Assembly (NCBI RefSeq): GCF_900103285.1
Contig: NZ_FNGS01000009.1
Coordinates: forward strand, 1 to 64,000
Origin: Siphonobacter aquaeclarae
GTDB taxonomy: Bacteria > Bacteroidota > Bacteroidia > Cytophagales > Spirosomataceae
Length of the DNA: 64,000 bases
Reading direction: 5' to 3'
Position numbers and translations under genes: made by a program. The stretch's first letter is position 1. Every line of letters begins with the position of its first letter. The notes under the pieces are model-generated. The model did not search any database. It saw nothing but the letters and a program-made list of their open reading frames with translations, and was not told the origin of the DNA. Shown one piece after another: positions 1 through 64,000 of the stretch.

Positions 1-1625
1 GGCCGTGTCCACTTGACGGTGATCTGCCCGTCGGCAGTGCCGGTGTTGTCAACGGTGACGTTGGTGATGTAGAGCAGCTGGTTGGGCCTGAGCTGGCAGG
101 CCTGCGCCGAGAAGGTGCTGTAGAACTGGGTGAGGTTATTGGCACCGGGGAAGACAGCCACCAGGCGGTAGCTGTACTCGGTGTTGGGTCTGAGGCCGTT
201 GTTGTCGGTATAGGTGGTCTGGGTGGCCGGCACGCGGGCTACTTCGACATAGCCGGGCGGGGGTCCGGGATTACAGACATCGGGGGTGAGGTTGGTACAT
301 CCCTGCTTGCGGTAAATGATGATCTGGGCGCCTGTAATCTGGCAGGGATAGGCATCCCAGGCCAGGGTGAAGCCTGCGGTGGCAGATCCGCTGGTGATGC
401 GCAGGCCCGTGGGGGCAGGAGCAACGACGCGGATGCGGACGGTTTTGGAATCAACCAGGGAGGGCTGTACCGAACCGGGACTGTCTCCGACCTTGAAGAG
501 GACTTCATAGGGCAGGGCACGGATGTGATCGCAGGAGGTCTGCCAGGCGAAGGTACCGGTACCGGGTGTAGCCTGCGGCTGGGTGGGTACGGTAAAGGTG
601 GCAAAGGGCGCTTTGATGAGGTCGATGCCTGCGGGCGAGAGCTTGTAGACACTTCCGGTGGAGGAAATGGTGAGGCGGTTGCCGTCGGGATCGGTGGCGC
701 GGACGGTGAAGTTGACGGGCTTGCCGGCCTCAACGCAAATATCGGCGGGTACTTCGATGGTGGGCCGCTTGTTCTGGCAGTCTCGGACGATGATCTGCAT
801 GTCGCGTGTGATCTCGCCTATTTTGATGCCGTTGCGCCATTCTTCGATGACAAAGGCGACGTTGTACTGTCCGGCGCACTTGGGAGCATCCCAGATGAGG
901 TCGCCTGTACGGGCATTGATGGAGTAGGTGGCAGGTCCTGTGAGGGCTTCGTTCTGTCCGGCGCAGTTGGGCACCAAAGTAGGCTGAACAAAGCTGGGAA
1001 TGACAAATCCGTTGCAGGACTGGCCAGGTTGCGTCATTTTACTCTGACTGATCCGATAGGCGAGACTATCGCCGTCAGCATCAAAAGCATTGGGGTTGTG
1101 GATGTAGCGCTGACCGGTGCAAGCTTCGAAATCAACCGGCGGGTTATTCATCACCGGCGTATGATTAAGCCCCAGAAACGAGTTGATGAGTAATGTTGAT
1201 TCGATATAGAACGGAGTAATAGCAGATGCGCCGTTTGTAATGTTGAGCGTGTTTCTGTTCCGGTTTTCAATACCGACGGAGATGGTATAAGTACTGGGAG
1301 CGCTGAAGGTGTGGGTGGTTTTAAAGACCAGCCGTCGGGTATTATTACCGACATCGACGAGACCTCCCGGAAAACCTTCACGCTGAACAACTTCGACAGG
1401 CGAACCGTCTCCGAAACAGAGCGTCGCGGTAGTCTGGGTATCAGTAGCTTCCTTCCCCGTCAGGTAATCACAATAAATAGTCAGGGTAACTTCATAGGTC
1501 AGGGTTTGGTCGGAAACGCGTCTGGCCGTGATTTCTCCGGCGCGTACGTGGGTAGCCAGCGCAGACGGAGCAAGCCCAAAGAAAAGACAAACAACAACTC
1601 CCCAGAAAAGGTAAAGAGGCCTCAT
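1..1625 (-). CDS. Large exported gliding/T9SS-type surface protein, N-terminal part (runs off the window)
   Basis: The reading frame opens at an ATG at 1625 and stays open to base 1, giving 541 residues without a stop; the C-terminus lies outside the window. Residues 1-25 form a signal peptide (MRPLYLFWG..., hydrophobic core, cut near ALATH). The mature part starts THVRAGEITARR and has Cys-containing beta-sandwich stretches, a cadherin/PKD-like passage with the word DADGDSLAYR, a second with ATDPDGNRLT, and near the window edge a fibronectin type III-like passage (NTEYSYRLVAVFPG). Bacteroidota proteins with this N-terminus usually end in a type IX secretion or gliding-motility C-terminal domain, so a surface or secreted role is inferred. 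The C-terminal domain that would prove it is not visible. The substrate or partner is unknown. Confidence 0.8.
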   Translation of the reverse strand, partial: MRPLYLFWGVVVCLFFGLAPSALATHVRAGEITARRVSDQTLTYEVTLTIYCDYLTGKEATDTQTTATLCFGDGSPVEVVQREGFPGGLVDVGNNTRRLVFKTTHTFSAPSTYTISVGIENRNRNTLNITNGASAITPFYIESTLLINSFLGLNHTPVMNNPPVDFEACTGQRYIHNPNAFDADGDSLAYRISQSKMTQPGQSCNGFVIPSFVQPTLVPNCAGQNEALTGPATYSINARTGDLIWDAPKCAGQYNVAFVIEEWRNGIKIGEITRDMQIIVRDCQNKRPTIEVPADICVEAGKPVNFTVRATDPDGNRLTISSTGSVYKLSPAGIDLIKAPFATFTVPTQPQATPGTGTFAWQTSCDHIRALPYEVLFKVGDSPGSVQPSLVDSKTVRIRVVAPAPTGLRITSGSATAGFTLAWDAYPCQITGAQIIIYRKQGCTNLTPDVCNPGPPPGYVEVARVPATQTTYTDNNGLRPNTEYSYRLVAVFPGANNLTQFYSTFSAQACQLRPNQLLYITNVTVDNTGTADGQITVKWTR

Positions 1626-1753
1626 TCGCAGTATTTCGGGTTGGGAAACGATGGGTGAAGTTCCGGTATGCCTGTGTGGGAAGGACAATACCGTTACTGG
1701 CTACCAACGACAGCTTCCCGATAATGTTGCGAAAGGACAAGACTCAAATTCCT

Positions 1754-4147
1754 TCAGAATTCCACCCTGTAATAAAACAACGGCAAAAACCCGAGCTGAT
1801 ACTGACGCTTGAGATACCGGTCAGACGGCGCCTCCCCCGGAATCGGTACGAACGTCACACCCAGAACGTTCTGCTGTCCCGTGAGGTTGATCAGATCCAG
1901 CGCTACCTCGTGGTTCAGCCCGAGTGCATTTTTCCGGAAACCCAGTCGCACGTCGAGCCGGAAGTAGTTCGGGAATTGCCCGCTATTCCGGTCTCTGTCC
2001 TGAAAAACAACCTCCCGCTGCAGCAGCGACGCGGCGACGTTCACAGGCCCGTACCGGCGGCCTCCCGCCCAGGTGATCTTTCCGCCGGCCACGAGGGTAG
2101 TCCGTTTTTTCCTTCCAACCGGCCATTCTCCCCCGCCAAGCAGGTTGGTGGCAAACCGGCCGTTATAGTCCGTATTCCGCCAGACGCCGTCGTTGGCCCG
2201 GTATCGGGAATCGTATACTGACCCGGTCCACATCAGGTAATAGTTCCGGCTGAAGTACTTCTCGACCGTCAATTCCGCGCCGATGTTATATCCGATACCG
2301 GTATTGGTGAGAGTATCCGGAAACGAGCGGCTGAAGGCCGAACCCTGGTTGAGCAGGGAAAACGACGATGTCGGCTTGACTGAAACCGGAATATGCGACA
2401 ACCGCTGATAATACGTCTCGGCTTTGATATGTACCGAAGGAGATACCTGCCGGTCATACCCGAAGATATAGTGCAGACTCCTCGTCAGGCCCATGTCCTG
2501 ATTGTAGCGCACCGGCACGCCATTCGCCGGCTGCTGGTAGAAATAGGTATAGCTGGGCTGGGTTTGGTGATGCAGGCCAATACCGAGGCTGAACCGGTCC
2601 CGGTCTGTCAGCCGGTACTGCATCCCGAACCGGGGATCGATTCCCTTCGAATGCGTATTTAACGTATAAATCAAGGCATTAATACCGGCGGTAAGCGTCA
2701 ATTTCTCCGTCGCCCGTACTTTCACCTGCGCAAACGGCTGGATCTGCCAGGCATGCGTAGCATAGTCCCAGCGCCGCTCCCAGTACCGGGCCGGAAAACG
2801 GGGAGGTTCCCGCAGGATACTGTCTGAATCGCTGTAGCCGAGGTAATCCAGGTTGATACCGGCGCGGAGCGTCGTCCGCAGGCCGATTTTCCGGGTCAGG
2901 GTACTGTTCAGCGTTGTTTTGGTATCCCGGAAATCATAACCCATCTGGTAGTGTTTTCCGGTCATTTCGCCGGAGGCGCTGTAATCCAGCAGGTCGTGAT
3001 TGGCCCAGCTCCGCAGCCGGCTATGGGAAATGACTGTCCGAAGATACGTATCGCGGTTGATCGGAAAATCGTTCCGGACACCGACCGTATACATCGACGA
3101 GCGGAAGTACTGATCCCGGTCCTTGTCCGCATACAGGTCCTCCTGAAGGTCTTTGTTTTTCGAGACGACAATATCGATGGCGCTCGTCCCGCCAATTCCA
3201 AAAACGGAAAAGGTCCCGAGTTGGCGTGTCGGCAGGTTGATTTTAAACGTCAGGTCCTGGTAGTTGGGCACGGCGGAGGTACCGATCTGCACGCCCAGTT
3301 TCTGAAAAAGATTCAGCGTGGAATACCGGTAAGCTACCAGAAACGACGACTTGTTTTTCCGGGACAACGGCCCCTCCGCCATCGCTTCCAGACCCAGAAG
3401 CCCCGCCTGAAGCGTACCTTCTGTCTTTTCACTGTTTCCGGCCCGGAGGTTGAGGTCAAACACGCCTGCCAGTGCATTCCCGAATTCAGCCGGAAAGGCA
3501 CCCGTCATAAACTCGGAATTGGCGAGCGTTTTGCTGTTGAGCATCGTCACCGACCCGCCCTGCGTGCCGGGAATAACGAAGTGGCTGGGATTCGGAATCG
3601 CGACGCCCTCCAGTCGCCAGAGCAGGCCCTGCGGCGAGTTCCCGCGTATGACAATGTCATTCCGGGAATCGTCCGACCCCTGCACGCCGGCGAAGTTCGA
3701 TGCCATCCGCGCCGGATCATCCCGGCTGGCCGCATAGCGCCCGGTCTCTTCCACCGAAAACGGCCGCGTGCTGATGGTACTCATCTCGTTGACGGCGCGC
3801 CGCTCCGCACGTACCTTCACTTCTGTCAATTGCCGGATGTCCGCTTCGAGCTCAATGGTCAGGACGGTTTCCTTCCCGCTGACGACGATCACATCGGGAA
3901 TACGCCGGGTCTGGTAACCCACAAACGATACCCGGAAGGTCCGGCGTCCTACCGGTACGCCCGTCAGCCGGAAGTACCCGTCGGCGTCAGCGACAGCACC
4001 TGTATTTCCGTTTTCCGCCAAAAGAAAGGTCGCGCCTGGCAGCGGCGTCCGCGTTTCCTGATCCAGAATGCGTCCGCGAACGGTTTGCGTGAGCTGCTGT
4101 CCCCGGGCTGTCAGAGCGAACAGGAGAAGGAGAAAAAGCTGTTTCAC
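1754..4147 (-). CDS. TonB-dependent outer-membrane receptor with CarboxypepD_reg-like N-terminus
   Basis: 797 residues. A short signal peptide (MKQLFLLLLFALTARGQ) is followed by a carboxypeptidase regulatory-like domain (about 20-105, VRGRILDQETRTPLPGATF), a plug domain (about 120-240, with DDSRNDIVIRGNSPQG) and a beta-barrel ending in an aromatic F, as expected for BamA-dependent insertion. No SusD partner is adjacent, so this is not a SusC pair; the ligand cannot be told from sequence. The start codon is GTG at 4147 and overlaps the TGA stop of the upstream acetyltransferase gene by four bases (GTGA), which suggests translational coupling. It is the last gene of a unit with the SDR and GNAT genes. 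Confidence 0.88.
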   Translation of the reverse strand: MKQLFLLLLFALTARGQQLTQTVRGRILDQETRTPLPGATFLLAENGNTGAVADADGYFRLTGVPVGRRTFRVSFVGYQTRRIPDVIVVSGKETVLTIELEADIRQLTEVKVRAERRAVNEMSTISTRPFSVEETGRYAASRDDPARMASNFAGVQGSDDSRNDIVIRGNSPQGLLWRLEGVAIPNPSHFVIPGTQGGSVTMLNSKTLANSEFMTGAFPAEFGNALAGVFDLNLRAGNSEKTEGTLQAGLLGLEAMAEGPLSRKNKSSFLVAYRYSTLNLFQKLGVQIGTSAVPNYQDLTFKINLPTRQLGTFSVFGIGGTSAIDIVVSKNKDLQEDLYADKDRDQYFRSSMYTVGVRNDFPINRDTYLRTVISHSRLRSWANHDLLDYSASGEMTGKHYQMGYDFRDTKTTLNSTLTRKIGLRTTLRAGINLDYLGYSDSDSILREPPRFPARYWERRWDYATHAWQIQPFAQVKVRATEKLTLTAGINALIYTLNTHSKGIDPRFGMQYRLTDRDRFSLGIGLHHQTQPSYTYFYQQPANGVPVRYNQDMGLTRSLHYIFGYDRQVSPSVHIKAETYYQRLSHIPVSVKPTSSFSLLNQGSAFSRSFPDTLTNTGIGYNIGAELTVEKYFSRNYYLMWTGSVYDSRYRANDGVWRNTDYNGRFATNLLGGGEWPVGRKKRTTLVAGGKITWAGGRRYGPVNVAASLLQREVVFQDRDRNSGQFPNYFRLDVRLGFRKNALGLNHEVALDLINLTGQQNVLGVTFVPIPGEAPSDRYLKRQYQLGFLPLFYYRVEF

Positions 4148-4593
4148 CGGTAAATCATGTAGGTATGCGGGATGCCGTCTTCGATGTAATCGTGCCCCGT
4201 CGGCTCAAAACCCAGCGAGGAATAAAATGCCAGCAGGTACTGCTGTGCGCCGATTTTAATAGGTTCCGGTCCGAATAAGCTGTGACAGAGGGCTATCGAC
4301 GTTTCCATCAGCTTCCGGCCGAGGCCGCCGCCGCGCGCAGACGGCGACGTAACTACCCGGCCGATCGACGTGTATCCTTCGTAGCTGTCGTTCAGCGCGA
4401 AAAGACGCGTATAGGCCACCAGTTTGCCGGTTTCGTCTGTGCCGAGGCAATGCCAGGCAACAGCATCTTTTCCGTCGGCATCCTGGTAAGGGCATTGCTG
4501 TTCGACGACAAATACCTCCGATCGCAGGGCGAGGAGGGCATACAATTCGTGAAGTGTCAGTTCGTCGAAACGCTTCAGAGTAAACGTAACCAT
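4144..4593 (-). CDS. GNAT family N-acetyltransferase, ElaA-like
   Basis: 149 residues from ATG 4593. The N-terminus (LYALLALRSEVFVVEQQCPYQDADGKD) is characteristic of the ElaA subfamily. The acetyl-CoA pyrophosphate-binding loop is seen as SPSARGGGLGRKLMETSI around residues 85-102, and the C-terminal part (YSSLGFEPTGHDYIEDGIPH) is also typical. The frame is open further upstream to an ATG at 4632, but that start would overlap the SDR gene by 31 bases and add 13 residues not found in ElaA proteins; the inner start leaves an 8-base gap. The acceptor substrate is unknown. The stop overlaps the GTG of the TonB receptor. Confidence 0.85.
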   Translation of the reverse strand: MVTFTLKRFDELTLHELYALLALRSEVFVVEQQCPYQDADGKDAVAWHCLGTDETGKLVAYTRLFALNDSYEGYTSIGRVVTSPSARGGGLGRKLMETSIALCHSLFGPEPIKIGAQQYLLAFYSSLGFEPTGHDYIEDGIPHTYMIYR

Positions 4594-4601
4594 AGAAAAA
4601 G

Positions 4602-5363
4602 TCAATAAGGAGAAGGACTTACGCTCGTCCACCCGCCGTCGACTACCAGGCTCTGCCCGGTAATATGGCCGGCCTGCGGTGAGACGAGAAACAACACCGC
4701 CGAGGCAATATCCTGCACACTCGCAGGCTTGCCCATGGGCGTAATGCGAGACCAGGTCGGGACGTACTCCGGATCGTCGAGCGTCCGCTCGGTCTGTGTT
4801 GCCCCCGGCGCCACGCAGTTGACGGTGATGCCGAAAGGCGATAGCTCGATGACCAGGGCCTTCGCCAGCATTTCCAGCGCCGCTTTCGTCATACCATAGG
4901 CTGCGAGAAACGCGTGGGCCTGGTGCCCCGTCACCGACGACATCAGCAATACCCTGCCTCCCGTACCCTGCTCCCGCATCTGCAAAGCAGCTTCCTGCGT
5001 CAGAAAAAAGCTGCCCTGGAGGTTCAGGCGAAGAAGCTGATTCAGGGATTCGGGCTGGTACTCAAAAAAGCTGCCGAAAGTGGTAATACCGGCATTGGCA
5101 ACCAGGATATCCAGTTTCCCGAAGCGGGCCACCGCTTCGCTGACCAGCACACGGATAAAAGAAACATCGGAAGCGTCGCCCGCAATGGCTATAACCCGGC
5201 CTCCGCGTTCACGAATGCGTTCCGCCGCCTGCTGCGCGAGGGTATCGTCCAGGTCGTTGAGGACTACCGCCGCACCGCACTCCGCGAGTTGTACACAGAT
5301 TTCGTACCCGATTCCCTGTCCGGCGCCGGTTACCAGTGCCACCTGATTGTCAAACGAAAACAT
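4602..5363 (-). CDS. Short-chain dehydrogenase/reductase (FabG-like SDR)
   Basis: 253 residues, the usual length for a classical SDR. The NAD(P)-binding motif TGAGQGIG lies at residues 12-19, the NAG motif at about 89-91, the catalytic serine in LLMSSVTG near 143, and the active-site YxxxK as YGMTK near 155-159. The C-terminal GQSLVVDGGW is also typical. It oxidises or reduces an alcohol/ketone with NAD(P)(H). The family is too broad to name the substrate, and nothing in the neighbours (GNAT, TonB receptor) indicates fatty-acid synthesis. It is the first gene of a tightly packed minus-strand unit; the strong terminator at 5421-5456 separates it from the large gene upstream. Confidence 0.88.
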   Translation of the reverse strand: MFSFDNQVALVTGAGQGIGYEICVQLAECGAAVVLNDLDDTLAQQAAERIRERGGRVIAIAGDASDVSFIRVLVSEAVARFGKLDILVANAGITTFGSFFEYQPESLNQLLRLNLQGSFFLTQEAALQMREQGTGGRVLLMSSVTGHQAHAFLAAYGMTKAALEMLAKALVIELSPFGITVNCVAPGATQTERTLDDPEYVPTWSRITPMGKPASVQDIASAVLFLVSPQAGHITGQSLVVDGGWTSVSPSPY

Positions 5364-5420
5364 AAAGGCAAATAGATTTAGAGACGATTCAGGGCGGAAA
5401 ATACGGAATCGGAGAGCACA

Positions 5421-5456
5421 AAAAAAGCTTTCCGGCGATCATACCGGAAAGCTTTT
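5421..5456 (-). terminator. Intrinsic terminator after the 1662-residue protein gene
   Basis: Perfect 13-bp stem (AAAAGCTTTCCGG, 5423-5435, against 5444-5456) with an 8-base loop. On the minus strand it is followed by a run of seven T, fitting the end of the large gene that stops at 5475. The other strand has only four T in the arm and is a weaker terminator. Confidence 0.85.
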
Positions 5457-5474
5457 ATCTGGCGGCAAAACGGA

Positions 5475-8400
5475 TCAGAAGCCGGTTTTCTTCTCGGCAG
5501 GCTTCTTCGCCGGAGCGGCCTCGTCCGTTTCCGAGAGCGAAACGCGGGGCTTGAGCTTGGTCGAATCGGCGGTTTTCTTCGCCGTCTGGGCGACGTTGAT
5601 TTTCTTTTTGTTTTTGGACGATGTTTTGCCCGCGGGCGCGTCCGTTGCGAGGGTATCGGTTTCCGCGATTTCTTCCGGAGCCGTAACCTTTTTGGAGTCT
5701 TTCTTTTTACTTCCTTTCGCCGGCGCTTTCGCGACGGACTGCTGCTCTTCCACAGGCTCATCCGACGGTTCGTTTTTCAACTCGGGCGTTTTGGCTACTT
5801 CCGGCGCTTTGGTGACCTTTTTCGGAGGAGCAGGTTTGGCCTTGGTGCGCGGCCGGTACATGGTTGCAAAGCGGTCGACAAACGAGTTCTTGTCTTCTTC
5901 CGTCACGACCATGATTTTATTATCCTTACCGACCTTGGCCTGTACCTGGTTGTTGAAATCCGGATCGGAGCTGATGACTTCCGTCGTACCTTGGGCATAG
6001 GCGAAGTAGTACCACACATCCGGGTTCAGTTCGATGTACAAAAAGAGGTTATCGTTTCCGTCCGGGTTTTTCCGGATTTCGACGGCACCGTCAAACAGGC
6101 CGTTGATATCCGTTGTGCCTACGTTCGAGATGCCGATTTTTCCAACGCTGTAAAATGCCTGATTCTCCGGATTATACCGGAGGCTGACGTTGGAAAGGAC
6201 TGCCGTAGCGGCAAATTTGGGCGATATAGTCGGCAGCGGGACGTTCGCGCCATTGGTCGATTTCTGGCTGAACTGCTCCGCTGCTTTTCCGCCTGCGATG
6301 TTCGATATCTTCGCGAGGAGGCGGTCGAAATCTTCTTCTGCTACTTCCTCGCTCAGTTTTTCATCCAGATTGGTCTTGACAATTTTGTCTCCCGCGATGG
6401 CCATTACCTGAGGCGGGATGGGCGTATTGAACACCATCATCGTATTGAGCAGGTACTTGGCGGAGTCGGGAACGAGCCGCCCGAAACCGGCCGCCTGCAG
6501 CACCGTAGCGGGCGAGAAGAGGTTGAGCGGACCGTCAAACGTAATGACCTTCTTCGCATCATCGAGTACATACTTCTTGCCTTCCAGGGTCTGGTCGTTG
6601 GCCCGGGCGTCGTTGGCGATAGTCAGCTGCTGGGTTTTGGGATCGTCCCGCAGGGATCCGCTGGCCAGGAAAAGATCCTGATCCTGAGGTGATTGCTTGG
6701 CCGAAAGGAAGGTCAGATACAAGCCTTCCGAACCGAAGTGAACCCCGGCGTAGAGTGGTGTCGCATTGTCTTCTCCTTTCAGTCCGTCTACTTTCAGGCT
6801 CAGAATGTCACCGTTATTTCCCTGAAACGGAATCCAGCCGGGTTCGGCGAAACGACTTTTCAGGTTGGGCTGAATAGCTCCTTTGAACCGGAGACCCTGC
6901 TCGGCGGCGTTCATGACGGCATCACCCTTGAAAAGCAGCCGGGGCGTCAGGAGGAAGCGGGTTTCCTCCCCGATTCCTGCCCGTGCACTGGTAGAGTAGC
7001 TCACCGAAGCGGCAGGTGTTGCAGCGCCGCGGGTCCGGCGCTTCGGCGCGGCAGTGGGAGCGTCGGCGATTTCCTTGAATTCGAACGCGTCCATCTTCAG
7101 CTTTGTCGTATCACCCTTCGCCCGGATGTACTGATAAATAGCGTTCCCTTCGAATTTTTTGGCCGACAGAATCTGAATATTTCCATCCGCCAGGTGGTGA
7201 AATTCGTTGAGCGTGTCGGCGATGACTTTCGCTTTCTTCAGCGGCGCCATCTCTGCGTCCTGCTTGATGGAAACCAGGCCCTTGTCCGGCAAAATCTTCG
7301 CATCAGCAGACCGGATGAACGGTACTCCCTTGATATTCAGGGACATCTTTTCAATGTCATACAAAGCCTCCGCTCCGTTGAAGCTCAGCCCTTCCTGCCC
7401 GGGGTTGGTGGAACTGAATACCGAGGTTTTGACATTGCCTTTCATCGTGATGGTTTTCTTCGCGATGTCCCAATCGGCCCGGTTGATCGTCGTGGTATAC
7501 GCGGCATACGGGAAGAAAAGGCTGGAAGAATCTTCCACCGCGGCGTTTTTCGGCGTTTGAATAGTTGCCGTCTGGGCCACGGTATTGAAGGTTACATCCA
7601 TCGCCCGGCCGAGCAGCGCCGGCTTCGCCGCACTGCCGACCTGAATCTGCGAGCGCTCGGCTACAAACTGGTTCTGCCGGAACTGAAAGGCTGATGAGGT
7701 GATTTCGGAATCCTTCCGCTTCATCACGCCATCCCCGAAAAGTCCCGAAGACCGGACCACCAGGCTTCCGCTGAGTTTCGAGCTGGCGTTGTAGAAATCG
7801 AATGGCGTTCCCTTATCACGAATGATGAGACTATCCTGCTTCGGAACCCATTTCATTTCATAGTTTTTGAGGACTACTTCCGGGAAATAAGCCTTTCCGC
7901 GGAGTCCTTCCTGAATGCGTCCCGCCGTTCCGTCAAGGCTCACGAGCGAATCGGGGGTGAGGATAAACTTCTTCGCATCGAGCGACGCCGCCAGGACAGC
8001 CAGGTTACCGTCCGCCTGAAGACCGTTGTAATCCATTTTCAGCGTTCCCGTTACCTTCATTTTGCCTTTGCCGCCGTAGAGCGTTATCCCCGCTTCCGGT
8101 ACTTTGTAGCTGAAGCCCAGCGAGTTATCGGGCATGGTAATAAGCTTGGTCTGGATCGGAGGCAGGATGCCGTCGGAATAGAAGGTTCCCAGAAACTCAA
8201 TATCCCGGGAAGTAAGGCTATCCTGGTCAATCTTCGGAATCTTGAAATACACCTTCCGGTTGTACACGCCGGCAAGGTGCGAGGTATCGTCGAAATAGAT
8301 ATTCACCCCATCCGGTACCACAAGCCGCGGCACACTCGGTTTTTTTCCGGATTTGTTATTCGGTTTTCCGAGGTATAGCCGCCCCCCGGACGTGTACTGC

Positions 8401-10463
8401 AAATCCTGCCCGATTTCCTTCGCGTTTTTCTTGCCCTTCATTTGCTGAGGGACGAACGTGACGGTATCCAGCTTGTCGAGATTGACGTAAAACTGCTCGT
8501 AGTTGAAGTTCAGATCCCGACCCTTGAAGCGAAAGTTATCCAGCTTCATTTCACCGTTGAACTGGAAGGATCGGTTTTTACCGACTTTCACGATCCGATC
8601 AGCAGGACGGATGTAGATTTTCAGCGAATCGCTGACTTTGAACGGCGCGACACCACGGATCGTCAGAATATTATCCTTGAAATTGATCGATGCGTTGGCG
8701 AGGCTGTCCCTGTCGGATCCTGCCTGGGTGGAGAGAATAATCAGGTTATCAAAGTCCTTTTTCGCCAGGGTAGCGCCGAGGTAGTGTTGTCCTTTTTTAC
8801 TGATCGAAACCCGGTCGGTATCCGGGTTGTAATCGACGAAACCCTGTTCGATGGGCGGCACGAGCGCGTCGCGCATCAGCTTGCCGTTACGCTGGTAGTG
8901 CGCCGCCAGTTCGTCGATGGTAATCGAAGTAACTCCCTTTTGTTTCAGGCAGTTAGCCAGAATAGTTACGGGGTGGAATCCCTGCGGACTGGTCAGTTTT
9001 TCGTACTGCGTCGGCTCGAAGTAGTCGGCCGATTCAAACCGGGCCGGTACGGCATTCTGTCCCGAAATAATATCAAACTCAATATGCTGTCCCGGCAGGC
9101 TCCATTTCAGCGCGTCGGCCCGGATGGAAAAGCCGTGGTAGCTATCGGTATACAACGCGCTCCGGTAACCGCCTTTCTCGATTTTCGCGAGGCGGAGGTT
9201 CTTCGTCTGGGAATTATAAAAGAACCGGACAGCGGGATGCGTCAGCGAATCCGTTGCCCCGATGTACCCCGTAAACTGCGCGGACGGACTGGAAATAAGC
9301 GTATCGCTCAGCTCAAAACCCTTGCTGACAGCCAGGAAAGCTACTTTCGCATCCTGCAGCACGGTCAGCGTAGCGCGGTGGCCGTTGGCTGCCGAGCCAT
9401 AGGCACGGGTACCGATCAGCGAAAACCCGCCTTTGTATACGACATCCCTGCCGAGGTTCTTGAGTTCGGCCTTCGCGTCGGCCGACTGAAACTGCGGCTG
9501 CGTCACGGGCGCATTCGGGGCGCGTTTCCGGCCATCGAAGCGGAAGGTACCTTTCACCGGTTCTTTCAGCCGGGCGTCGTAATGCAGAACGGCCTCGTCT
9601 GCCAGCAGCCGGGGATTTTTAAAGAGCATTTTGTACGACGTCAAGTCTACGCTCGCCTGGCTGAGCGCGGCCTGCGGCCAGGCATACTTGCCTGATTTTC
9701 CATACAACAGGGCTTCCCGGATACCCACCGTCATCGACGTATTATCGACCACGAAGGAATCCTGGGCCGAAACGAGCGCCAGGGAAATGCCCGATAACTC
9801 GAGTACCGGGCCGGCCGCGATGGTTTTGGCTTCGGGGACGGTTTGCCAGGTATTGTCGGACGTTGCCGACGTCGGATTGTCCCAATTGTTGTCATCCCAG
9901 CCGTTTCCCCAGCCGTCGTCGGAGGGTTCGGCGGGTTCTTCCTTTTTCGCCTCGGGTTTGACTTCCGCGACCGGGTTGGCCACGTCAAAGGCCTGATCGG
10001 CATAGCGGAAGGTAAACTGGCCGCCGGACGTCACCAGCTTGTGGTAGTTGGACGTATACAGTTGCCGCGAGGTGAGAAACAGTTTCGCGAACTGGAGGTA
10101 GCTGAGGTAAACCTTGGAATCAAATGCCTTGAAGGTTTTTTCGGTGGTGGTGAGAAACTGCGCGAGGCCGTCGCCCGTCAGCTGCTGCCCGCTCAGCGCC
10201 TGAAACCAGGGCAGGAGGTAGGCCGGCTGGCGCATGTTTTTTCCGATCATGGCCTTTGTCTGGGCAATGATCCGGGTTTTCTGATCGGCGCCGAAGTTGT
10301 TCCATGCAGCAGAAAAATCGGCGCCTGCCTGGGTTTGCCCAAAGGACGTTGTCAGCGTCTGGACATCCTGCACAAACTGATCGGGCTGGTCGGAGAGTTT
10401 AATCTGCTGAGCATGAGACCATTGTGCAATCAGAAAAAACACAAGTAACAGACTTATCCTCAT
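5475..10463 (-). CDS. Very large exported protein of unknown function (1662 aa)
   Basis: From ATG 10463 the protein begins MRISLLLVFFLIAQWSHAQQ, a clear signal peptide with an Ala-X-Ala-like cut; starts further upstream (to 10613) would bury it, so they are rejected. The first 150 residues look alpha-helical. Around residues 180-200 there is an Asp/Trp/Asn-rich stretch (DDGWGNGWDDNNWDN). After that comes a very long run of alternating hydrophobic/polar beta strands with recurrent words such as FNGEMKLDNFRFKGRD, LNIKGVPFIRSADAKI and LRFKGAIQP. This texture resembles periplasmic beta-scaffold proteins (AsmA/TamB, LptD/OstA), but I recognise no defining motif and claim no homology. The last ~110 residues are a low-complexity Lys/Pro/Ala tail. 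Single gene, closed by a strong terminator. I do not know its function. Confidence 0.82.
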   Translation of the reverse strand: MRISLLLVFFLIAQWSHAQQIKLSDQPDQFVQDVQTLTTSFGQTQAGADFSAAWNNFGADQKTRIIAQTKAMIGKNMRQPAYLLPWFQALSGQQLTGDGLAQFLTTTEKTFKAFDSKVYLSYLQFAKLFLTSRQLYTSNYHKLVTSGGQFTFRYADQAFDVANPVAEVKPEAKKEEPAEPSDDGWGNGWDDNNWDNPTSATSDNTWQTVPEAKTIAAGPVLELSGISLALVSAQDSFVVDNTSMTVGIREALLYGKSGKYAWPQAALSQASVDLTSYKMLFKNPRLLADEAVLHYDARLKEPVKGTFRFDGRKRAPNAPVTQPQFQSADAKAELKNLGRDVVYKGGFSLIGTRAYGSAANGHRATLTVLQDAKVAFLAVSKGFELSDTLISSPSAQFTGYIGATDSLTHPAVRFFYNSQTKNLRLAKIEKGGYRSALYTDSYHGFSIRADALKWSLPGQHIEFDIISGQNAVPARFESADYFEPTQYEKLTSPQGFHPVTILANCLKQKGVTSITIDELAAHYQRNGKLMRDALVPPIEQGFVDYNPDTDRVSISKKGQHYLGATLAKKDFDNLIILSTQAGSDRDSLANASINFKDNILTIRGVAPFKVSDSLKIYIRPADRIVKVGKNRSFQFNGEMKLDNFRFKGRDLNFNYEQFYVNLDKLDTVTFVPQQMKGKKNAKEIGQDLQYTSGGRLYLGKPNNKSGKKPSVPRLVVPDGVNIYFDDTSHLAGVYNRKVYFKIPKIDQDSLTSRDIEFLGTFYSDGILPPIQTKLITMPDNSLGFSYKVPEAGITLYGGKGKMKVTGTLKMDYNGLQADGNLAVLAASLDAKKFILTPDSLVSLDGTAGRIQEGLRGKAYFPEVVLKNYEMKWVPKQDSLIIRDKGTPFDFYNASSKLSGSLVVRSSGLFGDGVMKRKDSEITSSAFQFRQNQFVAERSQIQVGSAAKPALLGRAMDVTFNTVAQTATIQTPKNAAVEDSSSLFFPYAAYTTTINRADWDIAKKTITMKGNVKTSVFSSTNPGQEGLSFNGAEALYDIEKMSLNIKGVPFIRSADAKILPDKGLVSIKQDAEMAPLKKAKVIADTLNEFHHLADGNIQILSAKKFEGNAIYQYIRAKGDTTKLKMDAFEFKEIADAPTAAPKRRTRGAATPAASVSYSTSARAGIGEETRFLLTPRLLFKGDAVMNAAEQGLRFKGAIQPNLKSRFAEPGWIPFQGNNGDILSLKVDGLKGEDNATPLYAGVHFGSEGLYLTFLSAKQSPQDQDLFLASGSLRDDPKTQQLTIANDARANDQTLEGKKYVLDDAKKVITFDGPLNLFSPATVLQAAGFGRLVPDSAKYLLNTMMVFNTPIPPQVMAIAGDKIVKTNLDEKLSEEVAEEDFDRLLAKISNIAGGKAAEQFSQKSTNGANVPLPTISPKFAATAVLSNVSLRYNPENQAFYSVGKIGISNVGTTDINGLFDGAVEIRKNPDGNDNLFLYIELNPDVWYYFAYAQGTTEVISSDPDFNNQVQAKVGKDNKIMVVTEEDKNSFVDRFATMYRPRTKAKPAPPKKVTKAPEVAKTPELKNEPSDEPVEEQQSVAKAPAKGSKKKDSKKVTAPEEIAETDTLATDAPAGKTSSKNKKKINVAQTAKKTADSTKLKPRVSLSETDEAAPAKKPAEKKTGF

Positions 10464-10611
10464 AATGAACCTGCTTGGGTCCCGCGGGGCGGGATGGTGA
10501 CTGTATCGGAACGACAGTTTCTTCATAAACGTCGGAGCGGGTTGTTTTCGCCAAAAGAAATACGAAAAAAGGAAGCGGAACGTCGCGGCGATAACATCTT
10601 CTCCCGAAAAC

Positions 10612-10648
10612 AAAAAATCCGGACCCCGGCCCAGGGCCTGAATCCGGA
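10612..10648 (-). terminator. Probable terminator after prmA
   Basis: TCCGGA at 10618-10623 pairs with TCCGGA at 10643-10648, and a small GGCC hairpin can form inside. On the minus strand the structure is followed by six T. The stem is short and interrupted, so the call is moderate. The rest of the 10464-10667 gap shows no gene and no clear promoter. Confidence 0.5.
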
Positions 10649-10667
10649 AAAGTACAGTGGGTTTTAC

Positions 10668-11504
10668 TCAGACGAGCCGGAAGCGGGCAGCCGCCCAACC
10701 GTTGCGGGTCTTGACAGAAACGAGTTCCAGACCGGAGGCATCGGCTACGTCCTGTATCTCGGGCAGGTCTCCTTCGTAGAAACCGCTGACGACCAGCGTT
10801 CCGCCGGGCGTCAGGTATTGTACATACGTGGGAATTTCCCGCAGCAGAATATTGCGGTTGATATTGGCCAGAACGACTTCATACTTCTCAGCCGGCTCGG
10901 TTTCGATGGTTCCCTGCCGGACGCGCACGATGTTTTCGACCCGGTTGAGGCCGACGTTCTCCCCGGCGTTTTCAGCGGCCCATTCCTCGATGTCAAAGGC
11001 CGACACGAACTTCGCGCCCCGCAGGGCTGCCATGATGGCGAGAATACCGGTGCCCGAACCTACGTCCAGTGCGCTTTTTCCTTCCTGATCGATCTCCAGC
11101 TGGTGGGCGAGCATCATCCAGGTCGTTTCGTGATGCCCGGTTCCGAACGACATTTTGGGATTGATCACAATCTCATGCGTGAAACCGGAAGTATCCATTT
11201 CATGAAATCCGGCCCGGACCAAAACCTGGCCTTCCACGTCGATGGGCGGGTAGTTTTTCTCCCATTCGGCGTTCCAGTTCTGTTTTTCCATCCGGCTGGT
11301 TTCGAAGGTCAGCGGGCCGGTCAGGGGCTCGTACCGCCCGATGATTTCCCGGACGGCCTCTTCATTGTATTGATCTTCCGGCACATAGGCCAGCAGAACG
11401 TCGTCTTCTTCGACAAAAGAATCAAAACCGATCTCGGCCAGTTCGGCCACGAAGATGTCGGCAAACCCGGGAGAAACCGACAGTTTCAGCTCATAGTAAT
11501 TCAT
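10668..11504 (-). CDS. prmA: Ribosomal protein L11 methyltransferase
   Basis: 278 residues, close to the usual PrmA length. A divergent N-terminal substrate-recognition domain is followed by the linker-plus-catalytic signature NPKMSFGTGHHETTWMM (about 115-131). SAM-binding motif I is DVGSGTGILAIMAA (about 147-160), an acidic residue ends strand 2 (FDIEEWA), and LANINRNIL is the family's version of the catalytic loop. It transfers methyl groups from SAM to amino groups of ribosomal protein L11. Monocistronic by its surroundings: a probable terminator follows, and the DUF2141 gene downstream in coordinates is not coupled. Confidence 0.93.
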   Translation of the reverse strand: MNYYELKLSVSPGFADIFVAELAEIGFDSFVEEDDVLLAYVPEDQYNEEAVREIIGRYEPLTGPLTFETSRMEKQNWNAEWEKNYPPIDVEGQVLVRAGFHEMDTSGFTHEIVINPKMSFGTGHHETTWMMLAHQLEIDQEGKSALDVGSGTGILAIMAALRGAKFVSAFDIEEWAAENAGENVGLNRVENIVRVRQGTIETEPAEKYEVVLANINRNILLREIPTYVQYLTPGGTLVVSGFYEGDLPEIQDVADASGLELVSVKTRNGWAAARFRLV

Positions 11505-11552
11505 GCGGCGAAATTACGGGATGGGTTCGTTTTTATTGTTCAATACCGGGCG

Positions 11553-11960
11553 TTAATGCAGCAGTTCGAGAAACTGGTGATGCTCCCGTTCGGAATACGT
11601 GAATTTGCACTGCTCGTATTTCGGCGCCGAAAACCGCGGCCGGACATTGTTGGAGAAGCAATACGGTTCCTTCGGAATGCCGAGGATATTCGTATTCAGC
11701 TTTCCGTCCCGGTTTGAATCCTGGAAAATGGCGATGGCGTATTCACCGTAAGGCAGCCCGTCGACAAAAAGGGTAGGCGTCGGCGTGCCTGCGGGGTCCA
11801 GCGTATAATTTTTGAATGTCTTTTTGGTAAAAGGGTCATCTTTCCGGAAAATGCCGACAACGATCGGAGAACGGGTGTCTTTCAGGTTCGTGAACGTGAT
11901 GGCGAGGGGTTCCTGCGGTCTGGTGTCTAAAAGCGAGATAAGCGACAAAAAGAAAAGCAT
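11553..11960 (-). CDS. DUF2141 domain-containing exported protein
   Basis: From ATG 11960 the protein has 135 residues: a short hydrophobic leader (MLFFLSLISLLD) and then one DUF2141 domain, recognisable from LAITFTNLKDTRSPIVVGIF, the motif LPYGEYAIAIFQDSNRDGKL and the ending GIPKEPYCFSNNVRPRF. DUF2141 proteins are small periplasmic or surface beta proteins whose biochemical role is not known. The frame is open to 12092 with further ATGs at 12011 and 12092, but those extensions add charged sequence before the leader. The exact start is therefore uncertain. A TAnnTTTG element stands upstream at 12129-12136. Confidence 0.8.
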   Translation of the reverse strand: MLFFLSLISLLDTRPQEPLAITFTNLKDTRSPIVVGIFRKDDPFTKKTFKNYTLDPAGTPTPTLFVDGLPYGEYAIAIFQDSNRDGKLNTNILGIPKEPYCFSNNVRPRFSAPKYEQCKFTYSEREHHQFLELLH

Positions 11961-12128
11961 ACGGGCAAAAAATGTGATGGCGTACCCGAAAGAGACAAAA
12001 AAATTGGGCATAAGCAAAGCCAATGCCCAATAACGTTCAACCTTCAACCTTTGTCTGTTTTGGATTGGTTTGAGATATACTCCCAAATCCAACCAGACAT
12101 TCAGACGTCGTTAAACGCCTGAACGCCA

Positions 12129-12136
12129 CAAAAGTA
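12129..12136 (-). promoter_or_regulatory. Candidate -7 element (TACTTTTG) in an AT-rich gap
   Basis: Matches the Bacteroidota -7 consensus TAnnTTTG on the minus strand, upstream of the DUF2141 gene. No TTG is found at the expected 19-base spacing, so the -33 element is missing or weak. Confidence 0.4.
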
Positions 12137-12402
12137 GATAATTTTTATTAAAAAAGTGTTGCCGCAACTTTGCTGGAATTTTCTAATAAATTCCGATTCT
12201 GTATTTTATTTTAAAATAATCTACTGAAATTCAATGTAGTAACATAAGAATATTTGGGATAAAAAGAGCGTATAGTTGGAAACGGTGGCAGAAAAAAATA
12301 CAGGGATTACAGAATTCTAATAATACACCGTCCTACAGCATAATATCCTGCTCAACCGCGGCTTTTTGCCGACGAATCACGGAAAGATTACGCTAAAACC
12401 GC
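12137..12402. other. AT-rich intergenic stretch with three inverted repeats
   Basis: No gene is seen here. The stretch is much richer in A+T than its surroundings. It contains GGAATTT-N6-AAATTCC (12175-12194), a 14-bp palindrome TTATTTTAAAATAA (12206-12219) and a CTAC/GTAG repeat around TGAA-A-TTCA (about 12221-12239). These could be protein-binding sites or curved DNA. Only minus-strand genes flank it, so any promoter function would serve the DUF2141 gene. Confidence 0.45.
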
Positions 12403-12834
12403 TTATTTTTTGTGACTGTCCTGCTGCTTTTCCACCCATGCCAGGGTATTTTCTACCTCCTGTAATTTTTGGCGGGCAAGCAAAAGAGATTGTTTCATGC
12501 TTGTCAGCTCCTGTTTTCGCGCGGTTGTCGGGGCGGAATTTTCCTCCTGCCCGATGGCGCGGAGCTGCTGTTCAATCCGGTCGGCCAGGGGTGCTCCCTT
12601 GGCGGCCGTCGGCTGTTCCATGTTCGAAAGCGTAGCCGTCATGGCTTCCGGCGCGTTGATGCCGTTTTTTTCGGCGGGCGTCGTCATCGGTGTGCGCGTG
12701 GAGTCGCCGTCCGGCGCAGTGGCCGGTCGTTCCGCCAGGGCGAGGCTGTCGGACATATCACCGCCCGAGGGCGTCGACCGCATGCTCTGGCACGCCGTCA
12801 ACGCGAGTGTGAGGAGAAATAGGGTCGTTTTCAT
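12403..12834 (-). CDS. Small predicted lipoprotein with C-terminal coiled coil
   Basis: From ATG 12834 the protein has 143 residues and begins MKTTLFLLTLALTACQSM, a lipoprotein signal with lipobox LTAC. The middle is Ser/Thr/Pro-rich and disordered; residues 90-140 (MKQSLLLARQKLQEVENTL) look like a helical coiled coil. The frame is open to 12870, but the inner start is required for the lipobox. No family is recognised. It lies 87 bases downstream of the RND pump gene, separated from it by the heptamer hairpin at 12864-12926, so co-transcription is possible but not shown. Confidence 0.7.
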   Translation of the reverse strand: MKTTLFLLTLALTACQSMRSTPSGGDMSDSLALAERPATAPDGDSTRTPMTTPAEKNGINAPEAMTATLSNMEQPTAAKGAPLADRIEQQLRAIGQEENSAPTTARKQELTSMKQSLLLARQKLQEVENTLAWVEKQQDSHKK

Positions 12835-12863
12835 GATGGCAATACCTGAAAACGACGTGCCAG

Positions 12864-12926
12864 GAGGCATGGGGCAGAGGGCACGGGGTGGAAAACGGCC
12901 CCATGCCCTCTGCCCCGAGCCCTATG
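12864..12926. repeat. Heptamer inverted array, family 1 (GGGGCAG type), locus A
   Basis: The left arm is made of the words GAGGCAT, GGGGCAG, AGGGCAC and GGGG (12864-12888). The right arm is CCCCATG, CCCTCTG, CCCCGAG, CCCTATG (12899-12926). Eighteen bases pair with one mismatch across a 10-base spacer. The last right-arm word overlaps the stop codon of the RND pump gene. There is no T-tract of the kind seen in ordinary terminators. Confidence 0.85.
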
Positions 12927-15900
12927 CTTCCGCAACGCGGGGCGGCAGCAGCAAATACATCACGGGGGTCACGAGGCGCGACAGGAGCGTCGAGCTGATG
13001 ATCCCGCCGATCAATACCAGCGCCAGGGGCGAATACAGGTCGGAGTACTCGATTACCAGCGGAACCAGCCCCCCGATGGCCGTCAGCGAGGTCAGCAGAA
13101 TCGGAACGAACCGGATTTCCCCCGCTTCCAGAATCGCTTCCTTCAGGCCCATACCCTGCTCCCGGAGCTGATTGGTGAAGTCAACGAGCAGCAGCGAGTT
13201 TTTCACTTCGATACCTACCAGTGCGATGAAGCCGATGGTGGCCGTAAACGAGAGCGTTTCGCCGGCAAACAGCAGGGCCAGTATGGCGCCGATCACACCG
13301 AGCGGTATTACCGAAAGGACGATCACCGTGCTCTTGAAGTTGCCAAATTCGAGAATGAGGACCGAAATAAAGCCGAATACCGCGATGATGATGATGACGC
13401 CCATCCCGCCGAAACTGCGTTCGCGGCTTTCCTGCTCCCCGGATACGTCGTAGCTGAAACCCGTCGGGAATTTCATCTTGTCGAGCTTCTGAATCAGGGT
13501 ATTGTTGAGCTCGGAAACGTTATAGCCTGTCTGCGCAAAACAGGAAAGGATGACATACCGCCGTTTGTCGTAGTGGCGGATTCCGTTGGGCGAGGATTCA
13601 AACCGGATATCGGCCAACTGGTTCAGGGGCATGGCTGTTCCCTGCACATTGTTGATATACAGGCGGGAGAATACGTCCATTTCCTGGATCGGACCCTTGC
13701 GGGGAATACTGACGGCGATAGGGTAGTCGTCGCCCGCCTCGTCCCGATACGTACCGACATTGAGCCCGGCTATACCCAGACGTGTCATCCGGTCGATTTC
13801 CGCCGTCGAAACGCCCAGCAGACCGGCCTTTTCCTTGTTGATCGAAACCTTCAGATCCGTAGGCTGTACCTTCAGCGGGTTATCCACATAGATAGTACCG
13901 GCGGTATTTTTCATCATGGCTTCGATTTCGAAGGCAAACCGGCGTAGAGTATCGAGGTTTTCTCCGTAAATCCGGTAGGCAATCGGCGCGGCTACCGGTA
14001 CGCCCTGCTCGAAGTTTTTGACCTGTATCGTCGCCCCGGGATAGTATTTCAGCTTCATCCGGAGGGAGTCGATCAGGATGACTTTTTCTTTCGTGGGAAG
14101 TTCCGGATCGGTCTGGACAAAGAGCTGTGCATAGTGCGGCGTCTCGTTCTTCTGTAGTTCATTGTAGTACACCCGCGGATTACCCTTGCCAACGTTCGTC
14201 GATATACTTCGAACGCCTTCCGTCTTTTTCAGTACTCCTTCTACATACCTTGCCACACTATCCGTCTGGTACAGATTGGTACCTGCCGGCAGTTCGATGT
14301 TGACGAGGAACATTGGTTTTTCGGACCGTGGAAAGAGGCTGAAACCTACCGACGGAATCAGCGCCAGTGAACCGCCGAAAATCGTCAGCGCAATCACCAG
14401 CATGGCTATGGGATGTTTCAGGGCCCAGTCGAGCGCCTTGCCATAGCTACCGGAAATAACCCGTTTCAAGGTGCGCAGGATGAGGTTGCCGTCCGGGTTT
14501 TCGTGGCGGGAGAGAATCACGCTGGAGAGGAAAGGTACTACCGTCAGCGAGACAATCATCGACGCAAATACCGTCAGAATCACCGCCAGAGGAAGGCTCC
14601 GGATAAACGCCCCGGCATCTTCCGGCATGAAAACAATCGGCAGGAAGGCGAAAATGAGGAGGATCGTACACCCGACTACCGCCATGCCGATCTGTTTCGT
14701 CGCGCCGATGGCCGCATCACGCCGGGAATGCCCTTCCCGCAGGAAGCGTTCAATATTTTCCACAACCACGATACTGTCATCCACCAAAATCCCGAGCGCC
14801 ACGATCATCCCTACAATACTCAACTGGTTGATGTTGTAACCGAGGAGGTTGAGCAGCGTCAGCCCGATCGCGAGGGAAAGCGGTATTGAAATCATCACGA
14901 CGAGGCTCGCCCGCGTGCCGAGCGGCAGCAACGTGATGAGTACCAGGCAGATCGCGATACCGAAGTCTTTTCCGAGACGGCTGAGGCGGTTGCTCACGCT
15001 TTCCGGCTGGTCGAATACCTTCACGAGGTCCATGTTTTTCGGTAGCTTTTCCCGGAATTTTTCAATAGCCGGTTCAACCTTGTCCCGCGTTTGAATGATG
15101 TTGTTGCCGTCTTTCTGACTGACGGTCAGGAAAAGGCAGCGGTGCCCGTTGTACCGGGTGACGTGCTTTTCATCCTCATATCCCATCCGGACATCGGCGA
15201 TATCCTTCAGCAACACAATCCTCGAACCGTTGGAAAAAACGATGGTATTGCGGATTTCTTCGAGGGAGGAATAATCGCCGGAGGTCTTGACGTTGAATTT
15301 TTTCTGACCGGCATGGATAGCGCCGCCGGGAATATTCACGTCTTCCGACTGAATCGCCTGAAGTACCTGACCGGCGGGAATTTTATCTGCCGCCATTTTG
15401 CTCAGGTTCAGGTCCACGACTACCTTCTGCTCCGGAAAGCCCCAGATATTGACGTTTTTCAGCGCCTTGATTTTTTCCAGTTCGTCCTGCAGGTCTTCCG
15501 CCGTTTTGCGCATGGCGCTGTACGGAGCATTCTCGCTGACCAGTGCCCATTGGTAGATGGAGACGTCGGACGGCACAAACTTCTGTATCCGGACGTCGAG
15601 GATATCCGCAGGGAGGTCTTTCCGCGAAGCATTGACTTCCCGGACGATTTCCTGGTACTTCTTCTCCGGGTCTTCCGAAAACAGGTATTTCACCTGAAAA
15701 AACGCCAGCCCGTCGGAAATATCCGTCCGGATGTAATCGACGTTATCGAGCTCGCTGAGTTTCTTTTCTAGCGGCTCCACGACCAGCTTTTCCATGTCTT
15801 CCGGATTGGTGCCGGGGTAGATCACCGCGACCCCGAACTGAGGCGAGGAGTATTCTGGATCTTCGTTGCGGGGCATGTTGAAGAGGGAGTAAATCCCGAG

Positions 15901-15969
15901 CGACAGCACCGCGAGGAAGACGACGAGCGTAAACTGGTAATTCTTGACTGAGAATTCGGCTATTTTCAT
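12922..15969 (-). CDS. RND (AcrB/HAE1-type) multidrug efflux permease
   Basis: 1015 residues, standard for the resistance-nodulation-division family. The first transmembrane helix (YQFTLVVFLAVLSLGIYSL) is followed by a large periplasmic loop, then helices with the paired acidic residues used for proton transfer (GILVDDSIVVVENIERF, about residues 395-411), a second periplasmic loop and the final helix bundle. It exports small molecules using the proton gradient, as the inner-membrane part of a tripartite pump with the two genes just upstream (gap to the fusion protein 13 bases). Whether the substrate is drug or metal cannot be decided. Expression is probably governed by the TetR sites described at 18418 and 20526. 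Confidence 0.93.
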   Translation of the reverse strand: MKIAEFSVKNYQFTLVVFLAVLSLGIYSLFNMPRNEDPEYSSPQFGVAVIYPGTNPEDMEKLVVEPLEKKLSELDNVDYIRTDISDGLAFFQVKYLFSEDPEKKYQEIVREVNASRKDLPADILDVRIQKFVPSDVSIYQWALVSENAPYSAMRKTAEDLQDELEKIKALKNVNIWGFPEQKVVVDLNLSKMAADKIPAGQVLQAIQSEDVNIPGGAIHAGQKKFNVKTSGDYSSLEEIRNTIVFSNGSRIVLLKDIADVRMGYEDEKHVTRYNGHRCLFLTVSQKDGNNIIQTRDKVEPAIEKFREKLPKNMDLVKVFDQPESVSNRLSRLGKDFGIAICLVLITLLPLGTRASLVVMISIPLSLAIGLTLLNLLGYNINQLSIVGMIVALGILVDDSIVVVENIERFLREGHSRRDAAIGATKQIGMAVVGCTILLIFAFLPIVFMPEDAGAFIRSLPLAVILTVFASMIVSLTVVPFLSSVILSRHENPDGNLILRTLKRVISGSYGKALDWALKHPIAMLVIALTIFGGSLALIPSVGFSLFPRSEKPMFLVNIELPAGTNLYQTDSVARYVEGVLKKTEGVRSISTNVGKGNPRVYYNELQKNETPHYAQLFVQTDPELPTKEKVILIDSLRMKLKYYPGATIQVKNFEQGVPVAAPIAYRIYGENLDTLRRFAFEIEAMMKNTAGTIYVDNPLKVQPTDLKVSINKEKAGLLGVSTAEIDRMTRLGIAGLNVGTYRDEAGDDYPIAVSIPRKGPIQEMDVFSRLYINNVQGTAMPLNQLADIRFESSPNGIRHYDKRRYVILSCFAQTGYNVSELNNTLIQKLDKMKFPTGFSYDVSGEQESRERSFGGMGVIIIIAVFGFISVLILEFGNFKSTVIVLSVIPLGVIGAILALLFAGETLSFTATIGFIALVGIEVKNSLLLVDFTNQLREQGMGLKEAILEAGEIRFVPILLTSLTAIGGLVPLVIEYSDLYSPLALVLIGGIISSTLLSRLVTPVMYLLLPPRVAEA

Positions 15970-15982
15970 GGCAGACGGGCGG

Positions 15983-17047
15983 TTAAGGCAGTTTCACTTT
16001 GACCCCATCCGTGAGATAGGCCGAACCATCGGTGATGACCTGGGAAATCCCGTTCAGACCGCTTTCGATAAAGGCACGTTGGCCGTTCAGGTAGGCCACA
16101 CGCACAGGTACTTTCTTCGCCCGGTCGCCCTGCACGACATACACAAAGGCACTCTGGTTGCTTCCTTCCACCAGTGCGTCAATCGGAACGGATTCCAGCG
16201 AATGCTGTACTGCGGGGAAAATCAGCGTATTGGCGAATATGCCCGCTGCCAGTTTCGGTACCGGTACGGTCAGTTTCAGCTCCACCTGATACAGGCCCGA
16301 AACCTGGTCTGCGCCCGCAGAAAGGTTACTGATGACCGCCGGATACGGCTGGTTGGCGTAGGCGTCAAACTTTACTTCGGCCTTGTTACCGGGCTTGAGG
16401 CGGATCCAGTCCTTGTCGGCCACGCCTACCCGGATAACCCAGTCTTTCGGGCCGGTAGCGTTGACGTAAAAGACCGGGGAGCCGGGACCCGCCAGTTCTC
16501 CCTCGTTCATGATTTTTTTAATAACTACGCCGCCCGAGGTAGCCCGTATTTCAGAGAAACTACGGTTGTACCGGGCTATTTCCAGGTTTTGTTTCGAGAC
16601 ATTGAGCGCCGTGGTGAGGTTTTGTACCTGCTCATAGGTGGCGACGGAATCTTTGTAGAGGTTCGTCACCCGGGCCAGGTCGCGCTCCGCTTTTGTCACG
16701 GATTCAGTAGCCTGGCGAACCTGCGCGTCGATTTCCGTGAGGTTGAGCGTGGCAAGCAGTTCGCCTTTGCGGATCGACTGCCCTTCACGGACAAAAATCT
16801 TCTGGATAATGCCGCCGGTTTTGAAGGAAAGACGTGCTTCCGTTTCGGATTGGACGAGCCCGGAAGCCTGAATCGGCTCCGCCTGGCTTTCGCGGCTGAC
16901 GGCCACTGTTTTCACCGCAACGATCTCTTCCGAGAGCGTCGCAGTAGTTTCCTTCTTTTTCTGACAGGCGTTGGCCAGCATAGCCAGCGTGATCAGCATC
17001 ACCAGATCACTCAGCACAAAGCGGGGGTAAAGGAGAGGAGTTTTCAT
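15983..17047 (-). CDS. Efflux RND transporter periplasmic adaptor (membrane fusion lipoprotein)
   Basis: From ATG 17047 the protein has 354 residues with a lipoprotein signal (lipobox LANAC, followed by QKKKET). It shows the usual order: a beta-barrel/lipoyl half (FVREGQSIRKGELLATL), an alpha-helical hairpin (about 110-160, AQVRQATESVTKAERDLARV), the second lipoyl half (IRATSGGVVIKKIMNEGELA) and the membrane-proximal beta domains. It links the RND permease to the TolC-like channel. The open frame continues upstream to 17293 inside the tolC gene, but only this start gives the lipobox and an 10-base gap to tolC. Confidence 0.9.
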   Translation of the reverse strand: MKTPLLYPRFVLSDLVMLITLAMLANACQKKKETTATLSEEIVAVKTVAVSRESQAEPIQASGLVQSETEARLSFKTGGIIQKIFVREGQSIRKGELLATLNLTEIDAQVRQATESVTKAERDLARVTNLYKDSVATYEQVQNLTTALNVSKQNLEIARYNRSFSEIRATSGGVVIKKIMNEGELAGPGSPVFYVNATGPKDWVIRVGVADKDWIRLKPGNKAEVKFDAYANQPYPAVISNLSAGADQVSGLYQVELKLTVPVPKLAAGIFANTLIFPAVQHSLESVPIDALVEGSNQSAFVYVVQGDRAKKVPVRVAYLNGQRAFIESGLNGISQVITDGSAYLTDGVKVKLP

Positions 17048-17057
17048 GGGAAAGGGG

Positions 17058-18398
17058 TTAAAGTCCATATGCGGCAGTAGCACGTTCGAGTTCAGCCAGG
17101 CGAAGCCAGATATCGTAGCGCGCCAGGGTAGTTTGCAGTTCAGCCGAGGTGAGCTGGGTCTGTGCATCGAGCAGTTCGATAAACGCAGCCGTATTTTCCT
17201 TGTAGCGCCGGAACATATCCCGGTAGTAGCGGCGGGCGGTTTCGACCTGCTGCTCGCGACTGCGGAATACTTCCTGTGCCGAGCGTACAGCATTCCGGGC
17301 AGTGAATACCTGGAGGTCGAGCTGGCGCTGTACCTGTTCGAGTTGCGTTTCGAGGGAATGAATTTCCTCTTGTTGCTGCCTGACTTTCAGCTTGTTCCGG
17401 TTACCGGCATAGAGAGGTATATCCAGCGAAATACCCAGGAGCCAGAAAGGGTTACTCTTCAGGTCGATGTTATTGACATGCCCCTGGGAGCCGAGGTCCA
17501 GCGCCGCGCCGATCTTCGGGGTACGGTACGATTGCTGAAGCTTCAGCATGGTCTGATTGATGGCCAGGGCATTGCGCAGTTTGTCGAGTTCCTCCCGTTT
17601 TGCGGATGAAGCGCTCCAGTCGGCCTCGGAATTGAGCAGCAGGGTATCGCTTTTCACGGGCGAAGCCAGGTCGCGGGTGAGGAGGTAGTTGAGGTATGCA
17701 GCCGCATTTTCGCGGGTGAGGCGGGCGGTGGCGAGATCGGCATCCATCCGGCCAATTTCGTTCCGGGACCGCACCAGTACCGTCGGATTCGCCATCTGGT
17801 TGTTGACGAGGGACTGGTTCACCCGCTGGCTTTCCAGCAGCAGCTTCCGCGCGTTCTCATAAATCGAAATCGCTTCTTCTGCCTTCAGGAAGTTGAAATA
17901 GGCAATCTTGATGTCTTTGACCAGCTCCCGCTTCACGATGACGATATCGTTTTCAACCAGACCGATCTGCTGTTGCCGGAGCTGCCGGTTGTAGCGGATT
18001 TCGGCATTCAGGATCGGCATGGTCGTTTTGATCCGGGTATCGTAAAAGTTTTTGGGGACGAGCTGCTCGCTGACGTTGGGAATAGGATTGGAGCCGGCGG
18101 GCGCCAATCCCGTTACGTAATAGAGCGGATTGATGATGTCGCCGACGGGGAAGGCGATCGTCCGGCCGCCCTGCGCCGTCGAATACGTAAAATTGAAGTT
18201 GACCGAGGGAAGAAAAAGTCCCCGTGCCTCTTCCAGGGCCAGCAGGCTTTTCTGAAGCTGAAAACCCTGCTGCCGGGTAGCGAGGTTGGCCTGAAGACCT
18301 TCCCGGATATACGCATCCAGAACGGGGCTTTGTGCCAGCGCTCCCGACGTCAGGAGACAAGCTGCCAGCATCACAGAGCCGTTTTTCAGGGATATCAT
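17058..18398 (-). CDS. TolC-family outer-membrane efflux protein
   Basis: 446 residues from ATG 18398 with signal peptide MISLKNGSVMLAACLLTSGALAQ. Two OEP repeats with long amphipathic helices are visible, the second ending in VFRSREQQVETARRYYRDMFRRY and FIELLDAQTQLTSAELQ, typical of TolC-like channels in Bacteroidota. It forms the outer-membrane exit duct of the tripartite pump. It is the first gene of the pump operon: a terminator lies just upstream (18442-18465) and a TetR-type operator at 18418-18434. A start at 18434 is excluded because it would place the operator inside the coding sequence and add residues before the signal peptide. Confidence 0.9.
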   Translation of the reverse strand: MISLKNGSVMLAACLLTSGALAQSPVLDAYIREGLQANLATRQQGFQLQKSLLALEEARGLFLPSVNFNFTYSTAQGGRTIAFPVGDIINPLYYVTGLAPAGSNPIPNVSEQLVPKNFYDTRIKTTMPILNAEIRYNRQLRQQQIGLVENDIVIVKRELVKDIKIAYFNFLKAEEAISIYENARKLLLESQRVNQSLVNNQMANPTVLVRSRNEIGRMDADLATARLTRENAAAYLNYLLTRDLASPVKSDTLLLNSEADWSASSAKREELDKLRNALAINQTMLKLQQSYRTPKIGAALDLGSQGHVNNIDLKSNPFWLLGISLDIPLYAGNRNKLKVRQQQEEIHSLETQLEQVQRQLDLQVFTARNAVRSAQEVFRSREQQVETARRYYRDMFRRYKENTAAFIELLDAQTQLTSAELQTTLARYDIWLRLAELERATAAYGL

Positions 18399-18417
18399 GT
18401 GAGAGATGTTTAAGGAA

Positions 18418-18434
18418 TGAACACTGTTTAGCAA
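18418..18434 (-). promoter_or_regulatory. Probable TetR operator in front of the tolC-MFP-RND operon
   Basis: TGAACACTGTTTAGCAA on the plus strand, containing the imperfect palindrome TGAACA-N-TGTTTA. It differs at 2 of 17 positions from the site in front of tetR (20526-20542), in the same orientation. On the minus strand a TTG is followed 19 bases later by TA, so the site would occupy the spacer of the pump promoter and binding would block transcription. Confidence 0.75.
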
Positions 18435-18441
18435 GGGGTGG

Positions 18442-18465
18442 AAAAAAAAGCCCGGACCTGGGCTT
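18442..18465 (-). terminator. Intrinsic terminator between the epimerase and tolC genes
   Basis: AAGCCC (18448-18453) pairs with GGGCTT (18460-18465) around a 6-base loop, and on the minus strand eight T follow. It closes the tetR-thioesterase-epimerase unit, so the pump genes need their own promoter. Confidence 0.75.
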
Positions 18466-18469
18466 GGTA

Positions 18470-19393
18470 CTACCGGGCAGCCTGTGCTGACAGGCGGATG
18501 CCTTCTTCGTACGACGTTGGCGTGAACTCGAATGCCTGTTCAAACCGGCTGCTGTCAAACACGTAAGGATGGTCGTATTGGTAGAGCATTTCCACGCTTT
18601 CTCCGATAATCGGGATGAACCAACCCAGACCGCGGAGCATCCATTTCGGCAGGGCGGTACAACCTGCCGGTCCGTTCAGTTCGCGGGCATAGGCGGCGGC
18701 GACTTCCCGGCCTGTCGGCGCCGGAGCGGCTGTCGGCAGGTGCCAGATTTTGCCATAGGCCGAATCGGGCGCGTTGCCGAGCAGGGCCGTCGCTCGCGCG
18801 GCATCAGGCGTGAAAATCAGGGAGTGTGGAAGATCGGCATTGCAGAACCATTGTGCTTTCTTCCCTTTTTTCAGGTTTTGGATAACGAGTGCATCGACGA
18901 AGCTGTTTGCCACATTCGGACCGTAAAAATCCGGCGCACGGGCGATGAGCGCCTGTACATTGCCTGCTTTCGCTTCCGACAGAATCCGTTCGGCAATCCG
19001 GGCGCGGACTTCCCCTTTTTTACTGACCGGATTGGCCGGGGTGTCTTCCGTCATCGGGCCGTCGACCAGCCCGAGCGCGTACACGTTGTCAAAAAACACG
19101 AGTTTCGATCCGTGCTGACGGCACGCCGCGAGTACATTTTCAATGACTTTCGGCCATTGTTCCTGCCAGACGGAGGTCTTGTATTCCAGTCCGGCTGTGA
19201 GGTAGGTAACCTCCGAACCGGCCACCGCGCCGGCAACCTGTGCGGCGTCGAGCAGGTTGGCAGCAACGAGCTCATCCGTCGGATTGACGGCTTTCGGGTT
19301 TCGGCCCACCAGGCGGAGGCGGGACGAATACGAGTTGAGGTAGCGGGCGAGCGGGGCAGATACGGCCCCGCCGGCGCCCAGAATGGTTTGCAT
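18470..19393 (-). CDS. NAD(P)-dependent epimerase/dehydratase family protein
   Basis: 307 residues from ATG 19393. The N-terminus MQTILGAGGAVSAPLARYL is the Rossmann nucleotide-binding loop of the extended SDR family. Further family words are VFFDNVYALGL and RAPDFYGPNV, which occupy the positions of the catalytic and substrate-side segments. The usual catalytic YxxxK is not clear in the expected place (the corresponding stretch reads PVSKKGEVRAR), so catalysis may be altered or it may be an atypical reductase. It is the third gene after tetR and the thioesterase, and may modify or sense a pump substrate. The longer frame to 19462 overlaps the thioesterase gene and is not preferred. Confidence 0.8.
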   Translation of the reverse strand: MQTILGAGGAVSAPLARYLNSYSSRLRLVGRNPKAVNPTDELVAANLLDAAQVAGAVAGSEVTYLTAGLEYKTSVWQEQWPKVIENVLAACRQHGSKLVFFDNVYALGLVDGPMTEDTPANPVSKKGEVRARIAERILSEAKAGNVQALIARAPDFYGPNVANSFVDALVIQNLKKGKKAQWFCNADLPHSLIFTPDAARATALLGNAPDSAYGKIWHLPTAAPAPTGREVAAAYARELNGPAGCTALPKWMLRGLGWFIPIIGESVEMLYQYDHPYVFDSSRFEQAFEFTPTSYEEGIRLSAQAAR

Positions 19394-19418
19394 GGCTGAT
19401 AGGGAAAGACGACTTTGT

Positions 19419-19871
19419 TTACGCTTGCCCGTTGGTGTTTCCCGCGGGCATACTCGTGGCAATCAGGTTCGAGGTGGCTTTCGTCAGGAGCCGCCCCGCT
19501 GCATCGTAAATCCTGCACTCGGTATGGACTACCTTCTTGCCCTTCCGGATTACTTCCGACCGGACATTGACGTGCTCGCCGGAGCGGGCGCCGAAGAGGT
19601 AGTCGACATTCAGGTTGACGCTCATGTAAAAATGATCAAGGTCGAGGGAAAAGACCGTCATCCCCATGACCTCGTCCATCATCGCCGCCGCTACGCCTCC
19701 GTGCAGTACGCCGGCCGGATTGCACATTTCGGGGCGGACGTGAAAGTTGACCGTAATGGTCCCTTCTTCGATATGCGTCAGCGTGCCGTCGAGCCAGCGG
19801 CCAAACGGCGAGGGGCTGTGGACCCCGAGTTTTTCTCCCACGCGGGACTGCAAGAGGCGGAACACGGACAT
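19419..19871 (-). CDS. PaaI-type hotdog-fold thioesterase
   Basis: 150 residues. The hotdog signature is seen as CNPAGVLHGGVAAAMMDEVMG (the HGG motif plus the acidic residue on the central helix, about residues 50-68), followed by the strand VNLNVDYLFGARSG. PaaI-like enzymes hydrolyse acyl-CoA thioesters; the acyl group here is unknown. The start lies one base after the tetR stop, so the two are almost certainly translated from one message. Placement behind an efflux repressor suggests a role in acyl-CoA or membrane stress, but this is inference. Confidence 0.87.
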   Translation of the reverse strand: MSVFRLLQSRVGEKLGVHSPSPFGRWLDGTLTHIEEGTITVNFHVRPEMCNPAGVLHGGVAAAMMDEVMGMTVFSLDLDHFYMSVNLNVDYLFGARSGEHVNVRSEVIRKGKKVVHTECRIYDAAGRLLTKATSNLIATSMPAGNTNGQA

Positions 19872-19872
19872 A

Positions 19873-20493
19873 TCAGGCTTTTATTAAGTTGATGAGATTG
19901 TCAATCGAATGGGTAACCAACTCGCGCAGGTCCAGTTCCTGCGGAAAGACGTCCAGCCGCCCGCGGATATGCAGCGAAGCCAGGCCGTGAACAAACGACC
20001 AGATCGACAGGGCCGTGACCATCAGGTCGTTCTGCCGGATCATTCCCTTGTCCATGTTTTCCTGAATCACCGCGCACAGCAGGTTGAAAACCCGGTTGCC
20101 GCAGTACCATTCATCTTCCGTCGGGTCTTTTTTCAATGCGTTGATCGGCGCCCGGGAGATAAACATCAGGTCGTACATCTCCGGGTTTTCTCCGGCAAAC
20201 CGCAGGTAGATAAATCCCATCTGCCGCAGTCGTTCCAGTGGATTTTCAATGGAAGCAAGGGTCTGCATCTGGTCAAACAGCTCGAAAAAACCGAGTTCGT
20301 GTACCGCAAAGAACAATTCGTCCTTGTCTTTGAAGTACAGGTATATCGTCGCAGGGCTGTACTCGATCCGCTCGGCAATGGCTCTGATGGAGGCCTTGTC
20401 GTATCCTTCTTCTATAAAAACTTCTTTTGCTTTCTCCAGGATCAGCTTGCGCATCTCATGCCGCTCCCGCTCTTTTCGCTCGGCAATGCCCAT
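19873..20493 (-). CDS. TetR/AcrR family transcriptional repressor
   Basis: 206 residues. The N-terminal helix-turn-helix is classical: ILEKAKEVFIEEGYDKASIR followed by AIAERIEYSPATIYLYFKDK (about 18-58). The C-terminal part is a divergent ligand-binding helical domain of the TetR_C type. It most likely represses its own gene and the tolC-MFP-RND operon: a 17-bp site upstream of its own start (20526-20542) recurs with two changes in front of tolC (18418-18434). The inducer is unknown but is expected to be a pump substrate. First gene of a three-gene unit. Confidence 0.92.
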   Translation of the reverse strand: MGIAERKERERHEMRKLILEKAKEVFIEEGYDKASIRAIAERIEYSPATIYLYFKDKDELFFAVHELGFFELFDQMQTLASIENPLERLRQMGFIYLRFAGENPEMYDLMFISRAPINALKKDPTEDEWYCGNRVFNLLCAVIQENMDKGMIRQNDLMVTALSIWSFVHGLASLHIRGRLDVFPQELDLRELVTHSIDNLINLIKA

Positions 20494-20525
20494 CGTTTCG
20501 TTGTTAATGATGGCTGTAAAACTAC

Positions 20526-20542
20526 TGAACAGTGTTTAGTAA
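20526..20542 (-). promoter_or_regulatory. Probable TetR autoregulatory operator
   Basis: TGAACAGTGTTTAGTAA, the partner of the site at 18418-18434, located 33-49 bases upstream of the tetR start codon. The symmetric core is TGAACA-N-TGTTTA. Confidence 0.72.
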
Positions 20543-20650
20543 ATAACCATTGTGCTTCTATTTTTTTTGAAATGGCGGAAAATCGGGATGAATGGCGGGT
20601 GTTTGACCTGTATCTGACCCAGCTTTTTCCAGACTTTTCGTCCCTAATCC

Positions 20651-20680
20651 TTGTCTTACACGCGGACTCGGCTACTTTTG
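20651..20680 (+). promoter_or_regulatory. Consensus Bacteroidota promoter for comA-dedA
   Basis: TTG at 20651-20653, then exactly 19 bases, then TACTTTTG at 20673-20680: a full match to TTG-N19-TAnnTTTG. Transcription would start near 20687, leaving a leader of about 22 bases before the comA ATG at 20709. It is the best promoter in the window. Confidence 0.88.
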
Positions 20681-20708
20681 CACTTTCTCGTGAAAGCAAT
20701 CGCTTATT

Positions 20709-21464
20709 ATGAATTACACTTTAAAGCAGATACCCGAGCGCACCCAGAAGCCGCGTCAGTCCGGATTAACGATGGCGATGGATAAAGGTCTAAGTATCAG
20801 ACAGACAGAAGATTTTCTCGACATCGCCGCCGATCATGTCGACATTGTCAAGCTGGGATGGGCCACTTCGTTCGTGACGCCGAAGCTGAAAGAGAAATTG
20901 AAAGTTTACAAGGAGGCAGGCATTCCGGTCTATTTCGGGGGCACGCTGTTCGAAGCCTTCGTCATCCGGGGGCAGTTTGACGACTACCGCCGGGTACTCG
21001 ACGAGTTCGGTCTGGAGTACGCCGAAGTTTCCGACGGGTCGATCGATATGCACCAGGAGGAGAAGTGTCAGTATATCAATACCCTTGCCAAACAGGTGAC
21101 GGTATTGTCAGAAGTAGGGTCTAAGGACGAGGCCAAAATCATTCCTCCCTACAAGTGGATTCAGCTCATGCGCGCCGAGCTCGAAGCAGGCGCCTGGAAA
21201 GTGATCGGCGAAGCCCGCGAAGGCGGAAACGTAGGTCTTTTCCGTTCTTCGGGTGAAGTCCGCCAGGGCCTGGTCGAAGAAATTCTCACGCAGATTCCCC
21301 CCGAAAATATCATCTGGGAAGCTCCCCAGAAGGCCCAGCAGGTCTGGTTTGTCCAGCTGCTCGGCGCCAATGTCAACCTGGGCAATATTGCCCCCCATGA
21401 GGTTATCTCGGTGGAAACCATTCGCCTCGGTCTCCGTGGCGATACGTTCAGCCTTTATCTGTAA
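20709..21464 (+). CDS. comA: Phosphosulfolactate synthase (ComA family)
   Basis: 251 residues, the normal length of the ComA/YitD family, a TIM-barrel enzyme that adds sulfite to phosphoenolpyruvate to give 3-phosphosulfolactate. Family words include SGLTMAMDKGLS, VDIVKLGWATS (about 45-55), PVYFGGTLFEAF (about 75-86), the acidic stretch EYAEVSDGSIDM and AREGGNVGLFRSSGEVR. In archaea this is the first step to coenzyme M; in Bacteroidota a sulfonate product is possible but not established. No comB or comC is nearby. It sits 22 bases behind a perfect promoter and 24 bases before dedA, so it is probably strongly expressed. Confidence 0.9.
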   Translation: MNYTLKQIPERTQKPRQSGLTMAMDKGLSIRQTEDFLDIAADHVDIVKLGWATSFVTPKLKEKLKVYKEAGIPVYFGGTLFEAFVIRGQFDDYRRVLDEFGLEYAEVSDGSIDMHQEEKCQYINTLAKQVTVLSEVGSKDEAKIIPPYKWIQLMRAELEAGAWKVIGEAREGGNVGLFRSSGEVRQGLVEEILTQIPPENIIWEAPQKAQQVWFVQLLGANVNLGNIAPHEVISVETIRLGLRGDTFSLYL

Positions 21465-21488
21465 ACACCCCGTTTTGAATCTTCTTCC

Positions 21489-22142
21489 ATGGAAATCATC
21501 AAAGCATTACTGGATTTTCTGTTGCACCTGGACCGATATCTCGATATCTGGGTGAACGAGTACGGACTCCTGACCTACGGCATTCTCTTTCTGATTGTCT
21601 TTGTCGAGACAGGCCTGATTGTGATGCCGCTGCTGCCCGGTGATTCCCTGTTGTTTGCTGCCGGCGCGCTCGCCGCCCGCGATACCAACGAGCTCTCCGT
21701 TCTTGTCATCATACCCCTGCTGATCGTCGCTGCGCTGATGGGGGATAACCTGAATTACTTTGTCGGAAAGAACTTTTCCAGTCTGATCAAGTCGCGGGAA
21801 CGCATCCTGTTTTTCAAGCGGGATTACCTGACCAAGACCGAAGAATATTACGCCAAATACGGCGGGCAGACGGTGATCATCGCCCGGTTTGTCCCCATCG
21901 TCCGGACGGTGGCCCCGTTTGTGGCCGGCGCCGGCAGCATGACCTACGGCCGCTATATTTTCTTCTGCATCGCCGGAGCTGTGTTGTGGGTAACCAGCAT
22001 TTCCCTGCTCGGCTACTTCTTCGGTAACCTCGAAATCGTCAAGAAGAACTTTGAAATTGTCGTCTTCGGCATCATCGGTTTGTCTGTATTGCCGATTGTG
22101 TGGGGGATTATTAAAGAGAAGTTTCTGAGTAAGGCGGCATAG
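21489..22142 (+). CDS. DedA family integral membrane protein
   Basis: 217 residues with the DedA/SNARE-associated (VTT) architecture: an amphipathic N-terminus, a hydrophobic segment (YGILFLIVFVETGLIVMPLL), the conserved FVETG and PGDSLLFAAGALAA motifs (about 37-60), the loop with ARFVPIVRTVAPFVAGAGSM (about 134-153) and further helices to the end. DedA proteins act in membrane homeostasis as lipid scramblase or proton-dependent carriers, exact substrate unknown. Probably co-transcribed with comA. Confidence 0.9.
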   Translation: MEIIKALLDFLLHLDRYLDIWVNEYGLLTYGILFLIVFVETGLIVMPLLPGDSLLFAAGALAARDTNELSVLVIIPLLIVAALMGDNLNYFVGKNFSSLIKSRERILFFKRDYLTKTEEYYAKYGGQTVIIARFVPIVRTVAPFVAGAGSMTYGRYIFFCIAGAVLWVTSISLLGYFFGNLEIVKKNFEIVVFGIIGLSVLPIVWGIIKEKFLSKAA

Positions 22143-22148
22143 GCTTTT

Positions 22149-22239
22149 AGTAAGCTTTAAGCGATAGGCTGTAGGCTATAAGCGGGAGAAAGGGCTCTGG
22201 AGCCTATCGCTTACGGCTTACAGCCTATTGCTTATCGCC
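22149..22239. repeat. Heptamer inverted array, family 2 (NNTARGC type), locus E
   Basis: Left arm of five heptamers: AGTAAGC, TTTAAGC, GATAGGC, TGTAGGC, TATAAGC (22149-22183). Right arm of five: GCCTATC, GCTTACG, GCTTACA, GCCTATT, GCTTATC (22202-22236), then GCC. Nineteen bases (22158-22176) pair with 22216-22234 with two mismatches. It fills the gap between dedA and aroE, which are in the same direction. Confidence 0.88.
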
Positions 22240-22255
22240 TCAAACCCATTTCACC

Positions 22256-23017
22256 ATGCACCTCTTTGGCCTGATCGGATACCCGCTGGGGCATTCCTTT
22301 TCGAAACGCTATTTCTCCGAAAAATTTGAGCGGGAGGGTATTTCTTCCGACTACCGGTACGAACTGTTCGAAATTCCGGAGGCGACGGAATTACCGGAGC
22401 TGATCGCCGCCAACCCGGATCTGAAAGGACTCAACGTTACGATTCCGCACAAAAAGGCCGTCATGCCGTTCCTGGCCGAGCTCGATCCCCTGGCCGAACG
22501 CATCGGCGCCGTAAACGTGATCAGGGTACTGCCCGGCGGCAAATTGAAAGGCTATAACTCCGACTACTGGGGTTTCCGGCTGTCCCTCGAAACCTGGGCG
22601 CCGTTTCTGCAACACCGGCCGACACATGCCCTGATTCTGGGCGACGGCGGTGCAACCAGCGCCGTACGCGTAGCTCTCGAAGACCTGGGTATTGCCTTTA
22701 GAACCGTCTCCCGGAAAGACGACCCCGCTTTCTTCCGTTACGAAGACCTGACCGAAGATATACTGGCTCAGTATACCCTGATTATCAACGCGACACCCCT
22801 CGGTACCTACCCGAAAACCGATACATTCCCGCCGATTCCCTACTCCTTCCTCACGGATCATCACCTGTTGTACGACCTGGTCTACAACCCGGAAGAAACC
22901 GTTTTCATGGCCAAAGGCCGGGAACAGGGCGCTGCCGCTCACAACGGCTACCGCATGCTGGAATTGCAGGCGGAGAAGTCGTGGGAAATCTGGGAAGGTA
23001 TGGAGCATGGGGCATAG
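22256..23017 (+). CDS. aroE: Shikimate dehydrogenase
   Basis: 253 residues, typical length. The shikimate-binding N-terminus GLIGYPLGHSFSKRYF, the catalytic lysine in NVTIPHKKAVMPFL (about 60-73), the GAVNVI motif, NSDYWGF and the nucleotide loop LILGDGGATSAVRVAL (about 125-140) are all present, as is INATPLGTYPKTD. It reduces 3-dehydroshikimate with NADPH in the chorismate pathway. The last residues (GMEHGA) are encoded by the first words of the family 1 repeat at 23002-23056, and the stop TAG lies inside that repeat. Confidence 0.93.
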   Translation: MHLFGLIGYPLGHSFSKRYFSEKFEREGISSDYRYELFEIPEATELPELIAANPDLKGLNVTIPHKKAVMPFLAELDPLAERIGAVNVIRVLPGGKLKGYNSDYWGFRLSLETWAPFLQHRPTHALILGDGGATSAVRVALEDLGIAFRTVSRKDDPAFFRYEDLTEDILAQYTLIINATPLGTYPKTDTFPPIPYSFLTDHHLLYDLVYNPEETVFMAKGREQGAAAHNGYRMLELQAEKSWEIWEGMEHGA

Positions 23018-23056
23018 GGCTTTCAAACCCCATGCCATCTGCCCTCTGCCCCCTGC
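23002..23056. repeat. Heptamer inverted array, family 1, locus B
   Basis: Left arm GGAGCAT, GGGGCAT, AGGGC (23002-23020); right arm CCCCATG, CCATCTG, CCCTCTG, CCCCCTG (23028-23055). The perfect core pairs 8 bases (23005-23012 with 23028-23035). It lies between the convergent aroE and ribD genes and supplies the final codons and stop of aroE and the last nine codons of ribD. Confidence 0.82.
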
Positions 23057-24063
23057 CATACCGTAAGCTCATCAACACCAACCCTTTCCCTCAATACCTG
23101 CTTCGCTGTAAAATGCGGGGCAGGTATTCCTTTTTTCAGGAAGGCAGGACTGCGGAACAGACGTATTTCGTCCCAGCAGCTTTCTGCAAGAAAGGATTCG
23201 AGCAGGCGTGTACCGCCTTCGACGAGTACGCTCTGGATATTCCGGGTTTTGAGGTCGGCAAGCATCGTCGTCAGCGACCAGTCAGACAGCGTAGCATAGG
23301 TTAGGTTTGGACCCGGTTCCCGTTCCTTTTCAGTGAAAACAAGGGTAGGCTGGCTGCCGTCGAATACGTGCAGGTCAGGCGGTAAGGAAAGAGTGCGGTC
23401 GGGTATGATTCTGAGCGGGTTACGACCCGTCCACGCGCGCACGTTCAGGCGGGGGTTGTCGGTTCGGGCGGTATGCGTGCCGACCCAGATGGCGTCTTCT
23501 TCGCTTCGCCAGCGGTGGACGAGGCGCTGTGCTAACGGCCCCGAGATGGGCACCGGCTGGTAATCGGGACCGGCCAGGAAGCCGTCGGCCGTCTGTGCCC
23601 ATTTCAGAATGACGTACGGCCGCTGCTGTTCGATCCAGGTAAAAAACCGCCGGTTCAGTTCCCGCCCTTTTTGGGCCAGCATGCCGGTTTGTACCTGTAT
23701 GCCGGCTTGTCGCAGCTTATTGAGCCCGCGCCCGGCAACCAGGGGGTTCGGGTCGTCGTTGCAGACGATGACTTCCTTAACGCCTTCCTGAACAAGGCGA
23801 TCGGCGCAGGGCGGCGTCTTCCCGAAGTGAGAACAGGGTTCGAGGGTTACATAGACTGTCGATTCCGGTAATAAATGGCGCTCGGTCACGCTATTCAGGG
23901 CGTTTACTTCGGCATGTGCCTGCCCGTATTGCCGGTGCCAGCCTTCGCCGATGATCCGGCCGTTGTGGACAATGACGCAGCCGACCATCGGGTTGGGGGC
24001 TACGTGCCCCTGGCCGAGCAGGGCCAGTTGCAGCGCGCGTTGCATGAACAGTTCATGATTCAT
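23023..24063 (-). CDS. ribD: Bifunctional diaminohydroxyphosphoribosylaminopyrimidine deaminase / 5-amino-6-(5-phosphoribosylamino)uracil reductase
   Basis: 346 residues. The N-terminal zinc deaminase domain shows HAEVNAL (about 50-56) and EPCSHFGKTPPCADRL (about 76-91) with the zinc-binding His and two Cys; the C-terminal reductase domain (about 145-340) has PYVILKWAQTADGFLA and SVLVEGGTRLLESFL. It carries out the second and third steps of riboflavin synthesis. The last residues GAEGRWHGV are encoded by the family 1 heptamer repeat. The start codon lies only five bases after a perfect hairpin with a T7 run (24069-24098), an unusual leader. No other rib gene is adjacent. Confidence 0.92.
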   Translation of the reverse strand: MNHELFMQRALQLALLGQGHVAPNPMVGCVIVHNGRIIGEGWHRQYGQAHAEVNALNSVTERHLLPESTVYVTLEPCSHFGKTPPCADRLVQEGVKEVIVCNDDPNPLVAGRGLNKLRQAGIQVQTGMLAQKGRELNRRFFTWIEQQRPYVILKWAQTADGFLAGPDYQPVPISGPLAQRLVHRWRSEEDAIWVGTHTARTDNPRLNVRAWTGRNPLRIIPDRTLSLPPDLHVFDGSQPTLVFTEKEREPGPNLTYATLSDWSLTTMLADLKTRNIQSVLVEGGTRLLESFLAESCWDEIRLFRSPAFLKKGIPAPHFTAKQVLRERVGVDELTVWQGAEGRWHGV

Positions 24064-24068
24064 AGCAC

Positions 24069-24098
24069 AAAAAAAGAGGATGTCGCGACATCCTCTTT
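24069..24098 (-). terminator. Perfect hairpin with T7 directly before the ribD start
   Basis: AAAGAGGATGTCG (24073-24085) is followed immediately by its exact complement (24086-24098); with a CGCG loop the stem has 11 bp. On the minus strand seven T follow and then GTGCT and the ribD ATG. It can end the lipoprotein transcript (stop at 24185), or act as an attenuator if ribD is transcribed through it. Confidence 0.8.
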
Positions 24099-24103
24099 CC
24101 CTT

Positions 24104-24176
24104 TTTTCTGTGTAGTCTGTGTTTTCTGTGAGAAAAAAATAATAGATCTCACAGAAAACACAGACTACACAGAAGG
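24104..24176. repeat. 28-bp perfect hairpin built from 9-nt words
   Basis: Bases 24106-24133 are exactly complementary to 24147-24174, with a 13-base AT-rich loop. Each arm consists of three 9-nt words of the form NNNTCTGTG (left: TTTTCTGTG, TAGTCTGTG, TTTTCTGTG; right: CACAGAAAA, CACAGACTA, CACAGAAGG). It lies between the His-rich lipoprotein gene and the ribD terminator and holds no promoter that I can recognise. Confidence 0.9.
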
Positions 24177-24184
24177 GTATTTGA

Positions 24185-24658
24185 TTATTTGAGAAGGGCC
24201 TCTGCCTGCGCTTTGGCCGCTTTCAGATCTGCCTGGATTTTCTCGATATTTTTCTTGATTTCTTTCTGAATGGCCAGGTGCTGATCCGGTGCTACGTCCG
24301 GTGCTTTCTTATGCTCGTGGTGGTGGTGATGCTCTTCGCCTTCCTTGTGATCGTGGTGCTCATGCTCGTCTTCCACACCGGGTACAGTCACGAGGTTTTC
24401 TTCCCATTCCTTGAATTCGGCTTTCACCTGATTGACGGCCACCAGCGCCGCGGAAATAGCCGCCGTGTCTTTTGCCGTCGCTTTTTTTGTCGTCAGCGCC
24501 GACTGAAGCAGGTCCAGGTCTTTGATTTCCGGCTCCACCTGCTCCATGATTTCATGGGCTTCGTTGTGGATAACAGCGGCTTCCTTCAATTGCGGATTTT
24601 CTTTTTCCTGACAGGCAGCAAGCCCGAGAATGAGGGCGGGGAGGAGGAGTTTACGCAT
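24185..24658 (-). CDS. Predicted lipoprotein with His-rich metal-binding segment
   Basis: 157 residues. A lipoprotein signal (MRKLLLPALILGLAACQEKE, lipobox LAAC) precedes a helical region (about 25-95) and then a His/Glu/Asp-rich run around residues 97-117 (DEHEHHDHKEGEEHHHHHEH), which would bind Zn2+, Ni2+ or similar ions. A second helical segment (about 128-157) is Lys/Ala-rich. No named family is recognised. It stands on the same strand as, and downstream of, the MerT-like gene at 24829-25386; the two may form one metal-handling unit interrupted by a heptamer array, which is inference. Confidence 0.78.
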   Translation of the reverse strand: MRKLLLPALILGLAACQEKENPQLKEAAVIHNEAHEIMEQVEPEIKDLDLLQSALTTKKATAKDTAAISAALVAVNQVKAEFKEWEENLVTVPGVEDEHEHHDHKEGEEHHHHHEHKKAPDVAPDQHLAIQKEIKKNIEKIQADLKAAKAQAEALLK

Positions 24659-24690
24659 GGTGAAAAGGTAGTGTAGTCGGAATAGAACGC

Positions 24691-24823
24691 TATATGCTTT
24701 AAGCTGTATGCAATATGCGATACACTTTCGAAAGAAAAAGAAAAAAAGGCGCGACTAAACCCTCTGCCTCCGGCTTAACGCCTGTAGCTTAATGCTTACA
24801 ACCTATAGCTTAACGCTTACAGC
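24691..24823. repeat. Heptamer inverted array, family 2, locus F
   Basis: Left arm of four words TATATGC, TTTAAGC, TGTATGC, AATATGC (24691-24718). Right arm of seven words GCTTAAC, GCCTGTA, GCTTAAT, GCTTACA, ACCTATA, GCTTAAC, GCTTACA (24773-24821). The arms are unequal and pair imperfectly. The array fills the gap between the MerT-like gene and the lipoprotein gene and ends 6 bases from the MerT-like stop codon. Confidence 0.82.
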
Positions 24824-24828
24824 ATTCC

Positions 24829-25386
24829 CTACAGCTCCACTTCCTCCACGGCCACTCCCTGCTTACGCAATACATCCAGGAGCTGGTCTTTGCTGATGCG
24901 GCGGAAATCATAGCGGACAGATACCGTCCCGGCTTCTTCCGGTTTCAATTGCAGAACGCCGCTGAGGTGGGCGAGGCTTTGCTCTACTTCCCGGGGAGTT
25001 GTCCGGTCCTGAAGCGACAGGGTTACTTTGCGGGCGTTGAAAACCCGCTGTACCTGTGCAGTAGCCAGCTTCTGGTCGTTCGACATCAGCCATTGGTGGG
25101 GCATTGCCCAGGCAACGACCGAAAAGCCGACCAGTACCCAGAGCATCGCGCGCTCCCAGCGGGCGCGCCTGCTTTCTCCGGCATGCTGAAAATACAGGTG
25201 ATAAAACGACCAGCCCATCAACACCACCTGGGCAGCGATCAGGTATGCCCGGTAGTTGACCACCCACGACATGGCAGACGAAAATCCGCCCAGGCCGAGT
25301 ACCGCCGCCGCGATGGGCAGCAGGCAGCAAAACCAGTGGGCGACAACCGTCAGCAACGACGTGGAAGCATACATCAATGACTTCAT
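24829..25386 (-). CDS. MerT-like metal transport protein with degenerate heavy-metal-associated domain
   Basis: 185 residues. The N-terminal half resembles MerT: a helix with a vicinal Cys pair (VAHWFCCLLPIAAAVLGLGG, about 15-34), then two more hydrophobic helices (AYLIAAQVVLMGWSFYHLYF and AMLWVLVGFSVVAWAM). The C-terminal 65 residues have the beta-alpha-beta pattern of an HMA/MerP domain (ARKVTLSLQ...VEQSLAHLSGVLQL...VSVRYDF), but the metal-binding CxxC is absent. It may move or sense a metal cation through the inner membrane; mercury itself is not supported because no merA or MerR is nearby. A perfect TTGCAAC-N3-GTTGCAA palindrome overlaps the -7 region 6 bases upstream of the ATG. Confidence 0.75.
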   Translation of the reverse strand: MKSLMYASTSLLTVVAHWFCCLLPIAAAVLGLGGFSSAMSWVVNYRAYLIAAQVVLMGWSFYHLYFQHAGESRRARWERAMLWVLVGFSVVAWAMPHQWLMSNDQKLATAQVQRVFNARKVTLSLQDRTTPREVEQSLAHLSGVLQLKPEEAGTVSVRYDFRRISKDQLLDVLRKQGVAVEEVEL

Positions 25387-25391
25387 AGCTC

Positions 25392-25413
25392 TTGCAACTT
25401 GGTTGCAAAATTA
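25392..25413 (-). promoter_or_regulatory. Palindromic operator overlapping a -7 element
   Basis: TTGCAAC-TTG-GTTGCAA (25392-25408) is a perfect 7-3-7 inverted repeat. The minus-strand -7 element TAATTTTG (25406-25413) overlaps it by three bases. No good -33 TTG stands at 19 bases. This is the arrangement of a repressed promoter. A Fur-family zinc or other metal repressor is a likely binder given the gene behind it, but this is inference. Confidence 0.72.
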
Positions 25414-25537
25414 CACGAATATCGCGGAAGAAGTTCCCTTCTCCCGAAAAAAACCGGTAGTACATACCCTGCCGCTTCCGCAGGCTGGAAAGAAGGCGTT
25501 ACCGCCGGGCAGACTATCCCCGGAGAGAAGTATTGGC

Positions 25538-25545
25538 TATCTTTG
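25538..25545 (+). promoter_or_regulatory. -7 element for mutS
   Basis: TATCTTTG matches TAnnTTTG; no TTG at 19-base spacing. A start of transcription near 25552 would exclude the earlier possible start codon at 25533 and supports ATG 25629. Confidence 0.5.
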
Positions 25546-25628
25546 CTCTGAGCTACCCGGGCGGCTGGTCAGTATCCTGTCATTCACGACCCGTCCGACC
25601 CGCTCAGAATCCTAATTACCAATCGATT

Positions 25629-28271
25629 ATGTCTCGACCCCCGAAGGATGGCGCCGTGAAAGCGGCAAAAGCTGCGAAGGAAACCCCGTTAAATCGCCAG
25701 TACAACCAGATCAAAACCCAGTACCCCGGGGCCATTCTGCTCTTCCGGGTCGGCGATTTTTACGAAACGTTCGGGGAAGACGCCGTCCGGGCGAGCAAAA
25801 TTCTCGGTATTACCCTCACCAAGCGGAATAACGGCGGCGCCGAAGAGACGCCGCTGGCAGGCTTTCCGCACCACTCCCTCGATACGTACCTCCCCAAACT
25901 GGTACGTGCCGGTGAGCGGGTGGCTATTTGTGATCAGCTGGAAGACCCGGCAACGGCCAAGGGTATCGTCCGCCGGGGCGTTACCGAGCTCGTCACGCCG
26001 GGGGTATCGTTCAACGATAACGTACTGGACGTACGGCGGAACAACTACCTCGCGGCCGTTCATTTCCAAAAAGACAGCATCGGAATTTCTTTTCTCGATA
26101 TTTCAACGGGCGAATTCCTGACAACACAGGGCTCCGCGGCGTATGTGGAAAAGCTGCTGCAGGGATTCAGTCCTGCCGAAGTACTCTTCTGCAAGAAAAA
26201 CAAAGCGGAATTCGGTCAGCTTTTCGGCGACAAGCTGAATACGTACCAACTGGATGACTGGGCGTTTACTTCTGACTTTGCCTACCCGCTTCTGACTAGT
26301 CACTTTCATACCACCACGCTGAAAGGTTTTGGTGTGGAAAACCTCACGGAAGGAATTGTGGCGGCAGGGGTCATTCTTCATTACCTCGCCGAAACCGAGC
26401 ACCGGGAAGTAGGGCACATTACCAGCCTGGTACGGCTCGAAGAGGAAAAGTTCGTCTGGCTCGACCGCTTCACGATCCGCAACCTGGAGCTGGTCTCGTC
26501 GGCCCAGGAAGGCGGCGTGCCGCTGATTCAGGTACTCGATCAGACCCTCACGCCGATGGGCGCACGCATGCTGCGCAAGTGGATGGTATTGCCGCTGAAA
26601 GAGCTGAAACCGATCCGCGAGCGCCTCGACACGGTAGAGTTGCTGCTGAACGACCCCGAACTGGCCGACAGACTGGAAGCCCACCTGAAGCAGATCGGCG
26701 ACCTCGAACGCCTGATTTCGAAAGTCGCCGTACGCCGGATCAACCCCCGCGAAATGCTCGCGCTGAAGCGGGCGCTCTCCCACATCGCTCCGATTCAGCA
26801 ACTGCTTTCCCAGCATAGTACTGACCTGCTGAAGAAATACGCCGGGCAGCTCAATCCTTGTCCATTCCTGTTTGACAAGATCGAAGCCGAGCTTCGGGAA
26901 GACCCTCCACTGGTGACGAATCAGGGAAATATGATCCGCTCGGGCGTAGACCACGACCTGGATCAGCTCCACCAGATCGCTTATGCCGGGAAGGATTTTC
27001 TGATCAGTATCCAGAACCGGGAGATTGTGAATACGGGCATTACGTCCCTCAAAATTGCGTATAACAAGGTATTCGGGTATTACCTCGAAGTCACCAATTC
27101 CCATAAAAACCGGGTACCGCCCGAGTGGATCCGGAAGCAGACGCTCGTCAATGCCGAGCGGTACATCACGCCGGAGCTGAAGGAATACGAAGACCAGATC
27201 CTGAATGCGGAAGACAAAATTTTTGTCATCGAGCAGCGGATTTTCAACGAGCTCATCCAAACCGCGGCCGAATATGTCGGGCCGATCCAGCAAAACGCCC
27301 AGGTACTGGCCGTGCTGGATACCCTGCTGAGTTTCGCGCGGACGGCCCGGAAAAACCGGTATGTCAAACCGCAGGTGACCGAAGGCAAGGCGATCAACAT
27401 CAAAGAAGGCCGTCACCCCGTCATCGAGCAGCAGCTGCCGCTGGGCGAAACGTACGTTCCGAATGATATTTTTCTGGACGACGAAACCCACCAGATCATC
27501 ATGATTACCGGGCCCAACATGGCCGGTAAATCAGCGCTGCTGCGGCAGACCGCCCTGATTACCCTCATGGCCCAGATGGGGTGCTATGTACCCGCATCGG
27601 CGGCGGAGATCGGGCTGGTAGACAAGGTGTTTACGCGCGTCGGCGCATCGGATAACCTCAGCAAAGGGGAAAGTACGTTTATGGTGGAAATGACCGAAAC
27701 GGCGAGTATCCTCAACAACCTGAGCGACAGAAGCCTGATTCTCATGGATGAAATCGGCCGGGGCACCAGTACGTACGACGGCGTCAGCATTGCCTGGAGT
27801 ATCACCGAATACCTGCATAGCCTGCCTACGGCCCGCCCGAAAACCCTGTTTGCGACGCACTACCACGAGCTGAACCAGCTGGCAGAGGATTTTCCGCGTA
27901 TCCGGAATTTCAATGTATCGGTGAAGGAAGCCGGTAACAAGGTGATTTTCCTCCGGAAGCTGAAACCCGGCGGTTCGGAGCACAGCTTCGGTATCCACGT
28001 GGCGCAGATGGCGGGGATGCCCCGGGGTATTGTCAGTCGCGCGAATGAAATCCTGGCGCACCTCGAACAGGATCACATCCGCGAAAAGCATACCGAAAAA
28101 ATCCGCGAAGTACCCAAGCCCGCGCCGGTATACCAGATGAGCCTGTTCGGCGCCGAGAAAGACCCGCGCTTCGAGAAAATCGAAGAATTACTTTCCCGGC
28201 TGGATATCAATACCTTAACCCCGATTGAGGCGTTGCTGAAGTTGAATGAGATGAAGCGGGTGATGGAGTAG
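25629..28271 (+). CDS. mutS: DNA mismatch repair ATPase
   Basis: 880 residues from ATG 25629 (MSRPPKDGAVKAAKAA...). The mismatch-binding Phe-X-Glu motif is seen in LLFRVGDFYETFGEDA (about 38-53). Connector, core and clamp domains follow, and the ABC-type ATPase has Walker A GPNMAGKS (about 627-634), the signature STFMVEM and Walker B LILMDEIGRGTSTYDG. The C-terminus contains the helix-turn-helix dimerisation region (MPRGIVSRANEILAHLE). It recognises mispairs and starts repair with MutL. The frame is open to 25533 but the added residues are not MutS-like. Confidence 0.96.
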   Translation: MSRPPKDGAVKAAKAAKETPLNRQYNQIKTQYPGAILLFRVGDFYETFGEDAVRASKILGITLTKRNNGGAEETPLAGFPHHSLDTYLPKLVRAGERVAICDQLEDPATAKGIVRRGVTELVTPGVSFNDNVLDVRRNNYLAAVHFQKDSIGISFLDISTGEFLTTQGSAAYVEKLLQGFSPAEVLFCKKNKAEFGQLFGDKLNTYQLDDWAFTSDFAYPLLTSHFHTTTLKGFGVENLTEGIVAAGVILHYLAETEHREVGHITSLVRLEEEKFVWLDRFTIRNLELVSSAQEGGVPLIQVLDQTLTPMGARMLRKWMVLPLKELKPIRERLDTVELLLNDPELADRLEAHLKQIGDLERLISKVAVRRINPREMLALKRALSHIAPIQQLLSQHSTDLLKKYAGQLNPCPFLFDKIEAELREDPPLVTNQGNMIRSGVDHDLDQLHQIAYAGKDFLISIQNREIVNTGITSLKIAYNKVFGYYLEVTNSHKNRVPPEWIRKQTLVNAERYITPELKEYEDQILNAEDKIFVIEQRIFNELIQTAAEYVGPIQQNAQVLAVLDTLLSFARTARKNRYVKPQVTEGKAINIKEGRHPVIEQQLPLGETYVPNDIFLDDETHQIIMITGPNMAGKSALLRQTALITLMAQMGCYVPASAAEIGLVDKVFTRVGASDNLSKGESTFMVEMTETASILNNLSDRSLILMDEIGRGTSTYDGVSIAWSITEYLHSLPTARPKTLFATHYHELNQLAEDFPRIRNFNVSVKEAGNKVIFLRKLKPGGSEHSFGIHVAQMAGMPRGIVSRANEILAHLEQDHIREKHTEKIREVPKPAPVYQMSLFGAEKDPRFEKIEELLSRLDINTLTPIEALLKLNEMKRVME

Positions 28272-28298
28272 GGGCGGGGTATTGTCTGGTTTGAAAAG

Positions 28299-28370
28299 TA
28301 CGTTTGTAGTCAGCAAATTCGGCTGCGGCACGTAGCTGAGCGACATAATCCGCAGCGGGGTGCTGCGGAT
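28299..28370 (+). promoter_or_regulatory. Candidate promoter and 5'-leader hairpin for the DUF1801 gene
   Basis: TACGTTTG (28299-28306) fits the -7 consensus. In the resulting leader ATCCGCAGC (28348-28356) pairs perfectly with GCTGCGGAT (28362-28370) around a GGGGT loop, 31 bases before the start codon at 28402. No T-run follows, so it is not an ordinary terminator; it could instead be a 3' hairpin of the mutS message. Confidence 0.4.
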
Positions 28371-28401
28371 GGCATAAACCGATTGTTCTCCCGCAACGAC
28401 C

Positions 28402-28812
28402 ATGGCCAAAAACAAAACCACCGAAACCAACGCCTCCGTCGAAGATTTCCTCCAAGCCGTACCCGACGAAACCCGGCGGAGCGACGGCAGGCAGCTCCTC
28501 GCCTGGATGGAAGAACTTTCCGGCTTCCCGGCGAAGCTCTGGGGGCCGAGCATCATCGGTTTCGGCAGCTATCATTACAAGTACGCGAGCGGACACGAAG
28601 GGGATATGCCGCTGATCGGATTCTCGCCGCGAAAAGACTCACAGGTGCTGTACCTGTTTCAGGGGTTTCCGGAGTGGGAGGAGCTGCTCGCACGGTTGGG
28701 AAAGCACAAAACAAGCAAGGCCTGTTTGTATATAAAGAAACTGTCGGATATTGATATTGCTGTCCTCAAACAGCTGATTACCGAATCCCTTGCCCATAGT
28801 TCCAACGGCTGA
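28402..28812 (+). CDS. DUF1801 domain-containing protein
   Basis: 136 residues. The DUF1801/YdhG-like pattern is clear: SVEDFLQAVPDETRRSDGRQ at the N-terminus, then LWGPSIIGFGSYHYKYASG (about 46-64) and FQGFPEWEELLARLGKHKT. The fold is related to the frataxin-like iron chaperone group, but the cellular role of this branch is not known. Two bases separate its stop from the next gene, so they are probably co-transcribed. Confidence 0.85.
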   Translation: MAKNKTTETNASVEDFLQAVPDETRRSDGRQLLAWMEELSGFPAKLWGPSIIGFGSYHYKYASGHEGDMPLIGFSPRKDSQVLYLFQGFPEWEELLARLGKHKTSKACLYIKKLSDIDIAVLKQLITESLAHSSNG

Positions 28813-28814
28813 TC

Positions 28815-29864
28815 ATGTCCCTTGAAACGGCTTTTCTCCTCCTCGCCGGCGGTCAGGGTATTGTCCTGAGCGTCGGACTGATGGCTTCCTCCCTGCGCGG
28901 CAACCGGGGCGGCGTATTTCTCGGATTGGTACTCTTCGTGCTGTCGCTGGTACTGCTCAATGCCTGGGGTATGCAAAGCGGAGTGCACCGCAGCATGCCG
29001 CCTTTCTGGCTGGTGGAGTCCTTTCTGATTATTCCGGCAGCGCTCTGGTGCTTTATTCAATCGGTCACACGACCGGGTTTCCGGTTCAGGCCGGTATATG
29101 GCTGGCTTTTTGCTCCTGCGGCTATTGAGATCGTAACAGAATCAGCCTTTTATCTGCGGGGGAAGCTCACCGGGCAGGTTGTCCGGCTGCTGGACAATTC
29201 ATTCTGGCTGTTTTTCACGGAAATACTCCCGGTGCTGGCCATGGGCGGCGTCATGGTATTTTTCGGTCTGCGGGCGTGGCAGCTCCGGCAATCCGCCGGG
29301 TTATCTGCCGGTCTGGCGGCGCTGTTTGGCGTACTTTCCGGTCTCACGTTACTCTGGATCGGAGAAGTACTCCTTCAACTCCCTCTTTTTGGCTATACGG
29401 AAAGCCTGCTGATCGGCGGATTTGTGCTGTTGTGTTTCATCGCCTGTTTTCGGACGACGTTTTTCACGGCGCCTGTTGTTTCCCCCGAAAAGAAAGAACG
29501 TACTGCTGACGATGACAAGGAATGGCAGCGCCTGAACCACCTTTTTGAAGCAGGGCAGGCACATACCGTCGCGCGGATTACGGTGGAATCTGTCGCTGCT
29601 GAACTGGGTCTTCCCCCGCGCTATGTATCGGCGCTCGTCAACCACTACCACGGCGCCAACTTCAGCCATTTCGTCAATAGCTACCGCGTGAAGACAGTCG
29701 TCGAACGCATGCGTGACCCGAAAGAACGGCACAAAACCCTCCTCGGTATCGCGCTCGAAAGCGGGTTCAGCTCGAAATCGTCCTTCAACGACAGCTTCAA
29801 GCAACACACCGGCGAGACGCCCTCTCAATACTTTCGCCGCGTACAGACAGGCCCGGAATCGTAG
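28815..29864 (+). CDS. Membrane-anchored AraC-family helix-turn-helix regulator
   Basis: 349 residues. Seven or so hydrophobic helices occupy residues 1-215 (for example LLLAGGQGIVLSVGLMASS and FLGLVLFVLSLVLLNAWG). The C-terminal 110 residues form an AraC-type DNA-binding domain with ITVESVAAELGLPPRYVSAL and TLLGIALESGFSSKSSFNDS followed by the signature FKQHTGETPSQYFRR. Such proteins are thought to couple a membrane signal directly to transcription; the signal and targets are unknown. The final three codons and the stop lie within the tandem hairpin at 29853-29892. Confidence 0.88.
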   Translation: MSLETAFLLLAGGQGIVLSVGLMASSLRGNRGGVFLGLVLFVLSLVLLNAWGMQSGVHRSMPPFWLVESFLIIPAALWCFIQSVTRPGFRFRPVYGWLFAPAAIEIVTESAFYLRGKLTGQVVRLLDNSFWLFFTEILPVLAMGGVMVFFGLRAWQLRQSAGLSAGLAALFGVLSGLTLLWIGEVLLQLPLFGYTESLLIGGFVLLCFIACFRTTFFTAPVVSPEKKERTADDDKEWQRLNHLFEAGQAHTVARITVESVAAELGLPPRYVSALVNHYHGANFSHFVNSYRVKTVVERMRDPKERHKTLLGIALESGFSSKSSFNDSFKQHTGETPSQYFRRVQTGPES

Positions 29865-29892
29865 TTCCGGAGGTCCGGAATCGTGATTCCGG
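29853..29892. repeat. Tandem pair of CCGGAA hairpins
   Basis: Two 18-nt hairpins, CCGGAA-TCGTAG-TTCCGG (29853-29870) and CCGGAATC-GT-GATTCCGG (29875-29892), are separated by AGGT, giving a 22-nt repeat period. The first includes the stop codon of the AraC-type gene. Confidence 0.85.
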
Positions 29893-29935
29893 TCGACAGA
29901 CGCCCGCTGCTTTCCGTGTTTTGCTTCAAAAAAAC

Positions 29936-31009
29936 GTGAAAACAGCGATCCTCTTTCTTCTTCTTTTCTTTGGAAAAGCCATTACGTCTCGGGGCGAAGA
30001 ACTACCCGTCCGCTTCGAAAAAAATGTGGAAGTACTCGGCCTGGCCTATCTCATCGGCTTTCACGGGCCGGAGCTGGAAGCCGACCCGGCAAAGAAGGGG
30101 CAGTACCCCATTGCCTGGCGACACTACACCGAGTTCCGGCAGTACGCCGGGAGTCCCAACCTGCAGAAAAGCCTCGGCGTTGCCGATCACCTCTGGCTGG
30201 ATTACCTCATCGCGCTGCTGGTGCAGGTGGACGAGTTTCCCAATGCCCGGTTGCCGGAAACCATTTCCGAGTCGGCCTATCTCCGTTTCTCACAGAAAAA
30301 AGACAAAACCGAAGCAAAGGTATTGGCTCAGCAGTTTCTGGATGGACTGAATGCCTTTTACCGGGAAGCCGATTTTGATAATTACTGGAAAAGAGAAGCG
30401 CCTCTCTATGCCGAAACAGCGAAAGAAGTAAAAGCCCGCTTTCCTCAGGAGCCGATCGTTACTGCTATTGAACAGTTTTACCGGTCGAAAAAAGACAGCT
30501 ATACACTTGTGCCGAGCCTGACCCTTCCGGCTGGTATGGGCTTCGGCATCTGGCAGCAAAAGGAGGGGAAGAACCACATACTCAACGTCTTCGGGCCGGT
30601 CAGTAATCAGGAGGGAGGAAGTAACGGCTTCGCGGACGTACAGCGACTGCGCGACCTGACCATTCACGAATTCAGCCACCCGTTTGCCAATCCCGAAATC
30701 GACAAACAACAATCGGAAGCAATACAGGCAACGGAAAAGCGCTACGAACCCATTCGTGAATCCATGACAAACCAGGGCTATCCAACCTGGAAAATATGTC
30801 TGTACGAACATTTCGTCCGCGCAGGAGAGGTAGTCATCGCCCGGAATGCCGGAAGGGAAGAAGACGCCCGGCGGCTATTGGATTACAATACCAACGAGCG
30901 GAAGTTTATCTATCTCCCCGAAATCGTTGATCAGCTGACCCGCTACTCACGCACGCCTTCCCTGAACTATACGGAAGCAGTGAGGCGAGTACTGGATGGG
31001 TGGAGGTAG
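29936..31009 (+). CDS. DUF4932 family exported protein with HExxH motif
   Basis: 357 residues if started at GTG 29936 (MKTAILFLLLFFGKAITSRGEE, a signal peptide). A TTG at 29921 in frame is an alternative and no ATG is available. The central part has TIHEFSHPFANPEID around residues 242-256, a perfect HExxH zinc-protease motif (H244, H248). A later EHFVRAGEVVIARN segment could supply the third ligand. DUF4932 proteins are uncharacterised, and a metallopeptidase role is inferred. The gene stands between the tandem hairpin at 29853 and the heptamer array at 31007, whose first word contains its stop codon. Confidence 0.78.
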   Translation: MKTAILFLLLFFGKAITSRGEELPVRFEKNVEVLGLAYLIGFHGPELEADPAKKGQYPIAWRHYTEFRQYAGSPNLQKSLGVADHLWLDYLIALLVQVDEFPNARLPETISESAYLRFSQKKDKTEAKVLAQQFLDGLNAFYREADFDNYWKREAPLYAETAKEVKARFPQEPIVTAIEQFYRSKKDSYTLVPSLTLPAGMGFGIWQQKEGKNHILNVFGPVSNQEGGSNGFADVQRLRDLTIHEFSHPFANPEIDKQQSEAIQATEKRYEPIRESMTNQGYPTWKICLYEHFVRAGEVVIARNAGREEDARRLLDYNTNERKFIYLPEIVDQLTRYSRTPSLNYTEAVRRVLDGWR

Positions 31010-31064
31010 GCAGAGGGCATGGGGCATGGGGCAGAGCTTCTCACCCCATGCCCTCTGCCCCTTG
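31007..31064. repeat. Heptamer inverted array, family 1, locus C
   Basis: Left arm TAGGCAG, AGGGCAT, GGGGCAT, GGGGCAG (31007-31034); right arm CCCCATG, CCCTCTG, CCCCTTG (31044-31064). Sixteen bases (31009-31024) pair perfectly with 31044-31059. It spans the whole gap between the convergent DUF4932 and glycerophosphodiesterase genes; the first word contains the DUF4932 stop codon and the last base before the other stop is part of the right arm. Confidence 0.88.
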
Positions 31065-31919
31065 CTATTTCTTCAGCACCTCCGCCATTTCCAGCGGCCG
31101 GTCCGTCGACATAATGTCTGCCCCGTTTTTCACAAAATCGAGGTATACCTTATCGCCGCGGGCCTGCGCCATTTTATCGAGGTTACCCAGGGTTCCGAGA
31201 ATACACGGGATACCTTTTTTGTGAAGGAAGGCATAGTGTTCAACAGACGGCTCGCGGGTGCCGACAAACGCCACCATGCGGTTGTCCGGAATACCCAGTT
31301 CGTGGTGGCGGTTGTACTCGGCCTCGTTCCGGATGGTCACGGAGATCATCAGGTTCGGGTCCAGGCGATGGACTTTGGCGGCATCCTGCGCGTTGTAGGT
31401 AATCACGACGGAGATATCCTCGGTATGCGTCTTGTGAATGAGATCAACTATCTTCTCAAATGGAACATTCCGCTTGATATCGAGCGTGTAAATGACTTTT
31501 CCCTTTCCCCAGTTTAGTACCTTCTCCAGCGTTGGCATGCGGTACTTCGTGACAGTACCGGCGTTGTCTTTCAGGAAAAGCTGCTGGGTATAGGCATAGC
31601 TGACTTCGTTGAGCTTGCCGGTGCCGGTGGTCGTCCGGTTCAGGACGTCGTCGTGGAGCATGACAAGTACGCTGTCTTTCGTCAATCCGATGTCACACTC
31701 GATGACCATAGCGGCTTTCCGGGCCAGGTAGGAGAACGATTCGATGCAGTTTTCGGGATAACCGGCATAGTCTCCGCCGCCGCGGTGCGCGCTGATAAAG
31801 GTTTTTCCGCCGGGTTTGAGGTAGGATTCCAGCCCGTTTTTCGGGACCGAAAGGTATGTTTTGGGTGCGCAGCCTGCGAGCAACAGCAGACCGGCGAGCA
31901 GTAATCGGTTCATAGCCAT
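31065..31919 (-). CDS. Glycerophosphodiester phosphodiesterase (lipoprotein)
   Basis: 284 residues (or 282 if started at the third codon, MNRLLLAG). The lipoprotein signal has lipobox LLAGC. The GDPD catalytic pattern is complete: SAHRGGGDYAGYPENCIESF (about 42-61) with the first catalytic His and the Glu, then ECDIGLTKDSVLVMLHDD (about 74-91) with the acidic metal ligands and second His, and RTTTGTG. It hydrolyses glycerophosphodiesters to glycerol-3-phosphate and alcohol, here anchored to a membrane in the periplasm or at the surface. Confidence 0.92.
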   Translation of the reverse strand: MAMNRLLLAGLLLLAGCAPKTYLSVPKNGLESYLKPGGKTFISAHRGGGDYAGYPENCIESFSYLARKAAMVIECDIGLTKDSVLVMLHDDVLNRTTTGTGKLNEVSYAYTQQLFLKDNAGTVTKYRMPTLEKVLNWGKGKVIYTLDIKRNVPFEKIVDLIHKTHTEDISVVITYNAQDAAKVHRLDPNLMISVTIRNEAEYNRHHELGIPDNRMVAFVGTREPSVEHYAFLHKKGIPCILGTLGNLDKMAQARGDKVYLDFVKNGADIMSTDRPLEMAEVLKK

Positions 31920-31929
31920 GATGAAAAAG

Positions 31930-31967
31930 GAAAATCCCCGGCGCAGCGGGAGCTACGGCGGGGATTT
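31930..31967 (-). terminator. Probable terminator after sucB
   Basis: AAATCCCCG (31932-31940) pairs with CGGGGATTT (31959-31967), loop of 18 bases. On the minus strand it is followed by a broken T-rich run (TTTTCCTTTTTC). Fits the end of sucB at 31984. Confidence 0.6.
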
Positions 31968-31983
31968 ATCGTGAATGAAAATC

Positions 31984-33558
31984 CTAAACGTCCAGCAACA
32001 GACGGGTCGGATCTTCGAGGAGTTGTTTCACACGAACGAGGAAGCTGACCGACTCCTTGCCGTCGATGATGCGGTGATCGTAGCTCAGCGCGACGTACAT
32101 CATCGGGCGGATGACGATCTCCTTGTTGACGACAACCGGGCGCTCCACAATGTTGTGCATCCCGAGGATGGCCACCTGCGGCGCGTTGATGATCGGCGTC
32201 GACATCATCGAGCCGAATACCCCGCCATTGGTGATGGTGAAGGTACCGCCTGACATGTCTTCGATCGTCAGCTTGTTGTCCCGGGCTTTGACAGCCAGGT
32301 CCAGGATGCCTTTTTCGATACCGGCGAAGCTCAGCTGGTCGGCATTCCGGAGAATGGGCACTACCAGACCGCGCTCAGTCGACACGGCAACAGATACGTC
32401 AACGTAATCGTGGTAGACGATTTCGTCTCCGTCGATGGAAGCGTTTACGGCCGGGAATTCCTTCAGGGCAACGGATACCGCCTTCGTGAAGAAGGACATA
32501 AAGCCGAGGCCTACGCCGTGTTTTTCCTTGAATTTATCCTTGAATTTGGAACGAAGCTCCATGATCGGCTGCATATCCACCTCGTTGAAGGTCGTCAGCA
32601 TAGCCGTTTCATTCTTGACGGCGACGAGGCGGCGGGCGATGGTCTTCCGCAGGGAAGTCATGCGCTGGCGACGCTCCGCACGTGCGCCAGCCGGAGCGGC
32701 GGGAGCTGCCGGTGCCGGAGCTGCGGCCGGTTTGGGTGCGGGAGCAGGCGTCGGTGCGGGAGCGGTCGTCGCTTTCAGGGCGTCGGCCTTCGTTACTTTT
32801 CCGCCTTCACCTGAACCTTGTACGTCTTTCGGGTTGATGCCTTTTTCGGCGAGGATAGCTGCGGCAACGGGAGTAACCGCGCCTGCTTTATCGGCCACAA
32901 CAGCCGAGGCAACGGCAGCAGCCGGAGCGGCAACCGGTGCAGACGCCGGAACAGCTGCGCCTGTGCCGACGGTAATGGTGGCAACCACCGCGCCGATGGG
33001 CAGCGTAGCGCCCGGCTCGGCTACGATATGAAGCGTACCGGCTACTTCTGCCGGCAGTTCGAACGTCGCCTTGTCTGATTCGAGTTCGCAGAGAATCTCG
33101 TCCATCTTGACGGCGTCGCCTTCTTTCTTGTTCCAATTGGCGATGGTGGCTTCGGTAACCGACTCACCCATCACCGGGATTTTCACTTCGACGACCCTGG
33201 TCTCGCCGGAAGCGGCCGGAGCTTCTGCCACGGGCGCTGCGGGAGCAGCCGCGGGTTCGGCAACGGGAGCCGGAGCAGCTTCGGCCGGAGCGGCTACACC
33301 GTTGGTCGGGGCAGCAGCGCCGTCCGTCGAGATCGAGCAGATAACAGCTCCGATCGGGAGGGTGTCGCCTTCCTTGGCCAGGATGTGAAGCGTTCCACTG
33401 GCTTCAGCGGGAAGTTCAAATGTTGCTTTATCAGATTCCAGTTCGCACAATACCTCATCCATCTTTACCACGTCGCCCTCTTTCTTGTTCCAGGTGGCGA
33501 TGGTAACCTCGGTGACGGATTCCCCGACGACGGGGACTTTCATTTCGATGATTGCCAT
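31984..33558 (-). CDS. sucB: Dihydrolipoyllysine-residue succinyltransferase (2-oxoglutarate dehydrogenase E2) with two lipoyl domains
   Basis: 524 residues. Two near-identical lipoyl domains are present (about 2-77 and 122-197), each with the lipoylation motif [12 protein letters not shown] (K44 and K163), joined by Ala/Pro-rich linkers. A peripheral subunit-binding domain ([20 protein letters not shown], about 225-260) and the catalytic domain follow, with the active-site block [14 protein letters not shown] near 490-503. It transfers the succinyl group to CoA in the tricarboxylic acid cycle. Most SucB proteins have a single lipoyl domain, so the duplication is a deviation. It lies downstream of sucA on the same strand. 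Confidence 0.95.
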
Positions 33559-33670
33559 GATTTGGTACTTCCCCTCGCGGGAGGATTCGTTCGGATTTTA
33601 AATATTCACTTGCCAATCCCTGCCCCGGAGAAGATCGGTTCTACGGAGCAGGGACCGGTTGGTGTTAAAG
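33559..33670 (-). other. sucA-sucB spacer with an imperfect hairpin
   Basis: TCCCTGCCCC (33617-33626) pairs with GGAGCAGGGA (33645-33654) with one mismatch; no T-run follows. It could be a processing or partial-termination site between the two genes. Confidence 0.35.
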
Positions 33671-36448
33671 TTAGGCAAAAGCCTCCTGAATCAAAGCCGC
33701 CTGCTCTTCGCTGTGCGTTTTGAGGAAGCCGGTTGCCGGAGATGCCGAGGTTTTACGCGAAATAACATCAAGCTGACCGCAGCCGAATTCCCGGAGGATA
33801 AACGACCAGTAGCCCATGTTTTTCGGTTCTTCCTGTACCCAGTAAATCCGGGCTTTGGCATATTTGGCCAGTTCGGCCTGGATTTGCTTCAGCGGCAGCG
33901 GGTGAAGTTGCTCGACGCGCACGATGGCCACGTCCTTGCGACCGTCCTTCTGTTGTTTCTCGAGGAGGTCGTAATACACTTTCCCGGTGCAGAGAAGTAC
34001 CTTCTTGACTTTCTTCGGATCGGCGTACGGATCGCCGATTACTTCGCGGAACCCGCCGTTCACGAGGTCTTCGATCGGTGAAACGTTGAGCGGATGGCGC
34101 AGCATGGATTTCGGCGACATGATGACCAGCGGCTTCCGGAAATCCCACGTCAGCTGACGACGCATGATGTGGAAAATGTTCGCCGGCGTAGTCAGGTTCG
34201 CTACGACCATGTTGTAATCACCGCAAAGCTGCAGGAAGCGCTCCGGCCGGGCATTCGAGTGCTCCGGACCCTGACCTTCGTAGCCGTGGGGGAGAAGCAT
34301 TACCAGGCCGTTCTGCAGACCCCACTTGGATTCGCAGGAGCTGACAAACTGGTCGATGATGATCTGCGCGCCGTTGGCAAAGTCACCGAACTGGGCTTCC
34401 CAGATGACCAGCGCATGCGCGTTGGCCATGGCATAGCCGAATTCGAAACCGAGAACGCCGTATTCCGAAAGCAGGGAGTTGTAAATATCCATCTGCTCCT
34501 GGCCTTCCCGGATATGGTTGACCTGGGTATAGGTCGAGTTGTTTTCCGAATCGTGGAGGACGGCGTGGCGGTGGCTGAATGTACCCCGCTGCACATCCTG
34601 GCCCGTCATCCGGACGGTTTTGCCTTCGAGCAGCAGCGAACCATAAGCCATGAGCTCCGCCGTTGCCCAGTTGACCTGACCGTTTTCGGCAAGAAGCTTT
34701 TTCCGGTCCGTAATGAGCTTGTCGATCTGCTTGAGCGGCTTGAAGCCTTCGGGCAGCGTCGTCAGGGCTTTGAAAATCTCGTCCAGAATCTCGCGGGAAA
34801 CCCCCGTTGCCGGCGACTGCTCGAAATCCTCGGCTGAACCGTAGCGCAGGGCCTTCCAGTCTTCGTCGAGTTTGAGCGGGTGGAACGTCGGCGCTTCCGC
34901 CTGCTTCACGCCGTCAAGGCGATCCTGGAGAAACTGCTTGAATTCCGACTCCATGCGCTTGGCAAGCTGGGCGTCGACCTTGCCGCGGCTGACGAGCTCC
35001 TCGTTGTACAGCTCCAGCACGTTCTTGTGGAGCTTGATCTGCGAGTACATCGTCGGCTGGGTGAAGGCCGGTTCGTCCGATTCGTTGTGTCCCCAGCGAC
35101 GGTAGCACATCATGTTGATGAATACGTCCTGGTTGAACTCCTGCCGGTATTCGACCGCCATTTTGGAGGCGAACATGACCGCTTCCGGATCGTCTCCGTT
35201 GACATGGAAGACCGGCGCGTCGATGATCTTGGCAATATCGGTACAGTAGATGGCCGAGCGACCTTCTACCGAGTCGGTCGTAAAACCGATCTGGTTGTTA
35301 ATGACAAAGTGAATGGTACCGCCGGTAGTATAGGCCGGCAGCTTGGCCATCTGGGTGACTTCGTAAACGATACCCTGACCGGCTACTGCCGCATCCCCGT
35401 GAATGAGAATAGGGAGAACCTTGTCATAGTCGCCGTCGAAAATGCCGTCTGCGCGGCTGCGTACGAAGCCTTCGACAACCGGGTTAACGGTCTCAAGGTG
35501 AGAGGGGTTCGGCGCCAGTTTAAGGCTGACTTCCTTGCCCGAGGGCGTTACGTGGAGGCTGGAGTATCCCAGGTGGTACTTCACATCGCCGCCGAAGTTG
35601 ATGTCATCCGGAAGATCTTCCTCGATTTCGGGTACCTGGCCGACGAAGCCGCTGATGATTTCATCGTACGACTTGTGCATGATGTTCACCAGCACGTTCA
35701 GACGGCCCCGGTGCGCCATCCCGATCATCACTTCCTTCACACCCTGATCGGCGGAGTGGTTGATGATGGTGTCGAGGGCAGGGATCGTCGATTCGCCGCC
35801 TTCCAGGGAGAAACGCTTCTGCCCGAGGAATTTGGTGTGGAGGAACTGCTCGAAGGTAACGGCTTCGTTGAGTTTCTTCAGGACGCGCTCTTTTTCTTCC
35901 TTCGTCGGGTCGAAAACAAGTGCTGCCTTCTCGATCTGGTTGCGGAGCCATTCCTTTTCCGGCATGTTCCGGACATACATGTACTCAAAGCCGATCTTCC
36001 CTGCATACACCTTTTCCAGTGCCGCCATGATTTCCCGGAGGGTAGCCGCGCGGCCGAGGAGGAAATGCCCTGCCTCAAAAACGGTGTCGAGGTCCTTTTC
36101 CGACAGTTTGTAGTCGGCCAGGGTCAGACGGGCTTCTACGCCTCGATCATACCCCAGGGGATTGGTCTTGGCCAGCAGGTGCCCGCGTGAGCGGTACGCC
36201 TTGATGAGACTGAGTACAGAACCTTCCTTGGCGATCATGCCGGCATCGGCCGGTTTTGCCTGTCCGTTGGCGGAACCGTTCCCGTTGGGAGTACCGGCTC
36301 CGTTTTCACCGTATAAAAGGGAGAAGTCGTAACCTTTAAAGAAGTTCTGCCAGCTGGTATCCACACTGGCAGGATCCTGTTGATATTGATCGTACAACTC
36401 GGAAATGTAATCAACATCCGCGTTGGCGATATAGGAATATTGGTCCAT
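33671..36448 (-). CDS. sucA: 2-Oxoglutarate dehydrogenase E1 component
   Basis: 925 residues from ATG 36448 (MDQYSYIANADVDYISELYD), the typical length and start of SucA. The N-terminal E2-binding stretch is followed by the thiamine-diphosphate domain with MAHRGRLNVLVNIMHK, GDVKYHLGYSS, HGDAAVAGQGIVYE and NNQIGFTTD, then the transketolase-like Pyr domain (RGTFSHRHAVLHD) and C-terminal domain. It decarboxylates 2-oxoglutarate and passes succinyl to SucB. The frame is open to 36541, but a -7 element at 36476-36483 lies inside that extension, so the shorter start is chosen. Confidence 0.95.
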   Translation of the reverse strand: MDQYSYIANADVDYISELYDQYQQDPASVDTSWQNFFKGYDFSLLYGENGAGTPNGNGSANGQAKPADAGMIAKEGSVLSLIKAYRSRGHLLAKTNPLGYDRGVEARLTLADYKLSEKDLDTVFEAGHFLLGRAATLREIMAALEKVYAGKIGFEYMYVRNMPEKEWLRNQIEKAALVFDPTKEEKERVLKKLNEAVTFEQFLHTKFLGQKRFSLEGGESTIPALDTIINHSADQGVKEVMIGMAHRGRLNVLVNIMHKSYDEIISGFVGQVPEIEEDLPDDINFGGDVKYHLGYSSLHVTPSGKEVSLKLAPNPSHLETVNPVVEGFVRSRADGIFDGDYDKVLPILIHGDAAVAGQGIVYEVTQMAKLPAYTTGGTIHFVINNQIGFTTDSVEGRSAIYCTDIAKIIDAPVFHVNGDDPEAVMFASKMAVEYRQEFNQDVFINMMCYRRWGHNESDEPAFTQPTMYSQIKLHKNVLELYNEELVSRGKVDAQLAKRMESEFKQFLQDRLDGVKQAEAPTFHPLKLDEDWKALRYGSAEDFEQSPATGVSREILDEIFKALTTLPEGFKPLKQIDKLITDRKKLLAENGQVNWATAELMAYGSLLLEGKTVRMTGQDVQRGTFSHRHAVLHDSENNSTYTQVNHIREGQEQMDIYNSLLSEYGVLGFEFGYAMANAHALVIWEAQFGDFANGAQIIIDQFVSSCESKWGLQNGLVMLLPHGYEGQGPEHSNARPERFLQLCGDYNMVVANLTTPANIFHIMRRQLTWDFRKPLVIMSPKSMLRHPLNVSPIEDLVNGGFREVIGDPYADPKKVKKVLLCTGKVYYDLLEKQQKDGRKDVAIVRVEQLHPLPLKQIQAELAKYAKARIYWVQEEPKNMGYWSFILREFGCGQLDVISRKTSASPATGFLKTHSEEQAALIQEAFA

Positions 36449-36475
36449 AGCTGATTTACTGCTCGAATAGTTGGG

Positions 36476-36483
36476 CAAAGTTA
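36476..36483 (-). promoter_or_regulatory. -7 element for sucA
   Basis: TAACTTTG on the minus strand matches TAnnTTTG; transcription would start about 20 bases before the sucA ATG. A -33 TTG at 19 bases is not seen. The rest of the 36449-36755 gap shows no gene. Confidence 0.5.
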
Positions 36484-36755
36484 GGGGATGCGAAACAGTG
36501 GGGCGGAAAATATTCTGAAATTTCCATAAAAAATCCGCCAAAAAAGTATAGCTTTTTGTCCGGCCATTCCGGAAGCCAACGTAGAAGCCCCGGGAGTAGT
36601 TCCGGTCGGCAGGTCAGGGAGAAGCGGATCGGGTATGCACAGGAAGTGAATTGTTCAGGCTAAGGTTTCAGAAAACAACGGAAAAGAGTTCCCGAACTGT
36701 ATGCCGGTTACGTGTTAGTCCTGGAAAAAGGGACGACTCTCCTGTTCCTCCACCA

Positions 36756-38243
36756 TTACCTGCAGGTAGTATTTCCGGGCTTTCCGATCAGGGAGGCCAC
36801 AATTTCGGACGAATACAGGCAAAGCGGAATCCCGCCTCCGGGATGGACGCTTCCTCCCGTGAAATACAGATGCCCGACCCGGGACGAGAAATTGGGATGC
36901 CGGAGAAAGGCCGCCATCGGATTGTTTGACGAGGTACCATACAGCGCACCCTGTGCCGACGACGTCCGCTGTTCGATGCGGATCGGGTCCAGAATGGCCT
37001 CCGTCCGGATCAGGGCAGCTATATCTGTTTGCAGCAGCCGGCTGAGTTTGGTAAGTATATGCTGCCGGGTACGGGCGATGATCACGGGCCAGTCCTGCCC
37101 CTCGTTGGCCGGCGCATTGACGAGTACAAACCAGTTTTCACAACCGGGAGGAGCGTCATCGGGCCGGTATTTCGCGGTGATGTGGAGGTAAATGGTCGGA
37201 TCATCGGCGATGGTTTTCCGGATAAACTGATCTTCAAACTCCTTCCGGTAGTCGTCCGAAAAGAAAAGCGAATGCAGCCCCAGTTCCGGAAAGGTCTTTC
37301 CGATACCCCAGTAAAAGACCAGCCCGGAGCCGGAGCGGGGCTGCCCGAGAATACGTTCCGGCGCTTTTTCGTCCGGCAACAGGCGCCGGTACGTCGGGGT
37401 GATGTCCATGTTGGAAACGATGCGGTCGAAAACATGCCGTTCGTCGCTTTCCGTCAGTACACCGGTGGCGATGCGACGGTCCACCAGAATCCGCGTCACC
37501 GGCGTTTCATACCGGAATACCACGCCAAGCCGTTGCGCCAGTTTTTCGAGGGCGCTGGTGATGCCGATCATGCCGTCGACCGGGAAATAGGCTCCTTCGT
37601 GACACTCCAGATGCGGAATCAGGTTGAGCAAAGCCGGCGCCTGATACGGGTCGGAGCCGTTGTAAGTGGCGTACCGGTCGAATAGCTGAACCGTTTTCGG
37701 ATGTTGGAAACGGCTTGCGTTGGCGGCGTGCTGGGTCCGGAAGAGATCGAGTTTCGGGATAGCCAGGTATCCGCGCAGGGCTTCCCGGCTGAACCAGGTA
37801 CCCGGTTGATGCAGGGAACGGCGAAGGAACAGGTTTTCGGTCGTCCGGTACTGAAAGGCGCTTTGGCGGAGGAATGCGCGGACGTGTCCGGCGGGTTCTC
37901 CCCAGGCTTGTTCGATGTTGCGGGCGAAGATTTCCGGATCGGCGTCGGCGACGAGCCGTGTGCCGTCGTTCCACCGGTACCGGCAGATTTCCGGAAGCCG
38001 CATGTAACGGAAATGATCGGCTGGGTTTTCTCCGGCGAGGCGGAAGAGGTCATCGACGAGATGGGGCAGGGTAAAGAGGGAAGGGCCGGCATCGAACCGG
38101 AATCCATCCTGCTCAAAATCAGTTAGTTTGCCACCGGGCCGAGCGTTGGCTTCGAAGACGGTGACCTGCCAGCCATTGACGGCCAGCCGGATAGCGGTGG
38201 CGATGCCGCCGATACCTGCGCCGATGAGCGCTGCTGTTGCCAT
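36756..38243 (-). CDS. Carotenoid desaturase, CrtI/CrtD family
   Basis: 495 residues. The FAD-binding loop ALIGAGIGGIATAIRLAVNG is at residues 5-24, followed by FEANARPGGK. The C-terminal CrtI signature is HLYFTGGSVHPGGGIPLCLY (about 460-479). Middle words (YATYNGSDPYQAPALLNLIP, EGAYFPVDGM) agree better with the CrtD branch (1-hydroxycarotenoid 3,4-desaturase) than with phytoene desaturase CrtI, but the assignment between the branches is not certain. It would introduce double bases into a carotenoid of the flexixanthin/saproxanthin type. No other crt gene lies in the window. Confidence 0.87.
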   Translation of the reverse strand: MATAALIGAGIGGIATAIRLAVNGWQVTVFEANARPGGKLTDFEQDGFRFDAGPSLFTLPHLVDDLFRLAGENPADHFRYMRLPEICRYRWNDGTRLVADADPEIFARNIEQAWGEPAGHVRAFLRQSAFQYRTTENLFLRRSLHQPGTWFSREALRGYLAIPKLDLFRTQHAANASRFQHPKTVQLFDRYATYNGSDPYQAPALLNLIPHLECHEGAYFPVDGMIGITSALEKLAQRLGVVFRYETPVTRILVDRRIATGVLTESDERHVFDRIVSNMDITPTYRRLLPDEKAPERILGQPRSGSGLVFYWGIGKTFPELGLHSLFFSDDYRKEFEDQFIRKTIADDPTIYLHITAKYRPDDAPPGCENWFVLVNAPANEGQDWPVIIARTRQHILTKLSRLLQTDIAALIRTEAILDPIRIEQRTSSAQGALYGTSSNNPMAAFLRHPNFSSRVGHLYFTGGSVHPGGGIPLCLYSSEIVASLIGKPGNTTCR

Positions 38244-38366
38244 ACCAAAGAATACTGCTCGCCGAAATCAGCGGAGTTGTCGCACCGCCATTCCGATCCT
38301 GACAAAACAGTCTTATATTAGGATTCACTTTTTTCCCAATATCATAAAACCATTTCCTCGACAAAC

Positions 38367-39623
38367 ATGAAAAACATTCTGTACGTACTGCCTTTTGCCT
38401 TTCTGGGATTGCCTGCGATGGCGCAGGACGACGCCAAATTGATCGAAAAGGCCAAAAAGATCCACGCCAAAGCCTTTACCCTCGATACCCACGCCGATAC
38501 GCCGATGCGGATGGTGGGGAAAGGCTTTGACATTTCCAAAGATAATACGCCGGCTTCGCCGACAGGGATGGACTCGAAAATCGACTTTCCCCGGATGAAA
38601 AAAGGCGGACTGGATGGAATCTTCTTCGCTGTCTATCAGGGACAGGGACCCCGCACGCCGGAAGCCAACGCGAAAGTACAGCAAATGGCGATGACCATTC
38701 TCGACTCGATTCATGCCCAGGTGGGCCGGTATCCCGGGCTGGCCAAAGTGGTTACCAGCCCGGAAGAAGTACCGGCACTGGAGAAGGCCGGCAAGCGCTC
38801 CATCTTTATCGGCGTGGAAAACGGCTACCAGATCGGAAATGACATTACGATGCTTCAGAAGTTTTACGACCGGGGTGTTCGGTACATGACGCTGTGCCAT
38901 TCCTATAATAACGATATCTGTGATTCTTCCACCGATCCGAAAGGAGCAGAATACAACGGGTTGAGCCCCTTTGGCGAGAAGGTAGTAGCTGAAATGAACC
39001 GCCTCGGGATGATTATTGACATATCCCACGTATCGGATAGCACGGTTTGGGACCTGATCAAGCGCTCAAAGGCGCCGATTGTGGCAACGCACTCCGACGC
39101 CTGGGCACTTTGCCAGCATCCGCGGAACCTGAACGACAACCTCCTGAAGGAAATCGCGAAAAAGGGGGGCGTTGTCCAGCTCAACCTGCTCAGCAGCTAC
39201 ATCATTACCGCGCCGGCGAACCCGGAGCGCGATGCGGCTGTGGCAGAAATCCGGAAGAAATACACCGGAACGCTGTCGGAAGAGCAAACCCGGGCAATGC
39301 GGACGGAGATGCGGGAGCTTAACAAGAAATTCCCGCTGCCGCTGGCGACGGTGAAAAACGCGATCGATCACCTCGATCACTTTGTCAAGATCATGGGCGT
39401 CGACCATGTCGGCATCGGCGGAGACCTGGACGGAGGCGGCTACCTGGCCGACTGTTTCGATATTTCGCAGTATGAAAACCTGACGGTGGAGATGGTCCGC
39501 CGCGGCTACAGCGAAAAAGATCTCCGGAAAATCTGGAGCGGTAATTTCTTCCGGGTGATGAAGGACGTACGGAAAATCGGCGAAAAAATCCGGGCGGAAG
39601 GGGCTTTGGTTGTGGGTAACTAG
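38367..39623 (+). CDS. Membrane dipeptidase, peptidase family M19
   Basis: 418 residues with signal peptide MKNILYVLPFAFLGLPAMAQ. The renal-dipeptidase signature is clear: LDTHADTPMRM (first two zinc ligands), IFIGVENGYQIG, YMTLCHSYNN, IDISHVSDSTVWDLI (about 212-226), VATHSDAWALCQHPRN and HVGIGGDLDGGG. It cleaves dipeptides in the periplasm with a binuclear zinc centre. Single gene, followed by a strong terminator at 39643-39685. Confidence 0.93.
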   Translation: MKNILYVLPFAFLGLPAMAQDDAKLIEKAKKIHAKAFTLDTHADTPMRMVGKGFDISKDNTPASPTGMDSKIDFPRMKKGGLDGIFFAVYQGQGPRTPEANAKVQQMAMTILDSIHAQVGRYPGLAKVVTSPEEVPALEKAGKRSIFIGVENGYQIGNDITMLQKFYDRGVRYMTLCHSYNNDICDSSTDPKGAEYNGLSPFGEKVVAEMNRLGMIIDISHVSDSTVWDLIKRSKAPIVATHSDAWALCQHPRNLNDNLLKEIAKKGGVVQLNLLSSYIITAPANPERDAAVAEIRKKYTGTLSEEQTRAMRTEMRELNKKFPLPLATVKNAIDHLDHFVKIMGVDHVGIGGDLDGGGYLADCFDISQYENLTVEMVRRGYSEKDLRKIWSGNFFRVMKDVRKIGEKIRAEGALVVGN

Positions 39624-39642
39624 CAGTAAATCAATAGATTGG

Positions 39643-39685
39643 CCAGCGGCTTCCGGCGTTACTGGCCGGAGGCCGCTGGTATTTT
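39643..39685 (+). terminator. Intrinsic terminator after the M19 dipeptidase
   Basis: CCAGCGGCTTCCGGC (39643-39657) pairs with 39665-39679 over 15 positions with one G-U pair and a 7-base loop; TATTTT follows. Confidence 0.8.
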
Positions 39686-39825
39686 CGGCTGAAAACGCAT
39701 CACGAAAAATCACCACGCAGCCTGTCCCGTAATCGTTCATCACATTCGGTTCGGTGGAAGAGGCTACCTATTTTTAACTATGCATCGTGTTTCCGGCAAT
39801 TAGCAGGCCGGGCAACGTCTGCACC

Positions 39826-40017
39826 ATGTTCAAAAACTTCTTTTTCCTGACACCGCTGTTGATCGCCGGGGATATCTGGGCGATCACCTGGATTTTTCAC
39901 CTGCTTTCTGCGGCTTCCGACTGGTCGGTTGCCGGGGGACTCACCGCCTTCTGCGGGCTGTTGTACGCACATTACCTGCTGATTCGCTATTCACTGAAAC
40001 TCGTATTCAAACAATGA
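39826..40017 (+). CDS. Small two-helix membrane protein
   Basis: 63 residues from ATG 39826, with two hydrophobic segments (FFFLTPLLIAGDIWAITWIF and VAGGLTAFCGLLYAHYLLI) joined by a short loop. No family is recognised. Its stop overlaps the ATG of the SPFH gene by four bases (ATGA), so the two are translationally coupled and may act together in the membrane. An in-frame GTG at 39787 would add 13 polar residues and is less likely. Confidence 0.7.
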   Translation: MFKNFFFLTPLLIAGDIWAITWIFHLLSAASDWSVAGGLTAFCGLLYAHYLLIRYSLKLVFKQ

Positions 40018-40784
40018 GAAAAACTGTACTCCTGCTTGTAGCCGCCGTCGGCACGCTCTATTCCTGTACCCGTATCGACGCCGGTCACGAGGGAATCCGG
40101 GTGAAACAATACGGCTCCGACAAGGGTGTTCAGGACGTCGTTCTGGTGACGGGACGGGTCTGGTATAACCCGCTGACGGAAGACGTGTATCAGTCACCGT
40201 TATATGTGCAAACGGCCGATTATGAAGCTTTTACGGTCAATGCGAAGGATGGAAGTGTGTTTACCGTTGACCCGACGATCTCTTTCCGGATCGAAGCGGG
40301 GCGGAGCCCGCACATCTTCACCAAATACCGCAAGGAAATAGAAGAGATCACGAAAACGACGTTGCTCAACTATGTCAAGGATGCTTTCCGGATCCAGATG
40401 AACAAGTACACGACCGACGAGCTGATCTCCAACCGGCAGCAGTTTGAAAACGACGTGCAGAAAACACTCGACTCGTCTTTTAAATCCGACGGCTTTCACC
40501 TGGAGCAGCTGACGAGCGGGCTGGGGTATCCGGAGACGATCGTCGCGGCCATCAATGCCAAGAACGAGGCGGTCCAGCAAGCCATGCGGGTGGAAAATGA
40601 ACTCCGCGTGGCGGAGGCTCAGGCCCGGAAGAAAATCGTGGAAGCCGAAGCGGACGCCAAGGCCAACGAGCTCCGGCAGCGTACCCTGACGCCGTTACTG
40701 ATCCAGCAGCAGTTTATTGAAAAGTGGGACGGGAAGACGCCGCTGTACGGGAATTCGCCGACCTTCTTCAAAAATGTCCAATAG
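40014..40784 (+). CDS. SPFH/prohibitin-domain protein
   Basis: 256 residues. A lipoprotein-like leader (MRKTVLLLVAAVGTLYSCTR, Cys at 18) is followed by the SPFH/Band 7 domain (about 22-190: AGHEGIRVKQYG, GRVWYNPLTEDVYQSPLYVQ, FTVDPTISFRIE). Then comes a charged helix RVAEAQARKKIVEAEADAKA (about 200-225), typical of prohibitin-like proteins that form rings. Such scaffolds organise membrane proteins; the partner here may be the coupled small membrane protein. A terminator was not found; the next feature is the heptamer array at 40854-40955. Confidence 0.87.
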   Translation: MRKTVLLLVAAVGTLYSCTRIDAGHEGIRVKQYGSDKGVQDVVLVTGRVWYNPLTEDVYQSPLYVQTADYEAFTVNAKDGSVFTVDPTISFRIEAGRSPHIFTKYRKEIEEITKTTLLNYVKDAFRIQMNKYTTDELISNRQQFENDVQKTLDSSFKSDGFHLEQLTSGLGYPETIVAAINAKNEAVQQAMRVENELRVAEAQARKKIVEAEADAKANELRQRTLTPLLIQQQFIEKWDGKTPLYGNSPTFFKNVQ

Positions 40785-40853
40785 GCCTGATTTTGCCGGA
40801 TTTGCTGTCAGCATGTATCTTAGGAGTTTGATATCAACAAATAAGTAACGGGC

Positions 40854-40955
40854 TGTAAGCTTTAAGCTGTAGGCAATGGGCTAGATGCTGCCGGGAGGGA
40901 TACTGAAAGCCCGGACGCGTCTGAAACTTAACGCTTACAGCCAACCGCTTACAGC
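40854..40955. repeat. Heptamer inverted array, family 2, locus G
   Basis: Left arm of five words TGTAAGC, TTTAAGC, TGTAGGC, AATGGGC, TAGATGC (40854-40888); right arm ACTTAAC, GCTTACA, GCCAACC, GCTTACA (40926-40953), then GC. GGCTGTAAGC (40851-40860) pairs perfectly with 40933-40942. It lies between two genes in the same direction and ends 11 bases before the M28 peptidase start. Confidence 0.85.
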
Positions 40956-40965
40956 ATTCTAAAAA

Positions 40966-42528
40966 ATGAAAAAACTGCTGACGCTGCTTGCCCTGAGTCC
41001 TCTGACGTGGGCGCAGGCACAGAATCCGAAGAAATTCGCGGAGACGATCAAGGCCGAGGATCTGAAGAAACACCTGACCTACCTGGCTTCGGATGAGCTT
41101 GAAGGACGCGGAACCGGTACCCCCGGCCAATGGAAAGCCGCCGAGTATATCGCCAATCATTTCAAAAGCCTGGGACTCAAGCCTATCGGTCCGAACGGCA
41201 GCTACTTTCAGCCGGTAGACCTGGTGGATCAGGGCTGGGGAGAGGTATACCTCAAAACTGCTTCCGGCCAGAAAGAGCTGCTGAAAGATTTTTATGTGAC
41301 AGGGTCGAGCAACCTGTCGAAAGAGGAAACCCTGGACATCGTCTTTGCCGGATACGGTATCGAAGACGAGAAGTACTCGGATTTTGCCGGCCTTGACCTG
41401 AGTGGAAAAGTAGTCCTGATTTTGTCAGGGGAACCCCGAAAAGCCGACGGTACATTCCTGATTTCCGGGACAGATCAGGCGTCTTCCTGGGGTAAGAACC
41501 CCGAAGGCAGCCGGAAAAAGATGGCGTTGCTTCAGGCGAAAGGCGCCCGTTGCGTCATGACCATCGCCCCGAATGCCGATGAGCAAACCGATAAGCTGTA
41601 TGGCCGCATGCGGGCGTACTCGCCCCGCATGAACCGGATTATCTTCAAGGACCAGACCCGCCCCGGGTCGACGCTCCTGACGGTACAGGTGAAGCAGGGT
41701 CTTGCGAAGGAAATTCTGGGTTTGGACGATACACAACTCGCTGATCTGATGGCGGGTAAAACCAAGCAGGGCCCGACCAACCATACCCTGACTGTCAAAG
41801 CCGAAGAAAAACAGACGCCGGTTAATACCGCGAACGTTGTCGGTTTTCTGGAAGGGACGGACAAGAAGGATGAAGTACTCGTTGTGACGGCTCACTATGA
41901 TCACATCGGTATCTCACCCGACGGGCAGGTAAACAACGGCGCCAATGACGATGGCTCCGGTACCGTGAGCGTAATGGAGCTGGCAGAGGCGTTCTCAAAA
42001 GCGGCGAAAGACGGCAACCGCCCGCGCCGCAGTATTCTCTTCATGACTGTGACAGGCGAAGAAAAAGGCCTTCTCGGCTCGGAATACTATGTAAATCACC
42101 CGCTGATTCCGCTCGAAAACACCATCGCTGACCTCAATATTGACATGGTCGGCCGGGTCGATAAAGCGCATGAAGGAAAGGGGGAATATATTTATGTCAT
42201 TGGTTCTGACAAGCTTTCGTCTGAACTGCACGCCATCAGCGAAGAGGCGAATCAGAAGTATACGAAGCTGGATCTTGATTATACCTTCAACGATCCGAAC
42301 GATGTGAACCGGTTCTATTACCGTTCCGATCACTACAATTTCGCGGCGAAAAAAATCCCCATTATCTTTTATTTCAACGGGGTACACGACGATTACCACC
42401 GCCCGACCGACGATGTCGACAAGATCGAGTTCGACAGAGCCGAAAAGACCGCCCGCCTGGTGTTTTATACCGCCTGGGAGCTGGTTAACCGGGATAAGCG
42501 GATTGTTGTCGATTCCAACAAGCCTTGA
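40966..42528 (+). CDS. M28 family zinc aminopeptidase with PA domain
   Basis: 520 residues with signal peptide MKKLLTLLALSPLTWAQAQ. A protease-associated insert (about 105-265) splits the enzyme. The M28 metal ligands are all visible: VVTAHYDHIG (about 308), NGANDDGSGTV (about 325), VTGEEKGLLGSEYY (about 363), NIDMVGR (about 390) and VHDDYHRPTDDVDKIEF (about 475). It removes amino acids from peptides outside the inner membrane. A clean terminator follows. Confidence 0.93.
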   Translation: MKKLLTLLALSPLTWAQAQNPKKFAETIKAEDLKKHLTYLASDELEGRGTGTPGQWKAAEYIANHFKSLGLKPIGPNGSYFQPVDLVDQGWGEVYLKTASGQKELLKDFYVTGSSNLSKEETLDIVFAGYGIEDEKYSDFAGLDLSGKVVLILSGEPRKADGTFLISGTDQASSWGKNPEGSRKKMALLQAKGARCVMTIAPNADEQTDKLYGRMRAYSPRMNRIIFKDQTRPGSTLLTVQVKQGLAKEILGLDDTQLADLMAGKTKQGPTNHTLTVKAEEKQTPVNTANVVGFLEGTDKKDEVLVVTAHYDHIGISPDGQVNNGANDDGSGTVSVMELAEAFSKAAKDGNRPRRSILFMTVTGEEKGLLGSEYYVNHPLIPLENTIADLNIDMVGRVDKAHEGKGEYIYVIGSDKLSSELHAISEEANQKYTKLDLDYTFNDPNDVNRFYYRSDHYNFAAKKIPIIFYFNGVHDDYHRPTDDVDKIEFDRAEKTARLVFYTAWELVNRDKRIVVDSNKP

Positions 42529-42535
42529 TGAGAAG

Positions 42536-42563
42536 CGACGCCTGGAGACGGGCGTCGTTTTTT
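42536..42563 (+). terminator. Intrinsic terminator after the M28 peptidase
   Basis: CGACGCC (42536-42542) pairs with GGCGTCG (42551-42557), loop of 8, followed by six T. Confidence 0.85.
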
Positions 42564-42594
42564 ATTGGGGGATTAGTGTTTGGAGTAGAATGAT

Positions 42595-42662
42595 AATTGG
42601 TAGGCTGCGCCTACCGCAATTCGAACCCCAAAACTGAAAACAGCAAACGGAAGACCGGAAAC
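42595..42662. repeat. TAGGC hairpin plus single-arm TGAAAAC heptamer array
   Basis: GGTAGGC-TGC-GCCTACC (42599-42615) is a perfect hairpin whose core TAGGC-N3-GCCTA recurs at 44321-44333. Next to it are four heptamers, TGAAAAC, AGCAAAC, GGAAGAC, CGGAAAC (42635-42662), related to family 3 at 44155-44454 but without a partner arm nearby. The array ends four bases from the LytTR stop codon. Confidence 0.7.
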
Positions 42663-42666
42663 CTCC

Positions 42667-43374
42667 TCATTCCCCCAGCATTTCCGCAACATACTTCTTA
42701 TATACTTTTCCGACGCGAAGCGGTCGGCCGCCGACAGTCACCTGATCGGGCGATGTACTGTCCAGACGCTTCGGATTGATAAGATGGGAACGGCTGATCC
42801 GGACAAAATCAGGCAATAGTTCTTCACCCTGTTTCAAAGTCAGGCGGGTGACATACGTTCGGGAGTCGGTCACTACCTTGACGTAGTTTTCGAGGCTTTC
42901 AAGGTACAAAACCTGATCGACGGAGAGTGTCATCCGTTCTCCGTCAACAGAGAACGTAACGAAACCGGAAGGCACGGTTTTCGGAGAAACGGGCGCTTCT
43001 TCCGGTTGTACCTGTGTCCGGTACAAAGCAAAAACGCCCAAACCCGCGAGCGTATAAACCCAAAACCGGATAATGGCCGGCCAGGTGTCTTCCACCTGAA
43101 ACCGGTGTGTCAGAATGAGGTGCATATTGATGGAAAAGAACACCATCACCGCAGTGAAGATCAGGAGATAAAGCTGCTTTTTCCCGCGGAGGAAATACCC
43201 TTCAAACAGCAGTCGGTTGTGTACGACGATCCAGGCATACATGCCCAACAAAAACAGATAGGGCAAAAAACGGTCGGCCATCGGGCGCTGCATGAGCGTA
43301 TAACGATCGGCCACGAGGTGTAAACCAATCAATGCCAGCAAGCCGAGGATGTTCCGGAGAATAGGCGAATTCAT
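42667..43374 (-). CDS. LytTR-type transcriptional regulator with membrane N-terminus
   Basis: 235 residues from ATG 43374. Four hydrophobic helices fill the first ~110 residues (NILGLLALIGLHLVADRYTL, FLPYLFLLGMYAWIVV, LYLLIFTAVMVFFSINMHLI, IIRFWVYTLAGLGVFALY). The C-terminal LytTR DNA-binding domain (about 135-230) has DQVLYLESLENYVKVVTDSR and LLPDFVRISRSHLINPKRLD. There is no receiver domain, so the membrane part probably senses the signal directly. The frame is open to 43482 but the extension is not conserved-looking. Divergent from the membrane protein gene at 43520. Confidence 0.87.
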   Translation of the reverse strand: MNSPILRNILGLLALIGLHLVADRYTLMQRPMADRFLPYLFLLGMYAWIVVHNRLLFEGYFLRGKKQLYLLIFTAVMVFFSINMHLILTHRFQVEDTWPAIIRFWVYTLAGLGVFALYRTQVQPEEAPVSPKTVPSGFVTFSVDGERMTLSVDQVLYLESLENYVKVVTDSRTYVTRLTLKQGEELLPDFVRISRSHLINPKRLDSTSPDQVTVGGRPLRVGKVYKKYVAEMLGE

Positions 43375-43519
43375 ATGCCGAAGGTACAACATCCCGTTTG
43401 GGGATGACCCGGGAAAGTGACGAAGGCTGTTTGTCACTGGCGAAAAAGGCTGGTCACAGAACGTTTGCGGCCTCCGGTTCACCGGCGGAGATTCGGACCG
43501 TACTTAATTGATACGGTCT

Positions 43520-44152
43520 ATGTCTTTTCTGCATTCGGGGAACATCTTCGTTCACGTCGCCGCCGGGCTGCTGGCAATTGTTTTGGGAACTTTCGCGCTT
43601 ACGACGGGCAAAGGAGGGCCCGCTCACCGGAAATTCGGCCGCTGGTTTCTGATGACATTGGCAGTTGTGGTAGGTACGGGGCTTATAGGCGCCGTTTTTT
43701 TCCGGGCGAGTCCTTTCCTATTGATTCTGACGTTGCTGGCAGGCTATGTCGGATATGCCGGTTTCCGGGTAGTCCGTTTTCGGGAACGGAGATTGGCTGT
43801 TCAGGATATGCTGGTCGCAGCGGGGGTACTGGCGACCGGTCTCGGCAGTCAGCTGCTGAATCCGAATATCTCCTGGAACAGCTCGGTCATTACTTCCACG
43901 CTTTCAGCGCTGGTATTGGTGACGGTGTACGACCTGCTTAAGTACTTCTGGTTTTTCGAACGGTGGAAAAAGCTCTGGTTATACGAGCATATCTATAAGA
44001 TGACCTCGGCCTTCAGTGCACTGTTGTCCGCTTTCGGCGGAAATGTGCTGCGGGATTACCAGCCGTATAGTCAGTTACTTCCGTCGGTGCTGGGAGTAGG
44101 GATTTTTGTCTGGTTTTGGTGGAGGGTAGGGAGGGGGAAGCAGGCGGTTTAG
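43520..44152 (+). CDS. Multi-pass membrane protein, DUF2306-like
   Basis: 210 residues from ATG 43520 (MSFLHSGNIFVHVAAG); a TTG at 43508 in frame is possible but poorer. About six hydrophobic helices are visible (HVAAGLLAIVLGTFALTTGK, WFLMTLAVVVGTGLIGAVFF, LLILTLLAGYVGYAGFRVVR). The pattern HVAAG...TGKGGPAHRKFG resembles DUF2306-type proteins, whose function is unknown. It is divergently placed to the LytTR regulator with a 145-bp gap, so it may be a target; no clear promoter was found in that gap. Confidence 0.72.
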   Translation: MSFLHSGNIFVHVAAGLLAIVLGTFALTTGKGGPAHRKFGRWFLMTLAVVVGTGLIGAVFFRASPFLLILTLLAGYVGYAGFRVVRFRERRLAVQDMLVAAGVLATGLGSQLLNPNISWNSSVITSTLSALVLVTVYDLLKYFWFFERWKKLWLYEHIYKMTSAFSALLSAFGGNVLRDYQPYSQLLPSVLGVGIFVWFWWRVGRGKQAV

Positions 44153-44154
44153 GG

Positions 44155-44454
44155 GTTTTCGGTTTGTTGTTTTCAGTTTGCTGTTTTCAGTTTTCAGTTG
44201 GAGCGTGATAGGGGTTGTCAGCGCTATTTGCCTGCCGTGCGTAGCATGTGCTACGCACGGCAGGCATAGGATTACGTTGAAAGCTATTTGGTCTTTAGCT
44301 ACTTAACGTGTATAGACCATTAGGCGCAGCCTATTAGAAAAAAGTGCGTAGCGGATGCTACCGTAGCGGAGCTACGCACGGCAGGCAAACCGTTCTGACA
44401 AGCTCTGCCCGCCTCCAACTGAAAACAGTAAACTGAAAACTGAAAACTGAAAAC
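44155..44454. repeat. 300-bp nested inverted element, family 3 (GTTTTCA heptamers)
   Basis: Outer arms: GTTTTCG, GTTTGTT, GTTTTCA, GTTTGCT, GTTTTCA, GTTTTCA (44155-44196), then GTTGGAG; opposite arm CTCCAAC, then TGAAAAC, AGTAAAC, TGAAAAC, TGAAAAC, TGAAAAC (44420-44454). Inside are a perfect 17+17 bp palindrome (44230-44265), a TAGGC-N3-GCCTA hairpin (44321-44333) and GTGCGTAGC/GCTACGCAC (about 44344-44379), which repeats the words of the inner palindrome including GGCAGGC. There is no open reading frame. It fills the gap between two convergent genes and looks like a non-autonomous mobile or structured 3' element. Confidence 0.85.
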
Positions 44455-44466
44455 AGCCCCCCAACC

Positions 44467-46728
44467 CTACCTCCCCCAATTCATCCCCGCACTCTTCACC
44501 TCCGCCGAATTTGTTCCGATATGTACCTGAAATTCACCCGGTTCCCAGTCATAGGAGAGGTCGCTGTGGTAGAATTTCAGTTGCTCGGGTGTGACGGTAA
44601 ACGTGACCTTCCGGCTTTCGCCCGGTTGCAGAAAGACCTTCTGAAAACCTTTGAGATCCTTCACCGAGCGGGTGACACTCGCCACCGGATCCGTGATATA
44701 AAGCTGTACCGTTTCTTCTCCGGCAACAGAGCCGCTGTTCGTCACCGTGACCGTTGCCTCGACTTGGTCGTTGCCCTTCGGCCGGGTTTTGCTCAGCGTT
44801 ACCGGGCTGTAGGTAAAAGTCGTATAGCTCAGGCCATACCCGAACGGAAACAGCGGGTCGTTGGGAACGTCGAGGTAGCGCGATTTGAACTTATCCAGCA
44901 ATACGCCCTGATAGGGCCGGCCGGTATTCTTATGGTTGTAATAAATCGGAATCTGTCCGACGTTCCGTGGAAAAGTCGCCGTGAGCTTACCCGACGGATT
45001 ATAGTTTCCGAAAAGCACATCAGCAATGGCATGACCCGATTCCGTACCTCCGAACCACGTCTGGAGAATTGCGTCGGCATGCTCGTTTTCCCAGCCAAGG
45101 GTCAGCGGGCGACCGCTCATCACCACCAGTATCAGTGGTTTGCCCGTCTTTTTCAGCGCGCGGAGAAGCTCCTGCTGGTTTTCCGGGATACCGATGTCGG
45201 AACGGCTCGCGGCCTCGCCCGACATTTCCTGCGCCTCTCCGATTACCGCTACCACTACGTCGGATTGCTGCGCGGCCTGTACCGCTTCGTCGATCAATAC
45301 CTGTGTTGGCCGGGGGTCGACGTCCACCAGACCGTTCTGCGCATTCAGCCGGCGGATCAGCAGGGTATCACTCGTAAAATTGGCGCCCTTCGCATACTTC
45401 ACCGTCACATTACCGGCTACATGTTGTATACCTTCGAGAACGGTGACGGCCTGCTTCCAATCGCCCGCAATATTCCACGTTCCGAGCATGTTTTTCCGGT
45501 CGTTCGCCAGCGGGCCGACCAGCGCAATGCTGCCTGATTTTTTAAGCGGAAGGGTCTGATGACTGTTCTTCAGCAATACATGGGTTCTGACGGCCAGTTC
45601 CCGCGCAAAGGCCCTGTTCTGCGGTGTCAGGATTTCTCTGGCCGGACGGGACTCGTCGAGGTACCGGTAAGGATCGTCAAACAACCCCAGCTTATACTTG
45701 GCTTCCAGTACCCGGCGGCACGCCTGATCGATTTCGGCCTGCGTAATTTTTCCTTCTTTGAGGGATTGTTTCAGCGTTGTCAGAAAACCTTCCCCGACCA
45801 TATCCATATCCGTTCCGGCCTTGAGCGCAAGCGCCGAAACCTGCTTCAGATCGCCCAAACCATGCGCAATCATCTCATTAATAGCCGTATAATCGGTGAC
45901 GAGCAGTCCTTTGAAACCCCATTGCTTCCGGAGTAGGTCCGTCAGCAGCCAGCGGTTGGCCGTCGCCGGAACGGCATCTACCTCATTAAACGAACTCATC
46001 ACACTGCCGACGCCCGCCTCCACCGCCGCTTTGTACGGCGGGAGGTAGTATTCGTACATCTTGATTCGACTCATGTCTACCGTGTTGTAGTCACGCCCGG
46101 CTTCCGCCGCACCATACAACGCGAAGTGCTTGACGCAGGCCAGTACCGTATTCGGCACCGACAGGTTGCTTCCCTGGTATCCCCGGATCATGGCTTTCGC
46201 AATAAGGGAACCGAGGTAGGGGTCTTCTCCCGAACTTTCGGAAATCCGGCCCCAGCGCGGGTCGCGGGCGATATCCACCATCGGCGAGAATACCCAGTTC
46301 AGCCCGTCGGCTGTCGCTTCCGTCGCTGCAATACGGGCGCTTTGTTCGATGCGCGACAGATCCCACGAACAGGAAATCGCCAACGGAATCGGAAAGCTTG
46401 TTTTATGCCCGTGAATCACATCCAGCCCGAAAAGCAGCGGAATATGCAGACGGGAATCGTTCACCGCCATCTCCTGCGGCTTCCGGACCAGTTTCGGGTC
46501 GTAAATGCCAAACAGCCCGCCGACCTTTCCGGCTTTGATGTTGGCTTCGACGTTCTGGGAGACCGTCGCCCCGGTAGCGGTAAAGCCGCCGGGAGTAACA
46601 AGGTTGAGCTGCCCGATCTTCTCATCCACCGTCATCTGACCCATCAGGCGGGTCACAAAAGCATTCATCTTCGCATCCTGGGCCTGGGCGGTAAACCCTG
46701 CCAGCATCAACAGAAGGAGTTTTTTCAT
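44467..46728 (-). CDS. bglX: Beta-glucosidase, glycoside hydrolase family 3 (BglX-like)
   Basis: 753 residues with signal peptide MKKLLLLMLAGFTAQAQ. The GH3 N-terminal domain has FGLDVIHGHKTSFPIPLA and the nucleophile block GLLVTDYTAINEMIAHG (Asp near 286). The C-terminal GH3 domain (VVAVIGEAQEMSGEAASRSD, about 490-510) and a fibronectin III-like cap (about 660-745) follow. BglX-type enzymes act from the non-reducing end on beta-glucosides. Next to two GH144 genes it most likely degrades sophoro-oligosaccharides in the periplasm. Last gene of the locus; the stop of the GH144 gene is 4 bases upstream of its start. Confidence 0.93.
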   Translation of the reverse strand: MKKLLLLMLAGFTAQAQDAKMNAFVTRLMGQMTVDEKIGQLNLVTPGGFTATGATVSQNVEANIKAGKVGGLFGIYDPKLVRKPQEMAVNDSRLHIPLLFGLDVIHGHKTSFPIPLAISCSWDLSRIEQSARIAATEATADGLNWVFSPMVDIARDPRWGRISESSGEDPYLGSLIAKAMIRGYQGSNLSVPNTVLACVKHFALYGAAEAGRDYNTVDMSRIKMYEYYLPPYKAAVEAGVGSVMSSFNEVDAVPATANRWLLTDLLRKQWGFKGLLVTDYTAINEMIAHGLGDLKQVSALALKAGTDMDMVGEGFLTTLKQSLKEGKITQAEIDQACRRVLEAKYKLGLFDDPYRYLDESRPAREILTPQNRAFARELAVRTHVLLKNSHQTLPLKKSGSIALVGPLANDRKNMLGTWNIAGDWKQAVTVLEGIQHVAGNVTVKYAKGANFTSDTLLIRRLNAQNGLVDVDPRPTQVLIDEAVQAAQQSDVVVAVIGEAQEMSGEAASRSDIGIPENQQELLRALKKTGKPLILVVMSGRPLTLGWENEHADAILQTWFGGTESGHAIADVLFGNYNPSGKLTATFPRNVGQIPIYYNHKNTGRPYQGVLLDKFKSRYLDVPNDPLFPFGYGLSYTTFTYSPVTLSKTRPKGNDQVEATVTVTNSGSVAGEETVQLYITDPVASVTRSVKDLKGFQKVFLQPGESRKVTFTVTPEQLKFYHSDLSYDWEPGEFQVHIGTNSAEVKSAGMNWGR

Positions 46729-46732
46729 GAGG

Positions 46733-48319
46733 TTATCGGAGAATAAGCTGGATCGTCTTCTTCACTTCGCCCTGCGTGAGGGTTGCCGTGTACGTGCCGC
46801 CGGGAGCGTCGATTTCACGGGTATATGTGCCGGGCGCGAGTGACTGGTTCTTCAGAATAGAAAGGGCATTGTCTTTGCTGACCAGTTCCAGTGTCACCGG
46901 CGCAGATCCCTGCACGGCAAATTCAAGCGGAAACTTACCGGAATCGGGATGGCGCGGCAGATACCATTCATTCGTGCCGGGTTTTGGCTGATAGGCATAA
47001 AACCCGGTCGGATACGCGGGATTTGTGATACCCATTTTGGTAAGCCCGTTGCGGAGTTCGGCGATTTTGTCGCCGAGCTTCCAGATCAGCCCGCTGCGGT
47101 AGTTCTCCATCATCACCACTACCGGCCCCTGGTCGATCGCCAGGTACTGATTCGAATACCAGTTTTTCGTGGCATTATAGGCGTCGAGAAAGCCATACTC
47201 CCCAAAAAGCCGGTTACCGTGTTTCAGGTACAGATACCGAAGTGCCTGCCACGCCTGATGCGGCGCATAGGGGAAGGAGGAAAGTGCCGCAGTAGGTGAA
47301 ATGGTACCGTTGTCGTTGGTAGGGGAGTGAGCATCGTAAAAATTGTAATCGTCGCTAGCGGTCAATCCCCAGTTATCTTCGGAATAATTGTACGTTTTCG
47401 GCGCTTTATCCGCACAGTACGCCCAGTTGATAAGTGTCTGAGCCTGATTCAGTTGCCAGTAATTGGTATGCTGATCCTGCATCTTCCGCGGATCCAGGCT
47501 CAGGTACGAATAATGGGCGAAGAACAACGGGCCCCCGTAGGGAAACCCGATGTTCAGCCGGTATCCCAGGTACTCCTGGTTGTTGACGAAGTGTGTGCTC
47601 TTTTTCCAGGTATTCTCGTATACCTCCGGCGAAATGGCGTGCGTCGGCGATCCGAGCGCCAGGACATAGGTAATCAGGCATTCGTTATAACCCGTAATGG
47701 GCATATTCATGGCCCACTCGTACTCCCGCGACCAGTGCCAGTGCAGTTTGCCGTTGCGTACGTACCAGTCCCACTCCACGGTTTCCCAGAGTTTCGTGAT
47801 CCGGTCGCGGAGTTGTTTTTCGGCTGCCGACGGCCCGTCGAAGTAGGCCCGGGCTACCAGCAGTCCGTTTACGAGGTAGGCGGTTTCGACCAGATCGCCA
47901 CCGTTGTCTTTTTGGCCGAAGGGTACCATCCGGCCGGTGTTGCCGTCGAGCCAGTGCGACCAGGCTCCGTGGAAGCGGTCGGCTTTTTCGAGAAAGGCCG
48001 TGATCTTCAGCATACGTTCTACGGCTGCTTCCCGGGTAATCCATTGTCGCTCAGCGCCTACCACAAGGCACATGATGCCAAAGCCCGACCCGCCGGAGGT
48101 GACAATATTGGGCGTTGCGGTACGCTCCGCCGCCAGGCCCGAAACCGGATGGGCAAAGTCCCAGAAGTACCGGAAAGTAGCCTTCTGGACGACGGTCATG
48201 TATTCACTTTTTTCGTTCGGTAACGCGGGTTTCGCGGCCGTTTGTGCGAGTGCGGGCCGGGACGACAGGCCCGCCAGCAGGCATAGTACCAGAAGTTGGG
48301 TAGAAAGGCGGTAACGCAT
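46733..48319 (-). CDS. GH144-type glucanase (glucoamylase family protein), second copy
   Basis: 528 residues with signal peptide (MRYRLSTQLLVLCLLAGLSS...ALAQ). The single (alpha/alpha)6 catalytic domain carries the family blocks RYFWDFAHPVSGLAAERT (about 50-67), FGQKDNGGDLVETAYLVNG, WHWSREYEWAMNMPITGYNE, WGLTASDDYNFYDAHSP and AIDQGPVVVMMENYRSGLIW. Family GH144 is defined by an endo-beta-1,2-glucanase of Chitinophaga, so that activity is inferred. The last ~60 residues (SLAPGTYTREIDAPGGTYTA...LILR) form a small beta domain that looks like a type IX secretion tail. It lacks the lipobox of its neighbour, so this copy may be secreted rather than anchored. Confidence 0.88.
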   Translation of the reverse strand: MRYRLSTQLLVLCLLAGLSSRPALAQTAAKPALPNEKSEYMTVVQKATFRYFWDFAHPVSGLAAERTATPNIVTSGGSGFGIMCLVVGAERQWITREAAVERMLKITAFLEKADRFHGAWSHWLDGNTGRMVPFGQKDNGGDLVETAYLVNGLLVARAYFDGPSAAEKQLRDRITKLWETVEWDWYVRNGKLHWHWSREYEWAMNMPITGYNECLITYVLALGSPTHAISPEVYENTWKKSTHFVNNQEYLGYRLNIGFPYGGPLFFAHYSYLSLDPRKMQDQHTNYWQLNQAQTLINWAYCADKAPKTYNYSEDNWGLTASDDYNFYDAHSPTNDNGTISPTAALSSFPYAPHQAWQALRYLYLKHGNRLFGEYGFLDAYNATKNWYSNQYLAIDQGPVVVMMENYRSGLIWKLGDKIAELRNGLTKMGITNPAYPTGFYAYQPKPGTNEWYLPRHPDSGKFPLEFAVQGSAPVTLELVSKDNALSILKNQSLAPGTYTREIDAPGGTYTATLTQGEVKKTIQLILR

Positions 48320-48336
48320 AGCAGGAAACAGATTGG

Positions 48337-49983
48337 TCAGAAACGGGTCTGACTTTTGACATTCGGACTGGTGAATCCCAGGTTCTTAAGACCCTGATTG
48401 ACTTCCGGACAGCTCATAAACAGCTTCCAGAGCAGTTGGGAACGGTGGTTTTCGATCATGACGACAACAGGCCCCTGGTCGATCGCCAGAAACGAATCGG
48501 CAAACCAGATATCCGTCAGGTTGAAAGCGTCGACAAAACCATAATTCTTAAAAATCTTATCACCCAGTTTGTAATAGAAAAACCGGAGTGCCCGCATCGA
48601 TTCTATTGGAGTATAGGGCATTGCCGACAGCGCCGCAGTAGGCGTAATGACGCCGAGGTCGTTATCCGGCGAATGCGCCGAATAGCCTGACGCATTGTCG
48701 CTTGCCGTCAACCCCCAGCAATTCGGACCATAGCCGTAGTAATTCTTCGGATTGGCTACGCAGTACGCGTAGTTGATGCGGGTATGCGCGCTGTTTTGCT
48801 CGTCATACCGGGCGTAGGTATCGCTGAGTTGCCGCGGGTCCAGGCCTAGAAACGAATACTGGGAGAAGAAAAGCGGTCCGCCGTTTGCCGGCCCCAGCGG
48901 CAGTTTGATGCCATAATAGTTGTTTCCGTTTGCCATCTTTCCATTCTGCGCCCAACCGGCGTCGTACACGGTTTTCGAAACGGCGGACGTACGGGATGAA
49001 GCGGCGAGGACGTACGTAATCAGGCATTCGTTCCAGCCCCGGATCGGCATGTTCATGTCCCAGTTGTAGCTTGGAGACCAGTGCCAGTACAGAACATTTT
49101 CGCCGTTTTTGGTGAACCAGGACCATTCTACCTTGTCCCAGAGGTCGTTGACCGACGCCCGGAGCGCGATTTCGCCGGCGTCAGAAGTACTGTTGAAATA
49201 CTGCCGCGCGGTGAGTAGTCCCTGAAAGAGGTAGGACGTTTCCACGAGGTCAGCGCCGTTGTCTTTCTGGGAGAAAGGGACGGTTTCACCCGTAGCTCCG
49301 TTGAGCCAGTGCGGGAAGGCCCCGTGATAGCTTTTGGCATTGTTTTTCAGAAATCCGGCGATTTTGGCGATGCGGTCCAGGCCGTCTTTCCGCGAAATAA
49401 AACCCCGGTGAATGCCCGCTACAATGGCCATGATGCCGAAGCCGGTTCCGCCGGAAGTAACGACGTCTCCGGAACTGTTACGCTCCCGGGCCATTCCGGA
49501 AACCGGATGTCCGAAATCCCAGAAATAGGCCAGGGTACGCTTTTGAACGAGGTCGAGCAGGAGCGAGTCACTCACGACCGGGAATTTGTCCGTAGTATCC
49601 ACCGCGGTGGCCAGCGCCACCTCGAGGGTAGTATTGAGCGCGGTATTGTGTTGGGAAGTCAGTCCCGGCTGCACCTGCAGTTTATACGCTGTGATGGAGC
49701 CGAGGGGAGATTTGGGGGTGACGGTTACCGTCGTATCCAAAGCGCCATACGTAAAGGCAAGAGGTATTTCCGTTGCACCATTGACGAGACGAATGGATTT
49801 CTCGGCCGAACTCCGGTTAAGCGGAGCCGAAAAACTCACCCGGATCGCAGGTTGCAGGGAGACGCCCCGGAACTTCGCTGCTCCGTCCACCGTAACTGAG
49901 CGGTAGAAAAAAAGCTCAGGGGTGTCTTTGTCGGTTTTGCAGGAAACAAGCGCCAGTGCGAGCAGGAGAAGCCCGTATTTCAT
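48337..49983 (-). CDS. GH144-type glucanase lipoprotein with N-terminal Ig-like domain
   Basis: 548 residues from ATG 49983 with lipobox VSC (MKYGLLLLALALVSCKTDKD). Residues 25-125 form a bacterial Ig-like domain (FRGVSLQPAIRVSFSAPLNR, SPLGSITAYKLQVQPG). The GH144 domain then shows AYFWDFGHPVSGMARER, FSQKDNGADLVETSYLFQG, WSPSYNWDMNMPIRGWNECL, CWGLTASDNASGYSAHSP and AIDQGPVVVMIENHRSQLLW. It is expected to cut long beta-1,2-glucan at the cell surface. It differs from the next copy by the added domain and the anchor. The frame is open to 50031; the inner start is needed for the lipobox. Confidence 0.88.
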   Translation of the reverse strand: MKYGLLLLALALVSCKTDKDTPELFFYRSVTVDGAAKFRGVSLQPAIRVSFSAPLNRSSAEKSIRLVNGATEIPLAFTYGALDTTVTVTPKSPLGSITAYKLQVQPGLTSQHNTALNTTLEVALATAVDTTDKFPVVSDSLLLDLVQKRTLAYFWDFGHPVSGMARERNSSGDVVTSGGTGFGIMAIVAGIHRGFISRKDGLDRIAKIAGFLKNNAKSYHGAFPHWLNGATGETVPFSQKDNGADLVETSYLFQGLLTARQYFNSTSDAGEIALRASVNDLWDKVEWSWFTKNGENVLYWHWSPSYNWDMNMPIRGWNECLITYVLAASSRTSAVSKTVYDAGWAQNGKMANGNNYYGIKLPLGPANGGPLFFSQYSFLGLDPRQLSDTYARYDEQNSAHTRINYAYCVANPKNYYGYGPNCWGLTASDNASGYSAHSPDNDLGVITPTAALSAMPYTPIESMRALRFFYYKLGDKIFKNYGFVDAFNLTDIWFADSFLAIDQGPVVVMIENHRSQLLWKLFMSCPEVNQGLKNLGFTSPNVKSQTRF

Positions 49984-50061
49984 GATCGATGGAATTGGGT
50001 CGGGAAAAAAGGAGAGGTAGCTGACCGGCAACCGAAACGCCGCCGGTCAGCAGAATACATG

Positions 50062-50991
50062 TTACCGGCCTGCACTTTCAAGTTGATACAGCGAGCCGAT
50101 TTCCGTAGAAGAAAGAGCTTTGCCATACACGCGGACTTCGTCGATACCGCCTGTGAAGAGACCCTGCCATGCCTGCGTAGTCGACTTGGTATAGCCGGAA
50201 TCTGCATTCGGCCAGCCACCGATTACGACCTGCGTGGGCGTGGCGATGGTGATGGGTCCGATAGGAGCGGCCGGCGTACCGGCAGTTCTGAGGCGGAAGT
50301 TCTTGTTGGAGACCAGTACGTTGTTAACATACAGATCGATAGTGGAGTTGGCTCCGTCGTAAACCATAACGTAGTGAATCCATTTTCCGCCACCTTTCAC
50401 ATATTGAAAGTCTGTTCCTGCAACACCATAGTCGTTGATATTATCTCCGCCCAGTGAATACTTGCCGTCCTTAAGCGTGTGGAAGGCTGCGTGTACGGTC
50501 AGCGTGTCCCCTTTCGTCGTGGGTTTGGAGTTTTCGAGGTACATGTTGATTGGACCGTCGTTCCAGTCGCCCTGACTGGCCAATGCCTGAGTCAGCGCAA
50601 AAACGGAGGATGCCGTTTTTCCGTTGTTTGTGGTGTTAATCCACGCGCTTACGGTCACACTGCCGATGGCGTTGGCGCTGCTCAGCTTCGCGATAGTCGG
50701 GAAAAGAACATAACCTCCCGCCAGGCTAAGGGATTGTCCCTTGCCGCTGGCTCCGGTACCAAACGTAGCGTTCTTGGAAGTAGACGGGGCGGTGCTGGAA
50801 ATACGTTCGTTATTGGTTCCGTCGAATGTCCAGTGCGCGAGAAGATTCGTAGCCGCCACCTCATTCGAACTATTATACCCCCCGATCGGAGGCAAAGAAG
50901 GCGTGTCATCACTCTTACTGCAGGCCGTAAACAAGGCTGTCCCTACGACCAGACCCGCTGCTACCCATGCCGAGATTCTCGTTGTTTTCAT
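50062..50991 (-). CDS. LamG/concanavalin A-like surface lipoprotein (SusE/F position)
   Basis: 309 residues with lipobox TAC (FTACSKSDDTPSLPP). After a short Ser/Asn linker the protein is one LamG-type jelly roll: LLAHWTFDGTNNERI (about 50), GSVTVSAWINTTNNG, KWIHYVMVYDGANSTIDLYV, LVSNKNF and GGIDEVRVYGKALSSTEIG (about 278-296), the usual ending. It lies directly after SusD, where other loci encode SusE/SusF glycan-binding lipoproteins, and probably binds the polymer at the surface. The LamG fold in this position is not the usual SusE fold. Confidence 0.87.
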   Translation of the reverse strand: MKTTRISAWVAAGLVVGTALFTACSKSDDTPSLPPIGGYNSSNEVAATNLLAHWTFDGTNNERISSTAPSTSKNATFGTGASGKGQSLSLAGGYVLFPTIAKLSSANAIGSVTVSAWINTTNNGKTASSVFALTQALASQGDWNDGPINMYLENSKPTTKGDTLTVHAAFHTLKDGKYSLGGDNINDYGVAGTDFQYVKGGGKWIHYVMVYDGANSTIDLYVNNVLVSNKNFRLRTAGTPAAPIGPITIATPTQVVIGGWPNADSGYTKSTTQAWQGLFTGGIDEVRVYGKALSSTEIGSLYQLESAGR

Positions 50992-51030
50992 TGTTGATTG
51001 GTTTTGTGAGAGATTAAAAAAGGGGATTGG

Positions 51031-52551
51031 TTAATAGCCGTTGTTCTGGTCGAGCCGGTTGCCGCTCAGGGCAATCTGCAGGCTCGGTACCGGAAGAAGT
51101 TCATTTTTTCCGGCGACGAAATTCTTGCCCGCCGCCTTCATCACCTGCGCTGCCCGTCCCGTCCGGACGAGGTCGAAGAAGCGATCGTGCTCCATCGCCA
51201 GCTCCACCCGCCGTTCTTTCCAGATGGCGTTACGGACGTCGGCCTGGCCAGCGGCGGTTGTCGCTGCGAGCTTGGCCCGGGTCCGCACCTGATTGAGGTC
51301 GGCGATGGCCGTTGCCGTCTGTCCAAGCTCATTCGCCGCTTCTGCGTGAATCAGCAGTACTTCGGCATAGCGCAGAATCTTGACGTTTTTCTGCTTCTGC
51401 CCGCGGTTGCCGAGGTACGATTCCACCTGGGGATTTTCGCTGTGGTAAGCCTTGTAGTTGTAATACAGGTTCTGGACGGAATCAGCGCTCGGAATCCGGA
51501 AGCCGTCAAACAGCCGCGTACCGGTGTATTTGCCGCTGTTGTCGATGAAGATGATGGTCGCCGCCTTGCGGACGTCGCCGGGTTCATAGGCAGCTACCAG
51601 GTCGGGTGTCGGCGTACAGAAACCGAAACCCAGATCCGTCCAGCCGCCTTTACCGCCTACGCGCGGTCCCTGCCACATGCTGTAGCCGGAGATACCCATG
51701 TCCGAATTGTTAAACTGCCCGCTCTGGATTTCGAAAATCGATTCGGCGCTGTTGTTGCCGACCTGCCGCCAAAGCGTGGAATAGTCCGGAACGAGGCTGT
51801 ACTGCCCGGAAGAAATCACGGTCTGCGTCAGGTCATAGGCTTCTTTCCACTTCTTCTGATAGAGGTATACCTTGGCCAGGAGCGTCTGGGCAGTGCCTTT
51901 GTTGATATGGCCGGTTTGGGAAGCGGAGCGCAGGTCGAGGCTGTTGATGGCAAACTGCAAATCGTCCGTAATGACCTTGTAAATGGTATCAACCGGCGCC
52001 CGGGTCTGGAAATTCGGATCGGTATTGGCATCCTGCGCATCTTTCGGTACACGCACTACCTTCGGTACTTTTCCGAAAAACCGTACCAGATTGAAGTAGT
52101 AATAGGCCCGGATAAAGCGTACTTCGCCGGATAGCTGATTTTTCGTTTTTGCATCGATAGAGGCCGTTTGCAACGCGGCCAGCGCCTGGTTCGACCGCGA
52201 AATACCGCTGTAGTATCCGTCCCAGAGTGCGGCGACGAAGTTGTTGGTCGGCGTAAGGCTGAAATTGTCTATGTCGCCCATAGCCGGCTGGTCGCCCTGT
52301 GTACTGCCTTTGTCCGCGTCGTCGGAAATAATACTCGTAGCAGCGATGAAACTGGGGCCGTGGGTATCGCCGCCCGACCCGCCGAAGGCCTCGCCATTCA
52401 GCAAACTATTGTACACGCCGGTGACGAGGTTGGTGGCCAGGTTCGGATCGGTAGCCGTGGTAGCCTGTCCCTGTACCGGCACGTCAAGGAAACTTTTCTG
52501 ACAGGAAGCCAGGCCCAATAGAGCGGCTCCGGTGTATAGCAGGAATTTCAT
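51031..52551 (-). CDS. SusD/RagB family nutrient-binding lipoprotein
   Basis: 506 residues with lipobox ASC (LLGLASCQKSFLDVPVQG). The SusD N-terminal TPR-like part is seen in FVAALWDGYYSGISRSNQAL and the conserved AKTKNQLSGEVRFIRAYYYF (about 150-170); the C-terminal WKERRVELAMEHDRFFDLVR (about 445-465) is diagnostic. It caps the SusC transporter and captures the glycan at the surface. Twelve bases separate it from susC. Confidence 0.95.
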   Translation of the reverse strand: MKFLLYTGAALLGLASCQKSFLDVPVQGQATTATDPNLATNLVTGVYNSLLNGEAFGGSGGDTHGPSFIAATSIISDDADKGSTQGDQPAMGDIDNFSLTPTNNFVAALWDGYYSGISRSNQALAALQTASIDAKTKNQLSGEVRFIRAYYYFNLVRFFGKVPKVVRVPKDAQDANTDPNFQTRAPVDTIYKVITDDLQFAINSLDLRSASQTGHINKGTAQTLLAKVYLYQKKWKEAYDLTQTVISSGQYSLVPDYSTLWRQVGNNSAESIFEIQSGQFNNSDMGISGYSMWQGPRVGGKGGWTDLGFGFCTPTPDLVAAYEPGDVRKAATIIFIDNSGKYTGTRLFDGFRIPSADSVQNLYYNYKAYHSENPQVESYLGNRGQKQKNVKILRYAEVLLIHAEAANELGQTATAIADLNQVRTRAKLAATTAAGQADVRNAIWKERRVELAMEHDRFFDLVRTGRAAQVMKAAGKNFVAGKNELLPVPSLQIALSGNRLDQNNGY

Positions 52552-52563
52552 GATGCGTCTGGG

Positions 52564-55500
52564 TTAGAATCCGAGGTTGAGTCCGAAAGCGATGGTTTTT
52601 GTCGTGGGATAAGCATTGAGCTCAATACCCGACTTGGTCGGATCGCCGGGCAACTCGGACGTGAAGCCGCTGTATTTCTTATTGGTGTAAATGTTCTGAA
52701 GCGTGGCAAACACGCGGATCGTGGAGATACCGAGACGTTTGAGGACCGTCTCCGGCAGGGCATATCCCAGCGTGACGTTGTTGAGGCGGACAAATGAGCC
52801 GGATTCGAGGTAGTACGTCGAGGCCGGGAGGTTTCCGGCATTCGCTGCCGGTTCATTCTGAATGCCGCTTCCCGGTGTCCAGCGTCCGTAAGCCATGCTA
52901 CGCTCCACGTTGTCGGTTACCGCCTGACGGAAGGCTTTCTTTCCGTTGTATACCTGATTGCCAACGTTGCCGTAGATATCAAAACTGAGATCGAACGATT
53001 TATACGTAATGCCGCCGTTTACGCCGAAATACGCCTTGGGCTGATAAGCGCCGGCAAATACCCGGTCATTATCGTCGATCTTGCCGTCGCCGTTGGTATC
53101 CTGGTACTTGAAGCTCCCGGCCGATGCCGACGGCTGAATGACCGTTCCCTGGGCATTTTTGTAGGCTGCGACCTCGTCATCCGTCTGGAAAACTCCCAGT
53201 ACTTTCAGGACATAAAAGCTGCCAACAGGCTGCCCGTTGTCCGTGCGGGTCGTGTACTGCTGGGCAGCGCCGATTCCGCCGTCGAGAATAGGCTGCCCGC
53301 CGTTGAGGCCAATGACCGAGTTCTTGTTGAGGGTCAGGTTACCACCGATGCGATAGGAAAGGTCTTCCGTGATTTTTCCCCGCCAGTTCAGCATTACTTC
53401 AAGCCCCTGGTTGCGGATCGAAGCGGCGTTGGTGAGTACTACCCCGTCGCCATCACCCGAAACAGACGGCACTTTTACGTTGATCAGCAGGTCGGACGCT
53501 TTCTTGTTGTAATACCCGATTTCCCCGGTCAGCCGGCCTTTTAATGCGCTGAATTCCACGGCGAAATCGGTTTCTTCAGTCGTTTCCCACTTCAGGTTGG
53601 GATCTTTGATCTGCGTGACAGCGCTTCCCGGCGTGGCAATACCACCGCCGAAAGGATAGGCGAGGTTGGGCGTAACAGTGACGGTGAAGGCATCAGACGG
53701 AATCCGGTCGTTCCCGACGCGACCCCAGCTGGCACGGAGCTTCAGCGTCTGGAAGAGGTTCTGGCCCTTCAGGAAGTTTTCGTTGCTGATGACCCAGCCT
53801 ACCCCGACCGACGGGAAGTAACCCCAGCGGTTATTCTTTGGAAACCGCGAGCTGCCGTCGGCCCGCAGCGTAGCTGTCAGCAGGTAGGTATCGTCGTAGT
53901 TGTAATTCAGACGACCGATGTAGGAATTTCGGGACCACTTGTCGCCATTTCCGTCGTTGGTAGACGTATTCGCATTCCCGGTTCCGATGTACCACAGGTT
54001 TGGCGCAGCGGGTACGTCTTTGCGGAAAGCCGTAAACCAGGTATAGGTAAACTGCTCGGCGGTGGTTCCGGCGAGCGCTGTTATGGTATGCCGGCCAAAC
54101 GTCCGGTTGAACGTCACCGTATTATCCCAGGTCCAGTGCAGGGTCTTTTCGTTTTTGAAAGACAGGTTACTGTTCGGATTCCGCTGGTTTCCACCCGGTG
54201 AAAGGAAAGTAACGGTATCATTCTCAAATTTATAGTTGTACACCCGGCCGTTGGTATTGATCCAGTCGGCGCCCATGCTGCTCCGGAAGGTCAGCCAGGT
54301 GACGGGCTTGTATTCGAGGTACGCCGCGCCCTGGAGGCGGTTGTCTTTGACATTGTTGTTGTTATTCTCGATGTCGAGAACGGCATTGCCTACATTCTGG
54401 TAAACGGAGGTGTTTCCATACCGTCCGCCGACTTTCGCGGGAATAATCGGCGCGGCCCGGTAGGCGTTGTTATACGCCGAACCGAGGTTGGCGATCTGGT
54501 TGTCGCCGTTGGAATAGGAAGCCGTCACGCCGGCTTTCAGCTTTTCCGAGAGCTTGTACTCGTTGTTGCTGCGCAGGGTCAGGCGCTTGTACTGGTTGTC
54601 GATGACGATTCCCTGATCGGTCAGGTAACCCAGGCTGAGGAAGTAGGTACCTTTCTCTGACCCGCCGGAAATAGATAAATTGTGGTTTTGCTGGAAACCC
54701 TGACGGAGTATTTGGCCATACCAGTCGGTCGACACCGTTCCCGGCTGCACCAGGTTGCCGCTGGCGGCGCTGACGTAATTGGCATACTCGGCGGCGTTAG
54801 CCATCTTCACCAGATTGGCGGCGCTCCGTACCCCCGCGTTGACGGTATAGTTGATACTCATCTTGCCGGCAGCGCCCTTTTTCGTCGTGATAATCACAAC
54901 ACCGTTCGCTCCCCGGGAACCATAGATCGCCGTTGCCGACGCGTCTTTCAGTACATCTACATTGACGATATCTGCTGTGTTGATGTTGGCGATGTCGTCC
55001 GTCAGTACACCGTCTACCACAAACAAAGCGGCTGTTCCGGCAAGCGCTGTACCCGTTCCGCGGACGCGGATGACGGGCGACGATCCCGGCTGCCCGCTGC
55101 TGATGATCTGCACGCCGGCAACTTTCCCCTGCATCGCCTGCGTGGCTGTCATGACCGGTTGCTTGAAGAGGTCTTCCCCTTTGATGGTGACGGTTGCGCC
55201 GGTCACGTCCACTTTCCGCTGCGTGCCGTAGCCTACTACCACGACCTGCGCAAGTTCCTGCGCGGAGGGTTTGATGGAGACGGTCAGGGAAGTTTGCCCG
55301 TTGACCGGGACTTCGACGGATTCGTAGCCGATGGAAGAAAAGACCAGCGTTCCATTGTCGGGAGCCCGGAGGGAAAACCGCCCGTCCGTCCCCGTAATGG
55401 TACCGGTGGAAGTGCCTTTGACTTTGACAGTGACGCCGATCGCCGGATCACCGGACGACGCGTCGCGCACGATTCCGGTCACCGTGATGTCAGCTGCCTG

Positions 55501-55584
55501 TGCAAGGTGGAAAAGGAGCGTCAGCAGGAGCAGCAAACTGAGCTTCCGGCTGACTGATCGGGTTAAGGGATACATCTGATTCAT
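52564..55584 (-). CDS. SusC/RagA family TonB-linked outer-membrane transporter
   Basis: 1006 residues. Signal peptide, CarboxypepD_reg-like domain (ITVTGIVRDASSGDPAIGVT), then the SusC signature VVVGYGTQRKVDVTGA (about 117-132), the plug with VFVVDGV...DDIANI and DVLKDASATAIYGSRGANGV (about 208-227), and a 22-strand type barrel ending in AFGLNLGF. It imports oligosaccharides using TonB energy. It is the first gene of the utilisation locus; a -7 element lies at 55721-55728. The start could be codon 1 or codon 4. Confidence 0.95.
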   Translation of the reverse strand: MNQMYPLTRSVSRKLSLLLLLTLLFHLAQAADITVTGIVRDASSGDPAIGVTVKVKGTSTGTITGTDGRFSLRAPDNGTLVFSSIGYESVEVPVNGQTSLTVSIKPSAQELAQVVVVGYGTQRKVDVTGATVTIKGEDLFKQPVMTATQAMQGKVAGVQIISSGQPGSSPVIRVRGTGTALAGTAALFVVDGVLTDDIANINTADIVNVDVLKDASATAIYGSRGANGVVIITTKKGAAGKMSINYTVNAGVRSAANLVKMANAAEYANYVSAASGNLVQPGTVSTDWYGQILRQGFQQNHNLSISGGSEKGTYFLSLGYLTDQGIVIDNQYKRLTLRSNNEYKLSEKLKAGVTASYSNGDNQIANLGSAYNNAYRAAPIIPAKVGGRYGNTSVYQNVGNAVLDIENNNNNVKDNRLQGAAYLEYKPVTWLTFRSSMGADWINTNGRVYNYKFENDTVTFLSPGGNQRNPNSNLSFKNEKTLHWTWDNTVTFNRTFGRHTITALAGTTAEQFTYTWFTAFRKDVPAAPNLWYIGTGNANTSTNDGNGDKWSRNSYIGRLNYNYDDTYLLTATLRADGSSRFPKNNRWGYFPSVGVGWVISNENFLKGQNLFQTLKLRASWGRVGNDRIPSDAFTVTVTPNLAYPFGGGIATPGSAVTQIKDPNLKWETTEETDFAVEFSALKGRLTGEIGYYNKKASDLLINVKVPSVSGDGDGVVLTNAASIRNQGLEVMLNWRGKITEDLSYRIGGNLTLNKNSVIGLNGGQPILDGGIGAAQQYTTRTDNGQPVGSFYVLKVLGVFQTDDEVAAYKNAQGTVIQPSASAGSFKYQDTNGDGKIDDNDRVFAGAYQPKAYFGVNGGITYKSFDLSFDIYGNVGNQVYNGKKAFRQAVTDNVERSMAYGRWTPGSGIQNEPAANAGNLPASTYYLESGSFVRLNNVTLGYALPETVLKRLGISTIRVFATLQNIYTNKKYSGFTSELPGDPTKSGIELNAYPTTKTIAFGLNLGF

Positions 55585-55720
55585 CTTCTGTGGATGGAAA
55601 AGGATTCGAACACAAGCCGTGCGCTCAAAAAGGCGCTGTTACAGGCAGATTGGGAAGAAAGACCGTCCGTTTGTGTTTCTAATAGGAAAAAATCAAAATG
55701 TAATTGTATTATTTCGAGAG

Positions 55721-55728
55721 CAAATGTA
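55721..55728 (-). promoter_or_regulatory. -7 element for the susC operon
   Basis: TACATTTG on the minus strand matches TAnnTTTG and would give a leader of about 130 bases before susC. No TTG at 19 bases; activated promoters often have poor -33 elements, and the divergent regulator is a likely activator. Confidence 0.5.
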
Positions 55729-55794
55729 CGGCAACGGAAAAAGAATGTCCTAAAAAAGCACTACATCAATACCACATCATAAGTGCTCCGCGCC

Positions 55795-55825
55795 TTGCAT
55801 GCGGTACATCATTCGTACATATTTG
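55795..55825 (+). promoter_or_regulatory. Candidate promoter of the propeller/LuxR regulator
   Basis: TTG at 55795, 20 bases, then CATATTTG at 55818-55825 (one change from TAnnTTTG). Transcription would start about 25 bases before ATG 55858. Confidence 0.5.
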
Positions 55826-55857
55826 CACAAAAGGGAGAAAAAATTGATTGAAAGGCG

Positions 55858-58662
55858 ATGAAGACCTCTGATTGGAAGCGGACGTTACTGACGGGCCTGG
55901 TCGCGCTGTTGAGCGCCGGGCCGCTCCTGGCCTTTCAAGGTGCGCTGGGGAAGATGTGCCTGCCCGAAGTAGTACATTTTACACCGGCGGATTACAAGGC
56001 TCAACGCCAGAACTGGAGCCTGGTGCAGGATCCGAAAACCCGCTTCCTGTACGCCGGTAATTCGAAGGGATTGCTGGAATTCGACGGCCGTAAATGGCAG
56101 GTTTATACCTTACCCCGCCGGCAGATTGTGCGGTCGGTAGCGGTGGCCGACGGGAAGATATTCACCGGGGCCCTTCAGGAGTTTGGTTTCTGGCAGGCCG
56201 ACAGCCAAGGCGTATTGCGCTACCATTCCCTCGCGGGGCAGATTCAGGACAAACGTTTCCGTAACGAAGAAATCTGGAATATCCTGCCCGTCCGGGATGC
56301 GGTCTATTTTCACTCCTTTGCTTTTCTTTTCCGGTACAAAAACAACAAAATCACCCAGATACCTACGCCGGGCAACGTCTTCTTCGCCTATGAAGTCAAC
56401 AACCGCCTCCTGATCCAGTTTATAGACAAAGGACTCTTTGAGTGGGTGGGAGAGAAGTTTGTGCTGCTCAAAGGGAGCGAGTTTCTGGGGAAGGAGCGTA
56501 TCCGCTGCCTGCTGCCCCTGAGCGGCAACCGGCTGCTCGTCGGCACCGACCGCCTGCTTTTGACATACGACGGACAGCAGTTCACCCGCATGCAATCCGA
56601 AGCGGAGTCGTTTCTTTCTGCCTACCACCTCAACAAGGCCATCCGGGTCGATGACCGTACCCTGGCTTTCGGATCGATCCTCAACGGGCTGATTCTCACG
56701 GATGAAAACGGAAACATTCTCACCCACCTCAACCAGAAAAAAGGACTTCAGAACAATACGGTACTCGCCCTCAGACGCGACGCCGACGGCAACGTCTGGA
56801 CCGGCAACGACAGCGGAATAGACCTCGTCCTGCTGAGTTTACCGCTCCGTTATTACCAGGATCAGGACGGCGTGCTGGGTACGGTATACGACGCGGCCGT
56901 CTTCCGTGGGAAATTATACGTCGGAACCAATCACGGTGTTTTCGAAGTACCGCTGGCAGACCGGAATGCCGGTTTTCGCCTCGTTCCCGGTAGTCAGGGG
57001 CAGGTCTGGGACCTCGCCGTGATCGATGGAGAGCTTTTCTGTGGTCACAACGAAGGGACTTTTCTGATCCGGGACGGTACCTTTCAAAAGATATCGTCCG
57101 TCACCGGCGGCCTCGCCCTGATCCCGCTCACCCGCCATCCCGGGGTACTGCTGCAAGGGACCTATACTCATTTATGTGTATATAAAAAGATCGACGGCGC
57201 TTGGCAATTCAGTCATGTTCTTTCCGGTGATTTCTCGCTGACGCACCAGCTCGCCGAACTGGCCGACGGATCGGTCTGGCTCAAACGGAAATACGGCGGT
57301 CTGGCGGAGATTACCCTGTCGGATGATGTATCCAAACTGACTTCCGTCCGCACCATTGACGGTTTTCAGGATGCCAGCCTGACCTCGATGGAGGGCCGGG
57401 GAATATTATGCGCCGGCGGTCGTTCCTACGAGATACGCAACCGGAAAATCGTCCCGGTATCCCTCTTTGGAGAAGCGCCTATCCGGAATATCTTTCCGGT
57501 TGGATACCAGTCCTATGTCGTACTGAAAAACAACGGCGCATTGGGCTACTATCGCCCCGACCAGCCCGTCCAGGAGGTAAATCTGCGGCATATTCAATGG
57601 GTGGAAGGGTATGAGAACATTGTTCCGCTGGACGACGAGCAGGTACTCATCTGCCGGGACGATGGTTTTTCGGTACTGCCTGTTTCGTACCTCCGGAAGC
57701 GGGAAGATATGCCCTTTACCCGTCCTGACATACGCGAAATCCGGACCGATCAGCTCGAAATGGAGCTGTATCCACGCCAGCCGTTACCCAATCTCGCGCT
57801 CCGGCACTGGCAGAACGACCTCAGTTTCCGGATCAGTTCTACCCAGTACGAAGTCATTTTTGCCTGGCAATACTGGCTGGAAGGCAGCGGGAAGGAGCAG
57901 TGGTCAACCTGGCGGGAAGACGATTACCTCAAGTTTTCGGCGCTGCCACCCGGCGACTATGTCCTGCACCTCCGGTCGGCTTCTTCCCGGGATGAAACCG
58001 TGTTGCCGTTCCGGATACATCCGCCCTGGTACTGGAATACCTGGAGTCAGCTGATCTATACCTTATTGCTTATCGGGCTTTTGTATCTGGTGTACCGGTT
58101 GTACCGACGCCGGATTCAGACTCACCAGAACCGCATCCGTCAGAAAATGCAGGCCGAACTCGACGAGGAGCAGCGCCGCAATGCCCAGGTACTCGTAGAA
58201 CTGCGAAACGAACAGCTGCGGAAGGATGTACACCGGAAATCGGAAGAGCTGGCGAACTCCGCCATGAACCTCCTGCACAAAAACGAATTACTCGAAACGC
58301 TCAAGCAGGAGCTCGAAAAACTGCGGAAAGAAATGGGGACCGACCGCGGCGCCCAGCAGTACCGGACACTGGTACAACTGATAGACCGCAACCTCGCCGA
58401 CGAACACAGCTGGGAGCTGTTTGAGGCCAATTTCAACGATGTTCACGATCACTTCTTCAAAAAGCTGCTGGAGATGTTTCCGAACCTCACGCCGGGCGAC
58501 CTCAAACTGGCGGCCTACCTGCGCATGAACCTGTCGAGCAAGGAAATCGCACAATTGCTCAACATCACCGTCCGAAGCGTGGAGTTAAAACGCTACCGCC
58601 TGCGCGGCAAGCTGGAACTGGCTACGGAACAGAACCTGAATGAATTTCTGATGAAGATGTGA
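55858..58662 (+). CDS. One-piece membrane regulator: beta-propeller, Y_Y_Y domain, LuxR-type HTH
   Basis: 934 residues. A signal/anchor (LLTGLVALLSAGPLLAF) leads into a periplasmic beta-propeller (about 40-640, repeated blades such as GNVWTGNDSGIDLV and GKLYVGTNHGVFEV). A Y_Y_Y domain follows (about 655-720, WQYWLEGSGKEQWSTW, LPPGDYVLHLRSAS), then one transmembrane helix (about 731-748), a coiled coil (about 750-835) and a LuxR-type helix-turn-helix (about 876-918, LSSKEIAQLLNITVRSVELK). There is no kinase or receiver. It should sense an oligosaccharide in the periplasm and control the divergent susC operon, replacing the usual hybrid two-component sensor. Confidence 0.9.
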   Translation: MKTSDWKRTLLTGLVALLSAGPLLAFQGALGKMCLPEVVHFTPADYKAQRQNWSLVQDPKTRFLYAGNSKGLLEFDGRKWQVYTLPRRQIVRSVAVADGKIFTGALQEFGFWQADSQGVLRYHSLAGQIQDKRFRNEEIWNILPVRDAVYFHSFAFLFRYKNNKITQIPTPGNVFFAYEVNNRLLIQFIDKGLFEWVGEKFVLLKGSEFLGKERIRCLLPLSGNRLLVGTDRLLLTYDGQQFTRMQSEAESFLSAYHLNKAIRVDDRTLAFGSILNGLILTDENGNILTHLNQKKGLQNNTVLALRRDADGNVWTGNDSGIDLVLLSLPLRYYQDQDGVLGTVYDAAVFRGKLYVGTNHGVFEVPLADRNAGFRLVPGSQGQVWDLAVIDGELFCGHNEGTFLIRDGTFQKISSVTGGLALIPLTRHPGVLLQGTYTHLCVYKKIDGAWQFSHVLSGDFSLTHQLAELADGSVWLKRKYGGLAEITLSDDVSKLTSVRTIDGFQDASLTSMEGRGILCAGGRSYEIRNRKIVPVSLFGEAPIRNIFPVGYQSYVVLKNNGALGYYRPDQPVQEVNLRHIQWVEGYENIVPLDDEQVLICRDDGFSVLPVSYLRKREDMPFTRPDIREIRTDQLEMELYPRQPLPNLALRHWQNDLSFRISSTQYEVIFAWQYWLEGSGKEQWSTWREDDYLKFSALPPGDYVLHLRSASSRDETVLPFRIHPPWYWNTWSQLIYTLLLIGLLYLVYRLYRRRIQTHQNRIRQKMQAELDEEQRRNAQVLVELRNEQLRKDVHRKSEELANSAMNLLHKNELLETLKQELEKLRKEMGTDRGAQQYRTLVQLIDRNLADEHSWELFEANFNDVHDHFFKKLLEMFPNLTPGDLKLAAYLRMNLSSKEIAQLLNITVRSVELKRYRLRGKLELATEQNLNEFLMKM

Positions 58663-58670
58663 TGGCGCAT

Positions 58671-58724
58671 GAGGCATGGGGCAGAGGGCATGGGGCGAGT
58701 ATCCACCCCATGCCCTTTGCTACC
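58671..58724. repeat. Heptamer inverted array, family 1, locus D
   Basis: Left arm GAGGCAT, GGGGCAG, AGGGCAT, GGGGC (58671-58696); right arm CCCCATG, CCCTTTG (58706-58719), then CTACC. Fifteen bases pair with one mismatch across a 10-base spacer. It lies between the convergent regulator and mraY genes and reaches the mraY stop codon (58720-58722). Confidence 0.85.
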
Positions 58725-59952
58725 TCAGCTTGAGTGTTACCAGCGTGAATACCGCGAAAATGATGCCTACGATGAGGAAGCGCATCACGATTTTCGGCTC
58801 AGGGATATTCGATTTCTGGTAGTGGTGGTGAAGAGGCGACATTTTGAAAAGCCTGTGAGACTGCGCATACTCCAGGCCGCGTCGTTTCTTCTGGTATTTG
58901 AAATAACCCACCTGCAGAATTACGGACATATTTTCGATCACGAAGATGCCGCAGAGAACAGGAATGAGGAGCTCTTTCCGGAGGACGATCGCGAGCGTCG
59001 CGATGACGCCGCCCAGCATCAGACTGCCCGTGTCGCCCATGAAAACCTGAGCCGGATACGTATTGTACCATAAAAACCCGATACAGGCTCCGATAAAGGC
59101 GCCGCAAAAGACGACCAGCTCGCCGGAATACGGAATGTAGTAGATATTCAGGTACTGGGAGAAAACCTTGTTACCCGAAAGGTAAGCCAGAATACCCAGC
59201 GTAAGTCCGATGATGGTGGAAGAACCCGCCGCGAGGCCATCGATTCCGTCGGTAATATTCGCGCCGTTTGAAATGAAGGTAATGATGAAAATAACGATGA
59301 CGGTATACAGAATCCAGGTGTAGTCGTCGGGCAGGATGGAATCCGGGAGTATCTGTGAATAATCGATCTCGTTGTTTTTAAAGAAGGGAACGTTCGTCAG
59401 GAATGACTTGGTATCGGTAAACCGGCGTACGTCTTCAAAACCGCCGGGGGTATTGATTTTCGCGTCTTCGTATACCCGGATTTTAATATCGGGGGAAAAG
59501 TGCATCGTCAGGCCCACGAGAAGCCCGAGACCTACCTGCCCGACAATCTTGAACCGTCCGGGGAGACCTTCCTTGTTTTTCCGGAAGACCTTGATGTAGT
59601 CGTCCACAAACCCGATGAGCGAAGTCCATATTGTCGAAATCAGCAACAGTATGATGTAGGTATTGTTGAGGCGGGCAAACAGCAGTACCGGAACAACCAG
59701 CGCCAGGAGAATAATAAACCCGCCCATGGTAGGAGTACCTTTCTTCTGCATCTGGCCTTCGAGGCCGAGATCGCGGACGGTTTCGCCGATTTGCAGGCGT
59801 TGGAGGAACCAGATGATCCGTTTCCCGAACAGAATTCCGATAATGAGCGAAGTAACCGTTGCAGCGGCAGCCCGGAAGGTCAGGTATTGAAAAACTCCCG
59901 CACCGGGGATGTTGAAGGCTTTATCCAGGTAGTCGAAGAGATAGTAGAGCAT
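58720..59952 (-). CDS. mraY: Phospho-N-acetylmuramoyl-pentapeptide transferase
   Basis: 410 residues with about ten transmembrane helices. The conserved cytoplasmic motifs are present: KKGTPTMGG (about 70-78), the acidic pair FVDDYIKV (about 114-121), [10 protein letters not shown] (about 230-240), [11 protein letters not shown] and the His-rich loop SPLHHHYQK (about 373-381). It attaches phospho-MurNAc-pentapeptide to undecaprenyl phosphate, the first membrane step of peptidoglycan synthesis. It is usually in the division/cell-wall cluster; here no mur, fts or ddl gene adjoins it. Confidence 0.95.
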
Positions 59953-60041
59953 GCCGGGGATTAGGTATCACAATGCGACTGCTAAGTTCATCAAAAGGAC
60001 AGGAAAGGTGCAAATCCTCGGCAAAATACTGGAAAAAGAGA

Positions 60042-60065
60042 AAAGCCCGCCGGTGGGCGGGCTTT
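60042..60065 (-). terminator. Intrinsic terminator after ferritin
   Basis: AAAGCCCGCC (60042-60051) pairs perfectly with GGCGGGCTTT (60056-60065) around a GGTG loop; on the minus strand TTTTCTCTTTTT follows. It separates ferritin (stop 60090) from mraY. Confidence 0.85.
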
Positions 60066-60089
60066 CGCAAATGGGGGAGTAACAGATGC

Positions 60090-60614
60090 CTATTCTGCGC
60101 CGTTGATTTTGGCAATCTCCTTGTCGATCTGGAAACGGCCGGTTCCGGCTTCTCCAATGACGTCGAAGAGTTCGACCGCCCGGCGTGCGTTTTGTTCTTC
60201 TTCAATTTGTTCCTGTACGAACCACTGGAGGAAACTCTCCGTCGCGTAGTCGTCAATTTTCCGGCAGAGGCCAACGATCCGGTTGATGGCGTTGGTTACA
60301 TTGATTTCACTCTGAAGAGCGGTTTCGAATACTTCCCGGAAGGAGGCGTAATCCTGTGCAACTGCTCCGATTTCAGGAGCGTAAGCAGTTGCGCCCTGAT
60401 CGGCCAGGTAGTGGAAAATCTTCAGCATATGACCGCGCTCCTCGTCTGACTGCTTGTAGAAATAGTCGGCTGAGTGGCGGTATCCGTTGCGATCACACCA
60501 GGAGGCCATCGCCAGGTATTTGGAAGAAGCTTCGGCTTCCATTTTCACCTGAGCGTTGAGGGCTATTTCCACTTCCTCTTTGAGGGAGGTACGAAGGCGT
60601 TGCAGATCTTTCAT
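60090..60614 (-). CDS. Non-haem ferritin
   Basis: 174 residues. The four-helix ferritin fold shows the diiron ligands in order: Glu in EIALNAQVKMEAEASSKYLA (about 16-35), the EExxH motif in SDEERGHMLKIF (about 57-68), and QWFVQEQIEEEQNAR (about 128-142). It oxidises and stores iron as a 24-mer. A -7 element TACTTTTG lies at 60703-60710. It fits the iron theme of the Fur-like sites and siderophore receptor that follow. Confidence 0.93.
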   Translation of the reverse strand: MKDLQRLRTSLKEEVEIALNAQVKMEAEASSKYLAMASWCDRNGYRHSADYFYKQSDEERGHMLKIFHYLADQGATAYAPEIGAVAQDYASFREVFETALQSEINVTNAINRIVGLCRKIDDYATESFLQWFVQEQIEEEQNARRAVELFDVIGEAGTGRFQIDKEIAKINGAE

Positions 60615-60702
60615 TGGTGACTGAGTATGTTATGAATGCGATAGATCAAAAAAATGCTCGTTGTCAGTGCCTTGATGGACTCTTCTTCGTCTGACTGTGA
60701 AA

Positions 60703-60710
60703 CAAAAGTA
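60703..60710 (-). promoter_or_regulatory. -7 element for ferritin
   Basis: TACTTTTG on the minus strand, the same octamer as in the comA promoter; no TTG at 19 bases. Leader of about 80 bases. The gap 60615-60817 holds nothing else recognisable. Confidence 0.5.
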
Positions 60711-60817
60711 GTATGCCACCGGACACGTTGAAATACTAACCCGCTGAAAAAGAGAAATTTAGAAAGAATCTTGTAACAAGAATAAATAAGGGAGGGGATT
60801 GGGAGGGCAGGAAAAGC

Positions 60818-60995
60818 TGCAGGCTATAAGCGATAGGCTGTAAGCACTAAGCTATGGGAAAGCGGCTGTGCTTCACAGACAAGTAATTAGGCGTCAGCGG
60901 CTTCCGGGGAAGAAATGAAAAGGAAGATACTAAATAAGAGCGGGGCAGGTCCCGCCGCAACCGGGCCTAAAGCCTATAGCTTATCGCCTATAGCC
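60818..60995. repeat. Heptamer inverted array, family 2, locus H
   Basis: Left arm TGCAGGC, TATAAGC, GATAGGC, TGTAAGC, ACTAAGC (60818-60852); right arm GCCTAAA, GCCTATA, GCTTATC, GCCTATA (60965-60992), then GCC. The arms are 112 bases apart; no gene is seen between them. It lies between the start of ferritin and the 3' end of the small protein gene at 61011. Confidence 0.83.
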
Positions 60996-61010
60996 ACCTC
61001 ATTAACTGCC

Positions 61011-61382
61011 TCACGCATAGCTATAAAGCGTCTCGTGCAGCATGGAATTGAGATTCAGGGTAAACTGGGTGCCGGAAAGAAGCTCCCGGAGTTGAACGAG
61101 GTCACAAAGGGTAAGAACAAACGTCCGGTCCGCTTTCGGGGCTTCAATGACTTCCACATCAAACTCGTCGCCGAGATTGAAAATCATCTCATGGAGGTTT
61201 ACATGCTCCACGCGTCGGCGAAATGCCACGAAATCCGAATAACGAAATGCCGAAATCTGACCTGCGAAGTCCAGCACGATCCGATTGGTCACATCACATT
61301 GGTAGGTAGTGCCTTTCGGGGTTTTATACAATTCGTACACAGTAATCGACCGGTTACTTGAAAACGTTAACTCTCTCGTCAC
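61011..61382 (-). CDS. Small protein of unknown function
   Basis: Up to 123 residues. No ATG start exists: GTG at 61382 gives 123 residues, GTG at 61340 gives 109 residues beginning YELYKTPKGTTYQCDV after the initiator. A possible -7 element (TATCTTTG, 61382-61389) overlaps the first start and favours the second. The protein is a mixed alpha/beta globule with no signal peptide or membrane segment; the words ISAFRYSDFVAFRRRVEHVN and VLTLCDLVQLRELL recall a group of small Bacteroidota proteins of unknown role. Its promoter region borders the Fur-like sites, so it may be iron-regulated. Confidence 0.72.
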   Translation of the reverse strand: MTRELTFSSNRSITVYELYKTPKGTTYQCDVTNRIVLDFAGQISAFRYSDFVAFRRRVEHVNLHEMIFNLGDEFDVEVIEAPKADRTFVLTLCDLVQLRELLSGTQFTLNLNSMLHETLYSYA

Positions 61383-61413
61383 AAAGATAGCACCAAGAGG
61401 GCTTTTAAAACAA
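61382..61413 (-). promoter_or_regulatory. Candidate promoter of the small unknown gene
   Basis: Minus strand TTG (61411-61413), 21 bases, TATCTTTG (61382-61389). Fur-like site 1 (61415-61437) begins one base from the -33 element. Confidence 0.4.
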
Positions 61414-61414
61414 G

Positions 61415-61437
61415 TTATTTAGAACAAGTAAAAATTA
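61415..61437. promoter_or_regulatory. Fur-like box 1 (one good half)
   Basis: TTATTTAGA (61415-61423), 5-base spacer, TAAAAATTA (61429-61437). The left half is perfect against the other boxes, the right half is poor. Confidence 0.45.
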
Positions 61438-61446
61438 TTTTCTCTA

Positions 61447-61469
61447 TTATTTGGAATAAATCTAAATAA
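61447..61469. promoter_or_regulatory. Fur-like box 2
   Basis: TTATTTGGA-N5-TCTAAATAA: a 9-5-9 palindrome with one mismatch, lying between the presumed -33 and -7 elements of the short transcript at 61489-61592. Confidence 0.65.
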
Positions 61470-61488
61470 CTCACTTCCTTTGTGTCGT

Positions 61489-61592
61489 CAAGATGGACAG
61501 AAGATAAAGGGGACAGCATCTTTTAACACTCCATCGTTTTTTTGCTCGTTGTTAGTTCAGAAAGAGCCTTCGTCGTACGAAGGCTCTTTTTA
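61489..61592 (+). ncRNA. Candidate iron-regulated small RNA (about 100 nt)
   Basis: A strong plus-strand terminator (12-bp stem AAAGAGCCTTCG, 61561-61572 with 61578-61589, five T in all) has no plus-strand gene before it, so some transcript must start in the 61383-61560 gap. TTG at 61451-61453 and TTCCTTTG at 61475-61482 (21-base spacing, one change from TAnnTTTG) could start it near 61489. Fur-like box 2 sits in the promoter spacer. A second small stem AAGATG/CATCTT (61490-61495, 61518-61523) is possible. It may alternatively be a terminated leader of the receptor gene. Confidence 0.4.
61561..61592 (+). terminator. Orphan intrinsic terminator
   Basis: Perfect 12-bp stem, TCGTA loop, T-run on the plus strand only. 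No plus-strand gene precedes it within the gap. Confidence 0.82.
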
Positions 61593-61700
61593 TGCCCCTT
61601 TTGATAATAAACAGGATGATAACAGGATGAAATTGAAGAAAAGAAAGACAATGATACCGCAGAGCTAACATCCTCGTTCTGAACCGGATAACCGGACAGC

Positions 61701-61723
61701 TTATTTAGAAAAAAACTAAATAA
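61701..61723. promoter_or_regulatory. Fur-like box 3
   Basis: TTATTTAGA-N5-ACTAAATAA: 9-5-9 palindrome with one mismatch, just upstream of the receptor's presumed -33 element. Confidence 0.65.
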
Positions 61724-61727
61724 AATC

Positions 61728-61758
61728 TTGCACAAGCAGATTTCAGACCTCAGTTTTG
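61728..61758 (+). promoter_or_regulatory. Candidate promoter of the siderophore receptor
   Basis: TTG (61728-61730), 20 bases, CAGTTTTG (61751-61758; one change from TAnnTTTG). Transcription would begin near 61765, inside Fur-like box 4. Confidence 0.45.
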
Positions 61759-61761
61759 CAT

Positions 61762-61784
61762 CAAATTAGAATTGGTCTAAATTA
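61762..61784. promoter_or_regulatory. Fur-like box 4
   Basis: CAAATTAGA-N5-TCTAAATTA, again 9-5-9, overlapping the presumed transcription start and ending 7 bases before the receptor ATG. Confidence 0.55.
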
Positions 61785-61791
61785 ATTTGCA

Positions 61792-64000
61792 ATGAGGTTC
61801 TTTACCCTACTGGCTGCCCTTCTGGTCGGCAGCACCAGTTTGATGGCACAAACAGGTATCGTCCGTGGAAAGATTACTACGGTCGACGGCAAAGCCGCCG
61901 AATACGTCAACATCAATATCCTCGGCACCCGCTTCGGAACGCTTTCTGATGCTTCCGGACGATTTGAAATCAAAAACGTCAAAAGCGGTACCTATACCCT
62001 GCGTGTCTCCCTCGTCGGGCTCGAAACAAAGGAACAGTCCATTCAGGTCCAATCCGGACAGGTTACGAACGTTCCGGATATCTTCCTCGCAGAAAATGCC
62101 AATCAGCTTCAGGAAGTGCTCGTTCTTGCCGGAGCCGGCAAATACAACGAAGGCGAAGTGTCTCCTTCGCTCCGTCTGGCAACTCCCATCCTTGAACTTC
62201 CCCAGAACGTACAGCTCCTGAGCAGTAAAATGCTGGCAGATCAGCAGGTTACGAGCATGAGTGACGGCGTCATCCGCAACGTGAGCGGCGCTACCCGCCT
62301 CGAACACTGGGGCGATATGTACACCAACGTACATGCGCGGGGTGACCGGGTTGCTGCTTTCCGGAATGGTGTCAACGTGACATCGCCGTGGGGGCCGCTG
62401 ACGGAAGACATGAGCTTCGTCGAACGCATTGAATTTGTCAAAGGCCCTGCCGGCTTCATGATGTCCAACGGAGATCCGAGCGGTATCTATAACGTCGTAA
62501 CCAAACGCCCGACCGGCGAAACCAGAGGTGAAGTAGGGTTGATGCTCGGCAGCTTTGATTTTTACCGGGCGACGCTCGACCTCGACGGAAAAATCAACGA
62601 CCGGCTGCTCTACCGCGTCAATACCATGGGTCAGTCGAAAAACTCCTTCCGGGCAAACGAATACAACAACCGCTTCAGCATCGCACCGGTGCTGACTTAT
62701 AAACTGAGCGATAAATCCACACTGACAGCGGAATACATTTACCAGTTCGCCCGGATGTCGAACGTCGGCAGCTACTACGTCTTTGATACAAAAGGATATG
62801 CGACGCTGCCCCGCGATTTTACATTGATGGAACCGGGTCTGGACCCGACAACCATCCACGACCACAACCTGAACCTGCAGTTCCAGCATCAACTTTCTGA
62901 TAACTGGAAACTTACCGCTCAGCTTTCGTACTTCGATTACAAGCAGCAGGGGTCTTCGATGTGGCCGAACGCCGTCAATCCCGACGGATCGATCATCCGC
63001 AGTGTCAGTATCTGGGATGCGTCGAACGTGCAGAAATTCGGTCAGGTATTTGTCAACGGCGATATTAAAACGGGCGTTGTCCGCCACCGTATCCTTGGCG
63101 GACTGGACCTGGGCAGCAAAGAATACATGGCCGACTGGAACCAGGCCCATGCGCTGGATACCACCGGATCGTTCAATATTCACCACCCGGTATATGGCAT
63201 GCCGGCGAATGGATTCCCTTCATTCGACCGCAGTAAAGGGCTCCGCGAGCGCGCCGGTCTCTACGGGATTGTCAGCCAGTCGTATACCGGTTTATACCTG
63301 CAGGACGAGCTGGGTTTCTTTGATAACCGCCTGCGCCTGACACTGGCCGGTCGCTATACCGACGCCCGCAACAACGATTACAATACCGTTACCTCCGCGA
63401 AGCGTTTCACGCCCCGGGTCGGTCTGAGTTATTCGATCAACGATAACACCGCCGTGTATGCCCTGTTCGATCAGACGTTTGTACCGCAAAGCGGGCTTCG
63501 CCGGGATGGCAAATCGATCGTTCCGATGACCGGCGACAACCTCGAAGCCGGTATCAAACGCAACTGGTTTGGCGGCAAGTGGATGACGTCATTGACGGTT
63601 TACCGGATTATTAAGAACAACCAGACTGTTCCGGATCCAAGTAACGGTGCCGGAGAATCGTACGTCGTTCAATTTGGCCAGACGAAAACGGAAGGAATTG
63701 AATTCGATCTCCGTGGAGAAATCGTTCCCGGCCTGACGCTGGTCGCCAACTACGCCCTGACCGATTCGAAAATCACGAAATCGACGACCGAATCGGAAAT
63801 CGGTAACAAGGTGCCCGGTTATGCGAAACACAACGGCAATGCCTGGCTGAACTACAAGCTGCAAAAAGGCGTACTGAAAGGCCTCGGCATCTCGGCGGGG
63901 ATCAACTACCAGGTTGACCGGACCACCTGGAGCTGGCCGGGCGCTACCGGACAAATGCCCCTGCCGGATTATACCCGTATTGACGGAGGCGCTTTCTGGG
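61792..64000 (+). CDS. TonB-dependent siderophore receptor, N-terminal part (runs off the window)
   Basis: The frame opens at ATG 61792 and remains open for 736 codons to the window end. Signal peptide MRFFTLLAALLVGSTSLMAQ, CarboxypepD_reg-like domain (about 22-100, GRFEIKNVKSGTYTLRVSLV), then a plug of the FhuA/FpvA type: LELPQNVQLLSSKMLADQQV, VHARGDRVAAFRNGVNV and RIEFVKGPAGFMMSNGDPSG (about 210-230), the typical siderophore-receptor motif. The barrel follows and is incomplete. It imports a ferric siderophore with TonB energy. Two Fur-like boxes flank its presumed promoter, which agrees with iron repression. It has no SusD partner. Confidence 0.9.
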   Translation, partial: MRFFTLLAALLVGSTSLMAQTGIVRGKITTVDGKAAEYVNINILGTRFGTLSDASGRFEIKNVKSGTYTLRVSLVGLETKEQSIQVQSGQVTNVPDIFLAENANQLQEVLVLAGAGKYNEGEVSPSLRLATPILELPQNVQLLSSKMLADQQVTSMSDGVIRNVSGATRLEHWGDMYTNVHARGDRVAAFRNGVNVTSPWGPLTEDMSFVERIEFVKGPAGFMMSNGDPSGIYNVVTKRPTGETRGEVGLMLGSFDFYRATLDLDGKINDRLLYRVNTMGQSKNSFRANEYNNRFSIAPVLTYKLSDKSTLTAEYIYQFARMSNVGSYYVFDTKGYATLPRDFTLMEPGLDPTTIHDHNLNLQFQHQLSDNWKLTAQLSYFDYKQQGSSMWPNAVNPDGSIIRSVSIWDASNVQKFGQVFVNGDIKTGVVRHRILGGLDLGSKEYMADWNQAHALDTTGSFNIHHPVYGMPANGFPSFDRSKGLRERAGLYGIVSQSYTGLYLQDELGFFDNRLRLTLAGRYTDARNNDYNTVTSAKRFTPRVGLSYSINDNTAVYALFDQTFVPQSGLRRDGKSIVPMTGDNLEAGIKRNWFGGKWMTSLTVYRIIKNNQTVPDPSNGAGESYVVQFGQTKTEGIEFDLRGEIVPGLTLVANYALTDSKITKSTTESEIGNKVPGYAKHNGNAWLNYKLQKGVLKGLGISAGINYQVDRTTWSWPGATGQMPLPDYTRIDGGAFW

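Follow-up and report, generated by a model that had tools for sequence, protein, structure and literature searches.

Inverted arrays of degenerate heptamers at gene ends in Siphonobacter aquaeclarae and related bacteria

Intergenic arrays of degenerate heptamers have been described in several groups of bacteria. In the accessible text of PMC4692102, the GGGAATC repeats of Xanthomonas include 70 and 75 cases in which two sites stand in convergent orientation, and most repeats occupy the same gaps in two related genomes, with varying length and sequence. These repeats and the GGGGA(T/C)T repeats of Nostoc resemble the arrays described here in being degenerate intergenic heptamers, those of Xanthomonas also in forming convergent pairs, whose G-rich strand would, from the word "convergent", point inward; however, as far as the available text of PMC4692102 describes them, they have one word type per genome, whereas several unrelated words were found here in a single genome. 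The present arrays thus include convergent intergenic pairs of 7-mers of the Xanthomonas type, without one dominant word per genome, and they differ from the repeats covered in that text by their 9- and 8-nt relatives, by the mirrored free letters and shared heads of some families and by a change of word at one site. The TAACTGA repeats of Beggiatoaceae, Cyanobacteria and some Bacteroidetes likewise form heptamer arrays between genes, some of them interrupted by related 7-mers, but the accessible text of PMC4679880 gives 169 direct sets and one indirect repeat for the main genome, mostly directly before start codons. The multicopy elements of Geobacter consist of four or five tandem heptamers, and the five-heptamer class is probably formed of inverted pairs because a figure legend describes a strand-switching drawing; the GGGACCG elements, in contrast to the present ones, also occur within genes and, in the portion of PMC2700814 available, are not treated as one class across words. 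The open-licence literature in PMC yielded only partial parallels to this class. A sequence-only reading had set the two-armed arrays studied here against known heptamer arrays of a single direction, a contrast that is incomplete, as convergent pairs were already reported in the accessible text on Xanthomonas (PMC4692102).

Two-armed arrays in the window and their pitch

The window, i.e., the whole 64-kb stretch of DNA that was analysed, had been proposed to hold nine sites with opposed arms of degenerate 7-mers. Such arms were found at 9/9 of them, the left arm at site 23002 being short (about two units), and the sites lie between predicted genes or slightly overlap gene ends. Two further two-armed sites, a GTTTNNN element (42557-42662) and a 9-nt element (24106-24174), bring in the remaining lines of the following list.

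12861..12927: two-armed RGGGCAK element; arms 12861-12888 and 12898-12927; fold z -7.28; at the stop end of the minus-strand gene 12922-15969
22151..22240: two-armed NNTARGC element; arms 22151-22183 and 22202-22240; fold z -5.71; 8 nt past the gene end at 22142
23002..23058: RGGGCAK element in a convergent gap; right arm about 23028-23058; fold z -2.20
24106..24174: two-armed 9-nt element TCTGTGNAN; arms 24106-24133 and 24147-24174, 28 nt each and 100% complementary; RNA fold z -11.9 and -11.8, one per strand
24689..24828: two-armed NNTARGC element; left arm 24689-24722, right arm about 24781-24828
31009..31065: two-armed RGGGCAK element in a convergent gap; fold z -5.17
40851..40955: two-armed NNTARGC element; arms 40851-40881 and 40927-40955; fold z -4.99
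42557..42662: two-armed GTTTNNN element; arms 42557-42586 (poor) and 42618-42662; adjoins a canonical terminator-like hairpin
44149..44454: two-armed GTTTTCA/GTTTNNN element; arms 44149-44199 and 44417-44454; loop of 217 nt containing an unrelated repeat
58662..58720: two-armed RGGGCAK element in a convergent gap; fold z -4.05
60814..60995: two-armed NNTARGC element; arms 60814-60855 and 60965-60995; loop of 109 nt

Six of the nine original sites (four RGGGCAK and two NNTARGC; sites 24691, 44155 and 60818 lay outside the set) were folded as RNA and gave z-scores from -2.2 to -7.3; none of 200 shuffles was as good in 9/10 folds, and four were as good in the tenth. A search of the window against Rfam returned 14 matches with E up to 1 and none at the gathering score.

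The pitch was analysed in 421 intergenic regions (98 kb of 864 kb) from seven of 19 contigs and the window. Self-matching runs scoring at least 13 numbered 51 at lag 7 versus 0.2 in shuffles, while lags 6 and 8 gave none and lag 9 gave eight; at the same cut-off, coding DNA held two runs at lag 7, five at lag 6 and six at lag 9. The anticipated enrichment of a 7-nt pitch over 6 or 8 was therefore observed. The pitch had also been called fixed; its dominance stands, but its fixedness does not, because a two-armed 9-nt site lies within the window itself, and 8-nt families occur in other genera. In a word-free census of 155 intergenic inverted repeats, which covered gaps of up to about 1440 nt, the arms were periodic in 48 (31 at 7 nt and 17 at 9 nt); these were compared with 98 non-periodic hairpins, 9/155 falling in neither group. 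The 5' arm was G+T-rich in 47/48 periodic versus 32/98 non-periodic hairpins. As a control, the reversed pattern gave four two-armed matches of opposite chirality at pitch 7 (in 3/148 genomes) and seven at pitch 8 (in 2/148), the counts from pattern searches, here and below, including overlapping registers.

Placement behind genes and canonical terminators

Two-armed arrays were present in 26/64 convergent, 30/275 tandem and 1/82 divergent gaps, as called by a word detector with a loose single-arm threshold (304 arms versus 141 in shuffles). The word-free census placed 20 periodic hairpins in convergent, 28 in tandem and none in divergent gaps, and the non-periodic control was distributed similarly (28, 61 and 9), so the placement, although non-random relative to gene ends as had been anticipated, is largely common to other hairpins. 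By gene calls from our own simple script, as distinct from a validated annotation, the median distance to the nearest stop codon was 5.5 nt for periodic versus 16 nt for non-periodic inverted repeats, and a stop codon lay within 20 nt of 39/48 versus 62/89 hairpins; in tandem gaps, 23/30 two-armed arrays were nearer to the stop codon before them than to the start codon that follows. The idea that every word carries a stop codon was rejected, since by eye RGGGCAK and GTTTTCA have none on that strand.

Tentatively, and with a probability that we place somewhat short of even, the elements can be read as bidirectional 3'-end hairpins that bound transcripts. Palindromes at gene ends would enter the RNA from either side, if transcribed as we suppose, and the RNA would fold directly behind the stop codon, in which case the fold may be what matters. 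The folded element could then be a barrier that stalls or ends transcription, or that shields the 3' end from exonucleases. The pitch, the free letters and the G+T-rich inward strand would result from a common constraint on the legs and not from a common descent of the words. The stable RNA folds, the mirrored free letters of the 9-nt family and of G040 and the g9 sites occupied in both species (all detailed here) also favour this reading, whereas the scarcer T-runs, the unmatched free letters in the 7-nt families of G000, the loops above 200 nt and the g9 site that is empty in one species count against it.

The terminator tests, which in G000 covered gaps of up to 800 nt, gave a mixed picture of this reading. 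A canonical terminator was commoner in G020 where G000 has an array and G020 does not (9/15 vs. 13/65, p=0.0035; 101/106 syntenic pairs kept), but with the first, poorer terminator finder, which overlooked long loops and paired A/T tracts, the contrast was only 5/15 vs. 14/65; its successor, used here, called 3/101 shuffled gaps. Within the window, the ortholog site of 22151..22240 in G020/G060 is a canonical hairpin with a T-run, the site matching 58662..58720 is a canonical terminator-like hairpin in G020, G060 and G046, and the ortholog of 60814..60995 carries a canonical hairpin. In G000, convergent ends with an element had a separate canonical terminator less often (6/50 vs. 25/72, p=0.006), but this contrast lost significance once lengths were matched (6/36 vs. 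9/28, p=0.23), and none appeared at tandem ends (5/28 vs. 45/232). Array and terminator were not mutually exclusive per gap (11/25 vs. 20/36 and 8/28 vs. 67/232). A simple replacement of canonical terminators, striking as it is at single sites, was rejected: where arrays appear, three were lost and six kept vs. six lost and seven kept, a difference that is not significant, so that loss was not commoner. The elements are like intrinsic terminators in being strong gene-end hairpins, often where a relative has a canonical terminator, and unlike them in their long stems with periodic letters and their few T-runs (at least five T of eight after, or at least five A of eight before, in 17% of the periodic hairpins against 38% of the others). 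They thus have the stable hairpin behind the gene and lack the U-run after it.

Rewriting of the arms and rival explanations

Related species often hold a hairpin in the same gap, with its text rewritten. In the two species of genus g9, 4/5 comparable sites hold an element in both, with other legs or heads, and one of the five is filled in G056 and empty in G040; wholesale differences in text between sister sites with intact flanks were also noted. A possible, though doubtful, explanation of the legs is a word-independent process that writes and rewrites hairpins at gene ends, with anchors every 7 nt (sometimes 8 or 9), free letters between them and the G-rich strand inward, the site and its architecture often being inherited while the text or the word is replaced. 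Such rewriting at a kept site has a precedent, since the Xanthomonas repeats, in the accessible text of PMC4692102, mostly keep their gene positions but vary.

The words fell less neatly into three unrelated families than had been proposed: they are unrelated, but their separation is not sharp, as NNTARGC and RGGGCAK arms share locus L032, a left NNTCRGC arm faces a right RGGGCAK arm at L044 and a single arm at L046 passes from NNTCRGC to NNTARGC words. G000 has one 9-nt word type and four or more of 7 nt. A strict two-armed RGGGCAK pattern scan matched two contigs only, a Cytophagaceae and a Planctomycetales MAG. In G056, the head GCTGACGC...GCGTCAGC (137 matching places, control 0) is common to elements whose legs use at least six unrelated words of 7 nt and two of 8 nt; the best lag was 7 in at least one leg of 16 of the 18 elements and 8 in two. 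The head GTTGCGCTGC was found in most G040 elements among the matches listed. Both genomes were sampled around places already known to match a pattern, and the array counts obtained from them are accordingly not unbiased. The suggestion of one mechanism whatever the word holds in so far as unrelated words have a common pitch, best seen in G056; that the mechanism is single is what we infer from this.

Rather unlikely, in our estimation, is that the elements are REP-like palindromes that move or hitch-hike and serve no function for the host, copied by a transposase and tolerated only behind genes, so that their position would reflect purifying selection. Like REPs and BIMEs, as described in the part of PMC3733652 consulted, they are short palindromes in many copies behind genes, in convergent or co-directional gaps, a placement that the non-periodic hairpins here nearly share. 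The heads repeated in many copies in G056 and G040, the wholesale differences at sister sites and the g9 site filled in one species only also agree with this explanation. However, their legs are periodic, in difference from the REPs of that text, and the GTAG/CGTC base tags were not enriched (9/48 periodic vs. 11/98 other hairpins). A linked RAYT (Y1_Tnp), the type of transposase that the search covered, was likewise missing at the loci examined: no heptamer arms lie within 1.5 kb of the only such gene detected in G000, and 10 further Y1_Tnp loci (G056, G040, G008 and G026) showed one lag-7 run (L187), one G056 head about 1.2 kb off (L189) and no gene flanked on both sides by elements within 1.5 kb. 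Mobilisation by RAYT was rejected for want of a clear link at these Y1_Tnp loci, several of which, by eye, adjoin other REP-type palindromes. Moreover, unlike elements stand in both species at 4/5 comparable g9 sites, and the exact 9-nt two-armed pattern matched no viral contig. Some loops are longer than 200 nt; 26 loops of at least 30 nt, compared with the sample, matched mostly array words and one unrelated repeat at four loci or more. A single 99-nt loop of G060, when sought in four genomes, proved to be unique, which speaks against REP-like copying; on these loop results, ectopic copying of loops was rejected.

It is distinctly unlikely that polymerase slippage with a 7-nt step, together with hairpin template switching, makes and homogenises functionless legs. 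According to the accessible parts of PMC4679880 and PMC4692102, heptamers outnumber other long simple repeats in many bacteria, and slippage has been proposed for them. The arms are mirrored in some families: the free letters match between arms at 0.94 vs. 0.46 between loci in the 9-nt family (n=17, intact anchors) and at 0.98 vs. 0.51 in G040 (n=6, intact anchors), while the ordered arm-to-arm match in the 7-nt families of G000 was no better than chance, wobble included. Additionally, GTTTNNN units are more alike within one arm than across arms, and the runs at L067 and L048 are near-perfect. Against simple local duplication, the likeness of neighbouring units within an arm did not exceed that after permutation (NNTARGC 0.325 observed vs. 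0.364 permuted, RGGGCAK 0.304 vs. 0.356, GTTTNNN 0.522 vs. 0.538), and NNTARGC and RGGGCAK units of one arm resembled each other no more than units drawn from other loci did. The alternation of anchor and free letters inside units, the words common to loci of one genome and the one inward-G chirality also argue against slippage.

Anchors that recur every 7 nt, with variable letters in between, at unrelated loci would suit an oligomeric protein that binds row upon row of sites in a 7-nt register, on DNA or on RNA, and for which the free letters serve as spacers; cold-shock proteins have been suggested to bind TAACTGA heptamers in the available text of PMC4679880. We consider this unlikely: there are many unrelated words per genome, even under one head, and therefore many proteins, or one of little specificity, would be required.

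Head-to-head telomere repeats show the same chirality as the arrays. Scars of broken ends, to each 3' end of which a telomerase-like enzyme would have added G+T-rich repeats before rejoining around filler, are nevertheless scarcely credible, for although the G+T-rich 5' arms (47/48), the arms unmatched in three families, the one filler tested, which is unique, and the rewriting between intact flanks would fit, there are mirrored arms and constant heads elsewhere, variable units that look untemplated, two-armed matches of opposite chirality (pitch 7 in 3/148 genomes, pitch 8 in 2/148) and a Ku that does not track the arrays. Ku was found in 5/61 family genomes (four over the cut-off), and Ku/NHEJ was rejected as the array maker: GTTT arrays are missing from the Ku-bearing genomes G023, G032 and G051, and many genomes with arrays lack Ku.

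Implications for gene-end architecture

Inverted pairs of heptamers were already known from Xanthomonas, and the arrays described here vary that theme. The pitch holds under unrelated words, even under one head, with one prevailing chirality and with words swapped at a kept site, and the prevalence of 7 nt in bacterial intergenic DNA, long noted, thereby becomes testable. If no single machinery is involved, the pattern still challenges simple slippage; if one machinery reads or writes the legs, they would represent an overlooked layer of gene-end architecture.

Pitch and words of the arrays

The nine intergenic sites at which the sequence-only reading placed opposed arms of degenerate heptamers were borne out at 9/9, and its three word families, RGGGCAK, NNTARGC and GTTTTCA, were confirmed, the last as one variant, beside GTTTAGA and GTTTAGG, of a GTTTNNN family. 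The class is wider than these sites, because NNTCRGC and the 9-nt TCTGTGNAN, which is also two-armed, have to be added; the 7-nt pitch, which had been described as fixed, is thus dominant in the intergenic DNA but not fixed. The genome (6.19 Mb, 19 contigs) was sampled as 40 regularly spaced 20-kb stretches from seven contigs, which together with the window came to 864 kb; a simple trained script called 660 genes (88% coding), and 421 intergenic regions (98,199 bases) were analysed. Self-match segments scoring at least 13 numbered 51 at lag 7, none at lags 6 and 8 and eight at lag 9, compared with at most 0.2 for each of lags 6-9 in shuffled intergenic DNA, and the expected enrichment of the 7-nt pitch over 6 and 8 therefore holds. 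At a threshold of at least 11, lag 9 gave 31 segments; the signal at lags 14 and 21 was an echo of lag 7, and coding DNA had two lag-7 segments in the same scan. Genome-wide, a strict RGGGCAK triple had 55 matches, overlaps included, and its reversed control had none.

A single element or even a single arm can mix word families, as in the stretches L032, L044 and L046. Long arrays of GTTTAGA/GTTTAGG lie at L067:12985-13050 and L044:12563-12665; the plant telomere repeat, TTTAGGG, has this same word, probably by coincidence. At L037:1942-2355, an NNTARGC arm lies inside a stretch that is present in three copies with 189-nt spacing. The loop (44200-44416) of the window element at 44149-44454 contains an 18-bp inverted repeat without mismatch (TGCCTGCCGTGCGTAGCA...) together with a related copy, and similar sequence was found in the loops of L039, L048 and L034; it is another repeat family nested in the elements.

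Form, orientation and placement

A word-free census of inverted repeats scoring at least 12, in intergenic gaps of up to about 1440 nt, gave 155 hairpins, whose arms were periodic in 48, clearly non-periodic in 98 and in between in nine. Of the periodic ones, 31 had lag 7 and 17 had lag 9, and neither lag 6 nor lag 8 occurred. In the 5' arm, G+T exceeded A+C in 47/48 periodic compared with 32/98 non-periodic hairpins, and G exceeded C in 45/48 (two ties) compared with 48/98 (17 ties). The periodic hairpins lay in 20 convergent, 28 tandem and no divergent gaps, and the non-periodic ones in 28, 61 and nine, respectively; the nearest stop codon was at a median of 5.5 nt (within 20 nt in 39/48) for the former and 16 nt (62/89) for the latter. 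The word detector found two-armed arrays in 26/64 convergent, 30/275 tandem and 1/82 divergent gaps; in its ordered arm pairs, among which false single arms are numerous, the G+T arm came first in 84, the reverse was seen in 16 and 42 were same-way. RNA folding was strong: of ten stretches, two of them being opposite strands of one site, nine were equalled by no shuffle and the tenth by 4/200.

The free letters of both arms of the 9-nt family agreed at 0.94 within an element compared with 0.46 between elements (17 elements whose anchors were intact, including a single one at 0.33). For the 7-nt families of this genome, that is, A and B (together RGGGCAK and NNTARGC) and C (GTTTNNN), ordered agreement between arms was not beyond chance, wobble pairs included (4, 11 and 15 pairs for A, B and C). 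Adjacent units in an arm were not more similar than permuted units in any of these families; B neighbours were slightly less alike (39/2000 permutations as low), and A (192/2000) and C (259/2000) tended the same way. Within-arm similarity did not exceed that of units dealt across loci for A and B, and did exceed it for C. Because neither neighbours nor within-arm units are extra alike in A and B, this speaks against recent local duplication of their units.

Relatives and rewriting at kept sites

The GTTT(N3) x4 pattern was patchily spread, in 27/61 family genomes and 16/36 genera. Its two-armed form occurred at pitch 7 in 6/148 phylum genomes, namely the S. aquaeclarae genome (84 matches, overlaps included), four of the six genomes of another genus, g45, and genome G172 (one match), and at pitch 8 in 0/148. 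Reversed controls of opposite chirality gave four matches in three genomes at pitch 7 and seven in two at pitch 8, so that chirality is a rule with exceptions. Those seven, which are pattern matches only, came from genomes G085 and G089, and their left-arm words are of the CAAA type. At L180:2050-2160, from a Planctomycetales MAG, a two-armed RGGGCRK-like array is followed by a terminator-like hairpin with a T-run, and the word is therefore found outside the phylum.

In genus g9, a constant head between the legs is common. Elements of one species, G040, have about four GTTTGNN-like units, a GTTGCGCTGC...GCAGCGCAAC head and a variable loop, with mirrored free letters (0.98 vs 0.51; six elements with intact anchors). 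In another, G056, the head GCTGACGC...GCGTCAGC matched 137 places (control 0), and the legs of the 18 elements inspected were built from two 8-nt words and no fewer than six 7-nt words unrelated to one another. The best lag was 7 in at least one leg for 16/18 and 8 in 2/18; read by eye, legs were mirrored over at least 20 bases with at most one mismatch in 13/18, and the left leg had G>C in 18/18 and was G+T-rich in 17/18.

The sister species G020 and G060 have 189 orthologous gaps in common, with a median identity of 0.78 where either holds a lag-7 run of at least 10 (n=15) compared with 0.93 elsewhere (n=174). Several arrays were entirely unlike though their flanks were near-identical, and three were kept at 0.96-0.98 identity. 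At one rewritten site the loop, 99 nt long, had no second copy in G060, G020, the relative G046 or the S. aquaeclarae genome. Five gaps that hold an element in G056 could be compared with G040, one of them by a single mapped flank, and 4/5 held elements in both species with different legs or heads.

Elements at comparable gaps of G056 and G040
Gap pair 1: G056, GTTTNNN with GCTGACGC head; G040, GTTG element with GCGCTG head
Gap pair 2: GTAAGCG vs GGAGAAC-like leg, irregular 7-8 pitch
Gap pair 3: AAGAATT vs GTTTGNN
Gap pair 4: TCTAAAGT-like vs GTTTGNN
Gap pair 5: G056, AAGAG element; G040, none

At gap pair 1, a canonical terminator-like hairpin lies past the element in both species.

Known parallels and transcript ends

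A study of Xanthomonas describes GGGAATC repeats in convergent pairs; most of the repeats are flanked by the same genes in both of two species and vary extensively in length and sequence (PMC4692102). REPs have the same placement as the elements here (PMC3733652), and TAACTGA arrays (PMC4679880) and the Geobacter heptamer elements (PMC2700814) are further cousins. In the open-licence PMC literature, no description was found that brings chirality together with multiple words, mirrored legs and shared heads. The sole Y1_Tnp match in the S. aquaeclarae genome (L071, G000:C18:329412-329756) has its own GACCCCGAAGGGGTC palindromes on its flanks, and a Ku match at G000:C14:133242-133775 has no counterpart in any of three genomes of the same genus that were searched.

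Individual sites can differ sharply: S. aquaeclarae has an RGGGCAK element downstream of the gene at 58720-59952, where canonical terminator-like hairpins stand in G020, G060 and G046. Among 80 syntenic non-divergent gaps lacking a G020 array, G020 had a canonical terminator in 9/15 gaps with an S. aquaeclarae array compared with 13/65 without (p=0.0035); an earlier, poorer finder gave 5/15 and 14/65. Terminator loss in S. aquaeclarae was not commoner with an array (3 lost and 6 kept with an array, 6 and 7 without; one terminator counted as kept was the array itself plus a T-run). At its convergent ends, a separate terminator was present in 6/50 with an element compared with 25/72 without (p=0.006), or 6/36 compared with 9/28 when length-matched (p=0.23), and at tandem ends in 5/28 compared with 45/232. 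Beside an element, 67 of 78 gene ends had no separate terminator; the element came first in five and the terminator in six. These comparisons suggest that the elements mark transcript ends, where they may serve in terminating, insulating or protecting as candidate roles.
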